Of a stretch of 64,000 nt of DNA, positions 1-64,000 are shown piece by piece. Under the pieces are notes generated by a model that was not told the origin of the DNA, made no database searches, and saw nothing but the letters and a program-made list of their open reading frames with translations. Source of the DNA: Bdellovibrio sp. 28-41-41. GTDB taxonomy: Bacteria > Bdellovibrionota > Bdellovibrionia > Bdellovibrionales > Bdellovibrionaceae. The number at the start of each line of letters is the position of its first letter. Within the stretch, counting starts at the first letter, position 1. The DNA is taken from the NCBI GenBank assembly GCA_002256935.1, contig NCGL01000002.1, positions 1 through 64,000 on the forward strand. The letters are read 5' to 3'. The position numbers were made by a program, and so were the translations under genes.

Positions 1-45
1 GGAAGTTCTTTTGAACTCCAAATTGAGGTACCAATCAAAGGCTAA
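1..45 (+). CDS. 3' end of an upstream gene, possibly a histidine kinase (partial)
   Basis: The first 14 codons of frame 1 read GSSFELQIEVPIKG and end at TAA (43-45). The pattern G-S-x-F-x-L-x-I-x-x-P resembles the last beta strand of a histidine kinase ATPase domain. The next gene starts about 40 bases further on, on the same strand, so this is probably the previous member of the same operon. The fragment is too short for a firm call. Confidence 0.3.
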   Translation, partial: GSSFELQIEVPIKG

Positions 46-74
46 TGCCTCTAGTCGGTAGCCCTCGGTAAAAT

Positions 75-89
75 GGAGGGCCGTCTATA
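75..89 (+). promoter_or_regulatory. Ribosome binding site and probable ATA start codon
   Basis: GGAGGG at 75-80 is followed after six bases by ATA at 87-89. The EamA reading frame is open from 72 (stop TAA at 69-71). It has no ATG, GTG or TTG before the first membrane helix, which begins near 114; the TTG at 159 lies inside that helix. ATA is therefore the best-placed start. Initiation at ATA is inferred, not shown. Confidence 0.55.
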
Positions 90-995
90 TCTTCTAGTCA
101 CGAGATCTCAGGGTTCCAACTCGCTCTGGCTGCAAATATCCTTTGGGGAACGTCGTTCTTGGCGTCCAAACAAACTCTCGCGGCCTGGGGGCCGCTAACA
201 GCCTCAGCACTGCGCTTTGCGGTTGCCCTTTTGGTTATGGCTCCGTTATTTAGTCTTATCGGATTAAAATTGAGAATGCCAAAGAGCCGAAGTGAATTTT
301 TTTGGATATCAATGGTTAGTATTTCTGGTTTTGGATTTTTGTATCCACTTCAATTAACTGGTCTTAAATTCATTTCTTCAGGTTTATCGGCAGCTATTAT
401 GCTGACCTCCCCACTTTTTGTCGTTGCCCTAAGTGCGTTGCTATTAAAACAGTCGATTTCAATTCTAAAAATTGTTTCACTCGGTCTTGGAATAGTTGGC
501 GGGTGTGTTCTTCTTTTTCCAAACGCAAATTTTATTTCGACGACGGAGTTTAATTTCTTTCAAGGTTCGATGTTAACTCTCGCAGCCTCGTTTTTTCTCG
601 CGCTTTCGGTGATTGCTACCAGAAAGGCATCGGTTTATATGGACTCAGCAAATTTAACTTTTTGGTCAATGCTACTTGGGCTAGTACTGCTTCTACCACT
701 TTCGACTTATGAAATAGCTAACGGTGGTTTATTTGCCCCATCGTGGCCATCATTTTTATCTCTGCTTTACTTGGCCATCGTATGCTCGGCTCTTTGCTTT
801 TTTATTTGGAATAAGGCGATCATTAAAAGTACACCGAACGAGCTTGCTTCAACAATGCACATTAAGACACCAACTGCTGTTATTCTTGGATGCGTCCTAG
901 CTAGTGAGCCATTTTCTCTTTCGCTGTTGGTAGGTGGAATCGTCGTGTCTTTTGGTGTTTGGCTCTCTCAAAAAGAACAAGTGAGGAAAAAATGA
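87..995 (+). CDS. EamA/DMT-family membrane exporter
   Basis: Predicted inner-membrane drug/metabolite transporter of about 302 residues, the usual size for a protein with two EamA repeats and ten helices. The first helix (about residues 10-28) contains the typical NILWGTSFLASK sequence. A later stretch near residues 245-260 contains AIIKSTPNELASTMHIKTP, resembling the end of the second EamA repeat, followed by the last helices. The substrate cannot be read from sequence; relatives export amino acids, nucleosides or other small metabolites. The start is taken at ATA 87 because a TTG start at 159 would remove most of helix 1. Its stop overlaps the radical SAM start (ATGA at 992), so the two are co-translated. 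Confidence 0.85.
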   Translation: MSSSHEISGFQLALAANILWGTSFLASKQTLAAWGPLTASALRFAVALLVMAPLFSLIGLKLRMPKSRSEFFWISMVSISGFGFLYPLQLTGLKFISSGLSAAIMLTSPLFVVALSALLLKQSISILKIVSLGLGIVGGCVLLFPNANFISTTEFNFFQGSMLTLAASFFLALSVIATRKASVYMDSANLTFWSMLLGLVLLLPLSTYEIANGGLFAPSWPSFLSLLYLAIVCSALCFFIWNKAIIKSTPNELASTMHIKTPTAVILGCVLASEPFSLSLLVGGIVVSFGVWLSQKEQVRKK

Positions 996-1705
996 TCGAT
1001 TCGTATTTAAAATTTTCACCTGATCTTATTATTGAAGCGACCTCGGTTTGTGATCGAATTTGTCCTGGCTGTTATGCGCCAAATGTTGTTTCTAAGGAAA
1101 GTGCTGAAAAACTTTTACTAGAAAAGCCAGAATTGTTTATTGATCAAAAAACACTGTTGGAACTGTTTTCAAATTTATTCAGTGATGGAAAACCAAAATT
1201 AGGACTTGTATCAATCCGTGGCGGCGAGCCGACTAGACATCCCCACCTGGCTTCAATTGTCGAAGTAGCTTCTAAATTTTCAGAAAATGTCTTCATTGAA
1301 ACTCATGGCCGATGGATTTTAAAGCCAGAGGCATTCAACCAATCGTTGTTAGAAGTATGTAAAATGACCGGCGCTACCATAAAATTGTCATTTGATAAAA
1401 TGCACGGCGGAGATTCTATGCCGCTTCAAGAAATTACAGACTATCTTGAAAAAAATAATATCAATTTTATTATCGCAATTACGGAGCATACGGAATCCGA
1501 GTTTTTTATGTCCCGAACTCTATGCGGCTGGATTCCTGATAAAAATATTATTTTTCAAAAGAAAAGTCGTTCGGCTGATGATTTGATAAAGCCTACTATT
1601 GGTGTTGTTAAGGTTAATGGCACATTCTCGCAAAGTTTAAATTCTAGAATTTCTTTTCAGTCCCCAGCGAATTCAGCCAGAAATAGCTCTGAGGTAGTGG
1701 CATGA
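992..1705 (+). CDS. Short radical SAM protein
   Basis: A 237-residue protein with the radical SAM cluster motif C-x3-C-x2-C (Cys20, Cys24, Cys27 in CDRICPGC) near the N-terminus and the SAM-binding GGEP motif near residue 75 (RGGEPTRHPHL). It is shorter than most radical SAM enzymes and has no C-terminal SPASM-type cysteine cluster, so it looks like a core domain only. The substrate is unknown and no precursor peptide is visible next to it. ATG 992 overlaps the EamA stop and follows a GTGAGG ribosome site; an upstream in-frame TTG at 959 is unlikely. The next gene starts inside its last codons (1702). Confidence 0.75.
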   Translation: MIDSYLKFSPDLIIEATSVCDRICPGCYAPNVVSKESAEKLLLEKPELFIDQKTLLELFSNLFSDGKPKLGLVSIRGGEPTRHPHLASIVEVASKFSENVFIETHGRWILKPEAFNQSLLEVCKMTGATIKLSFDKMHGGDSMPLQEITDYLEKNNINFIIAITEHTESEFFMSRTLCGWIPDKNIIFQKKSRSADDLIKPTIGVVKVNGTFSQSLNSRISFQSPANSARNSSEVVA

Positions 1706-2853
1706 AAACGGCTCTAGCCATTTTTTTACTATTATTCTTTCAAGATAAGGCCATATCAAAACCAAAAGAAATTGTAATTGGCCTAGCCTCTAATTTTAGC
1801 GAAGTTAGCTCAAGCTCTTCTAATCCATTTGGAGGGTACTTTCGTGATGGAATCACGTTAGCTATTCAAAATGCAAAAGCAAAGCTAGATCAAAAAGAAA
1901 TCACCATAAAGACTCAAGAATTTGATTACGGCACATCGGATGCGCGGGTTCTGGAAGTAGCAAAAAATGCGGCATCGTCTGAAGCCATTGCCGTTGTTGG
2001 TTACAACTTTTCTTCACATGCACTATTGGCCGCTCCGATTCATCAGCAAGCGGGATTACCGATGATTACCCCGAGTGCCACCGCCAATCGAGTAGGTTCA
2101 CTTGGCGCGTTTATCCATCAAGCGTGCTTTGACAATGCTTTTATGGGAGAAACGTTAGCTCATGTGGCTTTGAATAAACTTAAAGCTAAACGTGTCGCTA
2201 TGATTACAGCGATGGACTGTGCCTATTGTACCGATTTAGCAACCGCTTTTGAAGCTGAATTTAAAAATGGCGGAGGAATGATAGTCGTATCTGAGCAAGT
2301 ACTTCAAAAAGATACGGACTTTACGTCAACTTTTAAAAAGCTGAAAAGCTATTCATTCGATACCGTTCTAGTTCCCAATCAAGAGTTACTATCGGCGCGA
2401 ATTATATCGAGTCTTATTTCAAGTGGAATTTCCAAACCGTTTCTTGGTGGTGATGGTTGGGGAAATGTTGGGGACGAATTCTTTTCGATCTTAGGCGGCA
2501 AGCCGCTAACAGGCTACTCGGTTTCTCACTGGCATCCCGAGGAACAATCTATCAAATCGAAAAAATTCGTAACCGACTACAAAAATCGTTTTGGTAAAAT
2601 GCCTAATGATACGTCCGTACTTGCTTATGATGCCATGTCTATTCTTATTGATGCCCTACTGAAAACAAACGACTTTACTCGAAGTGGGGTTGAAAAATCC
2701 CTGTCGAAATTAAATGAATTTCAAGGTGTTACCGGTAAATTCATTTTTAGAAAAAAGCAATCTCCAAGAAAAAGTTTAGTTCTTCTCTCAGCTAACGAGT
2801 CGAAATTTAATGTAATTGAAAAAATTGAGCCCTCCAAAGGAGCTGCCCGATGA
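1702..2853 (+). CDS. Orphan periplasmic binding protein, LivJ/receptor-ligand type
   Basis: A 383-residue exported protein with an N-terminal signal peptide (MKTALAIFLLLFF, cleavage near residue 18) and a type I periplasmic binding fold of the branched-chain amino acid ABC family (Peripla_BP_6). Typical segments are the early KEIVIGLASNFS strand, GYFRDGITLAI, the hinge region VVGYNFSSHALLAAP and PMITPSATAN. No ABC permease or ATPase gene is nearby; the neighbours are a histidine kinase and a sigma-54 activator. The protein may therefore deliver a ligand to the kinase rather than to a transporter. That role is inferred from context. The start overlaps the previous stop. Confidence 0.8.
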   Translation: MKTALAIFLLLFFQDKAISKPKEIVIGLASNFSEVSSSSSNPFGGYFRDGITLAIQNAKAKLDQKEITIKTQEFDYGTSDARVLEVAKNAASSEAIAVVGYNFSSHALLAAPIHQQAGLPMITPSATANRVGSLGAFIHQACFDNAFMGETLAHVALNKLKAKRVAMITAMDCAYCTDLATAFEAEFKNGGGMIVVSEQVLQKDTDFTSTFKKLKSYSFDTVLVPNQELLSARIISSLISSGISKPFLGGDGWGNVGDEFFSILGGKPLTGYSVSHWHPEEQSIKSKKFVTDYKNRFGKMPNDTSVLAYDAMSILIDALLKTNDFTRSGVEKSLSKLNEFQGVTGKFIFRKKQSPRKSLVLLSANESKFNVIEKIEPSKGAAR

Positions 2854-3386
2854 TTCATGGACAAAAAATAACACTTAGGGCAATCGAAGCGGACGATAGT
2901 TTTGGATATCACCACTGGATTAATGATGAGGAAACAAATCAATGGCGAGGGCTCTATCACCCGACCTCTGCCGATGAAGCGGCAACTTGGATTGAAAATC
3001 AACGTCGAAAATCGCCCACCGAGTTAAGTTTAGCAATTGATATCGGCGATGAGCATCTTGGATTTATCGGGTTAAGAGAAATTTGTCCTCGTTCGCGCCG
3101 AGCTGAGATTTGGATTTACATTGGCTCAAAGTCACATTGGGGCCAAGGAGTGGGACAGGATGCCGTCCAATCCATTTGCGATTATGCTTTTTTACAAATG
3201 AACCTCAATCGAATTTGGCTAGAATGTAATCCTGAATTTGCTCCTGTTGTTAAATGCTACCAGAAAGTTGGATTTGTAGAAGAAGGTCGGCTTCGGGAGG
3301 GCTATTATCGTGACGGACAGTATCGCGATACCTGTATTATGGCTTTATTAAAATCGGACTGGGAAAAAAATCGAGGCCGGAAATGA
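2850..3386 (+). CDS. GNAT acetyltransferase, RimJ/RimL-like
   Basis: A 178-residue N-acetyltransferase of the GNAT_3 type. It begins with the usual ITLRAIEADD strand, has the acetyl-CoA-binding segment near residues 95-105 (SHWGQGVGQDAVQSI), and ends with YQKVGFVEEGRLREGYYRDG, characteristic of RimL/SpeG-like enzymes. The acceptor could be a protein N-terminus, polyamine or amino acid; it cannot be chosen from sequence. A strong ribosome site (AAAGGAG, 2837-2843) precedes ATG 2850, which overlaps the stop of the binding-protein gene. Confidence 0.8.
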   Translation: MIHGQKITLRAIEADDSFGYHHWINDEETNQWRGLYHPTSADEAATWIENQRRKSPTELSLAIDIGDEHLGFIGLREICPRSRRAEIWIYIGSKSHWGQGVGQDAVQSICDYAFLQMNLNRIWLECNPEFAPVVKCYQKVGFVEEGRLREGYYRDGQYRDTCIMALLKSDWEKNRGRK

Positions 3387-4756
3387 GTCGTGCTACGCTT
3401 CGATCGCAAACGCATAAAACCCTTGCAGCAACATTTTTATTGTTAGTGTTTGGCTCTGGTGCCGTTATTTTTGGTTACGCCGATATTCATGGATCTATAG
3501 CTCGAAAGCAAGCAGAAGAAACAGTAACTAGAAATCTATCGGATCAGGTGGACGCATTAGTTCCCTCGTTTCTTCTGCCGGAACAAAAACAAGGTGCTAG
3601 TTTAATTTTAGATCGAATCAAAAACGACGAAGACCTGACTACAATTTCAATAGTAGATAAATCTATTTTTTCAGAATCCACTAAAAACTGCCACCCGCAA
3701 GGAGAGGCAGTAATCTGTAGTGACAACGAGAAGATCACTGTTTTGACGCCTATTAAAGAAGGCGAAAAATTATTTAGCTATTTACTTAAAGAAAAAAAAG
3801 CAAGCTCAGTGGCAGGTGGAGAGCTGGTTAAGACGTTCCTTTTGACGTTCTCTTTATTGTTTGTTACTTTTTGTATTCTATTTCTAATGTTAACAAGAAT
3901 GTTAGGTCAGGTTCCATCAGATCTAAAATTGCTAGTAAATTGGCTCGAAGATGATCTCAACGGTAATCATAAAGAAAAACCGGCCTTTAGAATTGCCGAG
4001 TTTAATAATCTAGCAAATAGCATTTTTGATATTATCGAAAGACACGATCGAGCCCGTGATCAAGCAATTGTTGGTCAGCTCACAAGTGGCATCATGCATG
4101 ACATCAAGACACCCCTAGCTTCTATTGTTGCCGCGACCTCTTTAGTCCGGGAGCAATCAAAAGAGTCTCCGAAGCGTGCTAGCCGTTTAGAAAACTTGTT
4201 CGAAGTGTGCGATGCCCGCCTTAATGTCATCGGGGAAATCATCGAGTCCACGTTGGATGGCAGCCGAGAAATTCATGTTGATAAAAGGAACTTAGAAATT
4301 AATTCAACTATTAAAAAAGCGATAAATCTAACTAAAGATATCGTACATGGCCGACGGGGGCAGTTGATTTTTGAAGAATCACAATATGATATTAAAGTGG
4401 CCCATGATCCTACTCAAATCATCCGTGTGTTAATAAATTTAATTAAAAATGGATTAGAGGCTTCTCAATCTTCCGGCGAAGCCAAGCTGATTGTGTCTGT
4501 TGAAAATTGGCCGGATGAATTTAAGATCAAGCTAGAAGATAATGGACCTGGAATTTCTGGGCAGCCGGATAAAATATTTCGTGTTTTTCGAAGCACAAAA
4601 ACTCATGGTAGCGGCCTAGGACTTCTAGTTTCCAAAAAAATTGTTGAGGCGCACGGTGGTAAACTAGAAGTGGGACGCTCGGCTCGTTTTGGGGGAGCTG
4701 CCTTTGAAATACGTCTTCCTAATTATTCTGAAAGACCAAATGAGGTGGCTTTGTGA
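3383..4756 (+). CDS. Membrane sensor histidine kinase
   Basis: A 457-residue kinase with two membrane helices (about residues 13-35 and 149-172) flanking a periplasmic loop of about 110 residues that contains two cysteines. The phospho-acceptor His is near residue 238 in GIMHDIKTPLAS. The ATPase domain shows the N box (NLIKNGLEAS), DNGPGI and GSGLGLLVSKKIVEAHGG. The stretch after the second helix is short, with at most a degenerate HAMP. It is translationally coupled to the GNAT gene (ATGA overlap) and to the response regulator downstream, which is its likely phosphorylation partner. The adjacent orphan binding protein is a candidate ligand carrier for the periplasmic loop. Confidence 0.9.
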   Translation: MSRATLRSQTHKTLAATFLLLVFGSGAVIFGYADIHGSIARKQAEETVTRNLSDQVDALVPSFLLPEQKQGASLILDRIKNDEDLTTISIVDKSIFSESTKNCHPQGEAVICSDNEKITVLTPIKEGEKLFSYLLKEKKASSVAGGELVKTFLLTFSLLFVTFCILFLMLTRMLGQVPSDLKLLVNWLEDDLNGNHKEKPAFRIAEFNNLANSIFDIIERHDRARDQAIVGQLTSGIMHDIKTPLASIVAATSLVREQSKESPKRASRLENLFEVCDARLNVIGEIIESTLDGSREIHVDKRNLEINSTIKKAINLTKDIVHGRRGQLIFEESQYDIKVAHDPTQIIRVLINLIKNGLEASQSSGEAKLIVSVENWPDEFKIKLEDNGPGISGQPDKIFRVFRSTKTHGSGLGLLVSKKIVEAHGGKLEVGRSARFGGAAFEIRLPNYSERPNEVAL

Positions 4757-6153
4757 AAAAACTACCAAGAATATTAGCAATCGACGATGATTCTGTTTGG
4801 CTGCGTCAGCTATCGCTTATACTAGAAGATGAGTGTGAATTTGAGTCTTACCCAACAATTGATCAGGGCCTTGAAGCTATTGAGAGAAACTTTTACGATA
4901 TCATTTTACTTGATTTGAATTTTGATAACGATGTTCGTTCTGGGTTAGATATATTTCGCCACATCGCAGCCGCTGATCGCGGAGCCGATGTTATTGTTAT
5001 TAGTGGTGAAACAAAACCTGATCGACTCATTCAGATTTTAAATGCGGGCGTCACTCAATTTGTAACTAAACCCGCACAGCCAGATGAGGTACGCGCAGCC
5101 GTCCGACTAACTCTTCAGCACAGAGAAATTCGTCTGCGTGCCCTAAACTTGGCTTCGATAGACGGCTCGACTGGTGACGATGGCACTCACTTTATCGGTT
5201 GCTCACCTAAAATTCAATACCTTCGCTCTGAGGTTAGCCGCATAGTTCGAGATGGGATTAAGGATGTCCTTGTCATGGGAGAATCGGGAACTGGCAAAGA
5301 AGTTTTGGTGAAAATGCTTACTGAGCAAGCCGACCCCGCGAAACGTTTAATCCCGATTCACTGCGGAGCTATTAACGACGGGCTGGCCGAATCTGAACTC
5401 TTTGGTCATGTTAAGGGGGCTTTCACGGGAGCTGACCGTGATCGCTTGAGCGCCTTTGAGGCAGTCGGCGGCGGATTTGTCTTTTTTGACGAAATTGGCG
5501 ATATGCCGCTCAATCAACAGGCGAAGCTACTTCGTGTAATTCAAGAGCGCACCGTTCAACGTGTGGGATCGCTTGATAGCAAAAAGGTAAACTTTCGCTC
5601 TATCTCTGCGACAAATGTTGATCTTAAAAAAGCCATTTCTGAAAAACGGTTCAGAGAAGACCTTTACTATCGAATCGCTAAAGAAGTTTTATGGATTCCG
5701 CCACTTCGTGAACGAGTCGAAGATATTCCAGAGTTGGTACAATATTTTTTAGCCCAATTCCCAATAAGAAAAAGAAAAACGATTACTAACGATGCCATGA
5801 GTCTGCTACAAGCCTATAGTTGGCCGGGCAACGTTCGAGAGTTGAAATCCGTTATCGAGGGTTTTCAAAGCCGTTGTGTCGAGCCAGTAATTAGGGATAA
5901 AGACGTCTGCCGGGCATTGCCTGAACTTGCGCACCTTGCCTCAACGCGAATCCGAAAGGTTTTAATTGCAAGCTATGGATCAAATCTGATGGATGCGGAA
6001 AAAAAACGTTATGAGCGTGCGATCATTGAAGCACATGGAGATAAAACACAAGCTGCAAAGAATATGAATATTCCGAGAGCTACGTTTTTTCGTCGAGCTA
6101 AGGATCTTGGCTTGGTTAATTCTCGGCAGAAGAATCGAAGCATGGACAATTAG
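4753..6153 (+). CDS. NtrC-family sigma-54 response regulator
   Basis: A 466-residue three-domain activator. The receiver (residues 1-125) has the acidic pair IDDD, the phospho-acceptor Asp near residue 53 (LLDLN) and a conserved Lys (TKPA). The AAA+ domain has Walker A GESGTGKE near 176, the sigma-54 contact loop GAFTGA near 222, and FFDEIGDMP. The C-terminal Fis-type helix-turn-helix is at about 430-455 (KTQAAKNMNIPRATFFRRAKDL). GAFTGA is intact, so activation of sigma-54 RNA polymerase is expected. GTG 4753 overlaps the kinase stop. The target promoter is unknown; a sigma-54-like sequence lies at 7003-7017. Confidence 0.9.
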   Translation: MKKLPRILAIDDDSVWLRQLSLILEDECEFESYPTIDQGLEAIERNFYDIILLDLNFDNDVRSGLDIFRHIAAADRGADVIVISGETKPDRLIQILNAGVTQFVTKPAQPDEVRAAVRLTLQHREIRLRALNLASIDGSTGDDGTHFIGCSPKIQYLRSEVSRIVRDGIKDVLVMGESGTGKEVLVKMLTEQADPAKRLIPIHCGAINDGLAESELFGHVKGAFTGADRDRLSAFEAVGGGFVFFDEIGDMPLNQQAKLLRVIQERTVQRVGSLDSKKVNFRSISATNVDLKKAISEKRFREDLYYRIAKEVLWIPPLRERVEDIPELVQYFLAQFPIRKRKTITNDAMSLLQAYSWPGNVRELKSVIEGFQSRCVEPVIRDKDVCRALPELAHLASTRIRKVLIASYGSNLMDAEKKRYERAIIEAHGDKTQAAKNMNIPRATFFRRAKDLGLVNSRQKNRSMDN

Positions 6154-6342
6154 TCTTGAAATGCAGCCGCAAAGTAGGTTACGCATTTGTAAAAAATTCT
6201 ATTCTTAATCGTACATCACTAATATTTATTTGAGCTCCGTAACCCAATTGCGGAGAGCTATTTTCAAACCAAACCTAGCTGGTCACGAAAGCTCCCCACG
6301 CGTGGAACTTTGGCGACAATTAGGAAGGGAAATTAATCGCGG

Positions 6343-6570
6343 CTATAGAGAAGCGAGTTTAACGATCGATACAATGAACGCGGCTAGTAATAGGAAGACT
6401 CCATTCAGAGCGATTATTCCAAATCGCTCTGACCAGGCAACGCCCAGTGAATCTTTCTGATCTATTTTATCAGATTTAAAACCTTTTAACCCAACTCTTA
6501 GGAGACCTGTTCCTAAAATAGTTAGGATAAAAACGACAATCCAGCTAAAATTAGCTATTTCATTTTGCAT
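6343..6570 (-). CDS. Small two-helix membrane protein, unknown
   Basis: A 75-residue reading frame with two hydrophobic segments (residues 8-29 and 50-72) separated by a charged loop (KGFKSDKIDQKDSLGVAWSERF). GAGAG-type purine-rich sequence lies about ten bases before the ATG. I do not recognise the family. It is preferred over an overlapping + strand frame because it has a plausible membrane topology and a ribosome site, and because a perfect dyad at 6588-6605 sits just upstream as a possible operator. Confidence 0.45.
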   Translation of the reverse strand: MQNEIANFSWIVVFILTILGTGLLRVGLKGFKSDKIDQKDSLGVAWSERFGIIALNGVFLLLAAFIVSIVKLASL

Positions 6571-6587
6571 CCGTTAGTTCTCTCATA

Positions 6588-6605
6588 TTGTCGACTTATC
6601 GACAA
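6588..6605. promoter_or_regulatory. Perfect 18-base dyad, possible operator
   Basis: TTGTCGA (6588-6594), spacer CTTA, TCGACAA (6599-6605). The two 7-base arms are perfectly complementary. The dyad lies 18 bases upstream of the minus-strand small membrane gene start (6570), the expected place for a dimeric repressor site. It could also be part of a recombination site. Confidence 0.45.
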
Positions 6606-6885
6606 ACTGGTTGTTTGGTACGGTCCAGAGAAGCTTTTTGTCTGAACCGCATTAAATTCCTTATATGCTCGTAGTTTGCGAGGGCTCCCAAAACTGCCCA
6701 AACCGAATTAACTCTTTGCCGCTGGATCACGCCGGTACACAAGAAGTACCGTTATTTCTTTAGGTGTAGAGATAGATTTTCTCAATCTCAAAAAAGATCT
6801 ATAAATTATTTTAGAAGTTGCGACAAATACGACATTTCCATCAACAGACTTTCAAACTTCAATTCAAATAGTAGTCTCTCTTTCA

Positions 6886-6940
6886 CTGATACTCGCACTT
6901 GATACTCGATGAGACTCAGTCTCAGCATTGATACTGAGGC
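6886..6940. repeat. Iteron-like GATACT repeat cluster with palindrome
   Basis: Three direct copies of GATACT followed by CG or GA occur at 6888, 6901 and 6930. Between the second and third copies lies a perfect palindrome GAGACT-C-AGTCTC (6911-6923), and CTCAG/CTGAG arms flank the third copy. The spacings (13 and 29 bases) are not regular enough for a classical replication iteron array, but the density is unusual for intergenic DNA. Confidence 0.5.
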
Positions 6941-7002
6941 AAATCAATAATTACCGCTATATTTCGAAAGCTTAGATCGGATTCACCAACTGACCAACTT
7001 CC

Positions 7003-7017
7003 TGGCATTAACTTGCA
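7003..7017 (+). promoter_or_regulatory. Sigma-54-like promoter sequence, one base short
   Basis: TGGCATTAACTTGCA resembles the -24/-12 consensus TGGCAC-N5-TTGCA, but only nine bases separate GG from GC instead of ten. It lies about 50 bases before the first conjugative-element gene (7068). The sigma-54 activator encoded at 4753-6153 makes it worth noting. The spacing defect lowers confidence, because sigma-54 promoters tolerate little variation. Confidence 0.25.
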
Positions 7018-7067
7018 ATATAAAAAAGGGGGAACACAAAGTTAGCTCCCTAAAAACTGGAGGGTTT

Positions 7068-7361
7068 ATGCTTAATGCCGATTGCGCACCTTATTTTGAG
7101 ACTTGTCCCCGTTGTGGAGATGGTGGACTTCAACGATTTGCTACACATTCTTATTGCGTAGGATGCAACTACAGCAATGTCTACAGCCAAGTCGAGGACC
7201 TACCAATTCCTCAGTGGGCACATGATGCCCTAAAAGCGGCAAGCAAAAAAAGTAAAAATTCAAAACTGAATTTGGTACCAAAAATTATAACTGAGCCGAA
7301 GCACGATACAGTCCCAAGGACACCGTCGTCAAATTGCCAAAGTAACGAAGAAGCGTCTTAA
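7068..7361 (+). CDS. Small zinc-ribbon protein, unknown
   Basis: A 97-residue protein with two cysteine pairs forming a likely zinc ribbon: CPRCGDGG at residues 13-20 and CVGCNYSN at 31-38. The C-terminal half is Lys/Ser/Pro-rich and probably disordered. CTGGAGGG (about 7057-7064) is a good ribosome site. As the first gene after the control region it may be regulatory or a DNA-binding accessory factor; no specific family was recognised. Confidence 0.65.
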   Translation: MLNADCAPYFETCPRCGDGGLQRFATHSYCVGCNYSNVYSQVEDLPIPQWAHDALKAASKKSKNSKLNLVPKIITEPKHDTVPRTPSSNCQSNEEAS

Positions 7362-7398
7362 GAAATTTAAAATAAACAAAAACACAAAAAGGAAAAAA

Positions 7399-7653
7399 AT
7401 GAATTTATTAACCAAACAAATCGAATCTTTTAACCAAGCCTATGAACTCAGCCTTGTAAAAAAAGCGATCGTAGTTTCTGAAGAACAAAGAGTAAAAAAA
7501 CTCATTTCTATACTGCGATCAGTTTGGAAGCACGTTGCTAAGTTTTTCTGTCGGAATTCAGATCTAAGTTTGAACGAGTGGCACCGACTAGAATATCGAC
7601 GAGACTACCCAACACGCGATGGCGAGAGAATGAACCATCAGGGAATTCGGTAA
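7399..7653 (+). CDS. Hypothetical 84-residue basic protein
   Basis: A small basic protein with an amphipathic N-terminal half (LLTKQIESFNQAYELSLVKK) and a basic tail ending in RMNHQGIR. AAAAAGGA precedes the ATG with six bases of spacing. The family was not recognised. It follows the zinc-ribbon gene on the same strand by 37 bases and probably shares its transcript. Confidence 0.5.
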   Translation: MNLLTKQIESFNQAYELSLVKKAIVVSEEQRVKKLISILRSVWKHVAKFFCRNSDLSLNEWHRLEYRRDYPTRDGERMNHQGIR

Positions 7654-7716
7654 AAAAATGAAAAGGCCAAATAACGACGTCAAACTTTTGTTTAACCTAA
7701 AACGTTTCGAGCATGT

Positions 7717-7929
7717 TTGAAAACATTAGAACAATGTCAGGTTCTAGAGATCGCTGATCTAGAAAGGATAGTCGTTTCGCAGTTACTAAAAGGAATTTCG
7801 TTGGCTGAGATTTCAATAAATATGGGACTTAGTGAGCGATCAGTTAAAAAACTTGTCGAAAATGCCAATAGAAAAATGAAAACAGCAGAGATTAGAAATC
7901 TTACTAAGGATTTAAATGAATACAACTAA
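7717..7929 (+). CDS. Small helix-turn-helix protein
   Basis: A 70-residue protein in which residues 22-50 (SQLLKGISLAEISINMGLSERSVKKLVENAN) look like a sigma-70 region 4/LuxR-type helix-turn-helix. The start is TTG with a weak upstream ribosome site. Its last codons overlap the start of the next gene (ATG 7916), suggesting coupling. It is probably a transcriptional regulator of the element. Confidence 0.5.
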   Translation: MKTLEQCQVLEIADLERIVVSQLLKGISLAEISINMGLSERSVKKLVENANRKMKTAEIRNLTKDLNEYN

Positions 7930-8143
7930 AGACACTATTTTCAAAAACGATATCGGTCGCTGGGTTGCCGGAAGCTATGAACTAACGTCCGGTGATAAAA
8001 TTGAAATTTTAATCGAGAATCATTGGCTAAAAGGACGAATTGAATTTTGGCGCGACGATTACTATTGGTTTAGTCAAACGGGCAATGTCCAAGTAGTTTT
8101 AAACTCTAGTATTAAAGCTCGTTATCCTCAAGGGAGGTTTTAA
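7916..8143 (+). CDS. Small beta-rich protein, DUF5348-like
   Basis: A 75-residue protein with alternating strands: RWVAGSYELTSGDKIEILIE, WLKGRIEFW and DDYYWF. The ELTSGDxIEILI...WxKGRIE...YYW pattern resembles the small DUF5348 proteins found in mobile elements, although I cannot confirm this without a profile search. It overlaps the upstream regulator gene by 14 bases. Confidence 0.55.
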   Translation: MNTTKDTIFKNDIGRWVAGSYELTSGDKIEILIENHWLKGRIEFWRDDYYWFSQTGNVQVVLNSSIKARYPQGRF

Positions 8144-8210
8144 TCAGCTAAGTAAATCGTAAATTGGTGGGATGGGCAGGATTTTTTAACTTTCAACAAT
8201 GGAGATTTAT

Positions 8211-8549
8211 TTGAAAACAGAAAATACAAACGCAAAAGTTCACAAACTGTATTGGATCGCTCAAGACAGTGGAAAACGCTACCCGGCTGGAGTTGCGTTC
8301 TACAACGAACTTCAAGGCGACTACCGCCTAAAGGTGGATACGTTCCCTGAGGATAAAGTCATTTATCTAAAACCTATTTCCATGAGCGATGGTTTAATTC
8401 ATTTTCGAGTCGAGGCCGCAGTCCGCAAACAAGGCGTTGTTCTTCATCGCGCCGAAATTGGCGAAGGTCATGCGAGCGTTGAAAGCGGTTACCCCATTTT
8501 TATGGATATTGGTCCATTTGCACGCACTCTAGTTTTGGAGGCAGCGTGA
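8211..8549 (+). CDS. Hypothetical protein heading the transfer operon
   Basis: A 112-residue soluble protein of unknown family with mixed alpha/beta character (KLYWIAQDSGKRYPAGVAFY; YRLKVDTFPEDKVIYLKPIS). The start is placed at TTG 8211 because GGAG at 8201-8204 gives six bases of spacing, matching other starts in this element; the in-frame ATG at 8199 contains that ribosome site. Its TGA overlaps the GTG start of the pilin-like gene. It probably acts in DNA processing or as a T4SS accessory. Confidence 0.6.
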   Translation: MKTENTNAKVHKLYWIAQDSGKRYPAGVAFYNELQGDYRLKVDTFPEDKVIYLKPISMSDGLIHFRVEAAVRKQGVVLHRAEIGEGHASVESGYPIFMDIGPFARTLVLEAA

Positions 8550-8851
8550 ATAAAAAGGCCATCTTTATGGTGCTGATGGCAGCCATTGGTGTGCTTATGA
8601 TTTTTTGTCCAGAACTGGCGCTCGCGCAGTTTTCGGGCGGTGGTTTTGAGTCAAAAGTCCAAGGGGTAACAAATGGCCTTATCACATTTTTGTTACCAGC
8701 GGCGAGTGTGATCGGTCTTGTCTATGCGGCAATTTTAGCCGCAACAGGTGATGCCTCCGCGAAACAGAGAATGATTTTAGTAGCCGTTACTTCCCTCATC
8801 GGGATGCTGGCCCCTCTGATCATTCGCTGGATTCAAGGGATGGCGATGTGA
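8546..8851 (+). CDS. VirB2/TrbC-like pilin
   Basis: A 101-residue protein with the standard T4SS pilin layout: a long signal peptide ending ELALAQ|F near residue 29, a short Gly-rich region and two hydrophobic helices (about 47-66 and 76-93) separated by the loop TGDASAKQRM. Length and topology match VirB2/TrbC subunits, which form the conjugative pilus. GTG start, preceded by TGGAGG and overlapping the upstream stop. The order pilin, VirB3, VirB4 supports the call. Confidence 0.8.
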   Translation: MNKKAIFMVLMAAIGVLMIFCPELALAQFSGGGFESKVQGVTNGLITFLLPAASVIGLVYAAILAATGDASAKQRMILVAVTSLIGMLAPLIIRWIQGMAM

Positions 8852-9138
8852 TGGAACTTAAAACATCAGAAATCCACCGGCGACTTGATGCCAAGTTCAA
8901 GATCGGAAGCGTTGAGGCTTCTGATCTTTTATCGGTTTTGCTGCTCGCGGCAGTTATGAATCTTGTTTTAGGACGCGTGCCTTACGGCGCAGTCCTTATT
9001 TTTGGAATTCCAGCGGCTTTATTTGTGGGCCTTTATTTTGGAAAACGCGGGAAACCCGACGGCTATTTGCAACACGCTATCAAATTTTATCTTTCATCCG
9101 GCGAACTTCGCGCCGGAAATAAAGAGGACCACCGATGA
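8848..9138 (+). CDS. VirB3/TraL-like T4SS membrane protein
   Basis: A 96-residue protein with two adjacent hydrophobic helices (about residues 26-45 and 49-66) and hydrophilic ends, as in VirB3/TraL/TrbD. The C-terminus GKPDGYLQHAIKFYLSSG resembles the TraL sequence following the helices. It sits between the pilin and VirB4, its normal position. The start is GTG 8848 or ATG 8851; both keep the family length. VirB3 is thought to link the ATPase to the inner-membrane complex. Confidence 0.8.
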   Translation: MMELKTSEIHRRLDAKFKIGSVEASDLLSVLLLAAVMNLVLGRVPYGAVLIFGIPAALFVGLYFGKRGKPDGYLQHAIKFYLSSGELRAGNKEDHR

Positions 9139-11537
9139 TTGCTAAAAAAATTCCGTTTTTTTGTTTTGACGACCACACAATGGTTTTTGATGACGGCTCT
9201 TTTGGCGTCGGGTTTAAACTTGGTGGCGTCGATATCAGTTCAGCCGCGCCAGAACTTATCAACTCAGTAAGCCAGAAAGTTGAAAGTCTGCTTGTGGGCT
9301 TACCAGAAGAGGTCAGGCTACAAGTTTTCTATCGTCTTACAAATTCGGCGAGCCAAGTTTTGAAGGAGCATTCAAACATTTCGTTTGAAGCGTCAGCCAA
9401 CTACAAACCCATTCGTGATGCTAGGCTTAAGTTTGTCGAAGCGAAAATGACTGATGAGAATTTGTTTGTTCCCGAAATTTTTATTTTTCTTAGATCAGCG
9501 CCGTTGAATCTTAAGAAGAGAAGATTTTTTGAAAAAGAACAAGTCTTTCAAGGATTCCCCGAAAAAGAATTCCTGGCGGCTAAAGAGCGTTTTTACATTT
9601 TGGTCACGCAATTTGAAGCGGCCCTTCGTTCGGCGCAAGTAGTTCCCGCACGGCTTTTAAGTGACGAATGGTTCAAGCTGGCTTTTTCGTATTTTAATTT
9701 TGAGCGCAGCGAAAACTTGGGCGCTCCAAAACTGCGAAATTCGCTTGAAGCGATGGCTCCTACCATCAGCGATCAACTGGCGCTTACAGACATTTCGGTC
9801 TCTGAAAAATGGCTTGAAATTGGAAACTTAAAATTTCGAGCCATCAGCCAAAGCTTGCTTCCGGAAGGAACAACTTACGCTTCGATGATCGAAGGTCTAT
9901 TGCAAGTGCCGTTTCATTTCTGGCTTTCGCAGAATATCCAAACGCTTAAGCAGCAAAAAGAAATTGAGGGCTTAGAATTAAAACGCCGAATTGCTAACTC
10001 CATGGCAAACGGCAGTAACAATGTCACAGATATTGAAAGTGAATCAAAACTTTCAAGTATTGAAGACTTACTGCGCGATGTGATGACCGGCTCCGAACGC
10101 CTGATTAGTTCAGACTTAAACATAATCATATGGGGAAAAACATCCGAAGAGTTAGAGCAAAAAAGTGAAGAAATTCTTCGTGCTTTTCGCTCAATGAATC
10201 AAGCCGAAGGGCTTGTTGAGACGTTTGCATTAGAAGACGTGTTTTTTAAAGCGGCTCCTGGCGTTTGCGAAGGTTTTCGTCATCGGAAAATGAAAACCTC
10301 GAACTGTGCTCACTTTATGCCGCTCTATGCGAGCTGGCGCGGAAATTCTCGGCCCGTGGTGCTTCTCACTAACCGTGAGGGAGCACCCTTTTCGATCGAC
10401 GTTTTTTCGAAAACCTTACCCAACTGGAACGGATTAATTTTCGGAGGTAGTGGAGCCGGAAAAAGTTTTACGATCGCGCAATTGATGCTTCAGTTTTGCG
10501 GCCAGAGCCCTCGCCCGAAGATCGTATGGATTGATAACGGTGCCTCCAGCGAAAAACTGATCGAAGTCATGGACGGTGAATTCATCGATCTAAACCTAGA
10601 GTCAGGAATTCGTCTAAATATGTTCGATCTTGAACAAGGAGCCACAAAACCAACGTCAAGTAAGATCAAACTTATTCTAGGCTGTCTTGAACTGATTCTA
10701 AAAGATGAAGACAAGCCAGGGCTTCCAAAGCGTGAAAAGGCACTTTTGGAAGAAGCCATTTTTGCGACTTACGAAAAGGCAAATGGTTTGAGTCCGACAC
10801 TTTCGGATTTAAAAGACATACTGCGAGCACATTCTGTTGAGGGCTTAAGAAAATTTGCGGACATTTTGTTTTCGTGGACCGGCGAAACCGCCTACGGACG
10901 GATGCTCGACGGTCAAACGACCGTCAAGCTCAGCAAAGATTTGGTGACAATCGAGATTAAGGGCCTTGATAACCACCGGGAGCTTAAGGACATTTTTCTA
11001 CTCTTGTTTACAAGCTACATCAAAGAAGAAGCGGCCCGGGATCTGGCGACACCGTATTTACTTATTATAGATGAAGCGCACAGGCTCTTTTTGACCCCCA
11101 GTGGAAAAGACTTCGCTATCGAGAGCTACCGCGTTTTTCGAAAATACAACGCAGGTATATGGTGTATTTCGCAAAATTATAGAGATTTTTTGAAAGACCG
11201 TGAGCTCGCCGATGCGCTCATGCCGAACACGACGAGCGTTTTTATTTTGCGGCAGAGAAAAATTGATTGGGACGATTTTAAAACTACTTTCGATTTCAAC
11301 GACGCTCAAGTTGATGCCGTTAAAAGTTTAGAAATCGTTAAAGGCAAATATTCAGAATTTTTCTTTATGCAGGATGAAAACCAAGCCGTGCTCAGGCTTG
11401 AGCCAGAACCATTGAGCTATTGGATTTGCACCACCGACGGAGCTGAAAAGTCCAAGATCGAAAGTATGCGCGAGAAATCCCCTGAGCTTGCGCTGATTGA
11501 TATTTTAACCAAACTTTCAAAAGGAGAAAATTATTAA
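9135..11537 (+). CDS. virB4: VirB4/TraC T4SS ATPase
   Basis: An 800-residue cytoplasmic ATPase that powers pilus assembly and substrate transfer. The N-terminal half has the VirB4/TraC-type domain (FCFDDHTMVFDDGSFGVGFKL) and the linker LLTNREGAPFSIDVF. Walker A is GGSGAGKSF near residue 437 and Walker B is LLIIDEAHRLF near 642, followed by a Gln-rich motif region (CISQNYRDF). Its size matches the family (about 800). ATG 9135 overlaps the VirB3-like stop; its TAA overlaps the probable ATT start of the next gene. Confidence 0.93.
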   Translation: MIAKKIPFFCFDDHTMVFDDGSFGVGFKLGGVDISSAAPELINSVSQKVESLLVGLPEEVRLQVFYRLTNSASQVLKEHSNISFEASANYKPIRDARLKFVEAKMTDENLFVPEIFIFLRSAPLNLKKRRFFEKEQVFQGFPEKEFLAAKERFYILVTQFEAALRSAQVVPARLLSDEWFKLAFSYFNFERSENLGAPKLRNSLEAMAPTISDQLALTDISVSEKWLEIGNLKFRAISQSLLPEGTTYASMIEGLLQVPFHFWLSQNIQTLKQQKEIEGLELKRRIANSMANGSNNVTDIESESKLSSIEDLLRDVMTGSERLISSDLNIIIWGKTSEELEQKSEEILRAFRSMNQAEGLVETFALEDVFFKAAPGVCEGFRHRKMKTSNCAHFMPLYASWRGNSRPVVLLTNREGAPFSIDVFSKTLPNWNGLIFGGSGAGKSFTIAQLMLQFCGQSPRPKIVWIDNGASSEKLIEVMDGEFIDLNLESGIRLNMFDLEQGATKPTSSKIKLILGCLELILKDEDKPGLPKREKALLEEAIFATYEKANGLSPTLSDLKDILRAHSVEGLRKFADILFSWTGETAYGRMLDGQTTVKLSKDLVTIEIKGLDNHRELKDIFLLLFTSYIKEEAARDLATPYLLIIDEAHRLFLTPSGKDFAIESYRVFRKYNAGIWCISQNYRDFLKDRELADALMPNTTSVFILRQRKIDWDDFKTTFDFNDAQVDAVKSLEIVKGKYSEFFFMQDENQAVLRLEPEPLSYWICTTDGAEKSKIESMREKSPELALIDILTKLSKGENY
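11519..11535 (+). promoter_or_regulatory. Ribosome binding site and probable ATT start codon
   Basis: AAAAGGAG (11519-11526), six bases, then ATT (11533-11535), which shares its last T with the VirB4 TAA stop. Starting at ATT gives a signal peptide beginning MKSIFKSL. The alternative GTG at 11557 lacks a ribosome site and removes the basic N-terminus. The same ATTAA arrangement recurs at 14501. Confidence 0.6.
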
Positions 11538-12225
11538 ATCTATTTTTAAATCGCTAGTGATTTGTCTGATGACCACCACCATTTTTGTATCCAGATCTGC
11601 ACGGGCCGATCTTTTCGGCGGTGATGTTGCGGTCCTTATGCAGATTTTGCAGGAAAATATTCGTCACTACTTCCAGCTTCAAGAAATGATCAAGCAAGGT
11701 CAAAATGCTGACAGCTATTTGCGCTGGATTAACAAGGGCCTTGATAACTCGATCGGTCTTTTGAAGTCGCTGCCGATCAAAGATGAAAAAGTTCTGTCCG
11801 AGCTAAAAGAATTTCGGCAGGCCATGGGGAAAGTATCAACCCTTTACGGCCAAGTACCACGAAGTCCCGAAGAGGCCCTGCAACTGCTGCATGACCAGAC
11901 CGTTGCCGAAAGTCTTCGAATGGCTACTAGTTTTAAGGAGTATTCAGAAACACAGGAAATGAATTCTAACCTTGCTCGCATCCAGGTGCGAGACGCTTCA
12001 CCAAAAGGGGCTGCCCGTATGCAAGTGGAAATGAGCGCCGATATTTTGAAAAGTTTGGCACAGCTTATCCGGCTCAACACCCAGATGCTAAAGCTTCAAA
12101 GTGAACAGCTTGCGATTAACAACAAATCATCAAAAGAAGGTGTCGCAAATTTCCAAAAAGTCAGCCGTGATTTAGGAAGCGGATTTTCGAATTTTAAACC
12201 CGAAATGAAACTAACGAGGTTTTAG
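11533..12225 (+). CDS. VirB5/TrbJ-like periplasmic T4SS protein
   Basis: A 230-residue exported protein. From ATT 11533 it has a normal signal peptide (basic MKSIFKS, hydrophobic core, cleavage near ARA|D at residue 26). The mature part is helical with Gln-rich coiled-coil stretches (LQENIRHYFQLQEMIKQ; QLIRLNTQMLKLQSEQLAINN), typical of TrbJ/VirB5 minor pilus proteins. Placement between VirB4 and VirB6 fits. The start codon is the uncertain point. Confidence 0.75.
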   Translation: MKSIFKSLVICLMTTTIFVSRSARADLFGGDVAVLMQILQENIRHYFQLQEMIKQGQNADSYLRWINKGLDNSIGLLKSLPIKDEKVLSELKEFRQAMGKVSTLYGQVPRSPEEALQLLHDQTVAESLRMATSFKEYSETQEMNSNLARIQVRDASPKGAARMQVEMSADILKSLAQLIRLNTQMLKLQSEQLAINNKSSKEGVANFQKVSRDLGSGFSNFKPEMKLTRF

Positions 12226-13194
12226 ATGTTTGAATACCTTGGATCAGCAGGCGCTGCACTTCACGGCGAAATGGTTAAAATGTATTGGGTGCTCATCATT
12301 CCATTTGTATTGTTGCTTTTTGGTCTAGAACTTTTAAAAGACGAAAGCCCCAATGCGCGCGATATCATCCGTAGAATCATGATTTCAGTCGTGATGCTGC
12401 TCACCTTTGACTGGTGTCTAAATTCAATCGCTTCAATCGGCGATGCGGTCACGGCCCAAATCAACGGTATGGAGCAACTCTCTGAAGTTATGGCTCGGCT
12501 TGGCCCCAATTATTCCGGTGGTGATAACTGGTTTAGCTTAAGAGAAACGACAATCTATATTTTTAGTTTGGCGGCCTACATCATAGCCTACGTTGGTTTT
12601 TTCACAGCAACCGCTCTCACGCATTTTGTATGGGCAATTTTGTATATCTGCTCGCCCCTGATGATTCTTATGTATATCAGCCGCAGCACCGCCTATGTCA
12701 CCACGAGTTTGTACAAGGGACTCATCCAAGTAGTCCTTTGGAAAATCCTGTGGAGCATTTTGGGTATTTTGTTATTGAAACTCGCAGTTCAACCACAAGC
12801 CGCAGGAATAGAAGACTATTTGCTGTCAATTGTAACGAATCTTTGCATTGGCGTTTCGATGCTATTCATTCCGATTGCGACAAAGTCCCTGATTTCTGAC
12901 GGGATGAACTCAATGGCATCAACGCTGGCACTAGCTCCGGCATTTGCGGCGTCGGGCGCAGTAAAATTAGTGGCAAGTAAGTTCGCTGCTAAAGCCGCCC
13001 AAGGGCTAAAGTCTGCGGCTTCGTTTGCAGCAAAACCACTTACCAACCCAATTGCTGGTCGAGCGGAACAACTAAAAGATCGACTGAAGCCAAGGTTTGA
13101 GCGGTTTAAGCGCGGTTATGAAAAAATCGGATTACCGCAGGAAATTATCAATAAACGAAATAAACAAGAAAAATCAAATAGGGAGAAAAAATAA
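12226..13194 (+). CDS. VirB6/TrbL-like polytopic T4SS protein
   Basis: A 322-residue inner-membrane protein with five or six hydrophobic segments between residues 18 and 245, including WVLIIPFVLLLFGLELL, YIIAYVGFFTATALTHFVW, ILYICSPLMILMYI and IVTNLCIGVSMLFIPIAT, and a basic cytoplasmic tail from about 260 (RLKPRFERFKRGYEKIG). The pattern matches VirB6/TrbL, which forms the inner-membrane channel. It starts one base after the TrbJ-like stop and is followed by a VirB8-like gene. Confidence 0.8.
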   Translation: MFEYLGSAGAALHGEMVKMYWVLIIPFVLLLFGLELLKDESPNARDIIRRIMISVVMLLTFDWCLNSIASIGDAVTAQINGMEQLSEVMARLGPNYSGGDNWFSLRETTIYIFSLAAYIIAYVGFFTATALTHFVWAILYICSPLMILMYISRSTAYVTTSLYKGLIQVVLWKILWSILGILLLKLAVQPQAAGIEDYLLSIVTNLCIGVSMLFIPIATKSLISDGMNSMASTLALAPAFAASGAVKLVASKFAAKAAQGLKSAASFAAKPLTNPIAGRAEQLKDRLKPRFERFKRGYEKIGLPQEIINKRNKQEKSNREKK

Positions 13195-13196
13195 AT

Positions 13197-13781
13197 ATGA
13201 GTAAAAATACGATACCGAATATCTGGACCGCGCAGGAAAAGGTGCTTCATCTTTACAAACTGATTTCACTCACCGCATGTGTATTTGCGTCCGCGATGGG
13301 AGTTGCGCTCATCGTATCACACTTTAAAAATCCGTTTGTGGTTGTTGCAAAAAATCATGAGATTGAATTTTACCCAACCCAAAGCGTAGCGGTTCCGCTA
13401 GAAAAAGCAGAGGTTGAGCAATTCACAAAGCAGTTTTTAGTAAGTCTTTATGTGTGGGGCGAATTTAACGCTGAGAAAATCGCTCGGTCCATTTCACCGT
13501 TCACCGAAGGCGCACTCGCTGACAAGGTCATCGGCACCCAGAGTCAGAAGTATTTAAAGGAGCTTGGTGGAAAGCGCCTTGCGCAGTCTTTGGCGTTCGT
13601 AGATGTGAGTGTCCTAGACGACCGAGTTATTTGCAAATTTGATCGGATTTTAAAAATAGAAGGCATTCCGCTTGTGATCCCCACCGAAGTGACGCTTGCG
13701 CTCACTCAAGGTGATCAAACTGTTTTTAATCCGATGGGAATTTATGTCGGCGGCATCAAAGAGAGTGAAAATGCGAAGTAG
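13197..13781 (+). CDS. VirB8/TraE-like T4SS protein
   Basis: A 194-residue protein with a short cytoplasmic N-terminus, one membrane helix (about residues 24-44) and a periplasmic domain, as in TraE/VirB8. The helix is followed by VVVAKNHEIEFYPT and later FLVSLYVWGEFNAEKI, similar to TraE proteins. VirB8-type subunits anchor the translocation complex in the inner membrane. GGGAGA (about 13182-13187) serves as ribosome site. The last 11 bases overlap the next gene. Confidence 0.8.
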   Translation: MSKNTIPNIWTAQEKVLHLYKLISLTACVFASAMGVALIVSHFKNPFVVVAKNHEIEFYPTQSVAVPLEKAEVEQFTKQFLVSLYVWGEFNAEKIARSISPFTEGALADKVIGTQSQKYLKELGGKRLAQSLAFVDVSVLDDRVICKFDRILKIEGIPLVIPTEVTLALTQGDQTVFNPMGIYVGGIKESENAK

Positions 13782-14505
13782 TTTTTACCTGTTGGTTGTA
13801 TTTGGTCTACTTAGTTATTTTCAGAGTCATGCTCTCGTTGGTGAAAAGCGGACGATCCTTACATCCGGCGAAAAAGTGCACACGATCCGCTATCAATTGG
13901 GTCAAAGCACCGTGCTTTATTTTGGAATGAAGCCTGAAACAGTTATTTGCGGAAATAAAAACTATTTTCACATCGACAAAATTAAAGAAGGTATCACAAT
14001 CCAAGCCGGTTCAAATTTTTCAACCAATCTGACCGTGCTCAGCCAAGGACGCCGTTTCTTGTTTTATCTGACTCCGGCTAATGGTGCAAAGCCCGATACA
14101 TTTGTAGAGGTCCGCTGGATTCCGCCCCAGGAAGCTAAACGTCTTTTAACCTCCAATGCGGGATCAAAACAAACCGTGAAGGAGCTGAAAGGTCATCTTC
14201 GAATGAACGCCCTTGATATCAGTCTTGTTCGGCAAATCACGGCATCAAAATCTAAACGCACGATTTTAGAATTTGAAGTGAAAAATTCTGGAAAGGATTT
14301 GATGAAAACCTCAGATATTCAAATCGAACTGCAAAAGTCCGGACACCCAATTCCACGCCAAGTGGCACTTTTTGAAATCGAAGAAATAAAGCCAAGCGCC
14401 AATTCAAAAGGCCGCGTGATTGTAACTGGCTCGATCTCGAAAGGAGCTACAATCGCGGTCAAATACCAGGGAATAGCTGGGACCATCCAAGGAGTCGTCT
14501 ATTAA
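13771..14505 (+). CDS. VirB9/TraK-like outer-membrane T4SS protein
   Basis: A 244-residue exported protein with a signal peptide (MRSSFYLLVVFGLLSYF, cleavage near SHA|L at residue 20) and a beta-rich body. Segments such as LGQSTVLYFGMKPETVICGN and GRRFLFYLTPANGAKPDTFVEV fit the TraK/VirB9 N-terminal beta domain. TraK subunits form the outer ring of the core complex with VirB10-like proteins. ATG 13771 is used because an upstream in-frame ATG (13696) lies in VirB8 coding sequence and would bury the signal peptide. The stop overlaps an ATT start. Confidence 0.75.
   Translation: MRSSFYLLVVFGLLSYFQSHALVGEKRTILTSGEKVHTIRYQLGQSTVLYFGMKPETVICGNKNYFHIDKIKEGITIQAGSNFSTNLTVLSQGRRFLFYLTPANGAKPDTFVEVRWIPPQEAKRLLTSNAGSKQTVKELKGHLRMNALDISLVRQITASKSKRTILEFEVKNSGKDLMKTSDIQIELQKSGHPIPRQVALFEIEEIKPSANSKGRVIVTGSISKGATIAVKYQGIAGTIQGVVY
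14489..14503 (+). promoter_or_regulatory. Ribosome binding site and probable ATT start codon
   Basis: AAGGAG (14489-14494), six bases, then ATT (14501-14503) sharing one base with the TraK-like TAA stop. From here the frame reads MKPIEKCRSYF before the membrane helix. The alternative GTG at 14609 lies at the start of the helix and has no ribosome site. The geometry is identical to that at 11533. Confidence 0.6.
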
Positions 14506-15433
14506 GCCGATAGAAAAATGCAGGAGTTATTTCAATAGGGCGAAAACGTATTTTCAAGAAAAGAGCGGCGGTAAAACGGTTTTACGAATCAAAAAAGCTC
14601 TCCCTTTTGTGGCGGCAGGGATTCTTGTTATTGGAGTAACGATTGAATTGCTGTCACCAAAAGTCGATCAAACATTCTACCGTCAAACCAGTGGCAAGAG
14701 TGAATTTAAGCGCGACAAAAAACTTCCGCCCGTTAGTGAAGCCATAGGAAAACTATTTGCTGCTGGCAGAAAGCAAGTTGAAGTAAACAATAAATCTGAA
14801 GCCGAGCTAAAGCGAAAACGAGTTGCAATTAAATATTGGGCACCACAAATCGTTGGAGAAAATGAGAATAGTCGAAAAGCTATTCGTTCAGGTTCAAAGT
14901 TGATTGGTATTTTAAAAAATCCAATCGACACAAGGGCGCAAACTCTTGTGCGCGTTTTAGTTTCTCGCGGCGGTGAATCTGGTGGTGTGGAAATCGAAGC
15001 TGGATCTGTGCTCGTCGGTCAATACAACTATCAAGGTGATGGCGACAGAGTACTGATTACCTTTTCAAGACTTGATCCTCCTGATGGCGGTGAACCTAAA
15101 AAGATCAGCGCCGTTGGGCTTGATGCCGGAAACTTCACCGCAGGAATTCAAGGCGAAGAGTTCACGGGGCAAGGAATGAAAGTCGCAGCCAGTATTGGGC
15201 TCAGTATGTTTTCGGGGATCACGAACACTTTGACAGAGCGTGAGTCACTAGGAAATTCGCTTGGAAATCCTACCGCTAAACCCACAATGAAAAATGCCCT
15301 GCTGCAAGGGCTATCAAAAGCAGCGCAGGATCAGACCGGGCGAACAGCTTCGGGGATTGAGCAAGAGCGCAGTTATGTGATTGTGCCCGAGGGAAAAGAA
15401 ATGATCATTGAACTTTTGGAGGACTACAAATGA
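14501..15433 (+). CDS. VirB10/TraB-like T4SS scaffold protein
   Basis: A 310-residue protein with a cytoplasmic N-terminus, one membrane helix (about residues 34-51, ALPFVAAGILVIGVTIELL) and a periplasmic domain. The C-terminal half contains GSVLVGQYNYQGDGDRVLI and SAVGLDAGNFTAGIQGEEF, typical of the VirB10/TrbI barrel that spans to the outer membrane, followed by a helical segment (GMKVAASIGLSMFSGI) resembling the antenna region. Starting at ATT 14501 supplies the basic cytoplasmic N-terminus expected for the family. Confidence 0.8.
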   Translation: MKPIEKCRSYFNRAKTYFQEKSGGKTVLRIKKALPFVAAGILVIGVTIELLSPKVDQTFYRQTSGKSEFKRDKKLPPVSEAIGKLFAAGRKQVEVNNKSEAELKRKRVAIKYWAPQIVGENENSRKAIRSGSKLIGILKNPIDTRAQTLVRVLVSRGGESGGVEIEAGSVLVGQYNYQGDGDRVLITFSRLDPPDGGEPKKISAVGLDAGNFTAGIQGEEFTGQGMKVAASIGLSMFSGITNTLTERESLGNSLGNPTAKPTMKNALLQGLSKAAQDQTGRTASGIEQERSYVIVPEGKEMIIELLEDYK

Positions 15434-16965
15434 GCGAACAAAAAAATACGCAGGATAATGACCTTATAACTCGCTTAGCTTTAATCGTCGGAGTCATGGG
15501 GGGATTATTTGGGGGATTAATTCTAAAAGGGGCCAGGCGGAAAGCGACTTGGACATGGGGGCGGATCAATGCATGGTTTTTCTATAGCATGACCGTCACA
15601 TTCTTTGTGCTGGCTCACAATCTTAACATTCCCTTTTTCATTGATAGTCTTTCGTGGATTTTCCCTAAAGGTTTAGGGGAATGGGTGTATTTCAATGTGC
15701 CACGCGGAATGCAGTTTACAGTTTTAGTCGTTATACCGTTTCTAGGATGGCTTGGCGCAATCGGCGCTGCCGTTAGTCTTCGTGTGCGAAAATATCAAGT
15801 TGGACTCGATCACTTAGGGCTTAGGACATCATCAAATTTAAAGCCTGTCGTTATTGATTCTTTCCGTGTCGGCGAACATCAAAAGAGATTGCTCGTTCGA
15901 GCTATTGGAATTGATATTAACGATTTCAAAAACAGAAAAGGTGCATTGGAGTCAGCATTCAACGCAATTGTCGAAGACATCAGAGTGCTTGAGAATGATC
16001 GCCAGTTCATTGAAATTTTGCTATCTGAAAAATCTCTTCCAACACTTGTTGGTTACGACGAAATGGTCACAAAGCATTTAGCTGCGCCATATACATTTTT
16101 GGTTGGCCAATCGCTGGGTGAATTTATCGTTGGAAATCTGCTTGAGCTGCATCATATGATTGTCGCCGGTTCTACCGGCGGAGGTAAAAGTTTTTTCTTC
16201 AAGCAAGCCCTTATGGGGATTGCCGAAAGCTCAAAGCACATTCAGTTTTATCTTATTGATCTTAAGCGCGGTGTCGAAGTGAAGATTTTTGAGAGGCTGG
16301 ACAATGTTAGAATCGCAAAAGAAGCCCACGAAGCGATAGCAATTTTAACTGCGGTTGTAGATGAAATGGACAAGCGATTTAAGTTTCTAGAGGAAAAAGG
16401 ACTGACAGAAATTGTTCCCGACAGAGATAAAATGGATCGTATCGTTGTCGGTATTGATGAAGCGTCCGTGCTTTTTACGATCGAGAAAAGTTCACGCTCA
16501 TCAAAGGCCGCCGCACAAAGTGCGCGTGATCTTACCGACAGAATAGCAAAACTGGGACGTGCGGCTGCGATTCATTTGATTCTAGCAACGCAAAAAGTGG
16601 TCAAAGAAACCATCGATACACGCGTTCAAACAAACATCAACGCACGAATGGTTTTCCGGGTGAACACAGTCGCAAGCTCAATGACAGTGCTTGGTAACAA
16701 GATGGCCGCTGAACTTCCAGAAATCAAAGGACGTGGTATTTGGTCAGTCGGAAGCAAAGACATCGTCGTGCAAGTACCACGGCTAAGTCCAGAAGAAGCA
16801 AACGACCGAGTCGATGATTTGCTAGAAAAGTTCAACGGAACTGGTAAATGTCAGTTTGGTCCGATGCTCTTAGATTTAGACGAAGTACAGCCAAAGAAAA
16901 ATATTTTTGAAACGCATTCCGACAAAAAAGTGCAGGTTGTAAATGATAAGGTAAACGCATCATGA
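15430..16965 (+). CDS. FtsK/SpoIIIE-like conjugative DNA pump
   Basis: A 511-residue membrane ATPase with three hydrophobic segments in the first 120 residues and an FtsK-type motor. Walker A is AGSTGGGKSFF near residue 244, followed by the typical YLIDLKRGVEV, and Walker B is VVGIDEAS near 338; LILATQKV and TNINARMVFRV are FtsK-family signatures. No gamma domain is present. In this operon it occupies the place of the coupling protein, which in most proteobacterial conjugation systems is VirD4/TraD-like. ATG 15430 overlaps the VirB10-like stop. Confidence 0.85.
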   Translation: MSEQKNTQDNDLITRLALIVGVMGGLFGGLILKGARRKATWTWGRINAWFFYSMTVTFFVLAHNLNIPFFIDSLSWIFPKGLGEWVYFNVPRGMQFTVLVVIPFLGWLGAIGAAVSLRVRKYQVGLDHLGLRTSSNLKPVVIDSFRVGEHQKRLLVRAIGIDINDFKNRKGALESAFNAIVEDIRVLENDRQFIEILLSEKSLPTLVGYDEMVTKHLAAPYTFLVGQSLGEFIVGNLLELHHMIVAGSTGGGKSFFFKQALMGIAESSKHIQFYLIDLKRGVEVKIFERLDNVRIAKEAHEAIAILTAVVDEMDKRFKFLEEKGLTEIVPDRDKMDRIVVGIDEASVLFTIEKSSRSSKAAAQSARDLTDRIAKLGRAAAIHLILATQKVVKETIDTRVQTNINARMVFRVNTVASSMTVLGNKMAAELPEIKGRGIWSVGSKDIVVQVPRLSPEEANDRVDDLLEKFNGTGKCQFGPMLLDLDEVQPKKNIFETHSDKKVQVVNDKVNAS

Positions 16966-17702
16966 GCATCATTTTGCAAGAGCGGGACAGAAAGATCTTA
17001 AAATTCATTTACGCTTACCGCGTGGTGAGTGTTGCCCAGATTCAACGACGATACTTTTCTAAAACATTTCGGACGGTCGGGCCTAGGCGAATTCGACAAC
17101 TCGCCAATGAAGGACTTCTTCAATCCTTTGTTACAGGGGAAGGATCAAATGTTTACAACTGCTTAAGGTTGACTGAGAAAGGTCGGAAGGCTACAAACGA
17201 ACTTTGGAACTTTGAAATCGACAATCCGCTTTTAAAAAGCGAGTCACCGATTCATGACCTGCGCGTTGCACAGTTAGCTGAATCGTTTGAAAGGCTTTCA
17301 ACATTTAAAAGTCTCTTCACTGAAAATTTAATGCAAAGTTCAACGGCTCTTTCAGATGACGAACGTCTAAAAGCATTGACGCAGTTACAAGCTGACGGAG
17401 CTTTGGTTCTATCGCCGCCAAAAGCGCCACTTTATTTTTACGGTCTAGAGTTTGAGATCAGCAGAAAGAGCCACGAGCGATACCGCGATAAGCTTACGAA
17501 CTACTACACGGCGAAAAATGTTGATGGCGTTTTATATATTTCAGATTCGCAAGTTATTCTCGACACCGTAGCACGGGCCGACACAGTGATTCGCTCTAAA
17601 CGGACTTCGATCTTACACTTGGCCCTTGAGAAAGATGTGTTGAACTCAACAGGGAAGATACAATTCAGTAAAGCTGATGGAGGAAACATTGAGCTATTCT
17701 AG
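16962..17702 (+). CDS. Replication-relaxation-like DNA-binding protein
   Basis: A 246-residue protein beginning with a winged helix (QERDRKILKFIYAYRVVSVAQIQRRYF; RRIRQLANEGLLQSF; LTEKGRKA), followed by an alpha/beta region with GLEFEISRKSHERYRDKLTNYY, a pattern seen in the replication-relaxation family. Members are encoded next to FtsK-like pumps in plasmids and conjugative elements and bind plasmid origins. No MOB-type three-histidine relaxase motif was found. It may be the origin-recognition component, possibly replacing a classical relaxase; that is inference. Confidence 0.7.
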   Translation: MSIILQERDRKILKFIYAYRVVSVAQIQRRYFSKTFRTVGPRRIRQLANEGLLQSFVTGEGSNVYNCLRLTEKGRKATNELWNFEIDNPLLKSESPIHDLRVAQLAESFERLSTFKSLFTENLMQSSTALSDDERLKALTQLQADGALVLSPPKAPLYFYGLEFEISRKSHERYRDKLTNYYTAKNVDGVLYISDSQVILDTVARADTVIRSKRTSILHLALEKDVLNSTGKIQFSKADGGNIELF

Positions 17703-17724
17703 TGCTAGAAATCAGCGAGCCAAC

Positions 17725-17757
17725 TCCTGGCTCAAGACCGGCTCGGTTGAGCCAGGA
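17725..17757. other. Strong hairpin after the transfer genes
   Basis: An 11-base stem (17725-17735 with 17747-17757; core CCTGGCTCAA/TTGAGCCAGG) with an 11-base loop. No T tract follows, so it is not a classical intrinsic terminator. A stable hairpin beside DNA-processing genes could be part of an origin of transfer or a transcript-stabilising structure. Confidence 0.5.
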
Positions 17758-17818
17758 CAAAGTGAGTTAAACAGTTGAAAAGACGGGAAATCAAAACTGA
17801 ATTTCAAAGGGGGGTCAC

Positions 17819-17869
17819 ATGAAACACAGTTTTTCGATTAGTGACTTGAATGGAGTGAACCTGCGGTAG
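17819..17869 (+). CDS. Possible 16-codon leader peptide
   Basis: AAAGGGGGG (17806-17814) is followed by ATG and a 16-residue frame MKHSFSISDLNGVNLR ending at TAG. It lies between the hairpin at 17725 and the lipoprotein gene. The strong ribosome site is the main reason to list it; composition gives no functional clue. Confidence 0.25.
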   Translation: MKHSFSISDLNGVNLR

Positions 17870-17924
17870 CGGTTTTATGAAATGAAGTGAATGATAACGA
17901 GATAATAAAAAAGTTTTTAATTTT

Positions 17925-17941
17925 AAAAGGAGATCTATATA
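17925..17941 (+). promoter_or_regulatory. Ribosome binding site and probable ATA start codon
   Basis: AAAAGGAG (17925-17932), six bases, ATA (17939-17941). The frame then reads MERRIIAGLLLVLNLTAC, a textbook lipoprotein signal. The only downstream standard codon near the start, TTG 18011, lies after the lipobox cysteine and would destroy the export signal. Confidence 0.6.
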
Positions 17942-18367
17942 GAACGAAGAATAATAGCTGGGTTACTGCTGGTTTTAAATCTGACAGCGTGTTCGACGCT
18001 GAAAGATTCATTGATCTTAGGCGCTGGAACTGGCGTTATTGTCGGCGGTATCGCTGGCAATCAAAGTGATGGCGACAGATCTGAGAATTCTTTAAAGGGT
18101 GCCGTAATCGGCGGCGTTATCGGAGGTCTTGCAAGCTATCTGATTCACGGCTCGCTCGAATCAAGGGACACAAGAGTTCGCAAAGATACACTTTTGAATC
18201 TAGAAAAGTTTGATGTCATGGGACGTGATACAACTAGCAACTACGGATCAAGTAAGTCATCGGGTTCTGGTGATAAATGTTTTGCCACACGCGAAGTTGA
18301 CGGCCAAGACGTTTCCATACCTTGTCGATATCTGAATGACAGTGATTTCACTGGAGAACAAAAGTAG
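17939..18367 (+). CDS. Glycine-zipper lipoprotein of the conjugative element
   Basis: A 142-residue lipoprotein when started at ATA 17939: two Arg residues, hydrophobic core and lipobox LTAC with Cys18. Residues 25-65 hold a glycine-zipper-like region (LGAGTGVIVGGIAGN; GAVIGGVIGGLASYL). The C-terminal part has two cysteines and is hydrophilic. A small lipoprotein in a T4SS locus could fill the VirB7/TraV role of securing the outer-membrane ring; homology to those families is not visible. Its TAG shares one base with the next GTG start. Confidence 0.65.
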   Translation: MERRIIAGLLLVLNLTACSTLKDSLILGAGTGVIVGGIAGNQSDGDRSENSLKGAVIGGVIGGLASYLIHGSLESRDTRVRKDTLLNLEKFDVMGRDTTSNYGSSKSSGSGDKCFATREVDGQDVSIPCRYLNDSDFTGEQK

Positions 18368-18744
18368 TGAGCAAGCTCGTTACTAAGAAAGAGCTACGAA
18401 TCGTTTTGGATTTGGAGGCCACCAAAGCTTTTGAATCCATGGTGACCGCGTTGAAGGCCGAAACACCGACCATCAAATTTCAGTCTTCCCAGTTTGTGAG
18501 TTTTCTTGTCGCTGATTTTTTTGGAACTCATTTTGAAAAAGATAAAGCGGTTTTGATCGCTGAGTTTTTTAATTCGGACGCATACTTTGATGTGGCAAGA
18601 AAGAAAGCGAAGGGCTCAGGTGACTATGAGGAGCAAATGGCTGCCGCCCTTTCTGATGCTCAAAAGATTAGATCAAAGCGTCGTCGAAAGCCCGAGGGAT
18701 CAAGGAAGACGGCAACCAAATCTAATATAGAAGTGACTCCATGA
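18367..18744 (+). CDS. Hypothetical protein, possible relaxosome accessory factor
   Basis: A 125-residue protein with an N-terminal strand-helix region (KKELRIVLDLEATKAFESMV), a helical middle and a very basic tail (QKIRSKRRRKPEGSRK). The layout resembles small ribbon-helix-helix DNA-binding accessory proteins, but the family was not recognised. GTG start with GGAG about ten bases upstream. It lies between the lipoprotein and the XRE regulator. Confidence 0.5.
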   Translation: MSKLVTKKELRIVLDLEATKAFESMVTALKAETPTIKFQSSQFVSFLVADFFGTHFEKDKAVLIAEFFNSDAYFDVARKKAKGSGDYEEQMAAALSDAQKIRSKRRRKPEGSRKTATKSNIEVTP

Positions 18745-18779
18745 GGCAATACAGTCGAGCACGGCAAAAGAGAAATGAC

Positions 18780-18808
18780 TTGAATAGTATTAATGAATAT
18801 ACTATAAA
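18780..18808 (+). promoter_or_regulatory. Promoter with internal operator-like dyad
   Basis: TTGAAT (18780-18785) and TATAAA (18803-18808) are 17 bases apart. Between and over them lies a dyad, ATAGTAT (18784-18790) and ATACTAT (18799-18805), a likely binding site for the XRE protein encoded immediately downstream. The predicted transcript would start near 18815, just before the second ATG (18817), so the mRNA may be nearly leaderless. Confidence 0.5.
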
Positions 18809-19101
18809 TGAATTCGATGAAAGACGAATTCATACTCGCAGATCAAATCAGGGAAAAACTCTTTCTTCGGGTCCAAAAGGCGATGGAGCAACAGGACATC
18901 AGTCAGGGCGAGATGGCCAGGCGTATCGGAGCGGCTCGAACGAACATCAATCGAGTGATGTGCAGAAAAAATGCAGTGAGCATAGATTTTCTGTTGAAGA
19001 TGGCGGAGAGCATCGGGCTGGATGTGGAATTGAAAATGCGTCCGAAAGAACCGGAGAAGCCGCATAAGCTCGCTGAAAAAGCTCAGAAGAAATCCCGCTA
19101 G
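18808..19101 (+). CDS. XRE-family regulator
   Basis: A 97-residue protein with a Cro/C1-type helix-turn-helix at about residues 29-70 (DISQGEMARRIGAARTNINRVM, then IDFLLKMAESIGLDVEL). Single small XRE proteins of this form control mobile elements or act as antitoxins; no toxin gene is adjacent. ATG 18808 or ATG 18817 could be the start; neither has a clear ribosome site. Autoregulation is suggested by the dyad in its promoter. The serine recombinase gene follows. Confidence 0.8.
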   Translation: MNSMKDEFILADQIREKLFLRVQKAMEQQDISQGEMARRIGAARTNINRVMCRKNAVSIDFLLKMAESIGLDVELKMRPKEPEKPHKLAEKAQKKSR

Positions 19102-19148
19102 GGAGCAAGAACTTGAAATTTGTTACGAAACTGTGGAGTTAACCGAAA

Positions 19149-20996
19149 ATGAAAACCAAGAAAGAATACAGCGCCTCGCCCGGCAGGTTATCAGAGCCGT
19201 GGAGGAATACAAAAAAAGGCGAACTAACAGAAGTAAAATTAAAGTCTGATGAGCAGCCAAAATTTAGATTAGCTGGTTACGTAAGGCTTTCGCCTACCGG
19301 CGACGAACGTGAAGAGGGGTCGCTCGTTTCCCATCCTCAACGAATCAAGCAATTTGTTGAAAGCAAGAACATACAGTGCGGCGGGGGTTGGGGAGAAATT
19401 GTAGATTGGTATGTAGATAAAGATCTTTCGGGTAAAGACATGAACCGGCCTTCGTTCCAAAAAATGTTAGCAGATATCAAAGTCGGAAAAATAAATGCCG
19501 TAGTCGTAACGGAGCTGTCTCGGCTGACTCGCAAAATGAAAGACTTTTGTGACCTTCATGAGTTTTTTAAAGAACAAAAGGTCGCCTTGTTTTCGCTGAA
19601 GGAAAATTTCGATACATCCAGTCCCATGGGCGAGCTTATGCTCATCCAAGCCATGAGTTTTGCACAGTTTGAACGGCAGACCATCGTCGACCGCGTGAAG
19701 CGAGGATCAAGAGCCCGCGCAGAGAGAGGCCTTGCCAATGGGAACGTGCCATTAGGATTCAAACTTGTCGATCATCGTCCCAACTATCGAGAAGTCGATG
19801 AATCCGAAAAGGCCTATGTGGAATTTATCTTTAAAAAATTTCTGGAATTAAAGCGTCTTAGCGCGCTGGTCGGATTTTTGAACTCTAATGGATACGTAAC
19901 AAAAGTATCTGTTACCAAGGATGGCAAAAAAAGTGGCGGTAATCGTTGGGCAATCGGAAGCGTTCATTCGCTTTTAACGAACAGAATTTATATTGGTGAA
20001 CGCGAGATCAATAAAAAGTTTCGCGGGCGCGATGCCAAGGACTTAAAAGAAGATGAACGCTATTTTTGCGTTAAGGCACATTGGGACGAAGTCGTTTCTC
20101 AAGAACTTTTTTTCGATGTCCAGCGCATGCTCGAAGAAAACAAGAAAAAAGCTAGAAAATATGTGCACGAATATCGACTAACAGGCCTTGTTGAATGCGG
20201 TGAATGTGGCGCTCCCCTTGTTGGCAAATCAGGCAAGGGACTCGGAGGTAAATATTTTTACTACGGACACAAACGAAAAATGCTTGTTCATGGCGACAGA
20301 CACTTACAGCGTTGCAATCATGAGAACCTGCCCGCTCCAATTCTCGAAGAATCCATTATATCGAGAATAAAAAATCTTTCAGGTAACCGTGAACTCGTCA
20401 CTGAATTAGTCCGTCAAACAACAGCCAAATCCCAGGCCGGTAACGAGCATCACAAAACCTTGCTTGCTACCAAAGAGCAGGAGCGCCGTAAGCTGGAGCA
20501 AAAGGTTAATAATCTGCACGAAGCCATATCGGAAGAAAGCGACCGTGATCTAAGATTAAGTTTGTCGAACCTTGCAAAGGACGTGAAAAACCAACTGGAT
20601 GTAGTAACGATGTCTGTTCTTGAGCTTAAACAAGAGTTCGAAAGAACAAACAATGTAGTGGATATTACCGAAGCCATAAAAATGCTGCGAATTTTTAAAG
20701 ACGGAGCCTTTGATGCCCAACCCGTGGCTGCTCAAGCTGAAATTCTCAGGTGTTGTATTCGCCGAATTGTGGCCCTGGGGAATGGAAATTACCGCGTGGA
20801 AATTTTTGGGCATACGCCAGAGGTTATTTTGGGTCGAATCGGGGAAAATTCAAAAAACGAAGGCCAGAAAGGGGCTCGAAGCACCCTGTCTGGAGTTCGT
20901 ACCGTATCTAAGTTGGTGCGCCCGGAGAGATTCGAACTCCCGACCAATCGGTTCGAAGCCGATTACTCTATCCAGCTGAGCTACGGACGCGCATGA
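19149..20996 (+). CDS. Large serine recombinase (integrase) reading into tRNA-Arg
   Basis: A 615-residue large serine recombinase. The catalytic domain has Ser48 in AGYVRLSPTG, then DLSGKDMNRPSFQKML, VVTELSRLTR and FERQTIVDRVKRG. A recombinase domain follows (NGNVPLGFKL; RIYIGEREINKKF), then a zinc ribbon (CGECGAPLVG with later cysteines) and a coiled coil near 425-500. The last 25 or so residues (from VRPERFELPTNRF) are simply the antisense of the adjacent tRNA-Arg gene, so the true element-encoded C-terminus changes with integration. It should catalyse integration and excision of the element. Confidence 0.9.
   Translation: MKTKKEYSASPGRLSEPWRNTKKGELTEVKLKSDEQPKFRLAGYVRLSPTGDEREEGSLVSHPQRIKQFVESKNIQCGGGWGEIVDWYVDKDLSGKDMNRPSFQKMLADIKVGKINAVVVTELSRLTRKMKDFCDLHEFFKEQKVALFSLKENFDTSSPMGELMLIQAMSFAQFERQTIVDRVKRGSRARAERGLANGNVPLGFKLVDHRPNYREVDESEKAYVEFIFKKFLELKRLSALVGFLNSNGYVTKVSVTKDGKKSGGNRWAIGSVHSLLTNRIYIGEREINKKFRGRDAKDLKEDERYFCVKAHWDEVVSQELFFDVQRMLEENKKKARKYVHEYRLTGLVECGECGAPLVGKSGKGLGGKYFYYGHKRKMLVHGDRHLQRCNHENLPAPILEESIISRIKNLSGNRELVTELVRQTTAKSQAGNEHHKTLLATKEQERRKLEQKVNNLHEAISEESDRDLRLSLSNLAKDVKNQLDVVTMSVLELKQEFERTNNVVDITEAIKMLRIFKDGAFDAQPVAAQAEILRCCIRRIVALGNGNYRVEIFGHTPEVILGRIGENSKNEGQKGARSTLSGVRTVSKLVRPERFELPTNRFEADYSIQLSYGRA
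20914..20990 (-). tRNA. tRNA-Arg(TCG)
   Basis: A 77-base cloverleaf on the minus strand, 5' end at 20990. The acceptor stem is GCGTCCG/CGGGCGC with one G-T wobble. The anticodon stem is ATCGG/CCGAT with loop CTTCGAA, giving anticodon TCG. The T arm is GGGAG-TTCGAAT-CTCTC. The 3' CCA is encoded (20914-20916). The gene ends against the conjugative element, whose recombinase frame crosses it in antisense. It is the likely integration target. Confidence 0.93.
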
Positions 20997-21141
20997 ACAG
21001 TTGAGTCGCCAATATACTTCCATAAAATTCGGCTGTAAACCTCAAAAAACCCAGTTTTTAGAGATAGATCGAGAATAGAATCCATGGTGGCCTTCGAAGC
21101 GTTGACTTTTTGCGAAAAAATACTCAAATCACCCTATCAAC

Positions 21142-22767
21142 ATGCAGTTAATTATTAAGCAGACTCCCCGATTTATCATTGCCGAAAAACCCTATGGGAT
21201 GACGACCCATAAAGTCGACGATTACAAAGACGGCTTCAAGGAATTTTTAGAGCAAAAAACAGGGCTTGATCTAGCGATTGTTTCGCGCCTGGATGCAACG
21301 ACATCGGGTTTGATTTTGTTTCCATTGAAAGCATTTGCTGGAGAAATAAACACCTCTTGGCAGACTGATCAGACGATAAAAACGTATCTGTTCGTTACGG
21401 ATCGTAAAGCCAAAACATCAGAGACCTCGATCGACGTAAAATCGTTTATCGATCAAAAAGGAACCGAGAAAGTTTGGTACAGCAACAAAACCAAACCAGC
21501 CAATGCCTTTAGCCAATTTACATTCGTGAGTACAATCTCTACAGACTCAGGCCCGCTCTATCTATGGCAAGCGCAAATCAAAACAGGTAAAACCCATCAG
21601 ATCCGTTTGCACGCTCTGGATTTAGGCATCCCTATTCTTGGCGACACCAAATATAGCGGTACACCCTATTTCCGCCTATGCCTTCACTGCAGCGAACTTA
21701 AAATTGAAGGCGAAGTCTTCACTTCTAAAAACCCGTTCGCCGAAATGTCGAATACGTATTTCCCATTGATCGCTGAGTTTGAAAAACGCAGCCGTATTTA
21801 CAACGTAGAAAATCAAGAGTGTTTTCGCTGGACACACACCGAAGTCAGTAACGGTTTGTTAGATCAGTACGGCGAGAATTTATTCTTTTATGTCTATTTC
21901 GGCAATTCAGACACCGCCGCGATGAAACAAAAAACCGATGTACCTAAATTAAAAATTGAAACTATCGAGAAAGCAAAATCGGTGACAGAATGGATCTCTA
22001 GTTATTTTAAAAAACCAGTTTTCTTGAAACCGATGTACGATCGTGGCAAGGCTCCACAAAAAAATGAACTCCTGCGTTTTCAGTACGCCGATAGAAAATG
22101 GAGCGATGATTTCGCACCTATGGAATGGACGGCCCAAGAAAACGGCCTCAAATTCAAATTAAAATCACATCAAGGGCAATCGCCCGGTTTATTTTTAGAC
22201 CAACGCGAGAACCGCAAATGGGTTTTGCATAATTCCGAAAACAAATCAGTCCTTAATTTATTCTCGTACACAAGTGGGTTCAGTGTGTGCGCCGCTGTTG
22301 GTAAAGCCAAAGACGTCACAACGGTTGACCTGAGCAAAAGTTTTATCGATTGGTCAAAAGAGAACTTCACACTGAATGAATTGCCGCCATCTCCGCAATT
22401 TCAATTCTGGAGCGCCGATACGATGCACTTTATGAAAGGTGCGATAAACAAAAATAGAAAATGGGACCTCATTATTTGCGATCCGCCTACATTTGGACGG
22501 TCAGATAAAGGTGTTTTTCAAATTGAAAAAGATGTCGACTTATTGCTGCAAAATTGCTTCCAGTGTCTTAATCCCGGTGGACAAATACTGTTCTCCACCA
22601 ACTTTGAAAAATGGAATACAGAAGGACTATTTCAACACGTACGCAAAGCTCTGCCTGAAAGATCTTTTAAGTTCGTGTTAGAAAAAACACCTTACCAAAG
22701 TCTAGATTTCGATTTCCCTAACCAAAACCAAAAGATGAAATCTATCTTTATAAAAAAAATTGTTTAG
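21142..22767 (+). CDS. Fusion of RluA-type pseudouridine synthase and RlmI-like rRNA methyltransferase
   Basis: A 541-residue two-domain protein. Residues 1-225 form an RluA-type pseudouridine synthase without an S4 domain: FIIAEKPYGM, catalytic Asp in SRLDATTSGL (near residue 52) and KTGKTHQIRLHA. Residues from about 290 form a SAM methyltransferase of the RlmI/RlmK type: SPGLFLDQRENRKW, motif I NLFSYTSGFSVCAA, motif IV ICDPPTFGRS. RlmI methylates 23S rRNA cytosine and RluA-type enzymes make pseudouridine in rRNA or tRNA, so a dual RNA-modifying enzyme is likely. The target bases are not predictable. Confidence 0.85.
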   Translation: MQLIIKQTPRFIIAEKPYGMTTHKVDDYKDGFKEFLEQKTGLDLAIVSRLDATTSGLILFPLKAFAGEINTSWQTDQTIKTYLFVTDRKAKTSETSIDVKSFIDQKGTEKVWYSNKTKPANAFSQFTFVSTISTDSGPLYLWQAQIKTGKTHQIRLHALDLGIPILGDTKYSGTPYFRLCLHCSELKIEGEVFTSKNPFAEMSNTYFPLIAEFEKRSRIYNVENQECFRWTHTEVSNGLLDQYGENLFFYVYFGNSDTAAMKQKTDVPKLKIETIEKAKSVTEWISSYFKKPVFLKPMYDRGKAPQKNELLRFQYADRKWSDDFAPMEWTAQENGLKFKLKSHQGQSPGLFLDQRENRKWVLHNSENKSVLNLFSYTSGFSVCAAVGKAKDVTTVDLSKSFIDWSKENFTLNELPPSPQFQFWSADTMHFMKGAINKNRKWDLIICDPPTFGRSDKGVFQIEKDVDLLLQNCFQCLNPGGQILFSTNFEKWNTEGLFQHVRKALPERSFKFVLEKTPYQSLDFDFPNQNQKMKSIFIKKIV

Positions 22768-22777
22768 ACTCATTTGA

Positions 22778-22826
22778 ATACTTATCCCAAAATAAGTATA
22801 TTGGGCGCGCAGTTCGTGCGCTCAAT
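22778..22826. other. Two tandem hairpins downstream of the fusion gene
   Basis: First hairpin: ATACTTAT/ATAAGTAT (22778-22785, 22792-22799), loop of six. Second: an 11-base stem with two G-T pairs (22800-22810 with 22816-22826), loop AGTTC. No T tract follows either. They may protect the 3' end of the mRNA or form part of a small RNA; the rest of this 170-base gap shows nothing clear. Confidence 0.45.
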
Positions 22827-22939
22827 CGAGCATCTAGATGAGTTTCTGTTGGTCCACGGGAATGGGAACTTCAGACTCGTTTAGACTGCCTTGAATTTCT
22901 ACCTTTTATATAAGCTATTTTGAAAAGGATTTCCAAAAA

Positions 22940-23062
22940 ATGCTTCGCAAGACAATTTTAATTTCAGCATTAATTACGACAACTCTTTTAGGTTATGTAT
23001 CGTGCAGCGGTTTGAAATCTGCGCACGAAGTGACGATTACTAAAGTTTCTAAAACTCCGTAA
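22940..23062 (+). CDS. Small lipoprotein (40 residues)
   Basis: A 40-residue frame starting MLRKTILISALITTTLLGYVSC. It has a basic start, a hydrophobic core and a lipobox-like GYVSC at residues 18-22, so the mature peptide is only about 19 residues (SGLKSAHEVTITKVSKTP). AAAAGGA lies 11 bases upstream. Small lipoproteins of this type are common in Gram-negative bacteria and often unannotated. The gene converges on queF. Confidence 0.55.
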   Translation: MLRKTILISALITTTLLGYVSCSGLKSAHEVTITKVSKTP

Positions 23063-23089
23063 TCACCCTCCAGTTTGAAATCTAAACTT

Positions 23090-23602
23090 TTAATACAGTT
23101 TTGAAAGCTCCATCGAGTACTTGCCCGGTGCGTAGTTCATCATGCGTTCGTCACGCAGTTTCTGAAACCGTGCGCCTTTATCAGCCGCACTCGCGTATGG
23201 ATAAATCGCAATACCACCACGTGGTGTAAATTCACCCACGACTTCGATGTACAATGGTTTGATCAAATCAACAATATCGTCGCAAATCGTTTGCACACAA
23301 TCTTCGTGGAAATCACCGTGATTACGGAAGCTGAACAAATAAAGTTTTAAAGATTTACTTTCGATCATTTCTTTATCAGCGATGTAGTTAATAAAGATTT
23401 TGGCAAAATCAGGTTGGCCCGTTTTAGGGCATAATGAAGTGAACTCTGTGCAAATGAATGATGTCCAAGCAATCTTACCTGGGTTTTTATTCTGAAATGC
23501 CTCAAGCAATTTAGGGTTGTAATCAGAACTGTAATCCGTGTGGGTTTCACCCAGTTTGAAATTTTTTAGTTCTTCTGATCTTGATGTCTTTTTCTTTGCC
23601 AT
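23090..23602 (-). CDS. queF: NADPH-dependent preQ0 reductase QueF
   Basis: A 170-residue single-domain (type I) QueF that reduces the nitrile of preQ0 to preQ1 in queuosine synthesis. The catalytic Cys is in TSLCPKTGQPDFA, and the QueF signature ESKSLKLYLFSFRNHGDFHEDC follows (residues about 83-104). The C-terminal GGIAIYPYA is typical. It lies 11 bases after trmH on the same strand, so two tRNA-modification genes are adjacent. FolE2, which makes the pathway's pterin precursor, is encoded at 30020-30922. Confidence 0.93.
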   Translation of the reverse strand: MAKKKTSRSEELKNFKLGETHTDYSSDYNPKLLEAFQNKNPGKIAWTSFICTEFTSLCPKTGQPDFAKIFINYIADKEMIESKSLKLYLFSFRNHGDFHEDCVQTICDDIVDLIKPLYIEVVGEFTPRGGIAIYPYASAADKGARFQKLRDERMMNYAPGKYSMELSKLY

Positions 23603-23613
23603 TTTTATCTCGT

Positions 23614-24315
23614 CTAACCTTGTCTATTGAAATATTCTTGTAATTGATCGGCCCCGGAATCCAACGTTCTTAAAACATAGTGTGCTTTCATTATCTCGCG
23701 TTGAAGTTCCGTTAATTCCGACTTTAAGCCCAACTGTTTTCGTCTTTGCGAAATATGATACAAGCTAATGGCTGCGGCCACGGAAATATTGAAGCTTTGT
23801 ACAAAACCATACATTGGAATTTTGATGCGATAATCAGCGGCGGCTTTCATCTCGTCCGATACGCCGTCTTTTTCATTTCCCATCACAAGCGCCACAGGCT
23901 GCGAGAAATCGATATCGTCGATCGCGATATTCGCATCTAATGATGTTACAATTAATTTACGTTTTTCTGATTTTAAAAACTCAACGGCTGCTGAAGTTGA
24001 CTTCCATTTACGTTCTTCAACCCACTTTTCAGCTCCGCGAGTAACCCGTGCCGAGTTTTTAAATTTCTCGCCGGTCTCGATAATGTGGAAAGGTGCAAAA
24101 CCGAATGCTTCCGCACTGCGAATGACGGCCGAAATATTACCGCGGTCATAAATGCTTTCACAGACAGTCGCGACTTCGAACGTACGATGCGAAAGTACTT
24201 CTTTGAAACGCTGCTGACGCTCTTCTGTTATCTGCGGCAGCAACAAGTCTAAAACTAATTTGTAGTTCACTTTTAAGTGAGGTGAAACTTCAATTTCTTC
24301 AGAGTACGGAAACAT
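23614..24315 (-). CDS. trmH: tRNA guanosine-2'-O-methyltransferase TrmH-like (SpoU family)
   Basis: A 233-residue SPOUT methyltransferase. The SpoU motifs are clear: NISAVIRSAEAFGF near residue 59, VALVMGNEKDGVS near 141 and IPMYGFVQSFNISVAAAISLY near 163. The N-terminal extension and the C-terminal helical region (RREIMKAHYVLR-like) match TrmH, which methylates G18 of tRNA, rather than RlmB. Its ATG abuts the stop of the acyl-CoA dehydrogenase gene, so it is probably in the same operon. Confidence 0.85.
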   Translation of the reverse strand: MFPYSEEIEVSPHLKVNYKLVLDLLLPQITEERQQRFKEVLSHRTFEVATVCESIYDRGNISAVIRSAEAFGFAPFHIIETGEKFKNSARVTRGAEKWVEERKWKSTSAAVEFLKSEKRKLIVTSLDANIAIDDIDFSQPVALVMGNEKDGVSDEMKAAADYRIKIPMYGFVQSFNISVAAAISLYHISQRRKQLGLKSELTELQREIMKAHYVLRTLDSGADQLQEYFNRQG

Positions 24316-25520
24316 TATATATCTAGTACGCTTGGGTTTTTAACCAAATCGCGGGTGATATTTTTTTGGTGAGCTTCTAACGTACCGCCACCGATTTCCA
24401 ATAACTTCGCATCTCTCCACAAACGCTCAACAACATACTCACCTACATAACCATAGCCACCCAGTACTTGGATCGCACGGTCCGCGACATTTTTGCTCAT
24501 CGTCGTAGCTACTAGTTTTACACCGTCGCTATCTAAACGATTGCCTTCTTTGTTTATATCTAAGTTACGTGCTGTTTCATAAACATAAGCTTTCGCCGCT
24601 TTGTATTCAGCATACGAATCACCGATATGTTTTTGAATTTGACCGAAGAAGTTCAATGATTTACCGAATGCTTCACGTTCGATCGCGTATTTGTTCATGA
24701 TCTGAACGCTACGACGAGCGATACCTAATGCCATCGCTGCTAATGTTAAACGTTCGATCTCTAAATTTTTCATCATATGAATCATCGAATCACCTTCGTG
24801 ACCGATTAAGTTGGCTACTGGTACTTCGCAATTTTCAAACACAAGTTCCGCGGTGTTCGAAGCGCGCATGCCTAATTTATCTTTGATTTTTTGACCTACG
24901 TAGAAACCTTTAGTTCCTTTTTCTACTAGGAATGAAGAAACCAAGGGACGTCCGTTTTTCTCGCCAGTTTTAGCATAAACCAAAACTAGATCGCATGGTG
25001 TTTTGTTCTCGTCGATCGTTCCGTTAGTGATCCACATTTTGCGACCGTTAAGGATGTACTTATCACCCTTCTTTTCAGCCGTTGATGTCATACCTAAAAC
25101 GTCAGTTCCGACATGAGGCTCTGACATACCCATCGCGCCGATCCATTCGCCTGAGCAAACTTTTGGAAGGAATTTCTTTTTTTGTTCCTCAGAACCATTT
25201 TGAGCCAAGTTGTTCACTAATAGCATCGCGTGCGCTAGGTACGCTAAGGCAAAACCAGGATCTGATGATGATAATTCTTCGTGAACGATAACCGCAGCTG
25301 TCGCATCTAAACCCGCGCCGCCATATTCTTCAGGAACTGTGATACCCATTAAACCTAGTTCGGCTGCTTTTTTAAAAAGTGCTAAATTAAAATTTTCTTT
25401 ACGATCAAATTCATGAGCCTGAGGCTCCACTTCCGACTGGGTGAACTGCGCCAGCGTTTCGCGTAGCATCTTGTGTTCTTCAGTTGGGTTGTACAAATCA
25501 TAGCTTTTGTAATGAGTCAT
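24315..25520 (-). CDS. Acyl-CoA dehydrogenase, isovaleryl-CoA dehydrogenase-like
   Basis: A 401-residue flavoprotein that introduces an alpha-beta double bond into acyl-CoA. It has the N-terminal helical domain, MGMSEPHVGTDVLGM and the FAD-binding WITNGT region, and REAFGKSLNFFGQIQKHI. A Glu in NLEIERLTLAAMA (near residue 245) fits the catalytic base position of isovaleryl-CoA dehydrogenases, and the usual C-terminal Glu site reads IGGGTLEAHQ, also as in that branch. It probably acts in branched amino acid or fatty acid breakdown. Strong GAAC/AAGGACT-type purine-rich sequence precedes the ATG. Confidence 0.85.
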   Translation of the reverse strand: MTHYKSYDLYNPTEEHKMLRETLAQFTQSEVEPQAHEFDRKENFNLALFKKAAELGLMGITVPEEYGGAGLDATAAVIVHEELSSSDPGFALAYLAHAMLLVNNLAQNGSEEQKKKFLPKVCSGEWIGAMGMSEPHVGTDVLGMTSTAEKKGDKYILNGRKMWITNGTIDENKTPCDLVLVYAKTGEKNGRPLVSSFLVEKGTKGFYVGQKIKDKLGMRASNTAELVFENCEVPVANLIGHEGDSMIHMMKNLEIERLTLAAMALGIARRSVQIMNKYAIEREAFGKSLNFFGQIQKHIGDSYAEYKAAKAYVYETARNLDINKEGNRLDSDGVKLVATTMSKNVADRAIQVLGGYGYVGEYVVERLWRDAKLLEIGGGTLEAHQKNITRDLVKNPSVLDI

Positions 25521-25641
25521 GGTCAGTCCTTAGTTTTGAGAAGGCTCATCTATACAAAGGCTTAGCGCGAAAGTAAATCGCATACTCTAGTCATTTTTTA
25601 CGCCTTGCGGAAAACCACGAAATGGGTATAGGCTCTAGGCC

Positions 25642-26808
25642 ATGAAAACCATCAGAGCCAGTCATATTGCTATTGGGACAGAATTAACGTCAGCACAGAC
25701 GCTGAACACGAATTCCCCCACCATCGCAAAATTTTTACAAGAGATGGGCATCAAGAATCAGGTGCACATTGTGGTACCTGATGATCGCAAATTAATCATG
25801 CAATCCTTTGATTTTTTAGCGCCTGAATCTGACTGGTTATTCGTATACGGTGGCCTTGGTCCAACGACCGATGATTTCACCCGCGACATGGTCAGCGACT
25901 GGTCCGGCAAAGTATTGCAGCTGGATGAAGCCGTCTGGCAACACATTCAAGATATATTAACTCAACGCGGAGTCGTTGTTCGCGATTTTCAAAAACACCA
26001 AGCGATGTTTCCCGTTGGCGCGCATGTTATGGAAAATAGCAAAGGTACCGCCCATGGTTTTCATTTAAGCGCTAAAGGAAAAGAAATTTTTGTACTGCCT
26101 GGTCCGCCTAAAGAAGTTCAAAGTATTCTAGAAAATTACCTTCAACAATGGGTTCAAGAGCATTCAACCACATCCGATTCCGAAATCACCGAGATCTGGA
26201 ACACTATGGGACTAGGCGAAAGCGAAGTCTCTTACCAGATTGAAAATTTAGTAAAAGATTGTGACGTCGTCGTCGGCTATCGCGTTCACCTGCCTTATGT
26301 TGAAGTTAAAATTACCTACTTGAAATCACAGACGGAAAAAAATCGCCCGCTGGTGGCCGCTATTGAAAAAACACTGCAGCCTATTTTGATTTACAGAAAT
26401 AAATATCCCTATCCCGATTTCTTCAAAACGTTTTTCCAAAAACGCCCGGCTCTGACATTGATAGATGACGTCACTCGCGGAGGTATCTTTGCAGATTTAA
26501 AACTGTGGGTGGACCAATGGGATATACAAACGGTGGCGTATTTTAATCATCCCGTATCTTCGCCACTAACTCCAAAAGGAACGATTCCGCCGCACATGGC
26601 GTGGATTTCGATCACTCAAGAAGCATCGAATGCGGTGAAGGTCATTTTAAAATCAGATTCTTTGGAATTGGATTTTGAAATCTCGACAGATCCGTACGCA
26701 AAGACCCTTGCCGAACGTAAACCACTTGTGTTGAAAGAAGTGATTTACCGACAACTGATGGAACGAATTTCTAAAATCATTTCGAAACAACCGGTTCACT
26801 CGGTTTAG
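25642..26808 (+). CDS. CinA-like protein with degenerate C-terminal deamidase domain
   Basis: A 388-residue protein whose N-terminal two thirds is a CinA/molybdopterin-binding-type domain (COG1058): AIGTELTSAQTLNTNSPTIA, YGGLGPTTDDFTRD and VLPGPPKEVQSILE. This domain hydrolyses ADP-ribose in CinA. The C-terminal part (from about 265) aligns with the PncC nicotinamide mononucleotide deamidase, but the active-site ESCTGG motif reads DDVTRGG, so the catalytic Ser is missing. The 3' end overlaps the convergent uvrA gene by 32 bases. Confidence 0.8.
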   Translation: MKTIRASHIAIGTELTSAQTLNTNSPTIAKFLQEMGIKNQVHIVVPDDRKLIMQSFDFLAPESDWLFVYGGLGPTTDDFTRDMVSDWSGKVLQLDEAVWQHIQDILTQRGVVVRDFQKHQAMFPVGAHVMENSKGTAHGFHLSAKGKEIFVLPGPPKEVQSILENYLQQWVQEHSTTSDSEITEIWNTMGLGESEVSYQIENLVKDCDVVVGYRVHLPYVEVKITYLKSQTEKNRPLVAAIEKTLQPILIYRNKYPYPDFFKTFFQKRPALTLIDDVTRGGIFADLKLWVDQWDIQTVAYFNHPVSSPLTPKGTIPPHMAWISITQEASNAVKVILKSDSLELDFEISTDPYAKTLAERKPLVLKEVIYRQLMERISKIISKQPVHSV

Positions 26809-29443
26809 TTTTTTTGCCTGACTCATTTGCCAAGATCGGTTTTAAAAACTTAGCAATTTCACTGCGCGGATTCTTAGCCACCTGTTCTGGAGTTCCCGTC
26901 ACAACGATTTCACCGCCGGCGTTACCTCCGTCAGGACCCAGATCAATAATGTAATCGACGGTTTTGATCACTTCCAGATTGTGCTCGATGACCATCACGG
27001 TGTTACCTTGTTCCGCCAATTCTTGCAGTAGCTCTACAAGTTTTCGGATATCTTCAAAATGTAGACCCGTAGTTGGCTCATCCAAAATGTACAGCGTTTT
27101 ACCCGTACTACGTTTTGATAACTCTTTAGATAATTTCACACGCTGAGCCTCGCCACCCGACAATGTTGTCGAGCTTTGTCCCAGAGTCATATAGCTTAAA
27201 CCCACTTGGTTCAGTGTTTCTAGCTTTCTATGAATCTGCGTGTGATTTTTGAAAAAATCGAGAGCCTCTACTACTGACATTTCTAACACATCAGAGATAT
27301 TTTTTTCTTTATACTTAACGACCAACGTTTCACGATTGTAGCGTTTTCCCATACACACATCACATGGGACATACACATCCGTTAAGAAATGCATTTCCAT
27401 CCTGATTTGGCCGTGACCTTGGCACGTCTCGCAGCGACCACCTTTAGTATTAAAACTAAAACGACCTGGCCCGTAGCCACGCAGTTTTGCCTCTGGGATT
27501 TGAGCATACAGGTCGCGAATTAATGGCAGCAAGCCCACATACGTTGGTGGTGTAGAGCGCGGAGTCCGCCCGATTGGTTTCTGATCGATCTCGATCACTT
27601 TATCAATATTTTCTAAACCGGTAATAGAATCAAACGGCGATGCCTTGACTTGTGCTTTATAAAACTTGGCGGCTAAGTGTTTGTACAACGTATCCATGAT
27701 CAGCGTACTTTTGCCGCTGCCGGAAACGCCTGTCACGCATAGGAATAAACCAAGTGGAATTTTCGCATGCACATTTTTTAAATTATTTCCGCGCGCACCT
27801 TTGATTTCAATATACTTACCATTACCAGGACGACGTTTAGCTGGCATCGGAACGCTTTTCGCTCCGCTCAAGTATTGTCCAGTAATCGAGTTTTTATTTT
27901 TCTCGATTTCCGCAGGAGTTCCTTGTGCTAAAATCTCGCCGCCGTATTTTCCCGCTCCCGGCCCTAAGTCGACTACAAAATCAGAGGCACGAATCGTGTC
28001 TTCGTCATGTTCCACTAGCAAAACCGTATTCCCACGATCGCGTAGCTCTTCAATCACCTTTAACAAGCGATGATGATCACGCGGATGAAGCCCAATACTT
28101 GGCTCATCCATGACATATAGGATTCCAATCAATGACGACCCCACTTGCGTCGCCAAACGAATACGCTGGGATTCGCCGCCTGATAAGGTCCGCGCCGTGC
28201 GATTCAAACTCAAATAGCCTGTGCCGACTTGAAGCAAGTACTGAATGCGCGATTGAATTTGCGCGATAATTTTATCGGCTAAATATTTTTCACGCTCTTT
28301 AAGTTTTTTACCTTGAGCATAGTTATCTAACCAAACTTTTAATTCCGTTAAATTTAAATTCGACAATTCAACAATATTTTTATCTGTGATTTTTACGTTC
28401 AAACTTTCCGGTTTCAGTCGGCCACCGTGACAGTCCGGGCAATCCTGAATATCTGGCTCAAACGAATTTTCTTCGTCATCGTCTGATTGCGATTGGTTTT
28501 TTAAAACATATTTAACTTTTTCTAACTTACGTGAACCTTCGTCGCCATCCGCGTAGACTTCTTCTTCGATAAAATCTAATGTACCAAGACCCTTGCATGT
28601 TTCACAGTACCCACGTGGATTATTAAAACTGAATAGGCGCGGTTCAAGTTCTGGGAACGAGAATCCGCAAACTGGGCACGATGATTTCAATGAAAACAGA
28701 GTGCGTTTGCCTTGAATTGTTTCGATAATCACTTGGCCATCAGCCATTTGAATCGCCGTGTTTAAGCTTTCCGCGATGCGAGTCTTCACACTGTCTTTAA
28801 CAATCACCTGATCCACGACAAGATCGATATTGTGGGCTTTTGTTTTCGTTAGTTTTTTAGCTTTATCTAGATCGACAAATTCGCCATCAATTTTGGCTTT
28901 GATAAAACCTTTTTTAAACCATTTTTGAAATTCAGTTAAGAACTCACCTTTTTTATTTTGCGCCATCGGAGCTAAAATAAAAACTTTCGAACCTTCACCT
29001 AAACGTAAAACACCTTCCAGCATGTCTTGTGGTGTTTGTGATTGCACAGGAATGTGATGAGTAGGACATTCCGGTACGCCGACTTTAGCAAACAACAACC
29101 GCATGTAATCATAGATTTCTGTGATGGTGCCCACGGTTGAACGTGGATTTGTCCCTGCCGATTTTTGATCGATCGCAAGTGCTGGCGACAAACCCGTGAT
29201 GGAATCTAATTCTGGTTTTTTTAGTTGATCTAGGAAATTTTTTGCATATGAAGACAAACTGTCGATGTAACGACGTTGTCCTTCCGCATAGATTGTATCA
29301 AAAGCTAATGACGATTTTCCGGAACCGCTGAGACCAGTCAGTACCGTGATTTTATTGCGCGGAATCTTGATGTCGATAGATTTAAGATTATGTTCTCGCG
29401 CATTTTTAATTACAATAAAGTCATTTATTTTTTCATCTGGCAT
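26777..29443 (-). CDS. uvrA: Excinuclease ABC subunit A
   Basis: An 888-residue UvrA, the DNA-damage recognition ATPase of nucleotide excision repair. Both ABC modules are present: Walker A TGLSGSGKSSLAFDT near residue 35 with signature LSGGESQRIRLA near 460, and Walker [16 protein letters not shown] near 590 with TLSGGEAQRVKLS near 780. Zinc-finger cysteines (CPVCGFSFPELEPRLFSFNN; CETCQGHG) are intact. It is slightly shorter than E. coli UvrA (940). ATG 29443 is preferred to a TTG nine bases upstream. It overlaps the 3' end of fur and is probably co-transcribed with it. Confidence 0.95.
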   Translation of the reverse strand: MPDEKINDFIVIKNAREHNLKSIDIKIPRNKITVLTGLSGSGKSSLAFDTIYAEGQRRYIDSLSSYAKNFLDQLKKPELDSITGLSPALAIDQKSAGTNPRSTVGTITEIYDYMRLLFAKVGVPECPTHHIPVQSQTPQDMLEGVLRLGEGSKVFILAPMAQNKKGEFLTEFQKWFKKGFIKAKIDGEFVDLDKAKKLTKTKAHNIDLVVDQVIVKDSVKTRIAESLNTAIQMADGQVIIETIQGKRTLFSLKSSCPVCGFSFPELEPRLFSFNNPRGYCETCKGLGTLDFIEEEVYADGDEGSRKLEKVKYVLKNQSQSDDDEENSFEPDIQDCPDCHGGRLKPESLNVKITDKNIVELSNLNLTELKVWLDNYAQGKKLKEREKYLADKIIAQIQSRIQYLLQVGTGYLSLNRTARTLSGGESQRIRLATQVGSSLIGILYVMDEPSIGLHPRDHHRLLKVIEELRDRGNTVLLVEHDEDTIRASDFVVDLGPGAGKYGGEILAQGTPAEIEKNKNSITGQYLSGAKSVPMPAKRRPGNGKYIEIKGARGNNLKNVHAKIPLGLFLCVTGVSGSGKSTLIMDTLYKHLAAKFYKAQVKASPFDSITGLENIDKVIEIDQKPIGRTPRSTPPTYVGLLPLIRDLYAQIPEAKLRGYGPGRFSFNTKGGRCETCQGHGQIRMEMHFLTDVYVPCDVCMGKRYNRETLVVKYKEKNISDVLEMSVVEALDFFKNHTQIHRKLETLNQVGLSYMTLGQSSTTLSGGEAQRVKLSKELSKRSTGKTLYILDEPTTGLHFEDIRKLVELLQELAEQGNTVMVIEHNLEVIKTVDYIIDLGPDGGNAGGEIVVTGTPEQVAKNPRSEIAKFLKPILANESGKKTKPSEPVVSK

Positions 29444-29931
29444 GAAGTACAAATTCCATAGAGTTCAAGAACGTGATGAGTCAGCTTAAAGCCGTATTGC
29501 TTTGCTACTTTTTCTTGATGATCTTCTATGTTTTTGTTTTGAAATTCAACGATTTTCCCGCACGCCGTACAGGTCATATGATCATGATGCTTCTTTGGTG
29601 TTAATTCATAGCGCGTTGGCATAGAACCCATACGTAACTCGGTCACCACATGCGCTTCGGCCATGCCTTTAAGAAATCTGTACACTGTCGCAAAGCCTAC
29701 ATCTGAATTGATTTTCTGCACTTTTTCATAAAGCTCTTGCGCGGTGATGTGAACTCGGCCTTCATGCAAAGTTTTTAAAATCAGAATACGTTGAGGAGTT
29801 ACTTTCAAATTCATTTTTCGAATGATTTGTTTTAAATCCTGCTCTGTCCAACTTTCATCAAAATAACTAGTTTCGTTGTTTGAAGGAATTGGCAATACAG
29901 TTCCATTTTGAAGGTCGTCCGATTTTAACAT
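29425..29931 (-). CDS. fur: Fur-family metalloregulator
   Basis: A 168-residue Fur-family repressor. The winged helix contains KVTPQRILILKTLHE and SDVGFATVYRFLKGMAE; the metal site KKHHDHMTC begins near residue 110, and two CxxC pairs (CTACGK, CTSC) supply structural zinc. ATG 29931 is chosen because AGGGAG lies eight bases upstream; a longer frame from 29982 would place its start inside the Fur box. A Fur box 32 bases upstream of this start indicates autoregulation and favours Fur over PerR or Zur. Confidence 0.85.
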   Translation of the reverse strand: MLKSDDLQNGTVLPIPSNNETSYFDESWTEQDLKQIIRKMNLKVTPQRILILKTLHEGRVHITAQELYEKVQKINSDVGFATVYRFLKGMAEAHVVTELRMGSMPTRYELTPKKHHDHMTCTACGKIVEFQNKNIEDHQEKVAKQYGFKLTHHVLELYGICTSCQMKK

Positions 29932-29962
29932 GTTTGAAGTCTCCCTGACGTAAGGGTTACTA

Positions 29963-29980
29963 GAAATGATAATCATTTTC
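29963..29980. promoter_or_regulatory. Fur box upstream of fur
   Basis: GAAATGATAATCATTTTC is an almost perfect palindrome very close to the Fur consensus GATAATGATAATCATTATC. It lies between folE2 and fur on the minus strand, 32 bases upstream of the fur start codon. Confidence 0.8.
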
Positions 29981-30019
29981 AATTAGAATCTTTTAATTGA
30001 TGCGTTGAGGAACCAAAGT

Positions 30020-30922
30020 TCAAAAATCAAAATACGCAACGGCGTTATGCGAATGAAGTGATTCCAGATGGCTGACTTTACCTTGACCGGAAATTAGCCA
30101 AGATGAGCCTTTTAAAAACAAAGTTAACTTGCGAGCAGCATCTTCGCAGAACATCAGGTGACTAGCATTCAAACGTGCAAATTCTTGCTCGTCTTCGCGC
30201 TTAACGATTCCTTGTGTTGGAGTCCCTAAACTGTGTTCAATTCCTAAAAATAGTTTGGCAAAATCACGCAGTTCAAATTCGTCACTTACAAAAGCAGCTA
30301 AGTTTAATTCGCTTCGTTGTGCATGTGGCGTCGCCACAAATCCACGCTGCGAATACCACTGAGTTAATTGTGCCGCAGTCATCATTGTACTTTGTTTTTC
30401 AAATTCTTGAATCGTCAGCTGATGAGCCAGGGCTGCGGATTGAGGGCACGTGCTGGAATAATCCATTTTGAATTTAATTTCAGTTTTAACGACACCATCA
30501 GCTAACACAAACTCAAAATTTAACGGCACCGTTTTTAAATAAAATTTCTCAGACTTCAAAGTCTGCTCCATCACTGGCATTGCGAACGAAACCGAAATTT
30601 TTGCTTGCGTGCTTAAATTTTTTTGTGAAACCACGAACGAGGTTAACAAGTGACGAATACCTGCCAGAGTTAACGTTTCATTCAGAGTGTATTGAGTCAG
30701 CAATTCGTACAAACGCGACATGTGAATGCCCTTAGACGGATTTACTAAATTCACAAAAATATCAAACTCAGCTATTAAATTAGTTTTAACATTATTTATG
30801 ACGTTAGATTTTCCATCATTCCAATCGAATAAAACAGGTAGCATGACGTTTTCCATGCCGACCCATTTGAGCGGTATCTGGTCAGTGTCTGAGGATTTTT
30901 TAATTGCGTCGACCGTAATCAT
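30020..30922 (-). CDS. folE2: GTP cyclohydrolase IB FolE2
   Basis: A 300-residue FolE2, the metal-flexible GTP cyclohydrolase that makes dihydroneopterin triphosphate for folate and queuosine synthesis. Signatures are IPLKWVGMENVMLPV near residue 16, KGIHMSRLYELL near 64, SSTCPQSAALAHQ near 155, ATPHAQRS near 196 and GTPTQGIVKREDEQEFARLNA near 232. FolE2 is often Zur- or stress-controlled in bacteria that also carry zinc-dependent FolE. Here a Fur box lies just downstream of it and maf starts divergently only 15 bases away. Confidence 0.93.
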   Translation of the reverse strand: MITVDAIKKSSDTDQIPLKWVGMENVMLPVLFDWNDGKSNVINNVKTNLIAEFDIFVNLVNPSKGIHMSRLYELLTQYTLNETLTLAGIRHLLTSFVVSQKNLSTQAKISVSFAMPVMEQTLKSEKFYLKTVPLNFEFVLADGVVKTEIKFKMDYSSTCPQSAALAHQLTIQEFEKQSTMMTAAQLTQWYSQRGFVATPHAQRSELNLAAFVSDEFELRDFAKLFLGIEHSLGTPTQGIVKREDEQEFARLNASHLMFCEDAARKLTLFLKGSSWLISGQGKVSHLESLHSHNAVAYFDF

Positions 30923-30937
30923 ATGATGGTTTATAGC

Positions 30938-31540
30938 ATGAAAAAAATCGTTTTAGCCAGCACATCTCAATATCGCCGCCAGCAACTGGCAACATTGGGG
31001 ATTCCTTTTGATAGCATTAAACCTGTGTTTGACGAAGATTCTGTTAAACACCAAATTATAAACGCGTTAAAACACCCACATGCCATTGCCCAGAAGCTAA
31101 GTCATGAAAAAGGCGCTTCGATTGCCAAACCCGACGCCATCACTATTTCTGGCGACCAATTAGTCGCTTTTGAAGGCGATATATTAGGCAAACCTGGCAC
31201 AGCGGAAAAAGCCATTGCTCAACTACTGCGGATGCAGGGAAAAACTCATGAACTTGTGACTGCCTGCACAGTGTTCGATGGACTTAAACCGATCGATATC
31301 TTGAATATTACACAGATCACCTTAAAACCCCTTTCTGTCGAACAAATCACGGCCTATGTGAAATTAGATCAGCCGCTGGATTGTGCGGGTTCCTACAAGA
31401 TCGAAAAGCACGGGATTCAATTGATAGATTCAGTAAAAACTGAAGATTTTACGTCGATTCAAGGCTTACCGCTTTTAGCACTTGCCAAAGTTTTCAATTC
31501 ACTGAATATTGCAATTCCTTTTTTGAATGGAACAAAATGA
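30938..31540 (+). CDS. maf: Maf-family nucleotide pyrophosphatase
   Basis: A 200-residue Maf protein, a pyrophosphatase acting on non-canonical or pyrimidine nucleoside triphosphates. It opens with the substrate loop IVLASTSQYRRQQL, has ISGDQLVAFEG near residue 67 and AGSYKIEKHGIQLIDSV near 150. The usual SGD/SADQ and E-G-x-G positions are only partly matched. ATG 30938 is used because it sits directly before the conserved N-terminus; two ATGs further upstream would leave no space from folE2. The stop overlaps cdd (ATGA). Confidence 0.85.
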   Translation: MKKIVLASTSQYRRQQLATLGIPFDSIKPVFDEDSVKHQIINALKHPHAIAQKLSHEKGASIAKPDAITISGDQLVAFEGDILGKPGTAEKAIAQLLRMQGKTHELVTACTVFDGLKPIDILNITQITLKPLSVEQITAYVKLDQPLDCAGSYKIEKHGIQLIDSVKTEDFTSIQGLPLLALAKVFNSLNIAIPFLNGTK

Positions 31541-31980
31541 TCAGCTCAAAAAAATTTAAATTCTCGCAAGTTAAAAACCCAATTCTTAAATCGATGATAG
31601 AGACTGCGTATGCTGTGCAAAAAAATGCCTATGCACCGTATTCGGGTTTTCATATTGGCTCAACAATCCTAGATGCCAAAGGCTTTGAATATGCTGGCTG
31701 CAATGTTGAAAATTCATCCTACGGTGGCACTGTATGTGCGGAACGCGTGGCTATCTGGAAAGGTATTTCACATAACATGACCTTGCCTCTACAGGCCGTG
31801 GTCGTCGTATCCAGTGAAAAAAAACAATGGCCCCCGTGTGGAATGTGTCGTCAGGTTATGTCGGAATTCTGTTCACCAAAAACAGTTGTGTTTTTTGGTA
31901 ACAATCGCAAAGAATTCAAAAAGATGCTTTTCAAAGATTTACTTCCCGAAGCGTTCTCGAATAAATTTATTTTGAAATAA
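31537..31980 (+). CDS. cdd: Cytidine deaminase
   Basis: A 147-residue homotetrameric-type cytidine deaminase converting cytidine or deoxycytidine to uridine forms. It has AYAPYSGFHIGSTI, the NVENSSYGGTVCAERVAI block with the zinc Cys and catalytic Glu, and PPCGMCRQ with the two further zinc Cys residues. Its ATG overlaps the maf stop, so both nucleotide-handling enzymes are co-translated. Confidence 0.92.
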   Translation: MISSKKFKFSQVKNPILKSMIETAYAVQKNAYAPYSGFHIGSTILDAKGFEYAGCNVENSSYGGTVCAERVAIWKGISHNMTLPLQAVVVVSSEKKQWPPCGMCRQVMSEFCSPKTVVFFGNNRKEFKKMLFKDLLPEAFSNKFILK

Positions 31981-32269
31981 AGTTAAGAGCTTGTCTAATT
32001 CGTGTCCTTTTCGCGCCCAGGAAGCACTCGAAGGAGTGCCTTATGTGTATTTGAGGTGTGTGGACGAAGAAGTTGGATCTTTCAGTTAAAATCTCGTTTT
32101 GAGACATTGAGAGGGATCTTAAAAGGCGCCTGAGGTTTTTTTGTTGTTCTAAGTGCTTAAAATGATTGGATTATAGTAGTTTTTATATTTAATACTCTTA
32201 TTTTGCAATTTTATTGAAATTTAAGTATACTATATATGCGTCCGATAATACTTCTACAGGAGGTTACAG
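31981..32269. other. Intergenic region before the accessory operon
   Basis: About 290 bases without a recognised gene. It contains a short hairpin CACTC-GAAG-GAGTG (about 32026-32039) and a GC-rich patch followed by seven T residues (near 32127-32141) that may be a weak terminator for cdd. The right part is very AT-rich and carries the promoter of the next gene. Confidence 0.4.
32203..32231 (+). promoter_or_regulatory. Sigma-70-type promoter of the accessory operon
   Basis: TTGCAA (32203-32208) and TATACT (32226-32231) are separated by exactly 17 bases, close to the vegetative consensus, in an AT-rich segment 39 bases before the start codon at 32270. Confidence 0.65.
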
Positions 32270-33010
32270 ATGGGTCGCACATCACTTGAAAACTTAAAAG
32301 AGCATGGATTCTCAGACACAGAGATTCAGTCATATTTTGAGATTTCTCCGCAAACGATGAAGAAGTACGATAAGGGTGAAGTTGATGCAGTTCCATCAAA
32401 GACGTCTCGTGTTTCTTCTCCTTCTGTAAAAATTGAGATGCTTGATTTTGCAACAACAGAGATGAAGAAATTCTTTCCAGCTCATTCAATTGTCGCAGCA
32501 GAGGTTCATGCGGTTCAAATCGAGGGTGAGCCATTAATTGAATATATTAATCATCATGCTAATCCCAAAGATAAGCAGTGGGTTATGACCATCATCAGGC
32601 AAGGTATTCAACTTAAAGCGAAGGATATGCCTTTTGAAAGTGCGTTAGACGTATTTAGGAAGAAATATAAATACATCAATGACGACACTGTAAATGAGGC
32701 TGTAAAGGATTCTCCTGATCTTGTTTTAGGGATTCTTGGGACGGAGAGTGCAAATGTTTACACACGGTCTATGGCTTTGCTTGCGCTCGCCGGAACTTGT
32801 GATGAACAGTACTTTTCAATTTTTAAATATTTTGCGGGCAGCAATTCACCCTTTATTCGCGAGAGCGCGTTCGTGGGTCTTTTTAACTACTATGATAAAT
32901 TTGAGGGACGTAATTTGGATTTAAAAGATTACTTTCAGCAAAAACTTGAATCAGAGCGTTCGAGCGGCGTGCGTGCGCGACTAAAAGAGATTTTAGGAAT
33001 GATGGCGTAA
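32270..33010 (+). CDS. Unknown protein with N-terminal HTH-like segment and helical repeats
   Basis: A 246-residue protein. Residues 8-35 (LKEHGFSDTEIQSYFEISPQTMKKY) look like a helix-turn-helix; the rest is helical and from about 125 resembles HEAT-type repeats (NVYTRSMALLALAGT; SPFIRESAFVGLFNYYDKF). The family was not recognised. AGGAGG precedes the ATG by seven bases and a good promoter lies upstream, so it is expressed as the first gene of a three-gene operon; its stop overlaps the next ATG. Confidence 0.65.
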   Translation: MGRTSLENLKEHGFSDTEIQSYFEISPQTMKKYDKGEVDAVPSKTSRVSSPSVKIEMLDFATTEMKKFFPAHSIVAAEVHAVQIEGEPLIEYINHHANPKDKQWVMTIIRQGIQLKAKDMPFESALDVFRKKYKYINDDTVNEAVKDSPDLVLGILGTESANVYTRSMALLALAGTCDEQYFSIFKYFAGSNSPFIRESAFVGLFNYYDKFEGRNLDLKDYFQQKLESERSSGVRARLKEILGMMA

Positions 33011-33708
33011 TGAAAGTTCGATCCGCTAGAGTATCACAATATGAAAGTATTCCATTTGAAGTTTGGAAAAAGGCAGAATTCTCCCTAGACACTGAAGTTT
33101 GGACTCCAGACACTTCTTTATCTTGCAATGAATGCTATGATATTCAAGACGATGATCAAAACAGGGATTCAATTCTTTCGTTTCTCATAAAGTTTCGTGC
33201 AAGTATGATGGGTGATCCAAATAAGCCCTTTAGTGGATCTATTCAAGGTTATAGATTTCCTGAAGAAAGTGAAGAGTTCAAATACGAGTCCAGTGAGGCA
33301 AAGAAGGCGCGCTTTGAATCTGTTCAACACAGCCATTTTGAATTGAAGCTCGCTCCAGATAAAGTGGAAGAATTAGCTGCAAATTTATTTGCCAAGCGAG
33401 ATTTGTGGGAGAGTTTTGGAATTGACACAATCAACAATTATCTCATCGCTGAACGACACAAAAGTGAATGGGGCGCGCTTTTAAAGCAAAGCGACCGTAA
33501 GAAATGGAAACATCATATCCGCGATTACTTAAAGAATAAGCTTTTAACTGAGCACTGTAGAACGCTTGAAAAAAATGATATCAAAGCCGCCTATGAACGT
33601 GATGATGCGATCGTTGGAAAGTTAATTAAAGATATTCATTCGCTTGGGGGATTTCTTGGGCCAGAAGCTCAAGAGATCAGACGGGCGCTCGGTAATAATT
33701 TTATTTGA
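33010..33708 (+). CDS. Unknown protein of the accessory operon
   Basis: A 232-residue soluble protein, acidic in its first half and helical with many charged residues in its second (SDRKKWKHHIRDYLKNKLL; AYERDDAIVGKLIKDI). No catalytic motif, signal peptide or membrane segment was recognised. ATG 33010 overlaps the previous stop by one base (TAATG), indicating translational coupling. Confidence 0.6.
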   Translation: MKVRSARVSQYESIPFEVWKKAEFSLDTEVWTPDTSLSCNECYDIQDDDQNRDSILSFLIKFRASMMGDPNKPFSGSIQGYRFPEESEEFKYESSEAKKARFESVQHSHFELKLAPDKVEELAANLFAKRDLWESFGIDTINNYLIAERHKSEWGALLKQSDRKKWKHHIRDYLKNKLLTEHCRTLEKNDIKAAYERDDAIVGKLIKDIHSLGGFLGPEAQEIRRALGNNFI

Positions 33709-33905
33709 AACTTTCTTTTGAGCTAAAGGCCGCACTTTATGTCCTGTGTCTGTGTGACGTCTCCAACCACTTATTGTTTTGTAAGTATTTTGGCAGTGTT
33801 GTTGATCTCATCAATGATTTTGGTTGGATCAAATCGGATGTTTTAAAAATTATTGCTCCGGAAATACCCCCCTACGTTTCTGGGCGCTCAAAATATAACA
33901 ACTAG
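33705..33905 (+). CDS. Small unknown protein ending the accessory operon
   Basis: A 66-residue frame starting at TTG inside the last codons of the previous gene. It contains a moderately hydrophobic N-terminal part with three cysteines (LYVLCLCDVSNHLLFCKYF). There is no clear ribosome site, so expression would rely on coupling. It might instead be non-coding. Confidence 0.4.
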   Translation: MKLSFELKAALYVLCLCDVSNHLLFCKYFGSVVDLINDFGWIKSDVLKIIAPEIPPYVSGRSKYNN

Positions 33906-33909
33906 AACT

Positions 33910-33941
33910 AAAACGACCATGGAAAAATCAATGATCGTTTT
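33910..33941. terminator. Probable terminator of the accessory operon
   Basis: A hairpin with arms AAAACGA (33910-33916) and TCGTTTT (33935-33941), extended inward by CAT/ATG, lies five bases after the last stop codon. The A-rich and T-rich ends allow it to act in both orientations. Confidence 0.5.
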
Positions 33942-34041
33942 ATTGAGCTTTCCTGATCGAAAGTTAGTTTCTTTATTTTTAATTCGATAGCACGGACTCT
34001 TTTCTTTAATCAACGAAGCGTTTGCGAATTACAAACAGAGA

Positions 34042-34629
34042 TTATATACGAACCGTGATACTTAGCTTTGGATCTTTGTAGTCTAGGCTACAAAATGCCA
34101 TGCCCGGCACATTCCACTTCTGTCTACCTAATTGAACCGCCTTTAGACGTTTCCTAATTTTAGCCTCCATGGCGGAACTTACCGGCGGCCATTTCTTAGT
34201 TTTAGTCTGAAGCTGCAAAGTTATGTGCGATAACCACTTTAGCTTACCCAGGCTCACAAGCGAATGCTGATGCCATTTTAAAAATACATCTTTGTTCTGA
34301 TAGATTACCTCTAGATTATGAAATTTAAAATGAATTTCAGCAAACTCTTTACGATCAATTAATGATTTAAATTTTGCGACGACTAACCGACACAGAGCCC
34401 ACCGACTAGCATACGTCTTTTTATCTGTGGCTGCCTTAAACTGATGAATCCAAGAATCGACATCAGACAGGTTCAGCACCATGCCTGATTCTGGATCTAT
34501 GGGGCCCTCAAAGCCTAACGTAATTTGGACGGATTCTAAAATGACGGCCGATTTGCTTGCTAATTTAGGTGTGGAAATACGGGCAAACATCTCGAACCGC
34601 CTTAGAAACGTCGGCTGGATGTTTGCCAT
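34042..34629 (-). CDS. Unknown protein, possibly a degenerate PTPS/QueD-like protein
   Basis: A 195-residue protein. The segment VQITLGFEGPIDPESGMVLNLSDVDSWI resembles the GMVxDFxxLK region of 6-pyruvoyl-tetrahydropterin synthase/QueD enzymes, but I see neither the zinc-binding HGH motif nor the LDH motif. If related, it has probably lost that activity. It follows the PpiD-like gene by a few bases on the same strand and is probably co-transcribed with it. Confidence 0.5.
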   Translation of the reverse strand: MANIQPTFLRRFEMFARISTPKLASKSAVILESVQITLGFEGPIDPESGMVLNLSDVDSWIHQFKAATDKKTYASRWALCRLVVAKFKSLIDRKEFAEIHFKFHNLEVIYQNKDVFLKWHQHSLVSLGKLKWLSHITLQLQTKTKKWPPVSSAMEAKIRKRLKAVQLGRQKWNVPGMAFCSLDYKDPKLSITVRI

Positions 34630-34634
34630 GAATA

Positions 34635-36227
34635 CTACTCAAGAACCATTGGATTAATTTGAACGTTGCTCGTGCTTCTGAATTGCTGAATCCAGTCGTC
34701 TTGCAATTGGTTCGAAGCTTGCTGAGTCATCGATTTTGATTCGTTTTTGTTTTTATCTAGCTCAACAGTTTTCGTGTCTTTTAAATGCAAAACATAGTGC
34801 AAGTTTCTTACTGTCACTAGTTGTTTAGACAAAGTGCTTTTTGGAGTTAATTCTAGCGCCGCCATCTTTAACTCTTTTTCCATTAACTTAGGAATTTGAG
34901 CCGCATCAAGACTGAAGAACCCTGTTTCGTCCCAGCTTAAACCCATGTTTTTTAAAGCAGCATTAACCGCGTCTACTTGGCCTGATTTCAAACTCTCTGC
35001 TAACTGTGTTTGTAGAATTTCGAATTTGTCTTTACCTAGTAATTCAGCTGCGATTTTTTTATCGACTGTTGCTAGCTCAGCTTTGGTTGCTGCTTTACGG
35101 TCAGTTAACTTCACAAGTTGATATGACGTGAAACCTTTAACAGGAGCCGAAACCTTGCCTACTTCTAAAGAGAACGCGGCGTTTTCCAATGCCATTTCTT
35201 TTTCACCGCGAGCAAAATAACCAAGTTCACCTTTTTTATTTTTAGTGCCCACATCATCAGAGTATTTCGCTGCTAATTGTCCGAAATCTTCAGTTGCCGC
35301 TTTAGTTTGAACGTCCATGATTTTATCCATAGCTTTCTTTTCTGAAGCGGGATTACCCGGAGTAAAGTTAGCGATAATAACTTGTGCAGACACTTTTTCT
35401 GGAGCGTCGTATTTTGAACGGTTCGCTTCAAAGTAGCTGTTCACACGTTTTTTAAATTCGTCTTTAGCCAGGTGTTCAGTGATCTCGGCATCAGATACCG
35501 CCACTTTTTTACCTTGCTCTTCACGATCTAATTTTACGAACTGGATATTCCATTGCTGACGGCTAAGTTCGTTCAATTTATCTACTTCTAATTGAGATGG
35601 GCGAGATGTTGACTCAAATAATTGGCGTGTTCTTTGTGTCTGAACTTGTTTTTTGATTTTGCTCTCGAAGGTTGTTGGTGACAGGCGATTCGCTTCTAAA
35701 AGTTGGAAATAGTAAGACGGTTGGAATTGGCCGTCTTTTTTGAATTCGTTCATATCTTGGATAAAGCTTAGGATTTCTTTATCAGATACCAGAATGTTTT
35801 CATGCTCAGTCGCTTGCGACAACAATTCTAATTGAACCAATGACTCGACCGCTTGACGGCGCATCGCTTTTTGTCGCTCTGGGTCGAAGGTGATCGGCTG
35901 ACCAAACATCTGTGCATAGTATTCTTGCATTTTTTGGATCCGCTGCTCTTCCTGAGAGAAATCAGCAAACGAGATAAACGCACGATTCACACGAGCTGCA
36001 CTCGAACCACCACTCATGCCCCCATGGTCACTTGGTAGACCGAAAAATACGAAAACGACAATGATCGGTAAGCCAAACAGCAGCGTTCCGATGATTTTCT
36101 TAGAGCGATCCCTAGACCGTAGCATTGCTTTTAGCTGATCATAGGTCGAATGACTTTGTGGGGTTACATCTTTCATCGCTTCTGTGTTCTGGTTTTCACG
36201 ATTTTCGCGGCCTTTTCTTGTATCCAT
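34635..36227 (-). CDS. PpiD/SurA-like peptidyl-prolyl isomerase
   Basis: A 530-residue membrane-anchored periplasmic chaperone. A cytoplasmic basic N-terminus is followed by one helix (about residues 43-62), a SurA-type N-terminal chaperone domain (about 75-215) and a parvulin domain from about 277 to 375 (SAQVIIANFTP; FGQLAAKYSDDVGTKNKKGELGYFARGEK). The layout matches PpiD, which assists newly exported proteins, although it is shorter than E. coli PpiD and has only one recognisable parvulin domain. Confidence 0.8.
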   Translation of the reverse strand: MDTRKGRENRENQNTEAMKDVTPQSHSTYDQLKAMLRSRDRSKKIIGTLLFGLPIIVVFVFFGLPSDHGGMSGGSSAARVNRAFISFADFSQEEQRIQKMQEYYAQMFGQPITFDPERQKAMRRQAVESLVQLELLSQATEHENILVSDKEILSFIQDMNEFKKDGQFQPSYYFQLLEANRLSPTTFESKIKKQVQTQRTRQLFESTSRPSQLEVDKLNELSRQQWNIQFVKLDREEQGKKVAVSDAEITEHLAKDEFKKRVNSYFEANRSKYDAPEKVSAQVIIANFTPGNPASEKKAMDKIMDVQTKAATEDFGQLAAKYSDDVGTKNKKGELGYFARGEKEMALENAAFSLEVGKVSAPVKGFTSYQLVKLTDRKAATKAELATVDKKIAAELLGKDKFEILQTQLAESLKSGQVDAVNAALKNMGLSWDETGFFSLDAAQIPKLMEKELKMAALELTPKSTLSKQLVTVRNLHYVLHLKDTKTVELDKNKNESKSMTQQASNQLQDDWIQQFRSTSNVQINPMVLE

Positions 36228-36411
36228 ATTTTCTCTCTTTGTTGAACGAGTTCAAATCGAAGCTTAAATAACACCTTTTTTTTGAGGGCTTTTCAAGTCA
36301 AAACTTCGGCTACCGCCCCTAAGAAGTGGTGTGCCAATATGGTCTTATTATGTGTTGATCGGGTTCCGGTGTTCATTTAGACTTAATGTACGCACTTTTA
36401 GGAGCTCATTT

Positions 36412-37272
36412 TTGAATTTTTTAAATATAAATATAAAAAAACTGATTTTCTTTGTTTTCGTTCTGGTCATGCCTTTGATCACGATAAACATGGAAGAAAA
36501 ACAAAACGATTCGGAATGGTTTAAACAACCGTTTTCATGGTTAGCCGGGCATTTCCAAGGTTTCTTCTATGACTACAGTGCCGGCGTAAAAACTACGACG
36601 GGTCAGTATTTAAACTTAATTCATATTAAAAAACAAAATGAAAGCTTGAAGAATCAAAATCAAGAATTGTCGACTCGTCTTTTAAAGTTCGACGAAATCA
36701 ATCAGGAAAACTCACGCCTAAAACAACTTCTCACATTTCGTGAATCAACGAAGATGGATTTAATAGCAGCGCAAGTTATCGCGCGCGATTTGATTCCTGA
36801 TCACAGCACTATCACTATCAACAAAGGCACTGTTGATGGATTGAAAGAAGGCCAAGCTGTCATGACACTGCAAGGTGCTTTGGGTTATGTTTTCAAACCG
36901 CTCAAGAAAACGTCTCACATTCTTTTAATGACAGATCGTTACGCTGTGATCGATGGCGTGATTCAACGAAGCCGTGCTCACGGCATTGTTGAAGGTAAAG
37001 GAAAAACCGGAGCTGTACTGAAATATGTCGAGCGTACAGAAGATGTTCGCCCAGGTGACTTAGTTGTTACCGGAGGCTTAGATAATATTTTCCCCAAGGG
37101 ATTTCCTATTGCGATTGTTGAATCGGCAGAGAAAAAACAAATCAGCGTATCTTTAAAAGTAGATTTAAAGCCGCTAGTTGATTCTGACAAAGTGGAAGAA
37201 GTTTTTGTCGTGTTGAATGCTAAAAACCAAGATATGTCAGAGGTTGTAGTGCCAACGGAGATTAAAAATTGA
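36412..37272 (+). CDS. mreC: Rod-shape protein MreC
   Basis: A 286-residue bitopic protein of the elongasome. It has one N-terminal helix (about residues 10-27), a coiled coil (about 73-105, HIKKQNESLKNQNQELSTR), and the beta-barrel MreC domain with AQVIARDLIPDHSTITINKG and GVIQRSRAHGIVEGKG. TTG 36412 is chosen because AGGAG lies seven bases upstream and gives a normal short N-terminus; a longer frame from 36331 has no ribosome site. No mreB gene precedes it here. Confidence 0.9.
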   Translation: MNFLNINIKKLIFFVFVLVMPLITINMEEKQNDSEWFKQPFSWLAGHFQGFFYDYSAGVKTTTGQYLNLIHIKKQNESLKNQNQELSTRLLKFDEINQENSRLKQLLTFRESTKMDLIAAQVIARDLIPDHSTITINKGTVDGLKEGQAVMTLQGALGYVFKPLKKTSHILLMTDRYAVIDGVIQRSRAHGIVEGKGKTGAVLKYVERTEDVRPGDLVVTGGLDNIFPKGFPIAIVESAEKKQISVSLKVDLKPLVDSDKVEEVFVVLNAKNQDMSEVVVPTEIKN

Positions 37273-37808
37273 AATTTTCTCGATTAAGGATCATTCACGG
37301 TCTGATATTCTTTTTCCTTACTTACATTCTGTGTAGTTTCCAAACGGTAGTGTGGTTTCAAATTTTTGGATCTCTAGCATCTCCGTTTTTTTGTTTTATC
37401 CTGTTTGTTTATTTCGGTTTGGATAAAGAAGATTGGAAATCAGTTCTGTACTGTTACTCTTCGATTTTTATTTATTCACTGTTTAGTTATGCGTCCCTAG
37501 GCATCTTGATGCTGACATGTTTGTTTAACTACATTCTGCTATATGTGGTTAAGAATCGCGTCTACTGGCCCGGAGCCGCCTACTTTACATTGATCACTGG
37601 TGTTTCAATGACTCTGTTCAATGTAATGTACATGGTGAATTCTTATCTGTTTGAACCCCATTTTTCGCCGTTCTTGATTTGGGATCGATTGTTCCAAATT
37701 CTATCGACGACATTAATTGCTTTTTATTCCTACCCGGTCATTAAACGTTTAGATATTTTGTTTAAGCCAGAAATGCCATCTGAAGTTCACGGAGAGTTAA
37801 ATGGCTGA
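37269..37808 (+). CDS. mreD: Rod-shape protein MreD
   Basis: A 179-residue hydrophobic protein with about five membrane helices (starting LRIIHGLIFFFLTYILCSF), the length and topology of MreD, which bridges MreC to the PBP2-RodA synthase. It overlaps mreC (TTGA) and mrdA at its two ends. Sequence conservation in this family is low, so the call rests mainly on topology and gene order. Confidence 0.8.
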   Translation: MKFSRLRIIHGLIFFFLTYILCSFQTVVWFQIFGSLASPFFCFILFVYFGLDKEDWKSVLYCYSSIFIYSLFSYASLGILMLTCLFNYILLYVVKNRVYWPGAAYFTLITGVSMTLFNVMYMVNSYLFEPHFSPFLIWDRLFQILSTTLIAFYSYPVIKRLDILFKPEMPSEVHGELNG

Positions 37809-39792
37809 TTATGTAAGTAACCCCGACGAATCAAAAGAGTATTGGGGCCGTTATAAATATATTTATGTTTTAGTTGTCACTACGTTTCTGGTTTTCTCGC
37901 TTCGACTTTGGTACCTGCAAATTATTTCGGGTTCTGAACTGCGCGATTTCTCGGAAAAAAACAGGATCAAACAGGTCAAGATTCCAGCACCTCGTGGTTT
38001 ATTACTAGATCGTCATGGTAAGTCACTGGTACAGAATCTTCCAGGCTTTGAAGCGATCTTAACTCCTCAGTATATCGTTAACCTCGATGAGATGGCCGTG
38101 CGCCTGGCGCCAATCTTGGGAATGGAACCTGACAAGATCGTGACACGTGTTCAACGCAGTCGCCGAGTGAATGGACCGTTTGCTACTATCCGCCTGAAAG
38201 AAAATTTAACTCGTGAAGAAGTGTTTCGTTTAAAACGAATCAATTTAGATACGCCCGGGTTAGAAATTCGAGAAACAATCATTCGCCACTACCCGCTTAA
38301 ACAAAATGGCGCTCAGCTTTTTGGTTATGTGAGTGAAATCTCGAAAAAACAATTGCCTTTATTGAATGAACTGTACAAAGGCGTCTTGAAATTTGAACAA
38401 GGCGATATCATTGGTAAGAGTGGTTTAGAAGAAAATCTAGAACGCGAAGTGCGCGGCCAAGATGGCGTTAGCTTTATTCAAGTCGATGCTCACGGACGCG
38501 AAACAAGCCTGCGCAATCCAAACATCATTGGCGACAAAATTACAGATCAAGATGCGTCCCACGGCAACAACGCCGTGCTGACGATCGATCGCGATATTCA
38601 AGAAGCGGCTCATAAATCGTTTACCGATTTAAAACGTATCGGTGCCGTGGTAGCGATGAAATCAAATGGAGAGATCCTGGCTTGGTTATCAGAACCATCG
38701 TTTGACCCGAATGAATTCGCCACAGCGATCTCGTCACAAACTTGGAGCACGTTGATCAACGATCCGTTCAAACCACTTCGAAATAAAGTTATTCAAGATC
38801 ATCACTCACCGGGTTCAACGTTCAAACCTTTGGTAGCATTAGCGGCTTTAGAAGAAAAGAAAATCACGGATACCCAAATGGTCTATGCGCCGGGTGTATT
38901 CTACTTTGGCCGTCGTCCGTACCATGATCATCAAAGAGGTGGTCAAGGTTACGTAAACGTTTACGATGCGATTGAGCGAAGCTCGAACGTGTTTTTTTAC
39001 CAAATGGGTATCAAGCTTGGTATCGAGAAAATGCACGACTACATTTCAATTCTTGGTGTCGGTCAGAAAACGGGAATCGAGTTAGCACGTGAAGTTCCGG
39101 GCATTATGCCAAACTCAGCATGGAAAAAACAAAATCGTGGTGAAGAATGGCAAGAAGGTGAAAATCTAAGTACTGCCATCGGTCAGGGGTTCGTAAATAC
39201 GACACTGATGCAAATGGTGATTGCCTACAATACGATTGGTCTTAGCGGAAAAGTAGTTAGACCCTATGTAATTCAAAAAATATTGGATCAAGAAGGTAAA
39301 GTTCTAAAAGAAAACTTCCCGCAAGTGTTACGTGACGTTACGCAAGTTCAACCGAACGGCGTAAAAATTTCCGATCGTACGTTTGCTGTCGTTCGCGAAG
39401 GCATGCGCCGTGTGGCTAATGGTGATCGCGGAACCGCTCGCTTCTGGAAAATTCCAGGGGTCGAAATGGCGGGCAAAACGGGAACATCACAAGTTATGAA
39501 CTTTTCGGCAGATCAAATTTATTCTAATTGCATGTCGAAACCCATTCACATGCGACATCATGGTTGGTATGTGGCGTTTGCCCCAGCCATTAACCCAGAA
39601 ATTACAGTCGGCGTTTTAGCAGAACATTCGTGTCACGGCAATACTGGTGCGGCTCCGATCGTTCGTGATGTGATCCAGGCCTATTTCCAAAAGTATCATC
39701 CAGAAGTTATCGAGGAAGGCTTAAAAGCTATGAAAACTAAGAAAGCAAAAGCACCGGTTCCAGAACCAGTGCCGCTTCTGGACGGAGAGTAA
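37801..39792 (+). CDS. mrdA: Penicillin-binding protein 2
   Basis: A 663-residue class B transpeptidase for cell elongation. One N-terminal helix (about residues 17-37) is followed by the PBP dimer domain (GLLLDRHGKSLVQNLPG) and the transpeptidase: active-site SxxK in SPGSTFKPL near residue 338, SxN in SSNVFFYQ near 395 and KTGTS near 558. The C-terminus ends in a Lys/Pro-rich tail. It overlaps mreD by eight bases and is followed directly by rodA, its glycosyltransferase partner. Confidence 0.95.
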   Translation: MADYVSNPDESKEYWGRYKYIYVLVVTTFLVFSLRLWYLQIISGSELRDFSEKNRIKQVKIPAPRGLLLDRHGKSLVQNLPGFEAILTPQYIVNLDEMAVRLAPILGMEPDKIVTRVQRSRRVNGPFATIRLKENLTREEVFRLKRINLDTPGLEIRETIIRHYPLKQNGAQLFGYVSEISKKQLPLLNELYKGVLKFEQGDIIGKSGLEENLEREVRGQDGVSFIQVDAHGRETSLRNPNIIGDKITDQDASHGNNAVLTIDRDIQEAAHKSFTDLKRIGAVVAMKSNGEILAWLSEPSFDPNEFATAISSQTWSTLINDPFKPLRNKVIQDHHSPGSTFKPLVALAALEEKKITDTQMVYAPGVFYFGRRPYHDHQRGGQGYVNVYDAIERSSNVFFYQMGIKLGIEKMHDYISILGVGQKTGIELAREVPGIMPNSAWKKQNRGEEWQEGENLSTAIGQGFVNTTLMQMVIAYNTIGLSGKVVRPYVIQKILDQEGKVLKENFPQVLRDVTQVQPNGVKISDRTFAVVREGMRRVANGDRGTARFWKIPGVEMAGKTGTSQVMNFSADQIYSNCMSKPIHMRHHGWYVAFAPAINPEITVGVLAEHSCHGNTGAAPIVRDVIQAYFQKYHPEVIEEGLKAMKTKKAKAPVPEPVPLLDGE

Positions 39793-39793
39793 A

Positions 39794-40918
39794 ATGGATT
39801 TATCAATTTCATTAGAAGAAAAAACGCTCGTCCGTCGTTTAGATTGGAATATTATTTTAGTTATCTTGGCCTTGAATGTAATTGGCCTGATCAATCTTTA
39901 CAGTGCGACTCATGGACCGAATTCGAAAGAAGTGGAATCGCTATTTATCAATCAGATCGTTTGGTTGATTTCGGGCTGGAGTATCTTTTTCATTTCTACG
40001 CTTTTAGATTATGCGATCGTCTCGAGAATCTGTTACATCATCTACTTTTTCAACTTGCTCGCCATCTTGTACGTGGATTTCTTTGGTAAGATTGCTCTAG
40101 GCGCCCAGCGCTGGATCGATTTCGGCTTCTTCCGCTACCAACCGTCCGAGACGATGAAGCTCGCGTTGATTATGTTAATGGCAAAAGTACTATCGCAAAG
40201 AAACTCAATGGGCCAAGGCATGGGCATTAGAGAATTGATAGCGCCTCTGATATTAGTATTGATCCCGTTCGCACTGATCATGAAGCAACCCGATTTGGGA
40301 ACAGCAATGATGATCATAGCGATCAGCGGTTCGATGATCTTGTTCACGAAAGTGAAAAAACACATAATCGTCGGCGCGATTGTATTGATCTCGATCTCTT
40401 TGCCAATCGCATGGGAATACATTCTACATGATTACCAAAAAAATCGGGTATTAACGTTCTTATCCCCAGAAAACGATCCCAGAAAAACAGGCTACAATGC
40501 TTTGCAATCAAGATACGCGGTAGGTTCCGGTCAATTCTTCGGCAAAGGTTTCCGCAAGGGAACACAATCGCAATTAGAATTCTTACCAGAGCGTCACACT
40601 GACTTTATCTACTCGGTGCTGAGCGAAGAACATGGTTTTGTTGGCAGTATTACGACGATTGGTTTGTTCTGTATTCTGTTCTTCTTGGTACTTAGGATTG
40701 CGTATCAAGCACGGGATAAGTTCGGCGCTCTGATTGCGGTCGGGGTGCTCAGTTATATCTTCTGGCATATGTTTGTGAATGTCGGAATGGTTATTGGTTT
40801 GCTTCCCATCGTGGGGGTTCCTCTGCCGCTGCTCTCTTATGGTGGGTCGAGTATGTTGACTACGATGCTTGGTCTTGGGCTGATCTCTAGCGTTTCCTTC
40901 CGTCGCTATTTATTCTAA
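39794..40918 (+). CDS. rodA: RodA peptidoglycan glycosyltransferase (SEDS)
   Basis: A 374-residue SEDS protein with about ten helices. Conserved segments are FQPSE-like RYQPSETMKLALI near residue 115, the PDLGTAMM segment near 165, the loop sequence LPERHTDFIYSVLSEEHGFVG near 275 with its catalytic-region acidic residues, and VPLPLLSYGGSSML near the C-terminus. It polymerises lipid II together with PBP2, encoded immediately upstream. Confidence 0.95.
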   Translation: MDLSISLEEKTLVRRLDWNIILVILALNVIGLINLYSATHGPNSKEVESLFINQIVWLISGWSIFFISTLLDYAIVSRICYIIYFFNLLAILYVDFFGKIALGAQRWIDFGFFRYQPSETMKLALIMLMAKVLSQRNSMGQGMGIRELIAPLILVLIPFALIMKQPDLGTAMMIIAISGSMILFTKVKKHIIVGAIVLISISLPIAWEYILHDYQKNRVLTFLSPENDPRKTGYNALQSRYAVGSGQFFGKGFRKGTQSQLEFLPERHTDFIYSVLSEEHGFVGSITTIGLFCILFFLVLRIAYQARDKFGALIAVGVLSYIFWHMFVNVGMVIGLLPIVGVPLPLLSYGGSSMLTTMLGLGLISSVSFRRYLF

Positions 40919-40938
40919 ATTCTTTGTTCTGGAAAAAC

Positions 40939-40959
40939 CCCCGAAGTTTCTTTTCGGGG
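40939..40959 (+). terminator. Hairpin after rodA, probable terminator
   Basis: CCCCGAA (40939-40945) and TTCGGGG (40953-40959) form a 7-base stem with a 7-base loop, 21 bases after the rodA stop. The following sequence is T/C-rich (ATTGAACTTCTTTC) rather than a pure T tract, so termination efficiency is uncertain. Confidence 0.55.
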
Positions 40960-41199
40960 ATTGAACTTCTTTCTTCTAAATCTAGTTCTGGGTTGAACCG
41001 GGGATCTTCCTTTTGGGAGTTCTGTTTTTAGAGACATAAAAAAAGCCTGACTAGCCGCCCGCCGACAGTCCTCGCCGCGCGCCTTGCGCCGGCTGCGGAA
41101 CTCATTTTTTTCATGTCTCTAAAAACAGAACTCCCAAAAGGAAGACCGAGCTTGAATCGAAGATTTAGAAGAATGAAGTCCAATCCCTCAAAAGAAAAT
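40946..41199. repeat. Large palindromic unit 1
   Basis: An inner perfect inverted repeat of 33 bases (41005-41037 with 41113-41145) encloses seven A residues, a GC-rich core (41045-41104) and seven T residues. Outer arms also pair: 40960-40983 with 41161-41184 match at 22 of 24 positions. The unit lies between rodA and the small exported-protein gene. Its core carries the 18-base sequence GAGTTCCGCAGCCGGCGC on the minus strand (41086-41103), shared with unit 2. Possible roles are a bidirectional terminator, a structured RNA or one end of a mobile unit. Confidence 0.85.
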
Positions 41200-41329
41200 T
41201 TTACCCACGCCGCAGCCGTTTTTTTGCTTTTCATCGGCGGCTGGTCGAGGTCCCGGGGGCATTTTTTCTAGACGTCCCTATAGTGTGAATCTGCAGAGAA
41301 ATTGATAGAATAATAGAACGGAGGGTCGC

Positions 41330-41611
41330 ATGAGAAATCTAATTATTTTATCAACCCTACTTCTATCGATAAACACGTTCGCAATAGCCGAACGATGTCC
41401 GTCACTAAAATCCATTCGAATGAAAATGGAAACGATAGCGTCCAACATCGCCAATACTAATACGACTCGCACACCTGAAGGCGGACCGTATAAGCCGAAA
41501 CAAATAAAATGTAAAAATAAAAACTGCGAAATAAAAGAAATCGCAGACACACAGAAAAAATACGAAGCCGCATTAGAAAATTGCAAGAGATCAACTTCCG
41601 CACGCAGATAA
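41330..41611 (+). CDS. Small exported protein with FlgC-like rod motif
   Basis: A 93-residue protein with a signal peptide (MRNLIILSTLLLSINTF, cleavage near AIA|E at residue 20). Residues 30-54 contain RMKMETIASNIANTNTTR followed by TPEGGPYKP. This is very close to the N-terminal signature of the flagellar rod protein FlgC (SNIANxNTTRTPEGGPY). FlgC itself has no Sec signal peptide and is about 140 residues long. Four cysteines in the mature part (23, 61, 66, 85) suggest disulfides. GGAGGG lies six bases upstream of the ATG. The gene is isolated between two palindromic units; its function is unknown. Confidence 0.75.
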   Translation: MRNLIILSTLLLSINTFAIAERCPSLKSIRMKMETIASNIANTNTTRTPEGGPYKPKQIKCKNKNCEIKEIADTQKKYEAALENCKRSTSARR

Positions 41612-41693
41612 ACTAAACGCAACTCCGCGCCAATAACAGCCCCGCGACGAAAAGAAAAAAAACAGGCTGCGGCGCGGGTGAACTTTTTTTTGT

Positions 41694-41910
41694 AGTGACG
41701 GAACGTCGTTCTTAATTCGCGCAATTCAAGCTCAGTCTTTCTTTTGAGGGATTTCTTTTAAAGACATGAAAAAAACGAGTTCCGCAGCCGGCGCGAAGCG
41801 CTCGGCGAGGACTGCCGAGGCTTTTTTTATGTCTTTAAAAGAAATCCCTCAAAAGAAAGATCCCCGCCTCACCTCTGAACAAAGCGAATTAAGAACGACG
41901 TTCCGTCACT
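41694..41910. repeat. Large palindromic unit 2, inverted relative to unit 1
   Basis: Inner perfect arms of 32 bases (41736-41767 with 41829-41860) and outer perfect arms of 27 bases (41694-41720 with 41884-41910). The loop has seven A residues, a GC-rich core and seven T residues; the core has GAGTTCCGCAGCCGGCGC on the + strand (41777-41794). Within it CTCGGC/GCCGAG (41801-41806, 41814-41819) followed by T7 forms a good intrinsic terminator for + strand transcription. The unit sits between two convergent genes and so could serve both. Confidence 0.85.
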
Positions 41911-41947
41911 CCAAAAAAACGCATGGGGTTTTCCAAAAAAATTTTAA

Positions 41948-43081
41948 TTATTTGCCCGGATTAATCTTAGTAACCTCAGAAACAATAGTTCCGATCTTAA
42001 TACTAGATTCAATTCGCAAGATATACTTACGATCATCATCACTTAGCCAGAAGTAAATATCACCAATCGGTTTAAAGATCCCCTTAACCGTGATCTCGGG
42101 CTTAATAACGATAGCGTTAAATTCCCCAACTTCTGTGTCGATTTTTTCTTTACGAATCGCTTTACCGCGGAACACGATGTTTTCTCCAGCATCAGCTACG
42201 CGGAATGAATACTCTTTGCCGACTTCCCATTTGAACAAACGCATATAGAACGCAGCACTGTATACGTTTTGCGAGAAGGGCGGGATTTCCCATTCTTTTC
42301 TTTGCTCTTCTTCACCATTCTTTTTAGTAAATTTCTTTTCCCAGTAGGTCGCCTTGTTATTCTGAATATCGAATAAACCTTTAGCGTCTTTGATTTGACC
42401 CGATTCTTTTACTGCTAATGTGAAAACGTGAGGAACAAATTGCAAAAAATCTACGTACGTTGTTGCTATATCTTTTACGCTATAAAAAGATGAAAACATG
42501 CTCGAAGATTCAAGTTCTGTCGTGAAAGTGTATGACTTGCGGCCGTTCACTTCGACGAAAGGACCCACTTTTAATTTTAACTCACCGGCTGCCACTTTAA
42601 AATAATGAAGCTCATGTAAGACTTCCTCACCAACGCGGAAAGGGTCTTTGACTGGTCGTCGTCCCGACATACCGTCTTTGTCTTCAATTTCTGGTTCCGC
42701 CGCAGGAGGAACCTCTGCTTTGGCCGCGGCTTCTTCAGCTGCTTTTTTCTCGGCGGCTTTTTCAGCTTTGGTTTTTTTTGTTTTCTTAGTTTTTACCGCT
42801 TTCGCTTTTTCTACTTTGATTTTATCTGTGACATCTTTATCAGAAGGCTTCGCCGAATCTTTCGAAGTGTTTGTGTAAAGTGGTCCTGATGGAATATCGG
42901 CTATTTCTGGAGAACTGTCTGGTAATTCTTTAATTACGACTTTGGCATCGAATTCGGTGTTCTTTTTAAATTCTTCTTCTCTTTTATCAAGTTTCAAAAA
43001 TGAAGACGTGCAACCACTTAAAAAGTAGGTGGAAAATAAAAGTATTAGGTAGATAGGTGCTAATCGAATCACTGACTCCAT
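41948..43081 (-). CDS. DUF3108 lipoprotein
   Basis: A 377-residue lipoprotein with lipobox LSGC (Cys24). Residues 80-135 are a low-complexity Lys/Ala/Glu-rich linker (KTKKTKAEKAAEKKAAEEAA). The C-terminal DUF3108 domain runs from about 145 (EEVLHELHYFKVAAGELKLKV; FGLFDI-like region; PEITVKGIFKPIGDIYFWLS). DUF3108 proteins are periplasmic or outer-membrane proteins of unknown function, often near envelope genes. This is the last gene of a minus-strand lipid A/outer-membrane cluster. Confidence 0.75.
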   Translation of the reverse strand: MESVIRLAPIYLILLFSTYFLSGCTSSFLKLDKREEEFKKNTEFDAKVVIKELPDSSPEIADIPSGPLYTNTSKDSAKPSDKDVTDKIKVEKAKAVKTKKTKKTKAEKAAEKKAAEEAAAKAEVPPAAEPEIEDKDGMSGRRPVKDPFRVGEEVLHELHYFKVAAGELKLKVGPFVEVNGRKSYTFTTELESSSMFSSFYSVKDIATTYVDFLQFVPHVFTLAVKESGQIKDAKGLFDIQNNKATYWEKKFTKKNGEEEQRKEWEIPPFSQNVYSAAFYMRLFKWEVGKEYSFRVADAGENIVFRGKAIRKEKIDTEVGEFNAIVIKPEITVKGIFKPIGDIYFWLSDDDRKYILRIESSIKIGTIVSEVTKINPGK

Positions 43082-43104
43082 TAAATATCATCTGTTAACA
43101 GTAA

Positions 43105-44004
43105 TCACTCAAATTTTTTCCATCTTCTGTGAAGCCACATCCAATGTTCTGGGTGCTGCCGAATGATATTTTCCGTGACGTTACAAAAATATTGGGTCAT
43201 TTGCGCAATTGAACTCTCTTTGTCCTCAGACACCAAGTCAGACAAGGAAAGCGCGGCTTCAAATACCACATGTACGCGGCCATCCTTTGCTTCGTAACAA
43301 TAAACAGGAACAACAGAAGCCTTAGTTTTGAGATGAAACACAGCTAGACCTTGGGCTGTGCCCGTCTTGATGTCGAAAAAGGTTGTCTCTATACCGTAAG
43401 GTTTGCCCATGAATTGATCTAAAACGAACACGACCAAACCATTTGATTTAAGGGCTTTCAGAATTTGAAACGGAGTTTTTTCCCCGTGAGGCTCGATGTG
43501 TTTCACACCGTAATAAGCGCGCAGTGAAAACCAAAAATCATTCAACGCTTTGTTTTTCATTAGCTTAGTGATCAAGTGAAAGTTACCTAGTTGTACTGCG
43601 ATCATATTCGCCGCCAAATCACCGCTGCCAATATGCATTCCCAAAAGCAAAACGCCTTTACCCTCTTTGCGAGCGTTGACGACATGATCAAGACCTTCGA
43701 AAACGATATGCTTATCACGCCACCTTTTGTTCATGTACGGCATATAAAACAAATCGGCTAAAGCACCCGTCTGCAAACGCATACTTTGTCGGCCCATCTC
43801 AATTTTCTCGGATTCACTTAAATTTGGAAATACAATACCGATGTGCTTAATAACGTCTTTGCGACGGATGCGTAAAATATCAAACCACAAAATCCCCAGC
43901 AAACCAAAAAGCCAACGACTAGCCCTCCAGCCAATCAGGTAGCAGAACCAAGAAATCAAACTAGTGAATAAACGAAGTAATAGTTTCATAGAGTTTCTGA
44001 TCAT
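43105..44004 (-). CDS. LpxL/HtrB-type lipid A acyltransferase
   Basis: A 299-residue membrane-bound acyltransferase that adds a secondary acyl chain to lipid A. One N-terminal hydrophobic region is followed by the catalytic HX4D motif, HIGSGD near residue 124, and the later DQFMGKPYGIETTFFD and HPEHWMWLHRRW segments typical of LpxL/LpxM. It overlaps lpxK by 44 bases. The start may be ATG 44004 or the in-frame ATG 15 bases downstream. Confidence 0.85.
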   Translation of the reverse strand: MIRNSMKLLLRLFTSLISWFCYLIGWRASRWLFGLLGILWFDILRIRRKDVIKHIGIVFPNLSESEKIEMGRQSMRLQTGALADLFYMPYMNKRWRDKHIVFEGLDHVVNARKEGKGVLLLGMHIGSGDLAANMIAVQLGNFHLITKLMKNKALNDFWFSLRAYYGVKHIEPHGEKTPFQILKALKSNGLVVFVLDQFMGKPYGIETTFFDIKTGTAQGLAVFHLKTKASVVPVYCYEAKDGRVHVVFEAALSLSDLVSEDKESSIAQMTQYFCNVTENIIRQHPEHWMWLHRRWKKFE

Positions 44005-45100
44005 CCATATTCGGCCGCGGTTCCCACTTTACAATACCTAATGGGATATCAACTGGCCATATATCTTTAAGCTTGGTGTAGTCCTTTTCCGTAGTTAGGA
44101 AATGATGGAAATTAATGGGCTTGTTTAGAATCACTTTTAAGTCATCTTTTGAATACTGATGATGGTCTCTGAATTTCTTTTCAATCAGTTCACACTTTGG
44201 ATTTAAATCGCTAACGATCTTTTTAAAATACTCGGGTCGTGCGATCGCTGAAACCAACACAAATCGACGAATGGCTGAAAACTCATTCTTTCCGGGATTC
44301 AATAGTCTTTGTCGAACATCAAAATTCAAATTGGCGAAACCGGGAAAATCCACTTTCGTTAGTTCAAACTTCCAGTCTACTTGAATACCCTTAAAGGAAA
44401 CCATTTTCTTAAGCTCTGCCAAATGCGATGCCGGAACAAAATTAGTTTTAGTCCAAAAAATAATATTCGCTTTTTTATATCCCTCAAACGGCTCGCGGTA
44501 ACGACCGCGTGGCAGCAGATGATTAGATTCATCCATTTGAGTCACATCACATAACAAAATATTACAATTTTTCTTCAGAGCTAAGTGCTGAAATCCATCA
44601 TCGATAAAAACCGTATCTATTTTTTCGGTGCGAACGATCTCTTTTGCGGTTTCCAATTTTACAGGGCCTACATACACGGGAACGCCCGTCTGCTGGAAAA
44701 TCAAAAGTGGTTCATCACCAAATCTCTGACCATCCGAGATATCAGATTCTGACCCCGGTTCCACTTTCACAATACTTCTAACAGCTGATTTATAATTACG
44801 GCTGACTATACCGACACGTCGACCACCTAAATTCATTAAATTAGTTAAATAAATTAATATCGGAGTTTTACCTGTTCCACCCACAGTAAGGTTGCCGACG
44901 CTGACAACAGGAACCGACAACGTAGTTACTTTTTTAAAACCCTTTTTATAGGTCCAAAAATTCAAAGCGACCAAAGCTCGATATAGATAAGAAATTAAAC
45001 TCAGTATCCAAAGAACTAAAAAGAAGTACTTTCTATCGGCTTCTAAGTCTGGAAATAATTCAGAAGAAGATAATTTGGATTCGATGTTTTTTTTCATCAC
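43961..45100 (-). CDS. lpxK: Tetraacyldisaccharide 4'-kinase
   Basis: A 379-residue kinase that phosphorylates the 4' position of the lipid A disaccharide. The P-loop is GNLTVGGTGKTP near residue 68, followed by RRVGIVSRNYK, DGQRFGDEPLLI and FIDDGFQHLALKKNCNILL, all typical of LpxK. One N-terminal hydrophobic helix anchors it (about residues 25-45). It overlaps lpxB by four bases. Bdellovibrio bacteriovorus lipid A is reported to carry mannose instead of phosphate, so an intact lpxK is noteworthy. Confidence 0.92.
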   Translation of the reverse strand: MMKKNIESKLSSSELFPDLEADRKYFFLVLWILSLISYLYRALVALNFWTYKKGFKKVTTLSVPVVSVGNLTVGGTGKTPILIYLTNLMNLGGRRVGIVSRNYKSAVRSIVKVEPGSESDISDGQRFGDEPLLIFQQTGVPVYVGPVKLETAKEIVRTEKIDTVFIDDGFQHLALKKNCNILLCDVTQMDESNHLLPRGRYREPFEGYKKANIIFWTKTNFVPASHLAELKKMVSFKGIQVDWKFELTKVDFPGFANLNFDVRQRLLNPGKNEFSAIRRFVLVSAIARPEYFKKIVSDLNPKCELIEKKFRDHHQYSKDDLKVILNKPINFHHFLTTEKDYTKLKDIWPVDIPLGIVKWEPRPNMDDQKLYETITSFIH

Positions 45101-46254
45101 TTGGACTCGATATAGGAGTTAAGTATTCGAACCACACGTTCCGTCACACCCCGTTCGCCCAATCGAGTTCTGATTTCAGCTAATTTTCGTTTTTGAGCCG
45201 CATAGACTTCTGGATTCGAGATTAACTCAAAAACTAATCTCTCTAGCTCATCGATAGTGGCTTTCTCTTGAAATCGTTCCGGACTGACTTCCTCATTCAA
45301 AATCATATTACATAAATTAAAAAATTTAATTCCTTTAACCATGTATTTCGCAAGGACCCCAGATAACCATTTCATTTTGTACATGGTCACCATCGGTTTT
45401 TCTACCAGCCCGACCATCAAGGTCGCAGTGCCCGACGATCCCAAAATCATATCGGTCATCGCAATCATTTTGAATGGTTCCGTTTTCATCATGATAAAAT
45501 TAACTTTGAAATTATCTAAATACGGCATCAGTTCTTCTTTTTCAAAACTAGGCGCACATAAAATCAGAATCTTTAAATTGGAAACCTTGTTACTTAATCT
45601 ACGAGCTACTTCTAACAACATATGAAACATCTGCTGAAGTTCACCGTGACGAGATCCCGGCATGATACCCAGTACGATTTCGTTATCCTGAATGCCGCAA
45701 CGTCGGCGTTCGCTCATAATCCATTTTTCATCAGTCCATTCTGGCTTCATTTCATCCAGCAATGGATGACCAACGAATTCAAAGGGGACTTGATGAGTTT
45801 TGAAAAATTCAATTTCAAAAGGAAACAGCAATAGAACTTTATCACAGTAGGCTTTGATCTGATGAACGCGTTTTTGTTTCCACGCCCACACTTGCGGCGC
45901 TATATAGTACACAACGGGAATGTTTCGTTTCTTTAATTCTTTAGCTAGACGTAAATTAAAACCCGGATAATCTAGCAGTATAGCGACTTTCGGCGGATTT
46001 CTATCCACTTCCGCTAGGACTTCGTAAAATACTTTTTTGATATCTTTGTAGTGTTTTAAAACTTCGACCATGCCCATGACGGCCATGTCTTCGGATCTGC
46101 CGATGCGGCGAAATCCCAGTTTTTCCATTTCATTTGAACCAACACCATAAGCATCGACCACAGTGCCATTTTTTTTCCATAGCTCAAGAATTCTTTGAGC
46201 ATACAGAACCGAAGAGGCCTCTGCTGAAATGATCAATACCGAAGTTTTACTCAT
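45097..46254 (-). CDS. lpxB: Lipid-A-disaccharide synthase
   Basis: A 385-residue glycosyltransferase (GT19) joining UDP-diacylglucosamine to lipid X. Signatures are ISAEASSVLYAQRIL near residue 9, DYPGFNLRLAKELKK near 95, YYIAPQVWAWKQKRV near 117 and GIMPGSRHGEL near 196. A normal LpxB N-terminus reads SGExSGD; here the second part is EASSVLYA, slightly divergent. It overlaps its neighbours by four bases on each side. Confidence 0.92.
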   Translation of the reverse strand: MSKTSVLIISAEASSVLYAQRILELWKKNGTVVDAYGVGSNEMEKLGFRRIGRSEDMAVMGMVEVLKHYKDIKKVFYEVLAEVDRNPPKVAILLDYPGFNLRLAKELKKRNIPVVYYIAPQVWAWKQKRVHQIKAYCDKVLLLFPFEIEFFKTHQVPFEFVGHPLLDEMKPEWTDEKWIMSERRRCGIQDNEIVLGIMPGSRHGELQQMFHMLLEVARRLSNKVSNLKILILCAPSFEKEELMPYLDNFKVNFIMMKTEPFKMIAMTDMILGSSGTATLMVGLVEKPMVTMYKMKWLSGVLAKYMVKGIKFFNLCNMILNEEVSPERFQEKATIDELERLVFELISNPEVYAAQKRKLAEIRTRLGERGVTERVVRILNSYIESK

Positions 46255-47210
46255 TTTCGAATTTGTTTATCGATTTTATCGGCCCAGATCATAGCCCGCA
46301 GGCCATCTTCTGCTGTAATGAGAGGCTTTTTACTATTCAATACGCAATCCACAAAATGATTAGTTTCTTCTTGAAGCGCATCTACTTTAGCTACTGTCCA
46401 ATTCGTCGTTTTGATTTTATCTTCTACTTTTTCGGCAGCTGAGTTGAACTCGTACATCTCAACATCATGGGTTCCCGTATTCGCAGAAACCGTTCTTAAG
46501 CGGCTGTAGGCCTTTACCTGACGAACACCTTTGCCACTAGATCGATTGATAGACATGTAAACCGATTTCTTAGTTCCATTTCCCAATGCTAAATCAAAAT
46601 GGCCCGTCACGGAATCAGGTTCTTTAGAAACAATTACATCACCATGAACAGAATGATTTGTGACTTTAGCGTTATCACACAACCAGAACATCAAATCGAT
46701 ATCGTGAATCATCAAATCAAAAACAACTGAAACATCAGAACCACGTAAGTTAAACGGAGCCCAGCGAGTCAGCTCAAAATGATTGGCTTCACCTTTCATT
46801 TGTTTAACAACTTCATTAATCGATGGATTAAAGCGTTCGATATGACCAACGGTTAAAAATGTTTTCTTCTTTTCACTGGCTTCAAATAATTTCTCGGCTT
46901 GCTCTAAGGTTGCTGTCATTGGCTTTTCGACATTAACGGGAATACCGGCTTCAACAAACATCGCCGCTAGCTCGTAGTGAAAACGAGTCGACGTTGCGAT
47001 CGTCACTAGGTCTACTTTACCAATTAAGTCTTTAGGATTTGTATAAGCCGTTGTACCAAGTGCCGAGGCGATCTTCTGAGCTTGCTCTTGGCTGGCATCA
47101 CAGACGCCCACCAATTCGCAGTGGGGATTGTTTTTGTATTTCTGCGCGTGAAAATTACCAAGGTAACCTACGCCAACCACTGCGGCTCTTAGTTTTTGTC
47201 GAGTAGTCAT
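46251..47210 (-). CDS. Gfo/Idh/MocA oxidoreductase, probable UDP-GlcNAc 3-dehydrogenase (GnnA-like)
   Basis: A 319-residue NAD(P)-dependent oxidoreductase with the nucleotide-binding start AAVVGVGYLGNFHAQKY, NVEKPMTATLEQAEKLF near residue 92, GHIERFNPSINEV and FDLMIHDIDLMFWL. In Acidithiobacillus, GnnA of this family lies between lpxA and lpxB and, with the aminotransferase GnnB, makes the 2,3-diamino sugar of lipid A. The same position here suggests that function. No gnnB is adjacent. Confidence 0.75.
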   Translation of the reverse strand: MTTRQKLRAAVVGVGYLGNFHAQKYKNNPHCELVGVCDASQEQAQKIASALGTTAYTNPKDLIGKVDLVTIATSTRFHYELAAMFVEAGIPVNVEKPMTATLEQAEKLFEASEKKKTFLTVGHIERFNPSINEVVKQMKGEANHFELTRWAPFNLRGSDVSVVFDLMIHDIDLMFWLCDNAKVTNHSVHGDVIVSKEPDSVTGHFDLALGNGTKKSVYMSINRSSGKGVRQVKAYSRLRTVSANTGTHDVEMYEFNSAAEKVEDKIKTTNWTVAKVDALQEETNHFVDCVLNSKKPLITAEDGLRAMIWADKIDKQIRK

Positions 47211-47213
47211 TTT

Positions 47214-48026
47214 CTATTCCTCTAGTTCAGAACTTTTTCCTCTGGCAATCGCAATTCCACGTTTTGATTGTTTTACGAATTGTACCAAATAATTAATATT
47301 TTCTGAAGGTTGGCATTCTTTAGCGATACGCTCGTAGGCTTCTTCCAAAGTGCTACTACCCATAATAAAAATACGAATGGCTTTGTGAACGTTACTGACT
47401 TCTTCTTTCGAAAAACCTTTTCTAGCCAAGCCAACTTTATTAGTTGCTCTGACCAGCGCATACATACCTTGCGCACGGCTGAACGGAAGAATGTCTTTAT
47501 TAATTACAGAACTGCCAGCGATGAACGCATTTTTACCAACTCGCGTGAATTGGTTAAAAGCGCACACACCACCTATTGTAACGCTGTCTTCGATCACACA
47601 GTGACCACCGATATGGGTGTCATTGGCAATGATAACATTGTTTCCAATTTTGCAGTCATGACCTACGTGAGTGTAAGCCATCATGTAACAGTTATTTCCC
47701 ATTTCTGTTTTTCCATCACCTTTGTTTGTCGCTAAGTTGACGGTAGAAAATTCTCGAAATGTATTATTGCTACCAATGATCAGTTGGGTGGGTTCAGATT
47801 TGTAAGTGATATCTTGTGGTGGACCACCGATAACGGCGCCTGGAAAAATATGGTTATTTTCACCAAGTTCTAAAACTCCGTAGCGGGAGCCAACGGTCGC
47901 GTGACCTTCGATAATGGTCCCTTTTCCAATCTTAACTTTGCCTTGGATTAAACAGTAGGGACCAATTTCAACATCTGGTCCTAATTCCACATCGGGACTT
48001 AGGACACTTGAAGGATGCACTTTCAT
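47214..48026 (-). CDS. lpxA: UDP-N-acetylglucosamine O/N-acyltransferase LpxA
   Basis: A 270-residue left-handed beta-helix acyltransferase catalysing the first step of lipid A synthesis. Hexapeptide repeats run from about residue 10 to 185, with the catalytic-His region YTHVGHDCKIGNNVIIAN near 117-134 and the GGHCVIEDSVTIGGVCAFNQF turn. The C-terminal helical domain is present (KGFSKEEVSNVHKAIRIF). It is three bases after the ompH-like gene and four bases before the GnnA-like gene. If GnnA acts here, LpxA should accept an amino group at C3. Confidence 0.93.
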   Translation of the reverse strand: MKVHPSSVLSPDVELGPDVEIGPYCLIQGKVKIGKGTIIEGHATVGSRYGVLELGENNHIFPGAVIGGPPQDITYKSEPTQLIIGSNNTFREFSTVNLATNKGDGKTEMGNNCYMMAYTHVGHDCKIGNNVIIANDTHIGGHCVIEDSVTIGGVCAFNQFTRVGKNAFIAGSSVINKDILPFSRAQGMYALVRATNKVGLARKGFSKEEVSNVHKAIRIFIMGSSTLEEAYERIAKECQPSENINYLVQFVKQSKRGIAIARGKSSELEE

Positions 48027-48028
48027 AT

Positions 48029-48535
48029 TTATTTATCTTTTTCAAATGCCTTAACAACTTCGTCAGTTAAGTCGTGAGCCGATTCTACGTATAGAACCAT
48101 GGCAGTGTTTTCTAGAACCATTGAGTAACCTTTTTCTTTAGACAACTTCTCGATGATTTTTTTCATTTTTTCAAGAATCGGCTGCGTTAATTCTTGTTCT
48201 TTCTTTTGAATTTCACCTTGGTTCTTTTGAACTACTTGTTGAAATTTCATCATTTCTTCGCGGAATTCGTCTTGTTTCTTAGCTAAAACTTCTTCTGAAA
48301 GAACGCTTTTTTTCTTTTCGATATCTTCCTGCATTTTTTTAAGGTCGCCCTCTTTCTTTTGCAGATCTTTTTTCTTTTTCTCGAAATCGCCTTCTAATTC
48401 TGTTTTAGCTTTTTTCCCAGCTGAAGTCGATTGAATGGCTTTTTGCAAATTCACTACGCCCGCTTTAAATTCTGCTGCAAATGTATTAAGTGAAAAACCA
48501 AGAAGGGCTACCACTAACAACGATGACTTTGTCAT
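48029..48535 (-). CDS. OmpH/Skp-like periplasmic chaperone
   Basis: A 168-residue protein with a signal peptide (cleavage near TFA|A at residue 20) followed by AGVVNLQKAIQSTSAGKKA, the typical Skp start, and a long Lys/Glu-rich coiled coil (about 45-125). Skp holds unfolded outer-membrane proteins. It lies just downstream of bamA and upstream of lpxA, the standard position. Confidence 0.88.
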   Translation of the reverse strand: MTKSSLLVVALLGFSLNTFAAEFKAGVVNLQKAIQSTSAGKKAKTELEGDFEKKKKDLQKKEGDLKKMQEDIEKKKSVLSEEVLAKKQDEFREEMMKFQQVVQKNQGEIQKKEQELTQPILEKMKKIIEKLSKEKGYSMVLENTAMVLYVESAHDLTDEVVKAFEKDK

Positions 48536-48602
48536 TTAATTCTCCTATTTCATGCACTGAATTATTATTAAGCCTAATTTAAAAAATTAACCCTGTCTAA
48601 CG

Positions 48603-51074
48603 TTAAAACGGGGTCCCGATGGAAAACTCAAAGACCACGGCTTCGTGTAAATACTCACGATTTAGCGGGAAACCCCACTCAAAACGCAGAGGTCCGATAG
48701 GCGAGAACCAACGAATACCGAAACCAGTATCTGCAAAAAGTCGCGCGTCCGTGATTGTATCTTCAGCTTCACCGACGTCGTAGAAAGCGACGCCGTACAT
48801 TTGTGCTTCACGAATCAATGGGAATAGTAATTCACCTTGATACATAAGTTGCTGAGCACCACCGTAATAACGTTTCGATTTCTCTTCGATTTCAGTCATG
48901 CCCGGAATGGCTTTCAATTCGTTTTCAATTTTCGTCGATTTAACTTGTCGACCGACACGTCCATAACGGTAACCACGCAAACTGTACGGACCACCGAGTA
49001 AATACAACTCATTGAATGGAGGCAATCGATCTGGGTTTGTCGATTCGATGCGAGCGTAAGAAATCGAGTTTCTAAAAACGACGTCCCAGAACAAATTTTT
49101 AAAGAAACGGAAGTCCGCATTTCCTTTGTAGTATTGCAAATTCCCACCGAATGGACCTGTCAACGAGTACCCTAAGCGAGCGTAAATACCTTTAGTCGGC
49201 CGAAAACGGTCATTACGAGTATCGTAATCTAAACTGACACCTAACAAACCGGAATCCCCTTGCGCCGTTTGTAACGGGAACAAGTCGTAATCGGTAATGT
49301 TGTTACCAGCAGCATCAACCACGTTCGTTAGTTTAGTCGCCGTGTAGGTGTAGCTTGTGTTTAATCTTAGGTAGTCACCCAGTGGGTATCCCAAGAATAG
49401 AGATCCACCCGTACGCGTTTCATTGTAATCCAGACGGCCCGAGTTTTCAGAACGGAATACGCGAAATCCTAAAGACCATAGTGAATCCCGGAAATAAGGT
49501 TCAGTGAATGTAAAGTCATAGACCGAATACTGAGACGCTAAGTTCAAGCTAACACCTAAGTTCTGTCCGCGACCCATGAAGTTTGTCTGCTGAACGCTAC
49601 CTTGCAAAGTGAAACCTTGAGCCGAACCGTAACCTGCACCCAATTGGATTTGTCCCGTATTACGTTCTTTTACAGTGATATCAATATTTAAAATGTCCAA
49701 TTTATCTGGCGGTGTTGATGTTTTGAAATTCACTTCATCAAAGAAACCCAAACGCTGGATATTCTCTAGTGATACACGACGACGAGTTTCGTTGTACAGT
49801 TCACCCTCTTTGATTTTTAATTCACGACGAACAACTTTATCACGTGTTTTTGTATTTGAAATCACGTTGATGCGACCGAAGTAAACCTTAGTGCCTTTAT
49901 CGAAATCAAACACGATGTCGACTTTGCGTTCGGCTTCTTTCACTTTCCATTGAGGATTTACGTTGGCAAATGCGTAACCCAAATCACCATATTTAGCCTG
50001 AAGGTCTGCTAAGTCTTTTTGCAAAACATCGTAAGCAAATACTTTGTTTTCATCGAGCTTCATTACATCTAGTAATTCTTGCCGCGAAAACAGCACGTCG
50101 CCCGAGAATTCAATATCCCCAACATCAAATGATTCACCCTCATCAATATTGATAGTGATGTAGATACCTTTTTTATCAGGAGTCACTGTCACCTGTGGGC
50201 GATCAATTTTGGCTTGAATGAACCCTTTATTGAAATAGATAAAACGAATCCCCTGAATCCAACGTTCAAACATATCTTGTTTGAACTGGCCAGAACCAGA
50301 TAACCCTGTGAAATAACCCTCTTCCGCCACTAACTGATCAATGATCAATTGTGATGACGGGACTTTTTTATTGCCTAGGAATGTGATCTTTTTAACTTTA
50401 ACTCGGTCGTTTTGTTTTACAGTCACTTTGATCTTAACTGTTTCGTCTTTAACTACGTCTTCGATCGCGTAATCGATTTTAGCTAGAAAGTAGCCTTTGT
50501 CTTCGTAGAACTTTTGAACTTTCTCTTGGCCTTCTTTAAGCTTAGTGATGTTCAAGATTTCGTAGGACTTGATACCAAGAGCGTCGTTTAGCTCTTCTTT
50601 TTTTACGTCTTCAGAAACTCCATCCCAAACGATTTCAACGACGGACGGTTTTTCCAAAACTTTGAACATGACGACTTTTTCAGCGCCTACATTTTCAAGA
50701 TACACTTCTACGTTAGAGAAAAATCCCGTTTTAAATAACGTAGCGATATCTTCGCGAACTAGGGCTCTGAAATCAGGCGAAGAGTAACTTTGGCCTTTTT
50801 TCATTTTCAATCGACTTGTAATAGAATCTTTTTCAATTTTCTTTTGACCTTCGACTTTGATTTCGCCGACGATGACAGATTCACCCAAAGAAACGGAATC
50901 TACTTTTTTCAGATTTGATTTAAGATTTGAATTTCTCTTCGATGCGGCTTTCGCTGCGACTTTCGATGCCGGTTTTGCTTTTTTTGTTGGCGTACTTTGT
51001 TGCGCCAATGACTGATTTACAGAAAAAATCAGACTCAAAAAAAAGCAGCTCAATGTTAGTTTAAATCGTGTCAT
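48603..51074 (-). CDS. bamA: Outer-membrane assembly factor BamA
   Basis: An 823-residue Omp85 protein with a signal peptide (about 1-24), a Lys/Ala-rich linker, five POTRA-like repeats (about 65-440; e.g. IVGEIKVEGQKKIEKDSI) and a C-terminal 16-strand barrel. The loop 6 motif is LLGGPYSLRGYRYGRVG near residue 690, and the protein ends in Phe (EFSIGTPF), as outer-membrane barrels do. It inserts other barrel proteins. Confidence 0.95.
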   Translation of the reverse strand: MTRFKLTLSCFFLSLIFSVNQSLAQQSTPTKKAKPASKVAAKAASKRNSNLKSNLKKVDSVSLGESVIVGEIKVEGQKKIEKDSITSRLKMKKGQSYSSPDFRALVREDIATLFKTGFFSNVEVYLENVGAEKVVMFKVLEKPSVVEIVWDGVSEDVKKEELNDALGIKSYEILNITKLKEGQEKVQKFYEDKGYFLAKIDYAIEDVVKDETVKIKVTVKQNDRVKVKKITFLGNKKVPSSQLIIDQLVAEEGYFTGLSGSGQFKQDMFERWIQGIRFIYFNKGFIQAKIDRPQVTVTPDKKGIYITINIDEGESFDVGDIEFSGDVLFSRQELLDVMKLDENKVFAYDVLQKDLADLQAKYGDLGYAFANVNPQWKVKEAERKVDIVFDFDKGTKVYFGRINVISNTKTRDKVVRRELKIKEGELYNETRRRVSLENIQRLGFFDEVNFKTSTPPDKLDILNIDITVKERNTGQIQLGAGYGSAQGFTLQGSVQQTNFMGRGQNLGVSLNLASQYSVYDFTFTEPYFRDSLWSLGFRVFRSENSGRLDYNETRTGGSLFLGYPLGDYLRLNTSYTYTATKLTNVVDAAGNNITDYDLFPLQTAQGDSGLLGVSLDYDTRNDRFRPTKGIYARLGYSLTGPFGGNLQYYKGNADFRFFKNLFWDVVFRNSISYARIESTNPDRLPPFNELYLLGGPYSLRGYRYGRVGRQVKSTKIENELKAIPGMTEIEEKSKRYYGGAQQLMYQGELLFPLIREAQMYGVAFYDVGEAEDTITDARLFADTGFGIRWFSPIGPLRFEWGFPLNREYLHEAVVFEFSIGTPF

Positions 51075-51140
51075 GTGCTGAGGATATTAGGGCCTTTGGG
51101 TGTTGAGTCACAACCAAAAAAGCGGCGTGTTAGAGGGGGA

Positions 51141-51818
51141 TTATTCAGCCCAACGACCATCTTTTAAATGCAGAATTCGCGGAAATTTCTGAGCGAAATG
51201 CAGGTCATGAGTCACCACCACGATCGCGATCTTTAACTGTTCGCGAATCTTGAAAAATAGCTCCTGAATCTTATAGCTATTCATGGAATCCAGATTTCCT
51301 GTTGGCTCATCCGCGAATAAAATTCGCGGCTGTCTGACCAAAGCGCGGGCAATCGCCACCCGTTGCAATTCGCCACCAGAGAGCTGATTCGGGTAATGAT
51401 TCAAACGGTCGCCTAAACCTAAAAAGGCTAAAAGCTCTTCTGCTTGGCGAGTCGCGATTCCGATATCCTGATTTGCAATTCGGCATGGCAAAAGTACGTT
51501 CTCGAGTGCTGATAATTCACTCAAAAGATGATGGAATTGGAACACAAAGCCAATCGTTTGGTTGCGAAAAAGAGACAGTTGTTCGTCATCCAGCTGAAAA
51601 AGGTTCTTTTCTAGATAAATCAGTTCTCCTGATTGCGGGTAATCCAAAGTTCCTAGAATTTGCAACAAAGTCGATTTACCCGAACCGCTGCTGCCAACGA
51701 TACCAATGGCTTCGCCTTCTTGAATATCTAAACTGACCCCCTTTAGAATATCTAAAGTGCCGCTACCTTGAGGGTAACTTTTAAAAATATTGCGAGCCGA
51801 AAGCAAGACATTACCCAT
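51141..51818 (-). CDS. lolD: Lipoprotein-releasing ABC ATPase LolD
   Basis: A 225-residue ABC ATPase with Walker [13 protein letters not shown] near residue 37, Q-loop region [18 protein letters not shown] typical of LolD, signature [15 protein letters not shown] near 142 and Walker [14 protein letters not shown] near 162. It overlaps the LolC/E permease gene by eight bases and works with it to release lipoproteins from the inner membrane. Confidence 0.92.
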
Positions 51819-53079
51819 AGCGAAGTCCCTCCACTACACTTAATCGTGAACTACGCAGCGCTGGTGCCAGCGTCGCAAAAAATGATATGACTAACGTCGC
51901 CAGTGTAATGGCAAATACATCAATCGTCCGAATCTTGATTTCGATGTTATCAATTTTATAAACAGAGCCCGGAATTAATTCAAATTGATTCTGCAAAACC
52001 ATGAATCCTTGGCACAGAATAAATCCTAACACTAATCCTAACGCAACACCCATGAGTCCTAAAAATATACCCTGCAAAGTGAATATTTTTAGAATTTGTT
52101 TTTTTGAAACCCCAAGTGTTTTTAATATAGCGATATCACCGTTGCGTTGAACGACGCCGACATACAGTGTGGACGAAATGTTAAATGCAGCTACGATCAC
52201 AATAATTAAAATTACAAAAAATATAACTACGCGTTCAATTTCTACGGCATCGAATAGATTTTCATTTACGTCGCGCCAGTCACGAATTAAATATTGAGGC
52301 CCCAGTTTTTGCGCTATACGAAATGCCGATCCTCGAACATCGCTATCATCACTGAGCTTCATAATAAGTCCAGTATAACGATCACCAATAGAGGCTACCT
52401 TTTGAGCCGAGGCAATATCGGTAATGATCAACCGCTCATTCCATTCATATTTACCCAAATCCAAAATACCTGAAACTCGAAATTCAGCGGCTTGTGGCTT
52501 GAATATAGATGGATCAACCGAATCGCTGATGGGCACAACGACATTAATTTTATCACCGACTTTAATATTCAAACGACGGGCAATACCCTTACCGATCATG
52601 GCTTGTGGGACTTTGACTTTCCCTTCCATCACAACGCTTATGTCATTGGCACCCTCAACCAAACGTTGATTTAAATTAATAATATTTTTGTAGCGATCAC
52701 TGTCGATACCTTGAAGCAAAATTCCAACGATTTGACCTTTGCTAGCCAATACAGATTCGATGTACACGAAGCGTGTGGTCGATTCTAATTTTGGTTCGAT
52801 CGTTTTAAGTTCATTTTCGAAATCTTTCCAGTAGAGTTTAGATTTATTTTTATCGATCACCTGAATGTGGCCAGTTACATCGGTCATGGTTTTTTTTAAT
52901 GTCGCTTCAAAACCGCTCATAACCGCCATTGACACTAACAAACAGGCTACCCCTAAAACCAACCCCAGCAAACTCAGCGGCGTCGAGCCTTCTAAAATAA
53001 ATTTCCGTGTAAATAGCAATTTCCAAGCAATAAAAACTAAAGGGTTTTTCAGAAGTGGCTTAAAGAATTGTTTTATCAT
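51811..53079 (-). CDS. Lipoprotein-releasing permease LolC/LolE
   Basis: A 422-residue FtsX-like permease with one N-terminal helix (about residues 33-58, LSLLGLVLGVACLLVSMAVMSG), a large periplasmic domain and three C-terminal helices (about 278-300, 325-350, 385-405). GDIAILKTLGVSKKQILKIFTLQG is typical of LolC/E. Only one permease gene is present, so the transporter may be a homodimer. It overlaps prfB by four bases and lolD by eight. Confidence 0.9.
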   Translation of the reverse strand: MIKQFFKPLLKNPLVFIAWKLLFTRKFILEGSTPLSLLGLVLGVACLLVSMAVMSGFEATLKKTMTDVTGHIQVIDKNKSKLYWKDFENELKTIEPKLESTTRFVYIESVLASKGQIVGILLQGIDSDRYKNIINLNQRLVEGANDISVVMEGKVKVPQAMIGKGIARRLNIKVGDKINVVVPISDSVDPSIFKPQAAEFRVSGILDLGKYEWNERLIITDIASAQKVASIGDRYTGLIMKLSDDSDVRGSAFRIAQKLGPQYLIRDWRDVNENLFDAVEIERVVIFFVILIIVIVAAFNISSTLYVGVVQRNGDIAILKTLGVSKKQILKIFTLQGIFLGLMGVALGLVLGFILCQGFMVLQNQFELIPGSVYKIDNIEIKIRTIDVFAITLATLVISFFATLAPALRSSRLSVVEGLRYG

Positions 53080-54198
53080 TGAGGCGCAACCATCAGCGAT
53101 TTCAAATACGCCATAACAAAGCCTTGCAGATCACCATTCATCACGTCTTGAACCTGACTGGTTTCATGCATAGTGCGATGATCTTTCACCATCTGATATG
53201 GATGCATAACGTACGAGCGAATCTGCGAACCCCACTCAACGGCTTTCTTTTGCGAATTCATTTCATCTTTTTCTTTATTTCGTTTTTCAACTTCGCGTTC
53301 GTACAATTGGGCTTTTAGCATTTTCAATGCTTTTTCACGATTTTGAATTTGTGAACGCTGTGTTTGACACTGAACAATAATTCCCGAAGGCAAATGGTAC
53401 ATACGAACAGCGGAATCCGTTCTATTGACATGCTGTCCGCCGGCTCCGCTCGAGCGAAAGGTTTCTACTTTTAAATCATCTGGTTTAACTTCGATATTAA
53501 TTTCATCATCGATTTCAGCCCACACAAATACCGAGGCAAACGAAGTATGGCGTCTAGCATTGCTATCAAAAGGTGAAATTCTGACAAGGCGATGAACGCC
53601 ACTTTCGGCTTTGAGGTAGCCGTAGGCGTAGGCGCCTTCTACCAAAATAGTGCATGATTTCAATCCCGTTTCGTCGCCATCATTGCGATCGATCAATTCA
53701 TATTTGAATCCTTGCTGATCACAGTATTTTAAATACATACGCAATAACATTTCAGCCCAATCGCATGATTCCGTCCCGCCGGCGCCCGAGTTGATAGAAA
53801 GATACGTATTGTTAGGATCCAGCTCGCCATTCAGAACGCGCTTTAATTCCAGACCTTTTCCTAATTCTTCAATTTGAATGACTTCATTTTTGGCTTCTTG
53901 AAATGTCGGTTCATCTTGAGCTTCTTCGCTCATCTCAAGTAATGTCTTGGCGTCTTTTAGTTTTTTGTCGTAGGTTTCCCATTCTTCTATAGCGCGAGTC
54001 AGTAGGGACTTCTCTTTGTTGATCTTTTGCATTTCATCGGGCTTATCCCATAAAGCTGGGTTTTCAGCCGCCAAATTGACTTCATCTAGGCGCTTTTTCT
54101 TTTTGTCTAAGTCAAAGATACCCCCGGAGATCGTTTCCGAGGCTTTCTAGTTCTATAATTTTTCGTTTTATTTCAATTGCTTCTGTAACTAAAGACAT
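53076..54198 (-). CDS. prfB: Peptide chain release factor 2 (programmed +1 frameshift)
   Basis: RF2, which terminates translation at UAA and UGA. The first 28 codons begin at ATG 54198 (MSLVTEAIEIKRK) and end at an in-frame TGA (54112-54114). Shifting +1 at CTT-TGA-C continues with DLDKKKKRLDE and gives about 373 residues. The body carries SPF-equivalent recognition and GGQHVNRTDSAVR motifs: RSSGAGGQHVNRTDSAV near residue 245. The upstream purine run and the CTTTGAC site match the classical autoregulatory prfB frameshift. Confidence 0.93.
54110..54125 (-). promoter_or_regulatory. prfB +1 frameshift site
   Basis: On the minus strand the sequence GGGGGTATCTTTGAC carries the slippery CTT-TGA-C, with a Shine-Dalgarno-like GGGGG just upstream. 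It matches the conserved prfB recoding site, in which low RF2 lets ribosomes shift past TGA. Confidence 0.92.
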
Positions 54199-54260
54199 GA
54201 GTATACCGTACTGAAGGTTTTCCATCCTGACAATTAGAATTTCAGCTTAGAATTTTTAAA

Positions 54261-54926
54261 CTATTTCTTTTTCTTTTTTTTAGCTGGTTCCGTTTTGGGA
54301 GCCGCTTTTACAGCGGATTTAGCGGCAGGTTTTGCTGCGGATTTAGCTACTGGCTTTACTGCTGCTTTCACCGCAACTTTTGCTGCGGCCTTGGCTGCTG
54401 GCTTTGCTGATTTAGCCGTAGCTGCTTTCTTCACCGTCAAATTTTTCTTTGGCGCTTCTACTTCGGTTTTGCCCTTTTTGGCCGATTTAGGATTTCTTAA
54501 ATTATCAAATACTTCATCTTGGATCGACATCATCCGTTCTTCGTCGACTTTGCTTTTCTCGTGATCGAAACCAAGCAAATGTAAAACACCGTGAAGCATA
54601 ATGTAACCAAGTTCGTCTTCCAAACTCAATCCGTGCTCTTTCGCCTGACGAGAAATCACTTGTGGACACAGAACTAATTCACCCATCGATGTTGGGTCGT
54701 CAGAACCAAAACTTAAAATATCAGTGGGATAATCTTTGCAGCGATAATTCCAATTTAATTTTTTTGCGTCGTTTTCATTGAGAAAAACTAACGATACTTC
54801 CTGAGTCTTTTTATCTGTATCGATGATTTTCTTTTTTTTAAGTTCAGTAGCGATGCCCTTGATCCATTTATTCAGAGTGTCTTCCGATAAATCCATTCCC
54901 GAGTCATTGATGATATTTAATTTCAT
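54261..54926 (-). CDS. ybeY: Endoribonuclease YbeY with basic Ala/Lys-rich tail
   Basis: A 221-residue protein. Residues 1-145 are YbeY, the metal-dependent RNase of rRNA maturation, with the zinc motif HGVLHLLGFDHE near 110 and YRCKDYPTDILSF near 61. Residues from about 148 form a tail of repeated K-x-A-A and P-A-A-K units ending in six Lys residues, resembling histone H1-like C-termini. YbeY is normally about 150-170 residues, so the tail is extra. It lies six bases after the pgpH-like gene. Confidence 0.9.
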   Translation of the reverse strand: MKLNIINDSGMDLSEDTLNKWIKGIATELKKKKIIDTDKKTQEVSLVFLNENDAKKLNWNYRCKDYPTDILSFGSDDPTSMGELVLCPQVISRQAKEHGLSLEDELGYIMLHGVLHLLGFDHEKSKVDEERMMSIQDEVFDNLRNPKSAKKGKTEVEAPKKNLTVKKAATAKSAKPAAKAAAKVAVKAAVKPVAKSAAKPAAKSAVKAAPKTEPAKKKKKK

Positions 54927-54932
54927 ACGGCC

Positions 54933-57398
54933 CTATTTTGTCTGTGACTGTGAGATATATCCTAATCCACCGCCTGCACTTTTAGGATAATCTATCCTTT
55001 GATGATATATACCCAAAAGGATTTTGACAAAGGCTTGCTCGACCTTTGATAGATCTTTTAACGTTAAATTACATTCATCTAACTGACCGTCTGTGAATTT
55101 TCTTTGAATAATATTACGTACGATATTTTGCAACCGCGTTGGTGTTGGCTCGTCCAATGACCGCGCCGCCGCTTCGATGCTATCCGCTAGCATGCATAGA
55201 GCCGATTCGCGAAACTGTGGTTTTGGGCCTGGATAACGAAAGTCTTCTTCCGAGATTTCAGCATCACCGTCTTCGCGAAGGTCTAGGGCTTTGTTATAAA
55301 AGAAGGAAATCAAAGTCGTTCCATGATGCTGAACGATACCGTCTATGATTGGCTTACCCAACTTGTGTTTCATACCTAATTCCACACCATCTTTTACGTG
55401 GGCTATTAGTAAAGTTTTGCTCATAAACGGGGAAATAGAATCATGGGCGTTCTGACCCGGTTTTTGATTTTCGATGAAATAACGAGCATGTTCCATCTTA
55501 CCGATGTCATGGTAATAACTCATAACTTTGGCAAGCAATGGGTTCGCTCCAATTTCTTCAGCAGCGGCTTCAACCATGCTACCGACCATCATCGAGTGAT
55601 GATAGGTACCCGGTGCTTGAATCAACATCTGTTTAAGCAATGGGTGATTTAAATTTGAAAGCTCTAACAACTTCACATCGGTCGTATAATTGAACAATGA
55701 TTCCACCAATGGAATCGCCATCATCGTGATGAGTGAACTGAAAATACCACCCAAGAATGCTGCTGGAATGGCAAAGTAAACTTCCGTCAAGGCTTCGTCT
55801 TGCTCGATTTTAGCGATCAACATCAGGAACGCAACAAGCAATGCATTGATAATCCCCGTGCGAACACCCGCCCAATAAATATCATTTCTCTTTTTACAGT
55901 TTAAAACACCGCGGGCCGCTGCGATACCACCTACCAGGCTGACAATCACAAACATGAAATTGAAATCTTCCATTATAGCTAAGCTTAACGACAAGAACGC
56001 CGTGAACAGCCACACCAATTCTCCAGAAGAAATAATTAAACCCACAATCATTGGACCAGCGGCCACAGGAGCTGCAAATAAAAACACGGCATGGGTAAAG
56101 TAGGCGCCCCACTTAGAGATAAATGCGGCATCGGCGACGAACATATAGAACTTCGTAAGTACTATCACGCCCAAGACAATAATCATCATTACCGAGATAT
56201 CTTTAGTTTCAAATTTAATTTTATTCTGAGTGAACCGACGAATGTAAGAGCTAAATACAAGTACCGTTACTGAAAGCAACAACGCCATCGATAACGCCAT
56301 GAAGTCTTTCTTTTTATCAGACTGAATACTTTCGATTTGTTTAAGTACGGCCATATCGAATGGCTGCACACGATGCCCTTTACCGACCAAGACTTGATTT
56401 CGCTTAATAGTGATCAATACCGGAGCAACCGATTCACGAGCCGTTGTTTTCCTAGATGCCAATTCTTGTTTATTCAGCGTCAAATTAGGAATGATCAATG
56501 CCCGTGCCAGGTAGAGCAAGTTAGCGCGATCTGAGTCGTCCATTTTCTCTAAAACTTTTTTATCGATGAATTGAAAGTGATCCGGGTTTTGTAAATCCAA
56601 AATATCTTTTTTTGAAACAGAGAATTCGCGACCAGAATTTGATTTATGAACAACACGCGCAATGACTTCGTCTTGGTGAGACGGAACGAAACGATCTGGC
56701 GATTCAGCAATTTTCTTAGCGTACCAAAGATCCAAATTTCTTACTAACGAGTTTTCTATACGTGCGTGGAAACGATGCTCAATCAGCCACTCAAACAAAT
56801 AATCTGCTAGAGATACGCCCAATTCTTTTTCAAAAATGGCTTTGTGAGTAAAAAGATCCTTTATCAATTTTTGCTGAGCTGTGTAACTACGAGGCCAATT
56901 CAAATCGCGCATCTGATTACGCATATAGCGGAATGAACGATATACATTACCGGCTAGGCGGTCAAAAACGTTGGTGTCATAGTCAAAAACAACAGGAATA
57001 TTCGATTCCGCTTTCAAACGCTTTTCTTCAGTCGTAACCTCATCTGCCATTTCGAAGGTGAGGGGTGATACGATATCTACAGTCGTCGCATCACCGACCT
57101 TGAATGTGTGAGGAATTTTAATTTGAAAGAAGATTAAGTAGGATAACACTAGGCAGAACAATAAAACCGTAAATACTTTACGAACAGAAAACGTAGTCTC
57201 TAGCCAGTTTAAATAACGTCCAAAAATTGTTTTCTCTAAACCCAGTTGATGAACCCAGTCTAGATACTTGTGGCTTGGATCTTCATAATTATGACGTTGA
57301 GTGTTCTTATTTTTGGAATGAGCAGAGACGGCATCTTTGATGCGATCATTCAAACGCGTTACGCGATTTCCGCCTTCGTTATTTTGGTCATTCCCCAT
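54933..57398 (-). CDS. PgpH-like 7TM-HD phosphohydrolase
   Basis: An 821-residue protein with one helix near residues 77-93, an extracytoplasmic domain (about 95-370), seven helices (about 375-590) and a C-terminal HD domain (YHHSMMVGSMVEAAAEEIG; YYHDIGKMEHARYF near 660; HHGTTLISFFY). This is the PgpH architecture, which degrades cyclic di-AMP in Firmicutes. The pgpH-ybeY gene order is also as in Firmicutes. The substrate in this lineage is inferred. Confidence 0.88.
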   Translation of the reverse strand: MGNDQNNEGGNRVTRLNDRIKDAVSAHSKNKNTQRHNYEDPSHKYLDWVHQLGLEKTIFGRYLNWLETTFSVRKVFTVLLFCLVLSYLIFFQIKIPHTFKVGDATTVDIVSPLTFEMADEVTTEEKRLKAESNIPVVFDYDTNVFDRLAGNVYRSFRYMRNQMRDLNWPRSYTAQQKLIKDLFTHKAIFEKELGVSLADYLFEWLIEHRFHARIENSLVRNLDLWYAKKIAESPDRFVPSHQDEVIARVVHKSNSGREFSVSKKDILDLQNPDHFQFIDKKVLEKMDDSDRANLLYLARALIIPNLTLNKQELASRKTTARESVAPVLITIKRNQVLVGKGHRVQPFDMAVLKQIESIQSDKKKDFMALSMALLLSVTVLVFSSYIRRFTQNKIKFETKDISVMMIIVLGVIVLTKFYMFVADAAFISKWGAYFTHAVFLFAAPVAAGPMIVGLIISSGELVWLFTAFLSLSLAIMEDFNFMFVIVSLVGGIAAARGVLNCKKRNDIYWAGVRTGIINALLVAFLMLIAKIEQDEALTEVYFAIPAAFLGGIFSSLITMMAIPLVESLFNYTTDVKLLELSNLNHPLLKQMLIQAPGTYHHSMMVGSMVEAAAEEIGANPLLAKVMSYYHDIGKMEHARYFIENQKPGQNAHDSISPFMSKTLLIAHVKDGVELGMKHKLGKPIIDGIVQHHGTTLISFFYNKALDLREDGDAEISEEDFRYPGPKPQFRESALCMLADSIEAAARSLDEPTPTRLQNIVRNIIQRKFTDGQLDECNLTLKDLSKVEQAFVKILLGIYHQRIDYPKSAGGGLGYISQSQTK

Positions 57399-57486
57399 AC
57401 GTTAAACACTTCGGCATAAATGCCATAAATTTGTATTGAACTTTTCTTAAAAATGGTCAAATCTGGGCGCAAATCGAGTCTAATTT

Positions 57487-58338
57487 ATGCCGCAAGCTCC
57501 TGATAATTTTAACCTTTTCGAATCACTAATGCAAATCGTTAGATCACTTCGTGGTCCAGATGGTTGCCCATGGGACAAAGAGCAAACTCATAACACGTTA
57601 ACTCCGTACGCAATTGAAGAAGTTTACGAATTTGTAGACGCTGTCGAGTCTGGTAACGATGCTTTAGTCAAGGATGAGCTCGGCGATGTTTTGTTCCAAG
57701 TCGCACTCCACGCAGCTCTCGCGGAAGAACGAAATGCTTTTAAAATCCAAGACGTCATCGCCAACATCAGTGAAAAGCTTGTTAGACGACACCCGCATGT
57801 GTTCTCTGACACCAAAGTCTCGGGCATCGACGACGTTTGGAAAAATTGGGAAGAGATCAAACGCGCCGAGAAGAAAAACTCGCCGAAAACGTCAAGCGGT
57901 CCCTTTGATTTCCCCAACCACCTGCCCGCGTTACAACGCGCGCACAAGATCGGTGTTAAATCACAAAAGTTGCAGTTCGACTGGGCGAACTCAGATGATG
58001 TTCTAAAAAAAGTTTGGGAAGAAATTAATGAACTTCAAGTCGAGAAGAAAAATATAGATTCATTGAAAGACGCAACTGCGGAAGATAAACAAAAAGCCCA
58101 AGAAGCGATGGAAGATGAATTTGGTGATGTCCTGTTTTCATTGAGTCAGTGGGCTCGTCATCAAAATATTGAACCCGAAACCGCACTGAGAAAAGCTAAT
58201 CGTAAATTTGAAACTCGCTTTAATGTGATGATGAAAATCGTCGAGAGCGAAAAGAAAGGTTGGGGTACTTTGACTGACGACCAGAAAGAAGCCTTCTGGT
58301 CGAAAGCAAAAAAACAGATTAAACCTGATCCGGCTTAG
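57487..58338 (+). CDS. mazG: Nucleoside triphosphate pyrophosphohydrolase MazG
   Basis: A 283-residue two-domain MazG, which hydrolyses NTPs to NMPs and diphosphate. Domain 1 has LRGPDGCPWDKEQTHNTL, EEVYEFVDAVE and DELGDVLFQVALHA; domain 2 has EEINELQVEKKN and EDEFGDVLFSLSQWARH. All acidic metal ligands are retained in both. It is transcribed divergently from the pgpH-like gene. Confidence 0.93.
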   Translation: MPQAPDNFNLFESLMQIVRSLRGPDGCPWDKEQTHNTLTPYAIEEVYEFVDAVESGNDALVKDELGDVLFQVALHAALAEERNAFKIQDVIANISEKLVRRHPHVFSDTKVSGIDDVWKNWEEIKRAEKKNSPKTSSGPFDFPNHLPALQRAHKIGVKSQKLQFDWANSDDVLKKVWEEINELQVEKKNIDSLKDATAEDKQKAQEAMEDEFGDVLFSLSQWARHQNIEPETALRKANRKFETRFNVMMKIVESEKKGWGTLTDDQKEAFWSKAKKQIKPDPA

Positions 58339-58590
58339 TTGGCAACAAATGGCTCAGGCCCGGCTTCACCGCCGACATCCTGAACTGCCTTGTTGGAACA
58401 TCTACTTGCAACCAATGAAAAACTGACCTTTTTTCAAAATCATCTTAGTGATAATGACCTGCTTTTTCTTTCAAAGATGAAACGCTCGCTGAGAATTCTA
58501 GTAGTTGCGCATCGGATTCTGCTAAAAATATAAATACATACGAACTCTAGGTTGTTTATTAAGCCGTTATTGACTACATACTATGAGTAC

Positions 58591-58950
58591 ATGAGTCGCT
58601 TAATTTATTTATTTCTTGGCTGGTTGTTTTTGATGGTTGGAGTAATTGCGATTATCGTTCCCCTATTGCCGACAACGCCGTTCCTTATTCTAACTGCGAT
58701 TTGTTTTTCAAAGGGTTCAGAGAAGATGCACTTGTGGCTTCTGAACCACCATATCTTTGGACCACCAATCAATGAATGGACCACAAACGGTGTCATTCGG
58801 ACGAAATACAAATTGATGGCGACAACAATGATGTCTATCAGCGCTGTGTTTATCTATCCCAAGGATTACATTCCTCTATTTGGGAAAATCGGATTCACAA
58901 TTTCATTTGTTTTAGTGATGTTGTTTATTTGGACTCGGCCGTCTAAGTAA
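58591..58950 (+). CDS. DUF454 (YbaN-like) inner-membrane protein
   Basis: A 119-residue protein with an N-terminal helix (residues 3-25, IYLFLGWLFLMVGVIAIIVPLLP), the conserved PLLPTTPFLILTAICFSKGSEK segment and two C-terminal hydrophobic helices. This is the DUF454/YbaN pattern; function is unknown. ATG 58591 is preferred to a TTG at 58552 because the family starts just before the first helix. The 250 bases before it hold no recognised gene. Confidence 0.75.
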   Translation: MSRLIYLFLGWLFLMVGVIAIIVPLLPTTPFLILTAICFSKGSEKMHLWLLNHHIFGPPINEWTTNGVIRTKYKLMATTMMSISAVFIYPKDYIPLFGKIGFTISFVLVMLFIWTRPSK

Positions 58951-58954
58951 CTAG

Positions 58955-59386
58955 CTAAAGCGACGACGACAAATCACAAACGGGATCTCCCGAAAAATCA
59001 GGCGTTTCAATTCTGACTTTTGCGATCAATGTTGTCGGATCGAATTCAAGTTTAATTTCATTGTGGCGATCATTGTAGCACTTCCATAAAACATAAATCG
59101 TCTTTCCGCCGTTAACCCCTTCGGCTACCAAATGATTATCAGCCTTAAACTGCTCGATTTGATTTTCTTCGATTTTAAATTCACCCAGCATCGTGAATCC
59201 TTGCTCTTGCCAAGATTCTACGTACACACCCATAGGAAATTGGACTTTGCCAATTCTCTGAAATTCCATGATGGGGAATATTTTTTCATACCAGTAAAAA
59301 CCAAATGGAATTCCGAATAGCAGAATGACTCCGAAAATTTTTAAAATTTTACTTTTCAGAGTGCTACTTTTCTGGCTATTTTTCAT
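58955..59386 (-). CDS. Hypothetical single-helix membrane protein
   Basis: A 143-residue protein with a basic N-terminus, one helix (about residues 15-33, IFGVILLFGIPFGFYWY) and a periplasmic domain of about 105 residues rich in beta-type sequence, with two cysteines (WKCYNDR, DPVCDLS). The family was not recognised. It overlaps the gloB gene by 11 bases and is probably co-transcribed with it. Confidence 0.65.
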   Translation of the reverse strand: MKNSQKSSTLKSKILKIFGVILLFGIPFGFYWYEKIFPIMEFQRIGKVQFPMGVYVESWQEQGFTMLGEFKIEENQIEQFKADNHLVAEGVNGGKTIYVLWKCYNDRHNEIKLEFDPTTLIAKVRIETPDFSGDPVCDLSSSL

Positions 59387-60107
59387 AACGAAAAGAATTC
59401 CTTAAAGTTCTAAACCGAGTGAATTCTTCTAGCGATTCGGCTTTTATAAAAGGATTGTATTTCACTTCGACAGATAAAGGAACGGGCAAACTAGGAACCG
59501 AATTCACTTTCTGCATTTCATCTGCTTCAATGTCGCCTACTTTAACCAAATCTTGTTTCAGACAAAAGGCCAGATTGGCTTTGGTGTACTCGTGGGCACA
59601 GTAGACATCGGTATCGCCCGGTAGCTTTTTAACTTTTTGTAAGCTTTGATACAGTTGCTCGAATGTGCCATCAAATATTCGTCCGCACCCAAATCGAAAC
59701 AATATATCTCCGCAAAATAAAATCTTGTTTTGGTGTTCAAAAAAACAAATATGATCGGGCCAGTGTCCCGGCGTTTTGAAAACATCAAATGTACGCTGGT
59801 TCCATTGAAATGACTGAGCGTCTTGAGTGCAATCCGCGAAATCGATTTTTTTAATTTTAGGGAAACGTTCGATAACTTTAGGAACGCCGCCGATGTGGTC
59901 ATTGTGTGAATGTGTAATCAATAAGTAGTTTGGCTCAAGTCCCAACTGGTCAATGACTTCAATAACTGGATCTGCCATACCAGGATCAACAATGAATGCT
60001 TTTTTGGTATCGTCAGTAAGGATGTAAACATAATTATCTTCAAAGATTGGTATCGCTATGACTTTTGTATGGAGCCCATCGGGATAGTTTTGAATATATT
60101 GCTTCAT
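59376..60107 (-). CDS. gloB: Hydroxyacylglutathione hydrolase-like metallo-beta-lactamase
   Basis: A 243-residue glyoxalase II-type enzyme. Metal ligands are in THSHNDHIGG near residue 60, TPGHWPDH near 112 and the Asp of FCGDILFRFGCGRIFDGT; the glyoxalase II feature YCAHEYTKANLAF and the C-terminal RTLRNSF are present. It should hydrolyse S-lactoylglutathione or a similar thioester. The C-terminal domain is short but recognisable. Confidence 0.88.
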   Translation of the reverse strand: MKQYIQNYPDGLHTKVIAIPIFEDNYVYILTDDTKKAFIVDPGMADPVIEVIDQLGLEPNYLLITHSHNDHIGGVPKVIERFPKIKKIDFADCTQDAQSFQWNQRTFDVFKTPGHWPDHICFFEHQNKILFCGDILFRFGCGRIFDGTFEQLYQSLQKVKKLPGDTDVYCAHEYTKANLAFCLKQDLVKVGDIEADEMQKVNSVPSLPVPLSVEVKYNPFIKAESLEEFTRFRTLRNSFRYEK

Positions 60108-60168
60108 CTACCAATTAGACTAACCTATATAAAGAGTTTTAAACACCCTTTTTTAGTTCTGAGGTTTT

Positions 60169-60450
60169 ATGTCTGACAGAAAGTTTATTCGTTACCAACC
60201 AGATCCCCAATCTGTAGCTCTTATCGATCTAAAAGCAAACGGACGTGAATTTAAACCAACGATCACTGCCATTATTCTGAATGAATCTTATTATGGATGC
60301 GCGATCGTATTTGCGAATAATGAAATTATTAAAAAGGGCGCGAAAGTTAAAATTAAAATCGGCCAATTAGAAATTATGAAAGCCGAAGTCGCTTGGGTAA
60401 AAACTCTTGAAGAGAACATTCAAAAAGTCGGCATTCTACTTTTAGAATAG
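60169..60450 (+). CDS. PilZ domain protein
   Basis: A 93-residue single PilZ domain, a receptor for cyclic di-GMP. The RxxxR motif is Arg4-Lys-Phe-Ile-Arg8, and the second motif is NESYYG (NxSxxG) near residue 44. Bdellovibrio genomes carry many such proteins controlling motility and predation. It is monocistronic; its partner is unknown. Confidence 0.78.
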   Translation: MSDRKFIRYQPDPQSVALIDLKANGREFKPTITAIILNESYYGCAIVFANNEIIKKGAKVKIKIGQLEIMKAEVAWVKTLEENIQKVGILLLE

Positions 60451-60458
60451 TAATCTCG

Positions 60459-60641
60459 TTATACATAGCCTAGAATCGCAGAAAATCCCAAATAGAAAAT
60501 GGGATCATCAAAACCGCCCCCCACAAATAGTGTCTGCCTCAACTTACTGATTTCCCAAGACTGAAAATATTCCGGACCCAACTTTTCGACTAAACAAGAG
60601 CCCAAAACCAAACAGTTTAAGTCCGACAATCCCGTAGCCAT
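60459..60641 (-). CDS. Possible small protein downstream of phoD
   Basis: A 60-residue frame (starting MATGLSDLNCLVLGSCLVEK) occupies the gap between the PhoD-like gene and the PilZ gene on the minus strand. TTGGA near the ATG is a weak ribosome site. Two cysteines and a hydrophobic C-terminal end are visible; the family was not recognised and it may be a remnant. Confidence 0.3.
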   Translation of the reverse strand: MATGLSDLNCLVLGSCLVEKLGPEYFQSWEISKLRQTLFVGGGFDDPIFYLGFSAILGYV

Positions 60642-60663
60642 TCCAAATAATCACGATCAGTTC

Positions 60664-61785
60664 CTACCTAATTTTCATTTCGACTTCGTTTAGAACTTTG
60701 TTCGCGGAGTCTCGTAATTGAATATCAATTTTTTTCTGTGCCCAGTTAATTTTCAGCAAACCAAAATTTTCTGTTTTAGTTGGCGCACCAATATATGATT
60801 TATCACTTTCACCAAGATCGGCAAATTTGTTGATACCACTGGCCGTAATATCGTACAGGGTTCCCCAACCTTTTACGTCTTGTTTAGCAATCGTTCCCAT
60901 ATGGCGATCACCGCTGATAATGAAAAGATTCTTCGGTCCTACACGACGTAACAGATTTAAAAATCGCTCTTTCTCTTGAGGAAAATTGGCCCATTTTTCA
61001 AAGCCATGTTCTTCGGCCACAAATTGAATGCTGGATACAACGACGCGTACATCGGCTGGTTTACGCAATTGACGTTCTAGCCATGCCCATTGTTCTTCAC
61101 CTAGAATCGTTGCTTTCTTGTCATCGCTTGGACCAAATTTTTTATTTGGATTAGTCAGATCATCGATTTTTTTCAAAGGTGAACGGAACCAACGAGTATC
61201 GAGCATGATGATCTGTAACATCGGCGATTTTTTCGTAACACCACCAAGAATTTTAGTGTGGTACACGCCCTTCTGCCCCTTTGATAGCGAGTCTTTAACG
61301 TATGTCCACTGATTTAAAAATTCGCGTCTGGCTTCATCTTTTTCTGGATTATCAGAGCCAGCATCATTCACACCGTAATCATGATCATCCCATGTTGCCA
61401 AAATAGGAATATGTTCGCGAAATCGGCGAAACTCTGGGATTAAATTTAATTTTTTGTATTGTGCACCAATAGGTTTAGTCTCTGGTGTCGAAGCATAAAC
61501 ATTGTCGCCTGAAAAAATAAATAATTCCGGCTCGTCTTTAGCAATGATGTCCCAAATTGGTTGCGGTTTATCCTGATTAGCACATGATCCAAACGCCACA
61601 GTTTCAGGAGCTACGGCCACATCAACTCCACGCGGAGTTAGGTCATTACTTTTTGGTCGTTTTGACGCTTCTTGCGTTTTCGCCGCTTCATCTTTTTTCG
61701 CAGGATCAGAGGATGTTGACTTTGATGTCGACTGGCAGCTGATCGCAAACAACAAAACTAATAAAAGTTGAAATTTCAATTTCAT
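60664..61785 (-). CDS. PhoD-like phosphatase lipoprotein
   Basis: A 373-residue exported lipoprotein (lipobox AISC, Cys17) followed by a Lys/Ser/Ala-rich linker and a PhoD-type metallophosphoesterase domain: FGSCANQDKPQPIW, SGDNVYA, TWDDHDYGVNDAG and SGDRHMGTI. Such enzymes hydrolyse phosphodi- or monoesters, often in phospholipids or teichoic-type polymers. Anchoring is likely in the outer or inner membrane. A hairpin separates it from the prp genes. Confidence 0.85.
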   Translation of the reverse strand: MKLKFQLLLVLLFAISCQSTSKSTSSDPAKKDEAAKTQEASKRPKSNDLTPRGVDVAVAPETVAFGSCANQDKPQPIWDIIAKDEPELFIFSGDNVYASTPETKPIGAQYKKLNLIPEFRRFREHIPILATWDDHDYGVNDAGSDNPEKDEARREFLNQWTYVKDSLSKGQKGVYHTKILGGVTKKSPMLQIIMLDTRWFRSPLKKIDDLTNPNKKFGPSDDKKATILGEEQWAWLERQLRKPADVRVVVSSIQFVAEEHGFEKWANFPQEKERFLNLLRRVGPKNLFIISGDRHMGTIAKQDVKGWGTLYDITASGINKFADLGESDKSYIGAPTKTENFGLLKINWAQKKIDIQLRDSANKVLNEVEMKIR

Positions 61786-61806
61786 GACTACCTCGAGTGG
61801 AAATTT

Positions 61807-61831
61807 AGAGAGCCTGATGAAAAGGCTCTCT
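61807..61831 (-). terminator. Hairpin between prpC and phoD
   Basis: AGAGAGCC (61807-61814) and GGCTCTCT (61824-61831) form an 8-base stem with a 9-base loop, 30 bases past the prpC stop on the minus strand. Only three T residues follow closely, so it may be a weak terminator. Confidence 0.6.
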
Positions 61832-61860
61832 TGGTATTGTAATTAGAATAATAGAATTAA

Positions 61861-63036
61861 TTAGCGACGTTCAGAAATCGGTGTCACTTTTCTTTGTGCT
61901 GAACCGATGTATTCGCTGAGTGGACGGATAATACGATTGTTAGCCGCTTGCTCCATAATATGAGCTGACCAACCCGTTGTACGTGCCATAACAAAAATAG
62001 GTGTAAAGAAATCAATTTCAAAACCCATCATGAAATACGCAGGTCCTGCTGGGAAATCTAAGTTAGGGTATATTTTCTTTTTCTCTACCATTACTTTTTC
62101 TAAACTGTCGTACATACGCATCCATTTAGATTCACCTGTTACATCAGCCATTACCTGAGCGTACTTGCGCATCGTTGGAACACGTGAATCGCCTTTTTTG
62201 TAAACGCGATGACCGAAACCCATAACTTTACGTTTGTTTGCTAATGCATCTAGCATCCACTGTTCAGCTTTAGCTGGATCAGCGATTTCTTTCATCATGT
62301 GCATAACCATTTCGTTAGCGCCGCCATGTAAAGGCCCTTTTAAAGCACCGATACCTGCCACGGTCGCAGAATAGATATCACTTTCAGTCGACGTCACAAC
62401 ACGTGAGGTGAATGTCGACGCATTGAAAGAATGCTCAGCGTATAGGATCAACGATACGTCGAATGCTTTTACTACTTCTTTTTGAGGTACTTTACCGAAA
62501 CACATGTGGAAGAAGTTTTCAGCTAAAGACAAATCTTTATTTGGAGGAATAAAATCCAAACCTTTTTTGAAACGGAAATCCGCTGCCACCATAGTCGGAA
62601 TTTTAGCTAACAACCGAATGGCTTTATCAAAGTTAGTCGCTGGACTAGCATCCCAAACGCGTTCATCTTCACAACCTAAAAAGCTAACACCTGTGCGAAT
62701 TGAATCCATGGGATGGCATTTTTTTGGTAACGCTTTGATTACGTTTAAGTTGTCTTTAGAAATATCACGATATGATCTTTCTAATTTTTCAAACTCAGCT
62801 AATTGCGCAGCCGTCGGAAGCTCGCTTTTATACATTAAGTACGCCACTTCTTCGAAACGGCAGTTTTCAGCTAAATCATGAACTGGGTAACCACGGTAGA
62901 TAAGAGAGTTCGTGTCCGGGTTAACTTTAGAAACGCTACTTGTATCGATAACAGAACCTTCTAAACCTTTTTTGGTATTAACCTTTTCTGGTTCGGGTAC
63001 GTAATCTGGATTTACATAATTATCTTGCGTGCTCAT
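61861..63036 (-). CDS. prpC: 2-methylcitrate synthase / citrate synthase
   Basis: A 391-residue citrate synthase-family enzyme. The active-site regions are LKGPLHGGANEMVMHMM near residue 230 and VMGFGHRVYKKGDSRV near 270, with the conserved catalytic Asp region DFPAGPAYFMMG near 330. Its place directly after prpB indicates 2-methylcitrate synthase, which condenses propionyl-CoA with oxaloacetate; a true citrate synthase cannot be excluded from sequence alone. Confidence 0.88.
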   Translation of the reverse strand: MSTQDNYVNPDYVPEPEKVNTKKGLEGSVIDTSSVSKVNPDTNSLIYRGYPVHDLAENCRFEEVAYLMYKSELPTAAQLAEFEKLERSYRDISKDNLNVIKALPKKCHPMDSIRTGVSFLGCEDERVWDASPATNFDKAIRLLAKIPTMVAADFRFKKGLDFIPPNKDLSLAENFFHMCFGKVPQKEVVKAFDVSLILYAEHSFNASTFTSRVVTSTESDIYSATVAGIGALKGPLHGGANEMVMHMMKEIADPAKAEQWMLDALANKRKVMGFGHRVYKKGDSRVPTMRKYAQVMADVTGESKWMRMYDSLEKVMVEKKKIYPNLDFPAGPAYFMMGFEIDFFTPIFVMARTTGWSAHIMEQAANNRIIRPLSEYIGSAQRKVTPISERR

Positions 63037-63044
63037 TCGTCCTC

Positions 63045-63941
63045 CTAAATTTTAAAATTAAAAATACTTTTATCAAAATCGTTATAATCTTCGTAACGAG
63101 TTAATTCATAAAGCTCTTTACGAGTTTGCATATTCGGTACGATGTTTTCTTGAGTGCCTTCTTTAATGATCTGATCCAAACCAACATCAACCGCCTTCAT
63201 CGCTAAACGTAATGTTGTTACTGGATAAATTACGATGTTGAATCCTAAAGACGACAATTCTTTCTGAGTTAACAATCTTGATTTACCAAACTCAGTCATG
63301 TTCGCTAGCAACGGAACTTTGATGGCTTTACGGAAGGCTTCGAATTCTTTTTCATCTTGCAGAGCCTCTGGAAAAATCGCTTCGGCACCCGCATCCACAT
63401 AAGCTTTCGCTCGCGTGATCGCTGCATCCAAACCTTCAGACGCCCGGGCATCTGTTCTGGCCATGATTAAAAAACCAGGATCTAGTTTTTTTCCACGATC
63501 AGCCGCCTGAATTTTTCTAACCATATCATCGGTGCTGACTAAAGATTTGTTATCCAAGTGCCCACAACGTTTTGGATTCATTTGATCTTCCAAATGACCG
63601 CCGCAAATACCCATTTCGATCATCTCTTGAACGGTACGAGTGACGTTCATTGGTTCACCAAAACCCGTATCGATATCAATCAAACTTGGGATTGATACTG
63701 CGCGAGCGATTTGACGACCTCGAGCCGCCACTTCTGATAACGTTGTAAGACCGATATCTGGGTAACCTAAATCGTTAGACATCACAGAACCAGAAATATA
63801 CACGCCATCGAATTTTTTCTTTTCGATCAACATCGCCGATAATGGCGAGAAAGCACCGGGCATAACTAAAAGTTTGCCCGATTTAAGTTTATCACGAAAT
63901 TGTGCGCGTTTGTTGCTGGGTGTGATTTCTGGAAATAACAT
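63045..63941 (-). CDS. prpB: 2-methylisocitrate lyase
   Basis: A 298-residue enzyme of the isocitrate lyase/PEP mutase family. It splits 2-methylisocitrate into pyruvate and succinate. The signature KRCGH is present (NPKRCGHLDNKSLV near residue 122), along with DIDTGFGEPMNVTRTV near 88 and ARTDARASEGLD near 156. It starts by overlapping the stop of an upstream gene (TAATG), and prpC follows eight bases after its stop. Confidence 0.93.
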   Translation of the reverse strand: MLFPEITPSNKRAQFRDKLKSGKLLVMPGAFSPLSAMLIEKKKFDGVYISGSVMSNDLGYPDIGLTTLSEVAARGRQIARAVSIPSLIDIDTGFGEPMNVTRTVQEMIEMGICGGHLEDQMNPKRCGHLDNKSLVSTDDMVRKIQAADRGKKLDPGFLIMARTDARASEGLDAAITRAKAYVDAGAEAIFPEALQDEKEFEAFRKAIKVPLLANMTEFGKSRLLTQKELSSLGFNIVIYPVTTLRLAMKAVDVGLDQIIKEGTQENIVPNMQTRKELYELTRYEDYNDFDKSIFNFKI

Positions 63942-64000
63942 TAGAAAATCCCTTTAGTGTCGCGTTTGTTCGGCACGAGTTTGTCGATTGGAATTTGAAC
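63941..64000 (-). CDS. 3' end of the upstream prp-operon gene (partial)
   Basis: The last 19 codons of a minus-strand gene (VQIPIDKLVPNKRDTKGIF) end in TAA overlapping the prpB ATG. In this gene order it is most likely prpD (2-methylcitrate dehydratase) or another methylcitrate-cycle gene, but the fragment is too short to identify. Confidence 0.5.
   Translation of the reverse strand, partial: VQIPIDKLVPNKRDTKGIF

Follow-up and report, generated by a model that had tools for sequence, protein, structure and literature searches.

Do some genes of a conjugative element in Bdellovibrio sp. 28-41-41 truly begin at ATT or ATA codons and, if so, is this a trait of the element itself? An earlier note on the 64,000-nucleotide stretch of DNA analysed here (the window) had pointed to four such starts in or beside the element, each behind a strong ribosome-binding site. 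Direct reading of the window bore out the four codons with their sites and spacings, all on the forward strand. The EamA transporter gene (87-995; Pfam EamA match beginning at residue 8 of the frame that opens with ATA) has the Shine-Dalgarno (SD) sequence GGAGGG at 75-80, the spacer CCGTCT and ATA at 87-89. The gene of a TrbJ-like secreted protein with a signal peptide (11533-12225; homolog alignment) has AAAAGGAG at 11519-11526, AAAATT and ATT at 11533-11535; virB10 (14501-15433) has AAGGAG at 14489-14494, TCGTCT and ATT at 14501-14503; and a glycine-zipper lipoprotein gene (17939-18367; weak Pfam glycine zipper matches and alignment) has AAAAGGAG at 17925-17932, ATCTAT and ATA at 17939-17941. 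AAGGAG precedes each of these last three starts, giving an SD match of at least six bases at 5-8 nt, and the EamA match comprises only five bases (GGAGG). The distance of exactly six bases, which the note had read as a common geometry, did not prove to be conserved: its value changes with the choice of SD letters, becomes eight for EamA when counted from GGAG, and ranges from 5 to 8 nt in homologs.

We also confirmed that only ATA or ATT keeps the expected N-terminus, since any later ATG, GTG or TTG costs the signal peptide, the lipobox, the membrane helix or the first helix. The next canonical codon is a TTG at 159 inside the first helix of EamA, a GTG at 11557 beyond the charged region of the TrbJ-like signal peptide, a GTG at 14609 within the VirB10 membrane helix and a TTG at 18011 beyond the lipobox Cys of the lipoprotein; the TrbJ-like, VirB10 and lipoprotein genes have no ATG, GTG or TTG at all that preserves the N-terminus. 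The last T of the TrbJ-like ATT is shared with the VirB4 stop TAA (11535-11537) and that of the VirB10 ATT with the VirB9 stop TAA (14503-14505), and the lipoprotein ATA lies 236 nt downstream of the preceding gene. The ATTAA overlap thus holds for both ATT starts of the window; it fails as a general feature, since ATAA is seen in homologs as well and the lipoprotein gene is always separate from its upstream neighbour.

The EamA start is plausible, as the weakest and an isolated case among the four. Only five codons separate its ATA from the upstream stop (open frame of 307 versus 302 aa), and the one close ortholog found in the genomes searched has ATG at the projected start position, evidence for where the gene starts and not for a conserved weak codon. 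With this single ortholog, the start showed no conservation beyond chance. The contig begins within or near the element, 86 bases upstream of this ATA.

A T4SS gene cluster on a probable mobile element

The other three genes belong to a cluster containing a VirB4 ATPase, VirB10/TrbI and a coupling ATPase (all by Pfam), as in conjugative type IV secretion systems (T4SS) of the VirB/Trb kind. On the forward strand, it comprises a VirB4/TraC-like ATPase starting with ATG (9135-11537; Pfam P-loop_TraG, 2.6e-23, and TraC_F_IV), the TrbJ-like gene, a VirB6-like membrane protein (12226-13194; recognised by its operon position and with homologs in all loci), a VirB8-like protein (13197-13781; recognised from homologous loci), a VirB9-like protein (13771-14505; Pfam CagX, 1.8e-4, below the cut-off) whose TAA overlaps the VirB10 ATT, VirB10/TrbI itself (Pfam TrbI, 2.2e-11, above the cut-off), an FtsK/TcpA-like coupling ATPase starting with ATG (15430-16965; Pfam FtsK_SpoIIIE, 1e-20) and, as final gene, the lipoprotein with its IERRIIAGLLLVLNLTAC lipobox. 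The VirB6-like and VirB8-like genes have canonical starts and served as controls. This content (VirB4, VirB10 and an FtsK-like coupling ATPase, ordered with VirB6/8/9-like genes) resembles that of known TrbI/VirB10-type conjugative T4SS; the differences are the start codons and the TrbJ-like, VirB6-like and VirB8-like proteins, which matched no Pfam or NCBIfam family. No relaxase was identified among the proteins scanned. The intergenic region before the lipoprotein gene (17702-17938) contains an inverted repeat, CCTGGCTCAA ... TTGAGCCAGG, which is possibly a terminator or a transfer-related site.

The element also encodes a large serine recombinase (19149-20996, forward strand; Pfam Resolvase, 2.3e-33, and Recombinase), whose frame ends antisense through a complete tRNA-Arg (TCG) gene (20914-20990, minus strand; ARAGORN), the sole tRNA of the window. 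This arrangement suggests that the element integrated at the tRNA gene. No att repeat was found: positions 1-20800 of the window contain no 14-base copy of the tRNA-Arg region, so that the other end of the element is probably off the contig. Spread to other replicons was rejected for the TrbJ-like protein, which has no relatives in the viral contigs or the plasmid collection searched, and, with regard to plasmids, for VirB10, which has none in the same collection. The host genome carries an unusually large number of further VirB10-like loci, six in all (contigs C38, C81, C86, C130, C149 and C153), which belong to other T4SS types.

Recurrence of weak starts in homologous clusters

We compared start codons across 20 loci from related genomes, namely 19 homologous T4SS clusters (L099-L117) and the locus of the EamA ortholog (L118), and across 40 named loci retrieved by scanning genomes with the alignment of TrbJ homologs. 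Almost all of these 40 came from draft genomes of Bdellovibrionota (Bdellovibrionaceae, Bacteriovoracaceae and Oligoflexia). Codons of the ATT/ATA/ATC class (hereafter ATH) recurred throughout the phylum at homologous positions of the TrbJ-like, lipoprotein and FtsK-like genes and at some of those of VirB10. Using an assignment rule that weights SD strength, and on which the exact counts depend, we examined 44 distinct homologous loci and placed the TrbJ start of 18 at an ATH codon preceded by a strong SD (for example 'aaaggaggtcgt ATT aaa' in L113 and 'aaggaggcatc ATA aga' in L105); on the tree, the start switched at least nine times between a weak and a canonical codon. For the lipoprotein, ATT or ATA behind a strong SD was found in 13 of 34 homologs ('aaggagacgact ATT aga' in L101, 'aggaggtgaatt ATT aaa' in L112), with at least five switches; an intergenic gap of 74-383 nt precedes the gene in all homologous loci.

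The ATT of VirB10 overlapping the VirB9 stop is also present in L009/L102 and L010/L100, and ATA occurs in L103 and L104. The FtsK-like gene, which starts with ATG in the window, carries ATA at precisely that site in L100, L101 and L102 ('ggaggactacaaAT[G/A]'), the overlapping VirB10 stop being kept. In elements from two Oligoflexia bins (L152-L157; nKLKbin12 and nN3bin16), FtsK-like genes were assigned ATT starts with SD matches of up to eight bases, extending the pattern, as far as the assigned starts indicate, beyond Bdellovibrionales. Many homologs start with ATG or TTG, and the weak start is therefore not obligatory. Four TrbJ homologs (L106, L109, L110 and L111) have TTG starts accompanied by the longest SD matches overall (7-9 bases), as if a weak start and a strong SD were co-selected. 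The idea that the unusual starts of the window reflect one feature linked to the element is supported for three of the four genes, TrbJ-like, VirB10 and lipoprotein, and not for EamA, whose ortholog starts with ATG.

Tests against chance and host-wide usage

To judge how common such starts are in the host, we scanned its DNA for codons in frame behind an SD match of at least six bases near a coding start, using a small codon-pair gene finder trained on 749 kb of host DNA, the window and the regions around the six other VirB10-like loci included. In these 749 kb (526 genes, called ab initio), 58 canonical starts and only two ATH starts had such an SD, which is present in only about one sixth of host genes, and the two were exactly those at 11533 and 14501 of this element. 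In 400 kb sampled from another genome of the family, there were 35 canonical starts and one ATH start, which was followed by an ATG two codons later. The host overall thus makes no measurable use of ATH starts, and general host usage was rejected, as the chromosomal samples of the two genomes showed no enrichment of these codons behind SDs. The stretches sampled around the six further VirB10-like loci contained no ATH start with an SD of at least six bases. We also looked for genes whose coding signal extends well beyond their first canonical start in the upstream direction; this test, insensitive to short N-terminal losses, returned seven weak cases, none with an SD and an ATH codon.

Because the start-picking rule favours strong SDs, we reran it, unchanged, as a placebo test with 400 random codon trios of frequency similar to that of ATT/ATA/ATC. 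For the TrbJ-like, lipoprotein, VirB10 and FtsK-like genes together, it picked 37 ATH starts with an SD of at least six bases, compared with a placebo mean of 5.5 and a maximum of 15, so that none of the 400 trios reached 37; these counts come from related loci and are not independent events, a kinship that the switch counts on the tree address. The control genes (VirB4, VirB6, VirB8 and VirB9) had one ATH start against a placebo mean of 1.1. By family, the excess was clear for TrbJ (16 versus 2.8), the lipoprotein (12 versus 0.6) and FtsK (5 versus 0.6), and marginal for VirB10 alone (4 versus 1.5, reached by 19 of the 400 trios). As judged from sequence, the combination of an ATH codon with an extended SD is conserved, linked to the element and confined to certain T4SS genes.

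infC and a possible link with IF3

The host infC gene begins with 'taagtGGAGGTttcccATTaataag', the same architecture as the weak T4SS starts. Across 29 genomes of the Bdellovibrionota group (L119 and L161-L188), infC starts at ATT (21), ATC (4) or ATA (2) behind an SD of at least six bases in 27; the ATC start of four of them is a codon less often reported. The T4SS genes hence carry the only type of non-canonical start that seems to be in use elsewhere in these bacteria, where it is found in the gene of the very factor that selects against such codons. In E. coli, the AUU start of infC serves the autoregulation of IF3. An unusual initiator tRNA was rejected as an explanation, given that we found a tRNA carrying the standard GGGCTCATAACCC anticodon arm.

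We consider it probable that the TrbJ-like, VirB10 and lipoprotein genes are truly initiated at AUU or AUA, and that these are selected weak starts of the infC type, which would limit dose or couple assembly to the state of the cell. An extended SD (AAGGAG, AGGAGGT and the like) stands 5-8 nt before a codon poorly decoded by fMet-tRNA; the strong SD would retain the 30S subunit and IF3 would destabilise the mismatched start complex. Each mRNA would then yield little protein, and the amount should depend on how much free IF3 there is per 30S subunit. We infer such low, IF3-sensitive translation from the third-base mispairing of fMet-tRNA at these codons and from the rejection of mispaired complexes by IF3. 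In a small number of envelope components of the machine, selection would maintain ATT, ATA or ATC, or else TTG behind a very strong SD; the most likely benefit is a limit on their dose or a tie between the assembly of the machine and the translational state of the host.

To our knowledge, few natural AUU or AUA starts outside infC have been confirmed. For conjugation or T4SS genes, we found none reported in open-access full text, subscription papers aside; in other genes such starts are known. The Streptomyces sigR gene has a GTC start with a AGGAGGTG site, is repressed by IF3, and sets the SigR/RsrA stoichiometry (PMC5472188). It shares with our case a non-canonical start with an extensive ribosome-binding site conserved among relatives; it differs in that it involves GTC in a chromosomal sigma factor gene and was shown experimentally (PMC5472188), whereas ours concerns AUU and AUA in several genes of one machine, as deduced from sequence. 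In S. aureus, extended SDs precede the starts of infC (AUA), cvfC1 (AUU) and ccpN (AUA); the non-canonical starts tested with reporters gave ~10-30% of AUG expression (PMC13009471). cvfC1 and ccpN have the same codons with a conserved extended SD, but they are single regulatory genes of Firmicutes, neither clustered nor involved in conjugation (PMC13009471). A further parallel to the T4SS genes is infC, where, both in this host and in 27 of the 29 group genomes, ATT/ATA/ATC likewise follows an extended SD at 5-8 nt; the difference is that infC encodes IF3 itself and the T4SS genes encode envelope parts on mobile elements. The earlier note had proposed low-level or host-dependent translation of transfer genes; infC and the published cases naturally suggest such low-level, IF3-dependent translation.

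Alternative explanations

Could the starts be artefacts of mis-assembly, sequencing error or pseudogenes, with the true starts at downstream GTG or TTG codons? The window comes from a draft genome of 153 contigs and most relatives are metagenome-assembled genomes, but dozens of independent assemblies repeat this codon class at homologous positions, preceded by strong SDs, the frames are intact and downstream starts would lose the signal peptide, the lipobox or the membrane helix, all of which makes artefacts highly improbable. A second view is that the weak codons are a by-product of gene overlap: an ATGA would become ATAA, ATAG or ATTAA when the stop TGA changes to TAA or TAG, and translational coupling would tolerate the weak start without any selected regulation. 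This fits the ATG/ATA switch of the FtsK-like gene, which retains the overlapping stop (ATGA to ATAG), the VirB10 ATT, which overlaps the VirB9 stop in the window, L100 and L102, and seven of the 11 TrbJ ATH starts in loci with VirB4, which overlap the VirB4 stop. However, the other four lie beyond that stop, the passage from ATGA to ATTAA takes more than one change, and VirB6, VirB8 and VirB9, in the same operon, have no ATH starts. The lipoprotein gene uses ATT or ATA despite having no upstream overlap, and overlap as the sole cause was rejected for it. We regard the by-product explanation as unlikely.

Another possibility, which we take seriously while leaning against it, is that weak starts merely hold a few envelope proteins at a low fixed dose or set their stoichiometry, without responding to IF3 or to the state of the host. 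Several TrbJ homologs have TTG with a very strong SD instead of ATH, so that general weakness may be what is selected; this suggests that weakness behind a strong SD would be at least part of the selected trait. On the other hand, infC in these genomes has the same rare architecture, which in E. coli serves autoregulation, and an ATG with a weak SD would be a simpler route to a low fixed dose.

Biological significance

Under the reading that we favour, that of selected infC-type weak starts, a family of DNA-transfer machines uses ATT or ATA in several of its genes, with many evolutionary switches among ATG, TTG, ATT and ATA at the same sites. Gene finders restricted to ATG, GTG and TTG truncate such genes, and annotations will give these T4SS proteins incorrect N-termini. 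More speculatively, and we hold this to be rather doubtful, IF3 might be a phylum-wide translational regulator of conjugation, the T4SS transfer genes and infC forming one post-transcriptional regulon of AUU/AUA starts. If so, assembly of the machine would be permitted only while free IF3 is scarce compared with 30S subunits, as might occur in a certain phase of growth or predation, or in a newly entered cell. The start switches constitute a natural data set on what weak starts are selected for, and they suggest that conjugation in these bacteria may be under IF3 control.

Follow-up and report, generated by a model that had tools for sequence, protein, structure and literature searches.

Two palindromes of a Bdellovibrionaceae genome (G000, contig C143), identified in a stretch of 64,000 nucleotides referred to here as the window, have been confirmed as members of a family of hairpin repeats dispersed in Bdellovibrionales and Bdellovibrionota. 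All copies of the family have in common a conserved core at the apex, YTCRRA-CAGTCCTCGC...GCTGCGGAACTC, borne on long arms that vary from locus to locus. The arms are specific to the locus and complementary within it, the changes in them are mostly mirrored, their mismatches lack the G.U bias of RNA, and some of the copies have the core in inverted orientation. Template switching at the level of DNA fits this combination better than compensatory selection on RNA or simple terminators.

The two units are nested palindromes of opposite orientation, situated between the converging rodA and DUF3108 genes (Table 1). Their perfect arms (inner arms of 33 bp and 32 bp, and outer arms of 27 bp in unit 2), as claimed in the first-pass annotation of this DNA, are confirmed by the sequence and by a repeat search. 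The approximately seven differing positions and one indel which it described between the inner arms of units 1 and 2 are likewise present, each with its mirror image in the opposite arm. No other inverted repeats of the 64-kb window have perfect arms of at least 20 bp and a loop of at most 150. Unit 1 has a predicted folding energy of -128 kcal/mol, compared to -71 +/- 5 for shuffled sequences (z = -10.7), and unit 2 is matched by the covariance model of the core at 41763-41833 of the minus strand (E-value 8e-9).

Table 1. Positions of the two palindromic units and of the adjoining genes in the window
Feature	Position	Strand	Remarks
rodA	39794-40918	+	unit 1 lies downstream
Unit 1 outer left arm	40944-40983	+	88% complementary to partner 41161-41200 (repeat search)
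Unit 1 left unpaired conserved segment GTTCTGGGTTGAACCGGGG	40985-41003	+	common to copies of the genus, as judged on L002, L003, L006, L025, L026, L022 and L023
Unit 1 inner left arm	41005-41037	+	33/33 complementary to 41113-41145
Unit 1 A7-core-T7	41038-41111	+	A7 41038-41044, T7 41105-41111
Unit 1 conserved core CAGTCCTC...GCTGCGGAACTC	41066-41103	+	between the A7 and T7 tracts
Unit 1 inner right arm	41113-41145	+	perfect partner of 41005-41037
Unit 1 right unpaired conserved segment CCGAGCTTGAATCG	41146-41159	+	common to copies of either core type
Unit 1 outer right arm	41161-41200	+	partner of 40944-40983
Unit 1 conserved outer right end TTTACCCACGCCGCAGCCGTTTTTTTG	41200-41226	+	recurs beside other copies of the genus
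Unit 2 outer arm	41694-41720	-	27/27 complementary to 41884-41910
Unit 2 inner arm	41736-41767	-	32/32 complementary to 41829-41860
Unit 2 A6-core-T7	41769-41828	-	conserved core 41777-41814, minus strand
Unit 2 inner arm, other side	41829-41860	-	partner of 41736-41767
Unit 2 outer arm, other side	41884-41910	-	partner of 41694-41720
DUF3108 gene	41948-43081	-	unit 2 lies downstream

An ORF of 93 residues (41330-41611, plus strand) is situated between the two units. It has an apparent signal peptide and a flagellar rod motif (PF00460, E-value 5e-5) but does not resemble a rod protein in other respects. Pairs of copies whose cores converge have been identified at four loci, namely L216 (1201-1300, plus strand, and 1516-1614, minus strand), L199, L176 and the window.

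The first-pass annotation knew of no family with this architecture, and the searches made here agree. In a comparison with Rfam 15, a tRNA is the sole match above the gathering score in the window, with none for the palindromes, and the ten related loci searched give only the neighbouring tRNA and tmRNA genes. No earlier description of the hairpin family was found in the open literature, to which the search was confined, subscription literature being outside it. Searching the source genome and its relatives for the core, as the annotation had proposed, revealed the dispersed Bdellovibrionales family: far from there being no further copies anywhere, the case which the annotation had held would count against its reading, further copies were found by DNA search in the source genome, which has at least 10 copies, and many in its relatives. 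The core CAGTCCTC...GCTGCGGAACTC recurs across the order with unrelated arms. A covariance model of the core, which itself favours paired arms so that copies devoid of arms are possibly under-counted, has matches in 59 of the 141 Bdellovibrionales genomes (E<=0.01) and in 58 of 369 genomes of the phylum (E<=0.001). Six genomes of the phylum outside Bdellovibrionales also match the model, and genomes with a match contain 1 to 26 of them. The exact core pattern is found in 13 of the 141 genomes and a reversed control pattern in none of the 141. The A7 and T7 tracts, which the annotation had taken as the frame of the architecture, are present in some lineages only; the asymmetric core itself is the defining part.

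A second core type, CCGGTTGGCTACGCCAACAATACCGCATCCATGCGG, has been identified on the same scaffold in this genus (L022, L023, L046, L049, L009, L032 and L041). One of these copies, L009, lies at the rodA locus of UBA2351, where the window has the first type. Carriage by phages was considered and rejected, as the five exact pattern matches in viral contigs are all without arms and look like chance occurrences. An assembly artefact is also unlikely, given that mirrored differences are seen between orthologues from several independent genomes, some of them assembled as a single contig.

The relation between core and arms is clearest among the 12 copies of a single genome, G113. The cores share a mean identity of 0.92 (range 84-100%), whereas the arms of different copies are only 0.31 identical, which is the chance level, and the two arms within a copy are about 0.95 complementary. 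Two of these copies, L281 and L286, have identical cores of 64 nt and unrelated arms. Identical cores with unrelated arms imply that the arms are not carried along with the core and have not merely drifted, and that local sequence has given rise to them or overwritten them. Drift of the arms after insertion is thereby ruled out as their sole cause. In two copies (L033 and L054) the left arm enters the 3' end of a tRNA gene confirmed by Rfam, and the right arm repeats it in inverted orientation. The left arm of L028 similarly overlaps the last 30 nt or so of the upstream coding sequence, whose translated tail looks TatC-like by eye, and here too the right arm is an inverted copy.

The covariation analysis of copies suggested in the first-pass annotation was carried out on 78 aligned copies. 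Standard pairs occupy 92.0% of the cells compared to 62.7% after shuffling, and both sides have changed in 479 cells compared to 139. The alignment was fitted to the structure and the pairing count leans that way, but a shift of the partner by one column reduces the pairing to about 44%. All four Watson-Crick types are found at every arm position, and G.U accounts for about 2.4% of the arm cells.

Orthologous copies permit the rate of change to be compared with that of 4-fold degenerate sites. Among orthologues of G040, G043 and G010 the identity at 4-fold degenerate sites is 0.74-0.85, that of the arms ranges from 29/40 to 40/40 and that of the core is 92-100%; divergence of the arms is thus similar to that of the 4-fold sites, and the core is almost constant. 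Changes in the orthologous arms comprise 35 mirrored, 20 one-sided and 2 other in 380 columns, in comparisons that share genomes and are not independent. Against free drift of homogenised arms stand the 20 one-sided changes, by which homogenisation is incomplete, and a change of the arms at L212 and L216 that is faster than simple drift. At these two loci nearly all of the arm sequence has been exchanged, in mirror image, beside well conserved flanks. At the L203 locus the left arm has been lost in one genome and new small palindromes have been gained. The core is inverted between copies L234 and L235 of G028, and in G060 relative to G040 at the L212 locus.

Covariation of this extent would ordinarily suggest a functional RNA hairpin at the 3' ends of transcripts, acting as a terminator or as a block to exonucleases, with stems kept by compensatory selection. 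The strong predicted fold of unit 1 and the terminator-like patterns which the A/T tracts give beside the core in the window are consistent with it, as is the location of 28 of 66 copies between convergent genes (p=0.002 compared to 25%, with rough gene calls from ORF length). The arms also often start near the stop codon of the upstream gene, again on rough gene calls from ORFs. As a general account of the family we nevertheless consider it unlikely. G.U is the mismatch expected to be favoured when RNA evolves by compensation, but the arm mismatches of 60 non-orthologous copies comprise 46 G.U, 51 A.C and 109 others, with no excess of G.U (p=0.69). The arms drift at about the rate of 4-fold sites and not more slowly, the orientation of the core flips between copies, and 16 of the 66 copies lie between divergent genes and another 8 run antisense to tandem genes.

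The family resembles intrinsic terminators in its GC-rich hairpin, its frequent position 3' of genes and, in this genus and G026, its A/T tracts. It is unlike them in having arms several times longer than needed and in the occurrence of about a quarter of its copies between divergent genes. A T-tract directly follows the GC-rich hairpin in the window and in G026 and is missing from most other copies, including most of those outside this genus. An RNA role is possible for some copies, including that of a bidirectional terminator in the window, where A/T tracts flank the core. Of the two causes which the first-pass annotation had offered for the mirrored changes, selection for a long duplex and conversion within the hairpin, it is conversion that the tests favour, since G.U is not in excess, the arms remain paired while drifting at about the rate of 4-fold sites, and some copies have an inverted core. 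Strong covariation thus need not imply a selected RNA, and arm mismatches considered together with neutral drift point to DNA.

We consider it probable that a short core has been multiplied, that the arms are made at each site by fold-back copying and are later homogenised, and that the core is sometimes inverted. The part conserved and multiplied would be the short asymmetric apical core, and the long arms would not travel with it except, in certain lineages, for a short inner portion. At each site the adjacent DNA would be copied in inverted orientation to give the arms, most likely by fold-back synthesis, in which the core forms a hairpin in single-stranded DNA at the replication fork and the synthesis switches template. 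The same template switching could later copy one arm onto the other, so that the sequence drifts freely with complementarity kept, and may sometimes invert the core. A perfect stem can arise from a single template switch (PMC8794818), and homogenisation of the arms and inversion of the spacer are described outcomes of switching between inverted repeats (PMC8604942). Both, the former in the shape of mirrored changes, have been observed in the present family. It shares with quasipalindrome correction and template-switch mutation the one-step mirrored multi-base changes, perfect stems and spacer inversion (PMC8794818, PMC8604942, PMC7202029). Such mutations are known as sporadic and local events, whereas the present family has one conserved core, present at many loci, with such stems at each. 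The family constitutes a natural record, across many loci and species, of the growth of hairpins and the homogenisation of their arms by copying of DNA.

Persistence of the arms could have been allowed by loss of the hairpin nuclease SbcCD; this step, like the origin of the arms by template switching, is inferred. SbcD was detected in 11 of the 141 genomes, which all belong to one family (f10: G085-G096 and G035), and was undetected in every genome bearing the element (Fisher p=0.003, uncorrected for relatedness). Family f10 is devoid of copies of the element. The pattern fits a permissive background, the single family perhaps representing one evolutionary event. In a sample too small for the purpose (464 kb compared to 376 kb), long inverted repeats were not clearly more frequent overall in genomes devoid of SbcD. 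An order mostly without detectable SbcD offers a lineage for the study of long palindromes.

The manner in which the core spreads has been considered with respect to known mobile repeats. REP, BIME and REPIN sequences with their RAYT proteins are, like the present family, dispersed extragenic palindromes of bacteria (PMC3116915). REPs conserve the stem, whereas this family conserves the tip and has a stem unique to each locus, and the link of REP/RAYT with Y1_Tnp is not seen here. It is improbable that the family consists of non-autonomous, REP-like elements mobilised by a Y1 (RAYT) transposase, with arms that simply diverged by drift once inserted. The dispersal of palindromic copies, their varying presence or absence between relatives and the abundance of RAYT-type genes in the order would agree with it, but no Y1 transposase was detected in 15 of the 59 element-bearing genomes (association Fisher p=0.20) and drift since dispersal cannot explain identical-core copies with unrelated arms.

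Some mobile elements prefer hairpins, and the core might have inserted into the loops of pre-existing palindromes. We regard this as very improbable: perfect inverted repeats of at least 20 bp are very rare in the sampled genomes (0-3 per 100 kb), and essentially every copy detected, by a model favouring paired arms, is long-armed, some arms overlapping the ends of tRNA or coding sequences. Copies are present or absent at the fadA, L212 and L216 loci with junctions that are not clean. A recent insertion matched by a clean empty site did not come to light, the candidates (L011, L012, G044, G050, G046 and G056) being in relatives too diverged for the junction to be read. Interlocus conversion of the core among old copies could mimic its recent spread. 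We tentatively suggest, as a reading that may well not hold, a hitherto undescribed kind of mobile DNA in which a self-spreading hairpin core of 36-70 nt has its arms built from the target by fold-back synthesis in an order mostly without SbcCD, that is, a repeat with arms derived from its target.

Likenesses to two further systems may be mentioned. The target hairpin of diversity-generating retroelements has a conserved loop and a replaceable stem, as has the present family, which is however intergenic and of many copies. The double-hairpin elements of fungal mitochondria are also mobile-looking with compensatory changes in their stems and occur in a different host.

A copy has also been identified just downstream of the tmRNA gene at L190 in G316 (tmRNA 828-1177, core hairpin 1201-1259). 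Other long-armed hairpins with unrelated cores are situated downstream of rodA in other relatives (L015, about 8600-8710, and L016, about 8160-8210), which suggests that more hairpin families grow arms in the order. In G113, the outer arm ends of L287, L239 and L240 have in common a sequence similar to AAAAAGGTGCCTGACACTT, perhaps a different palindromic repeat.
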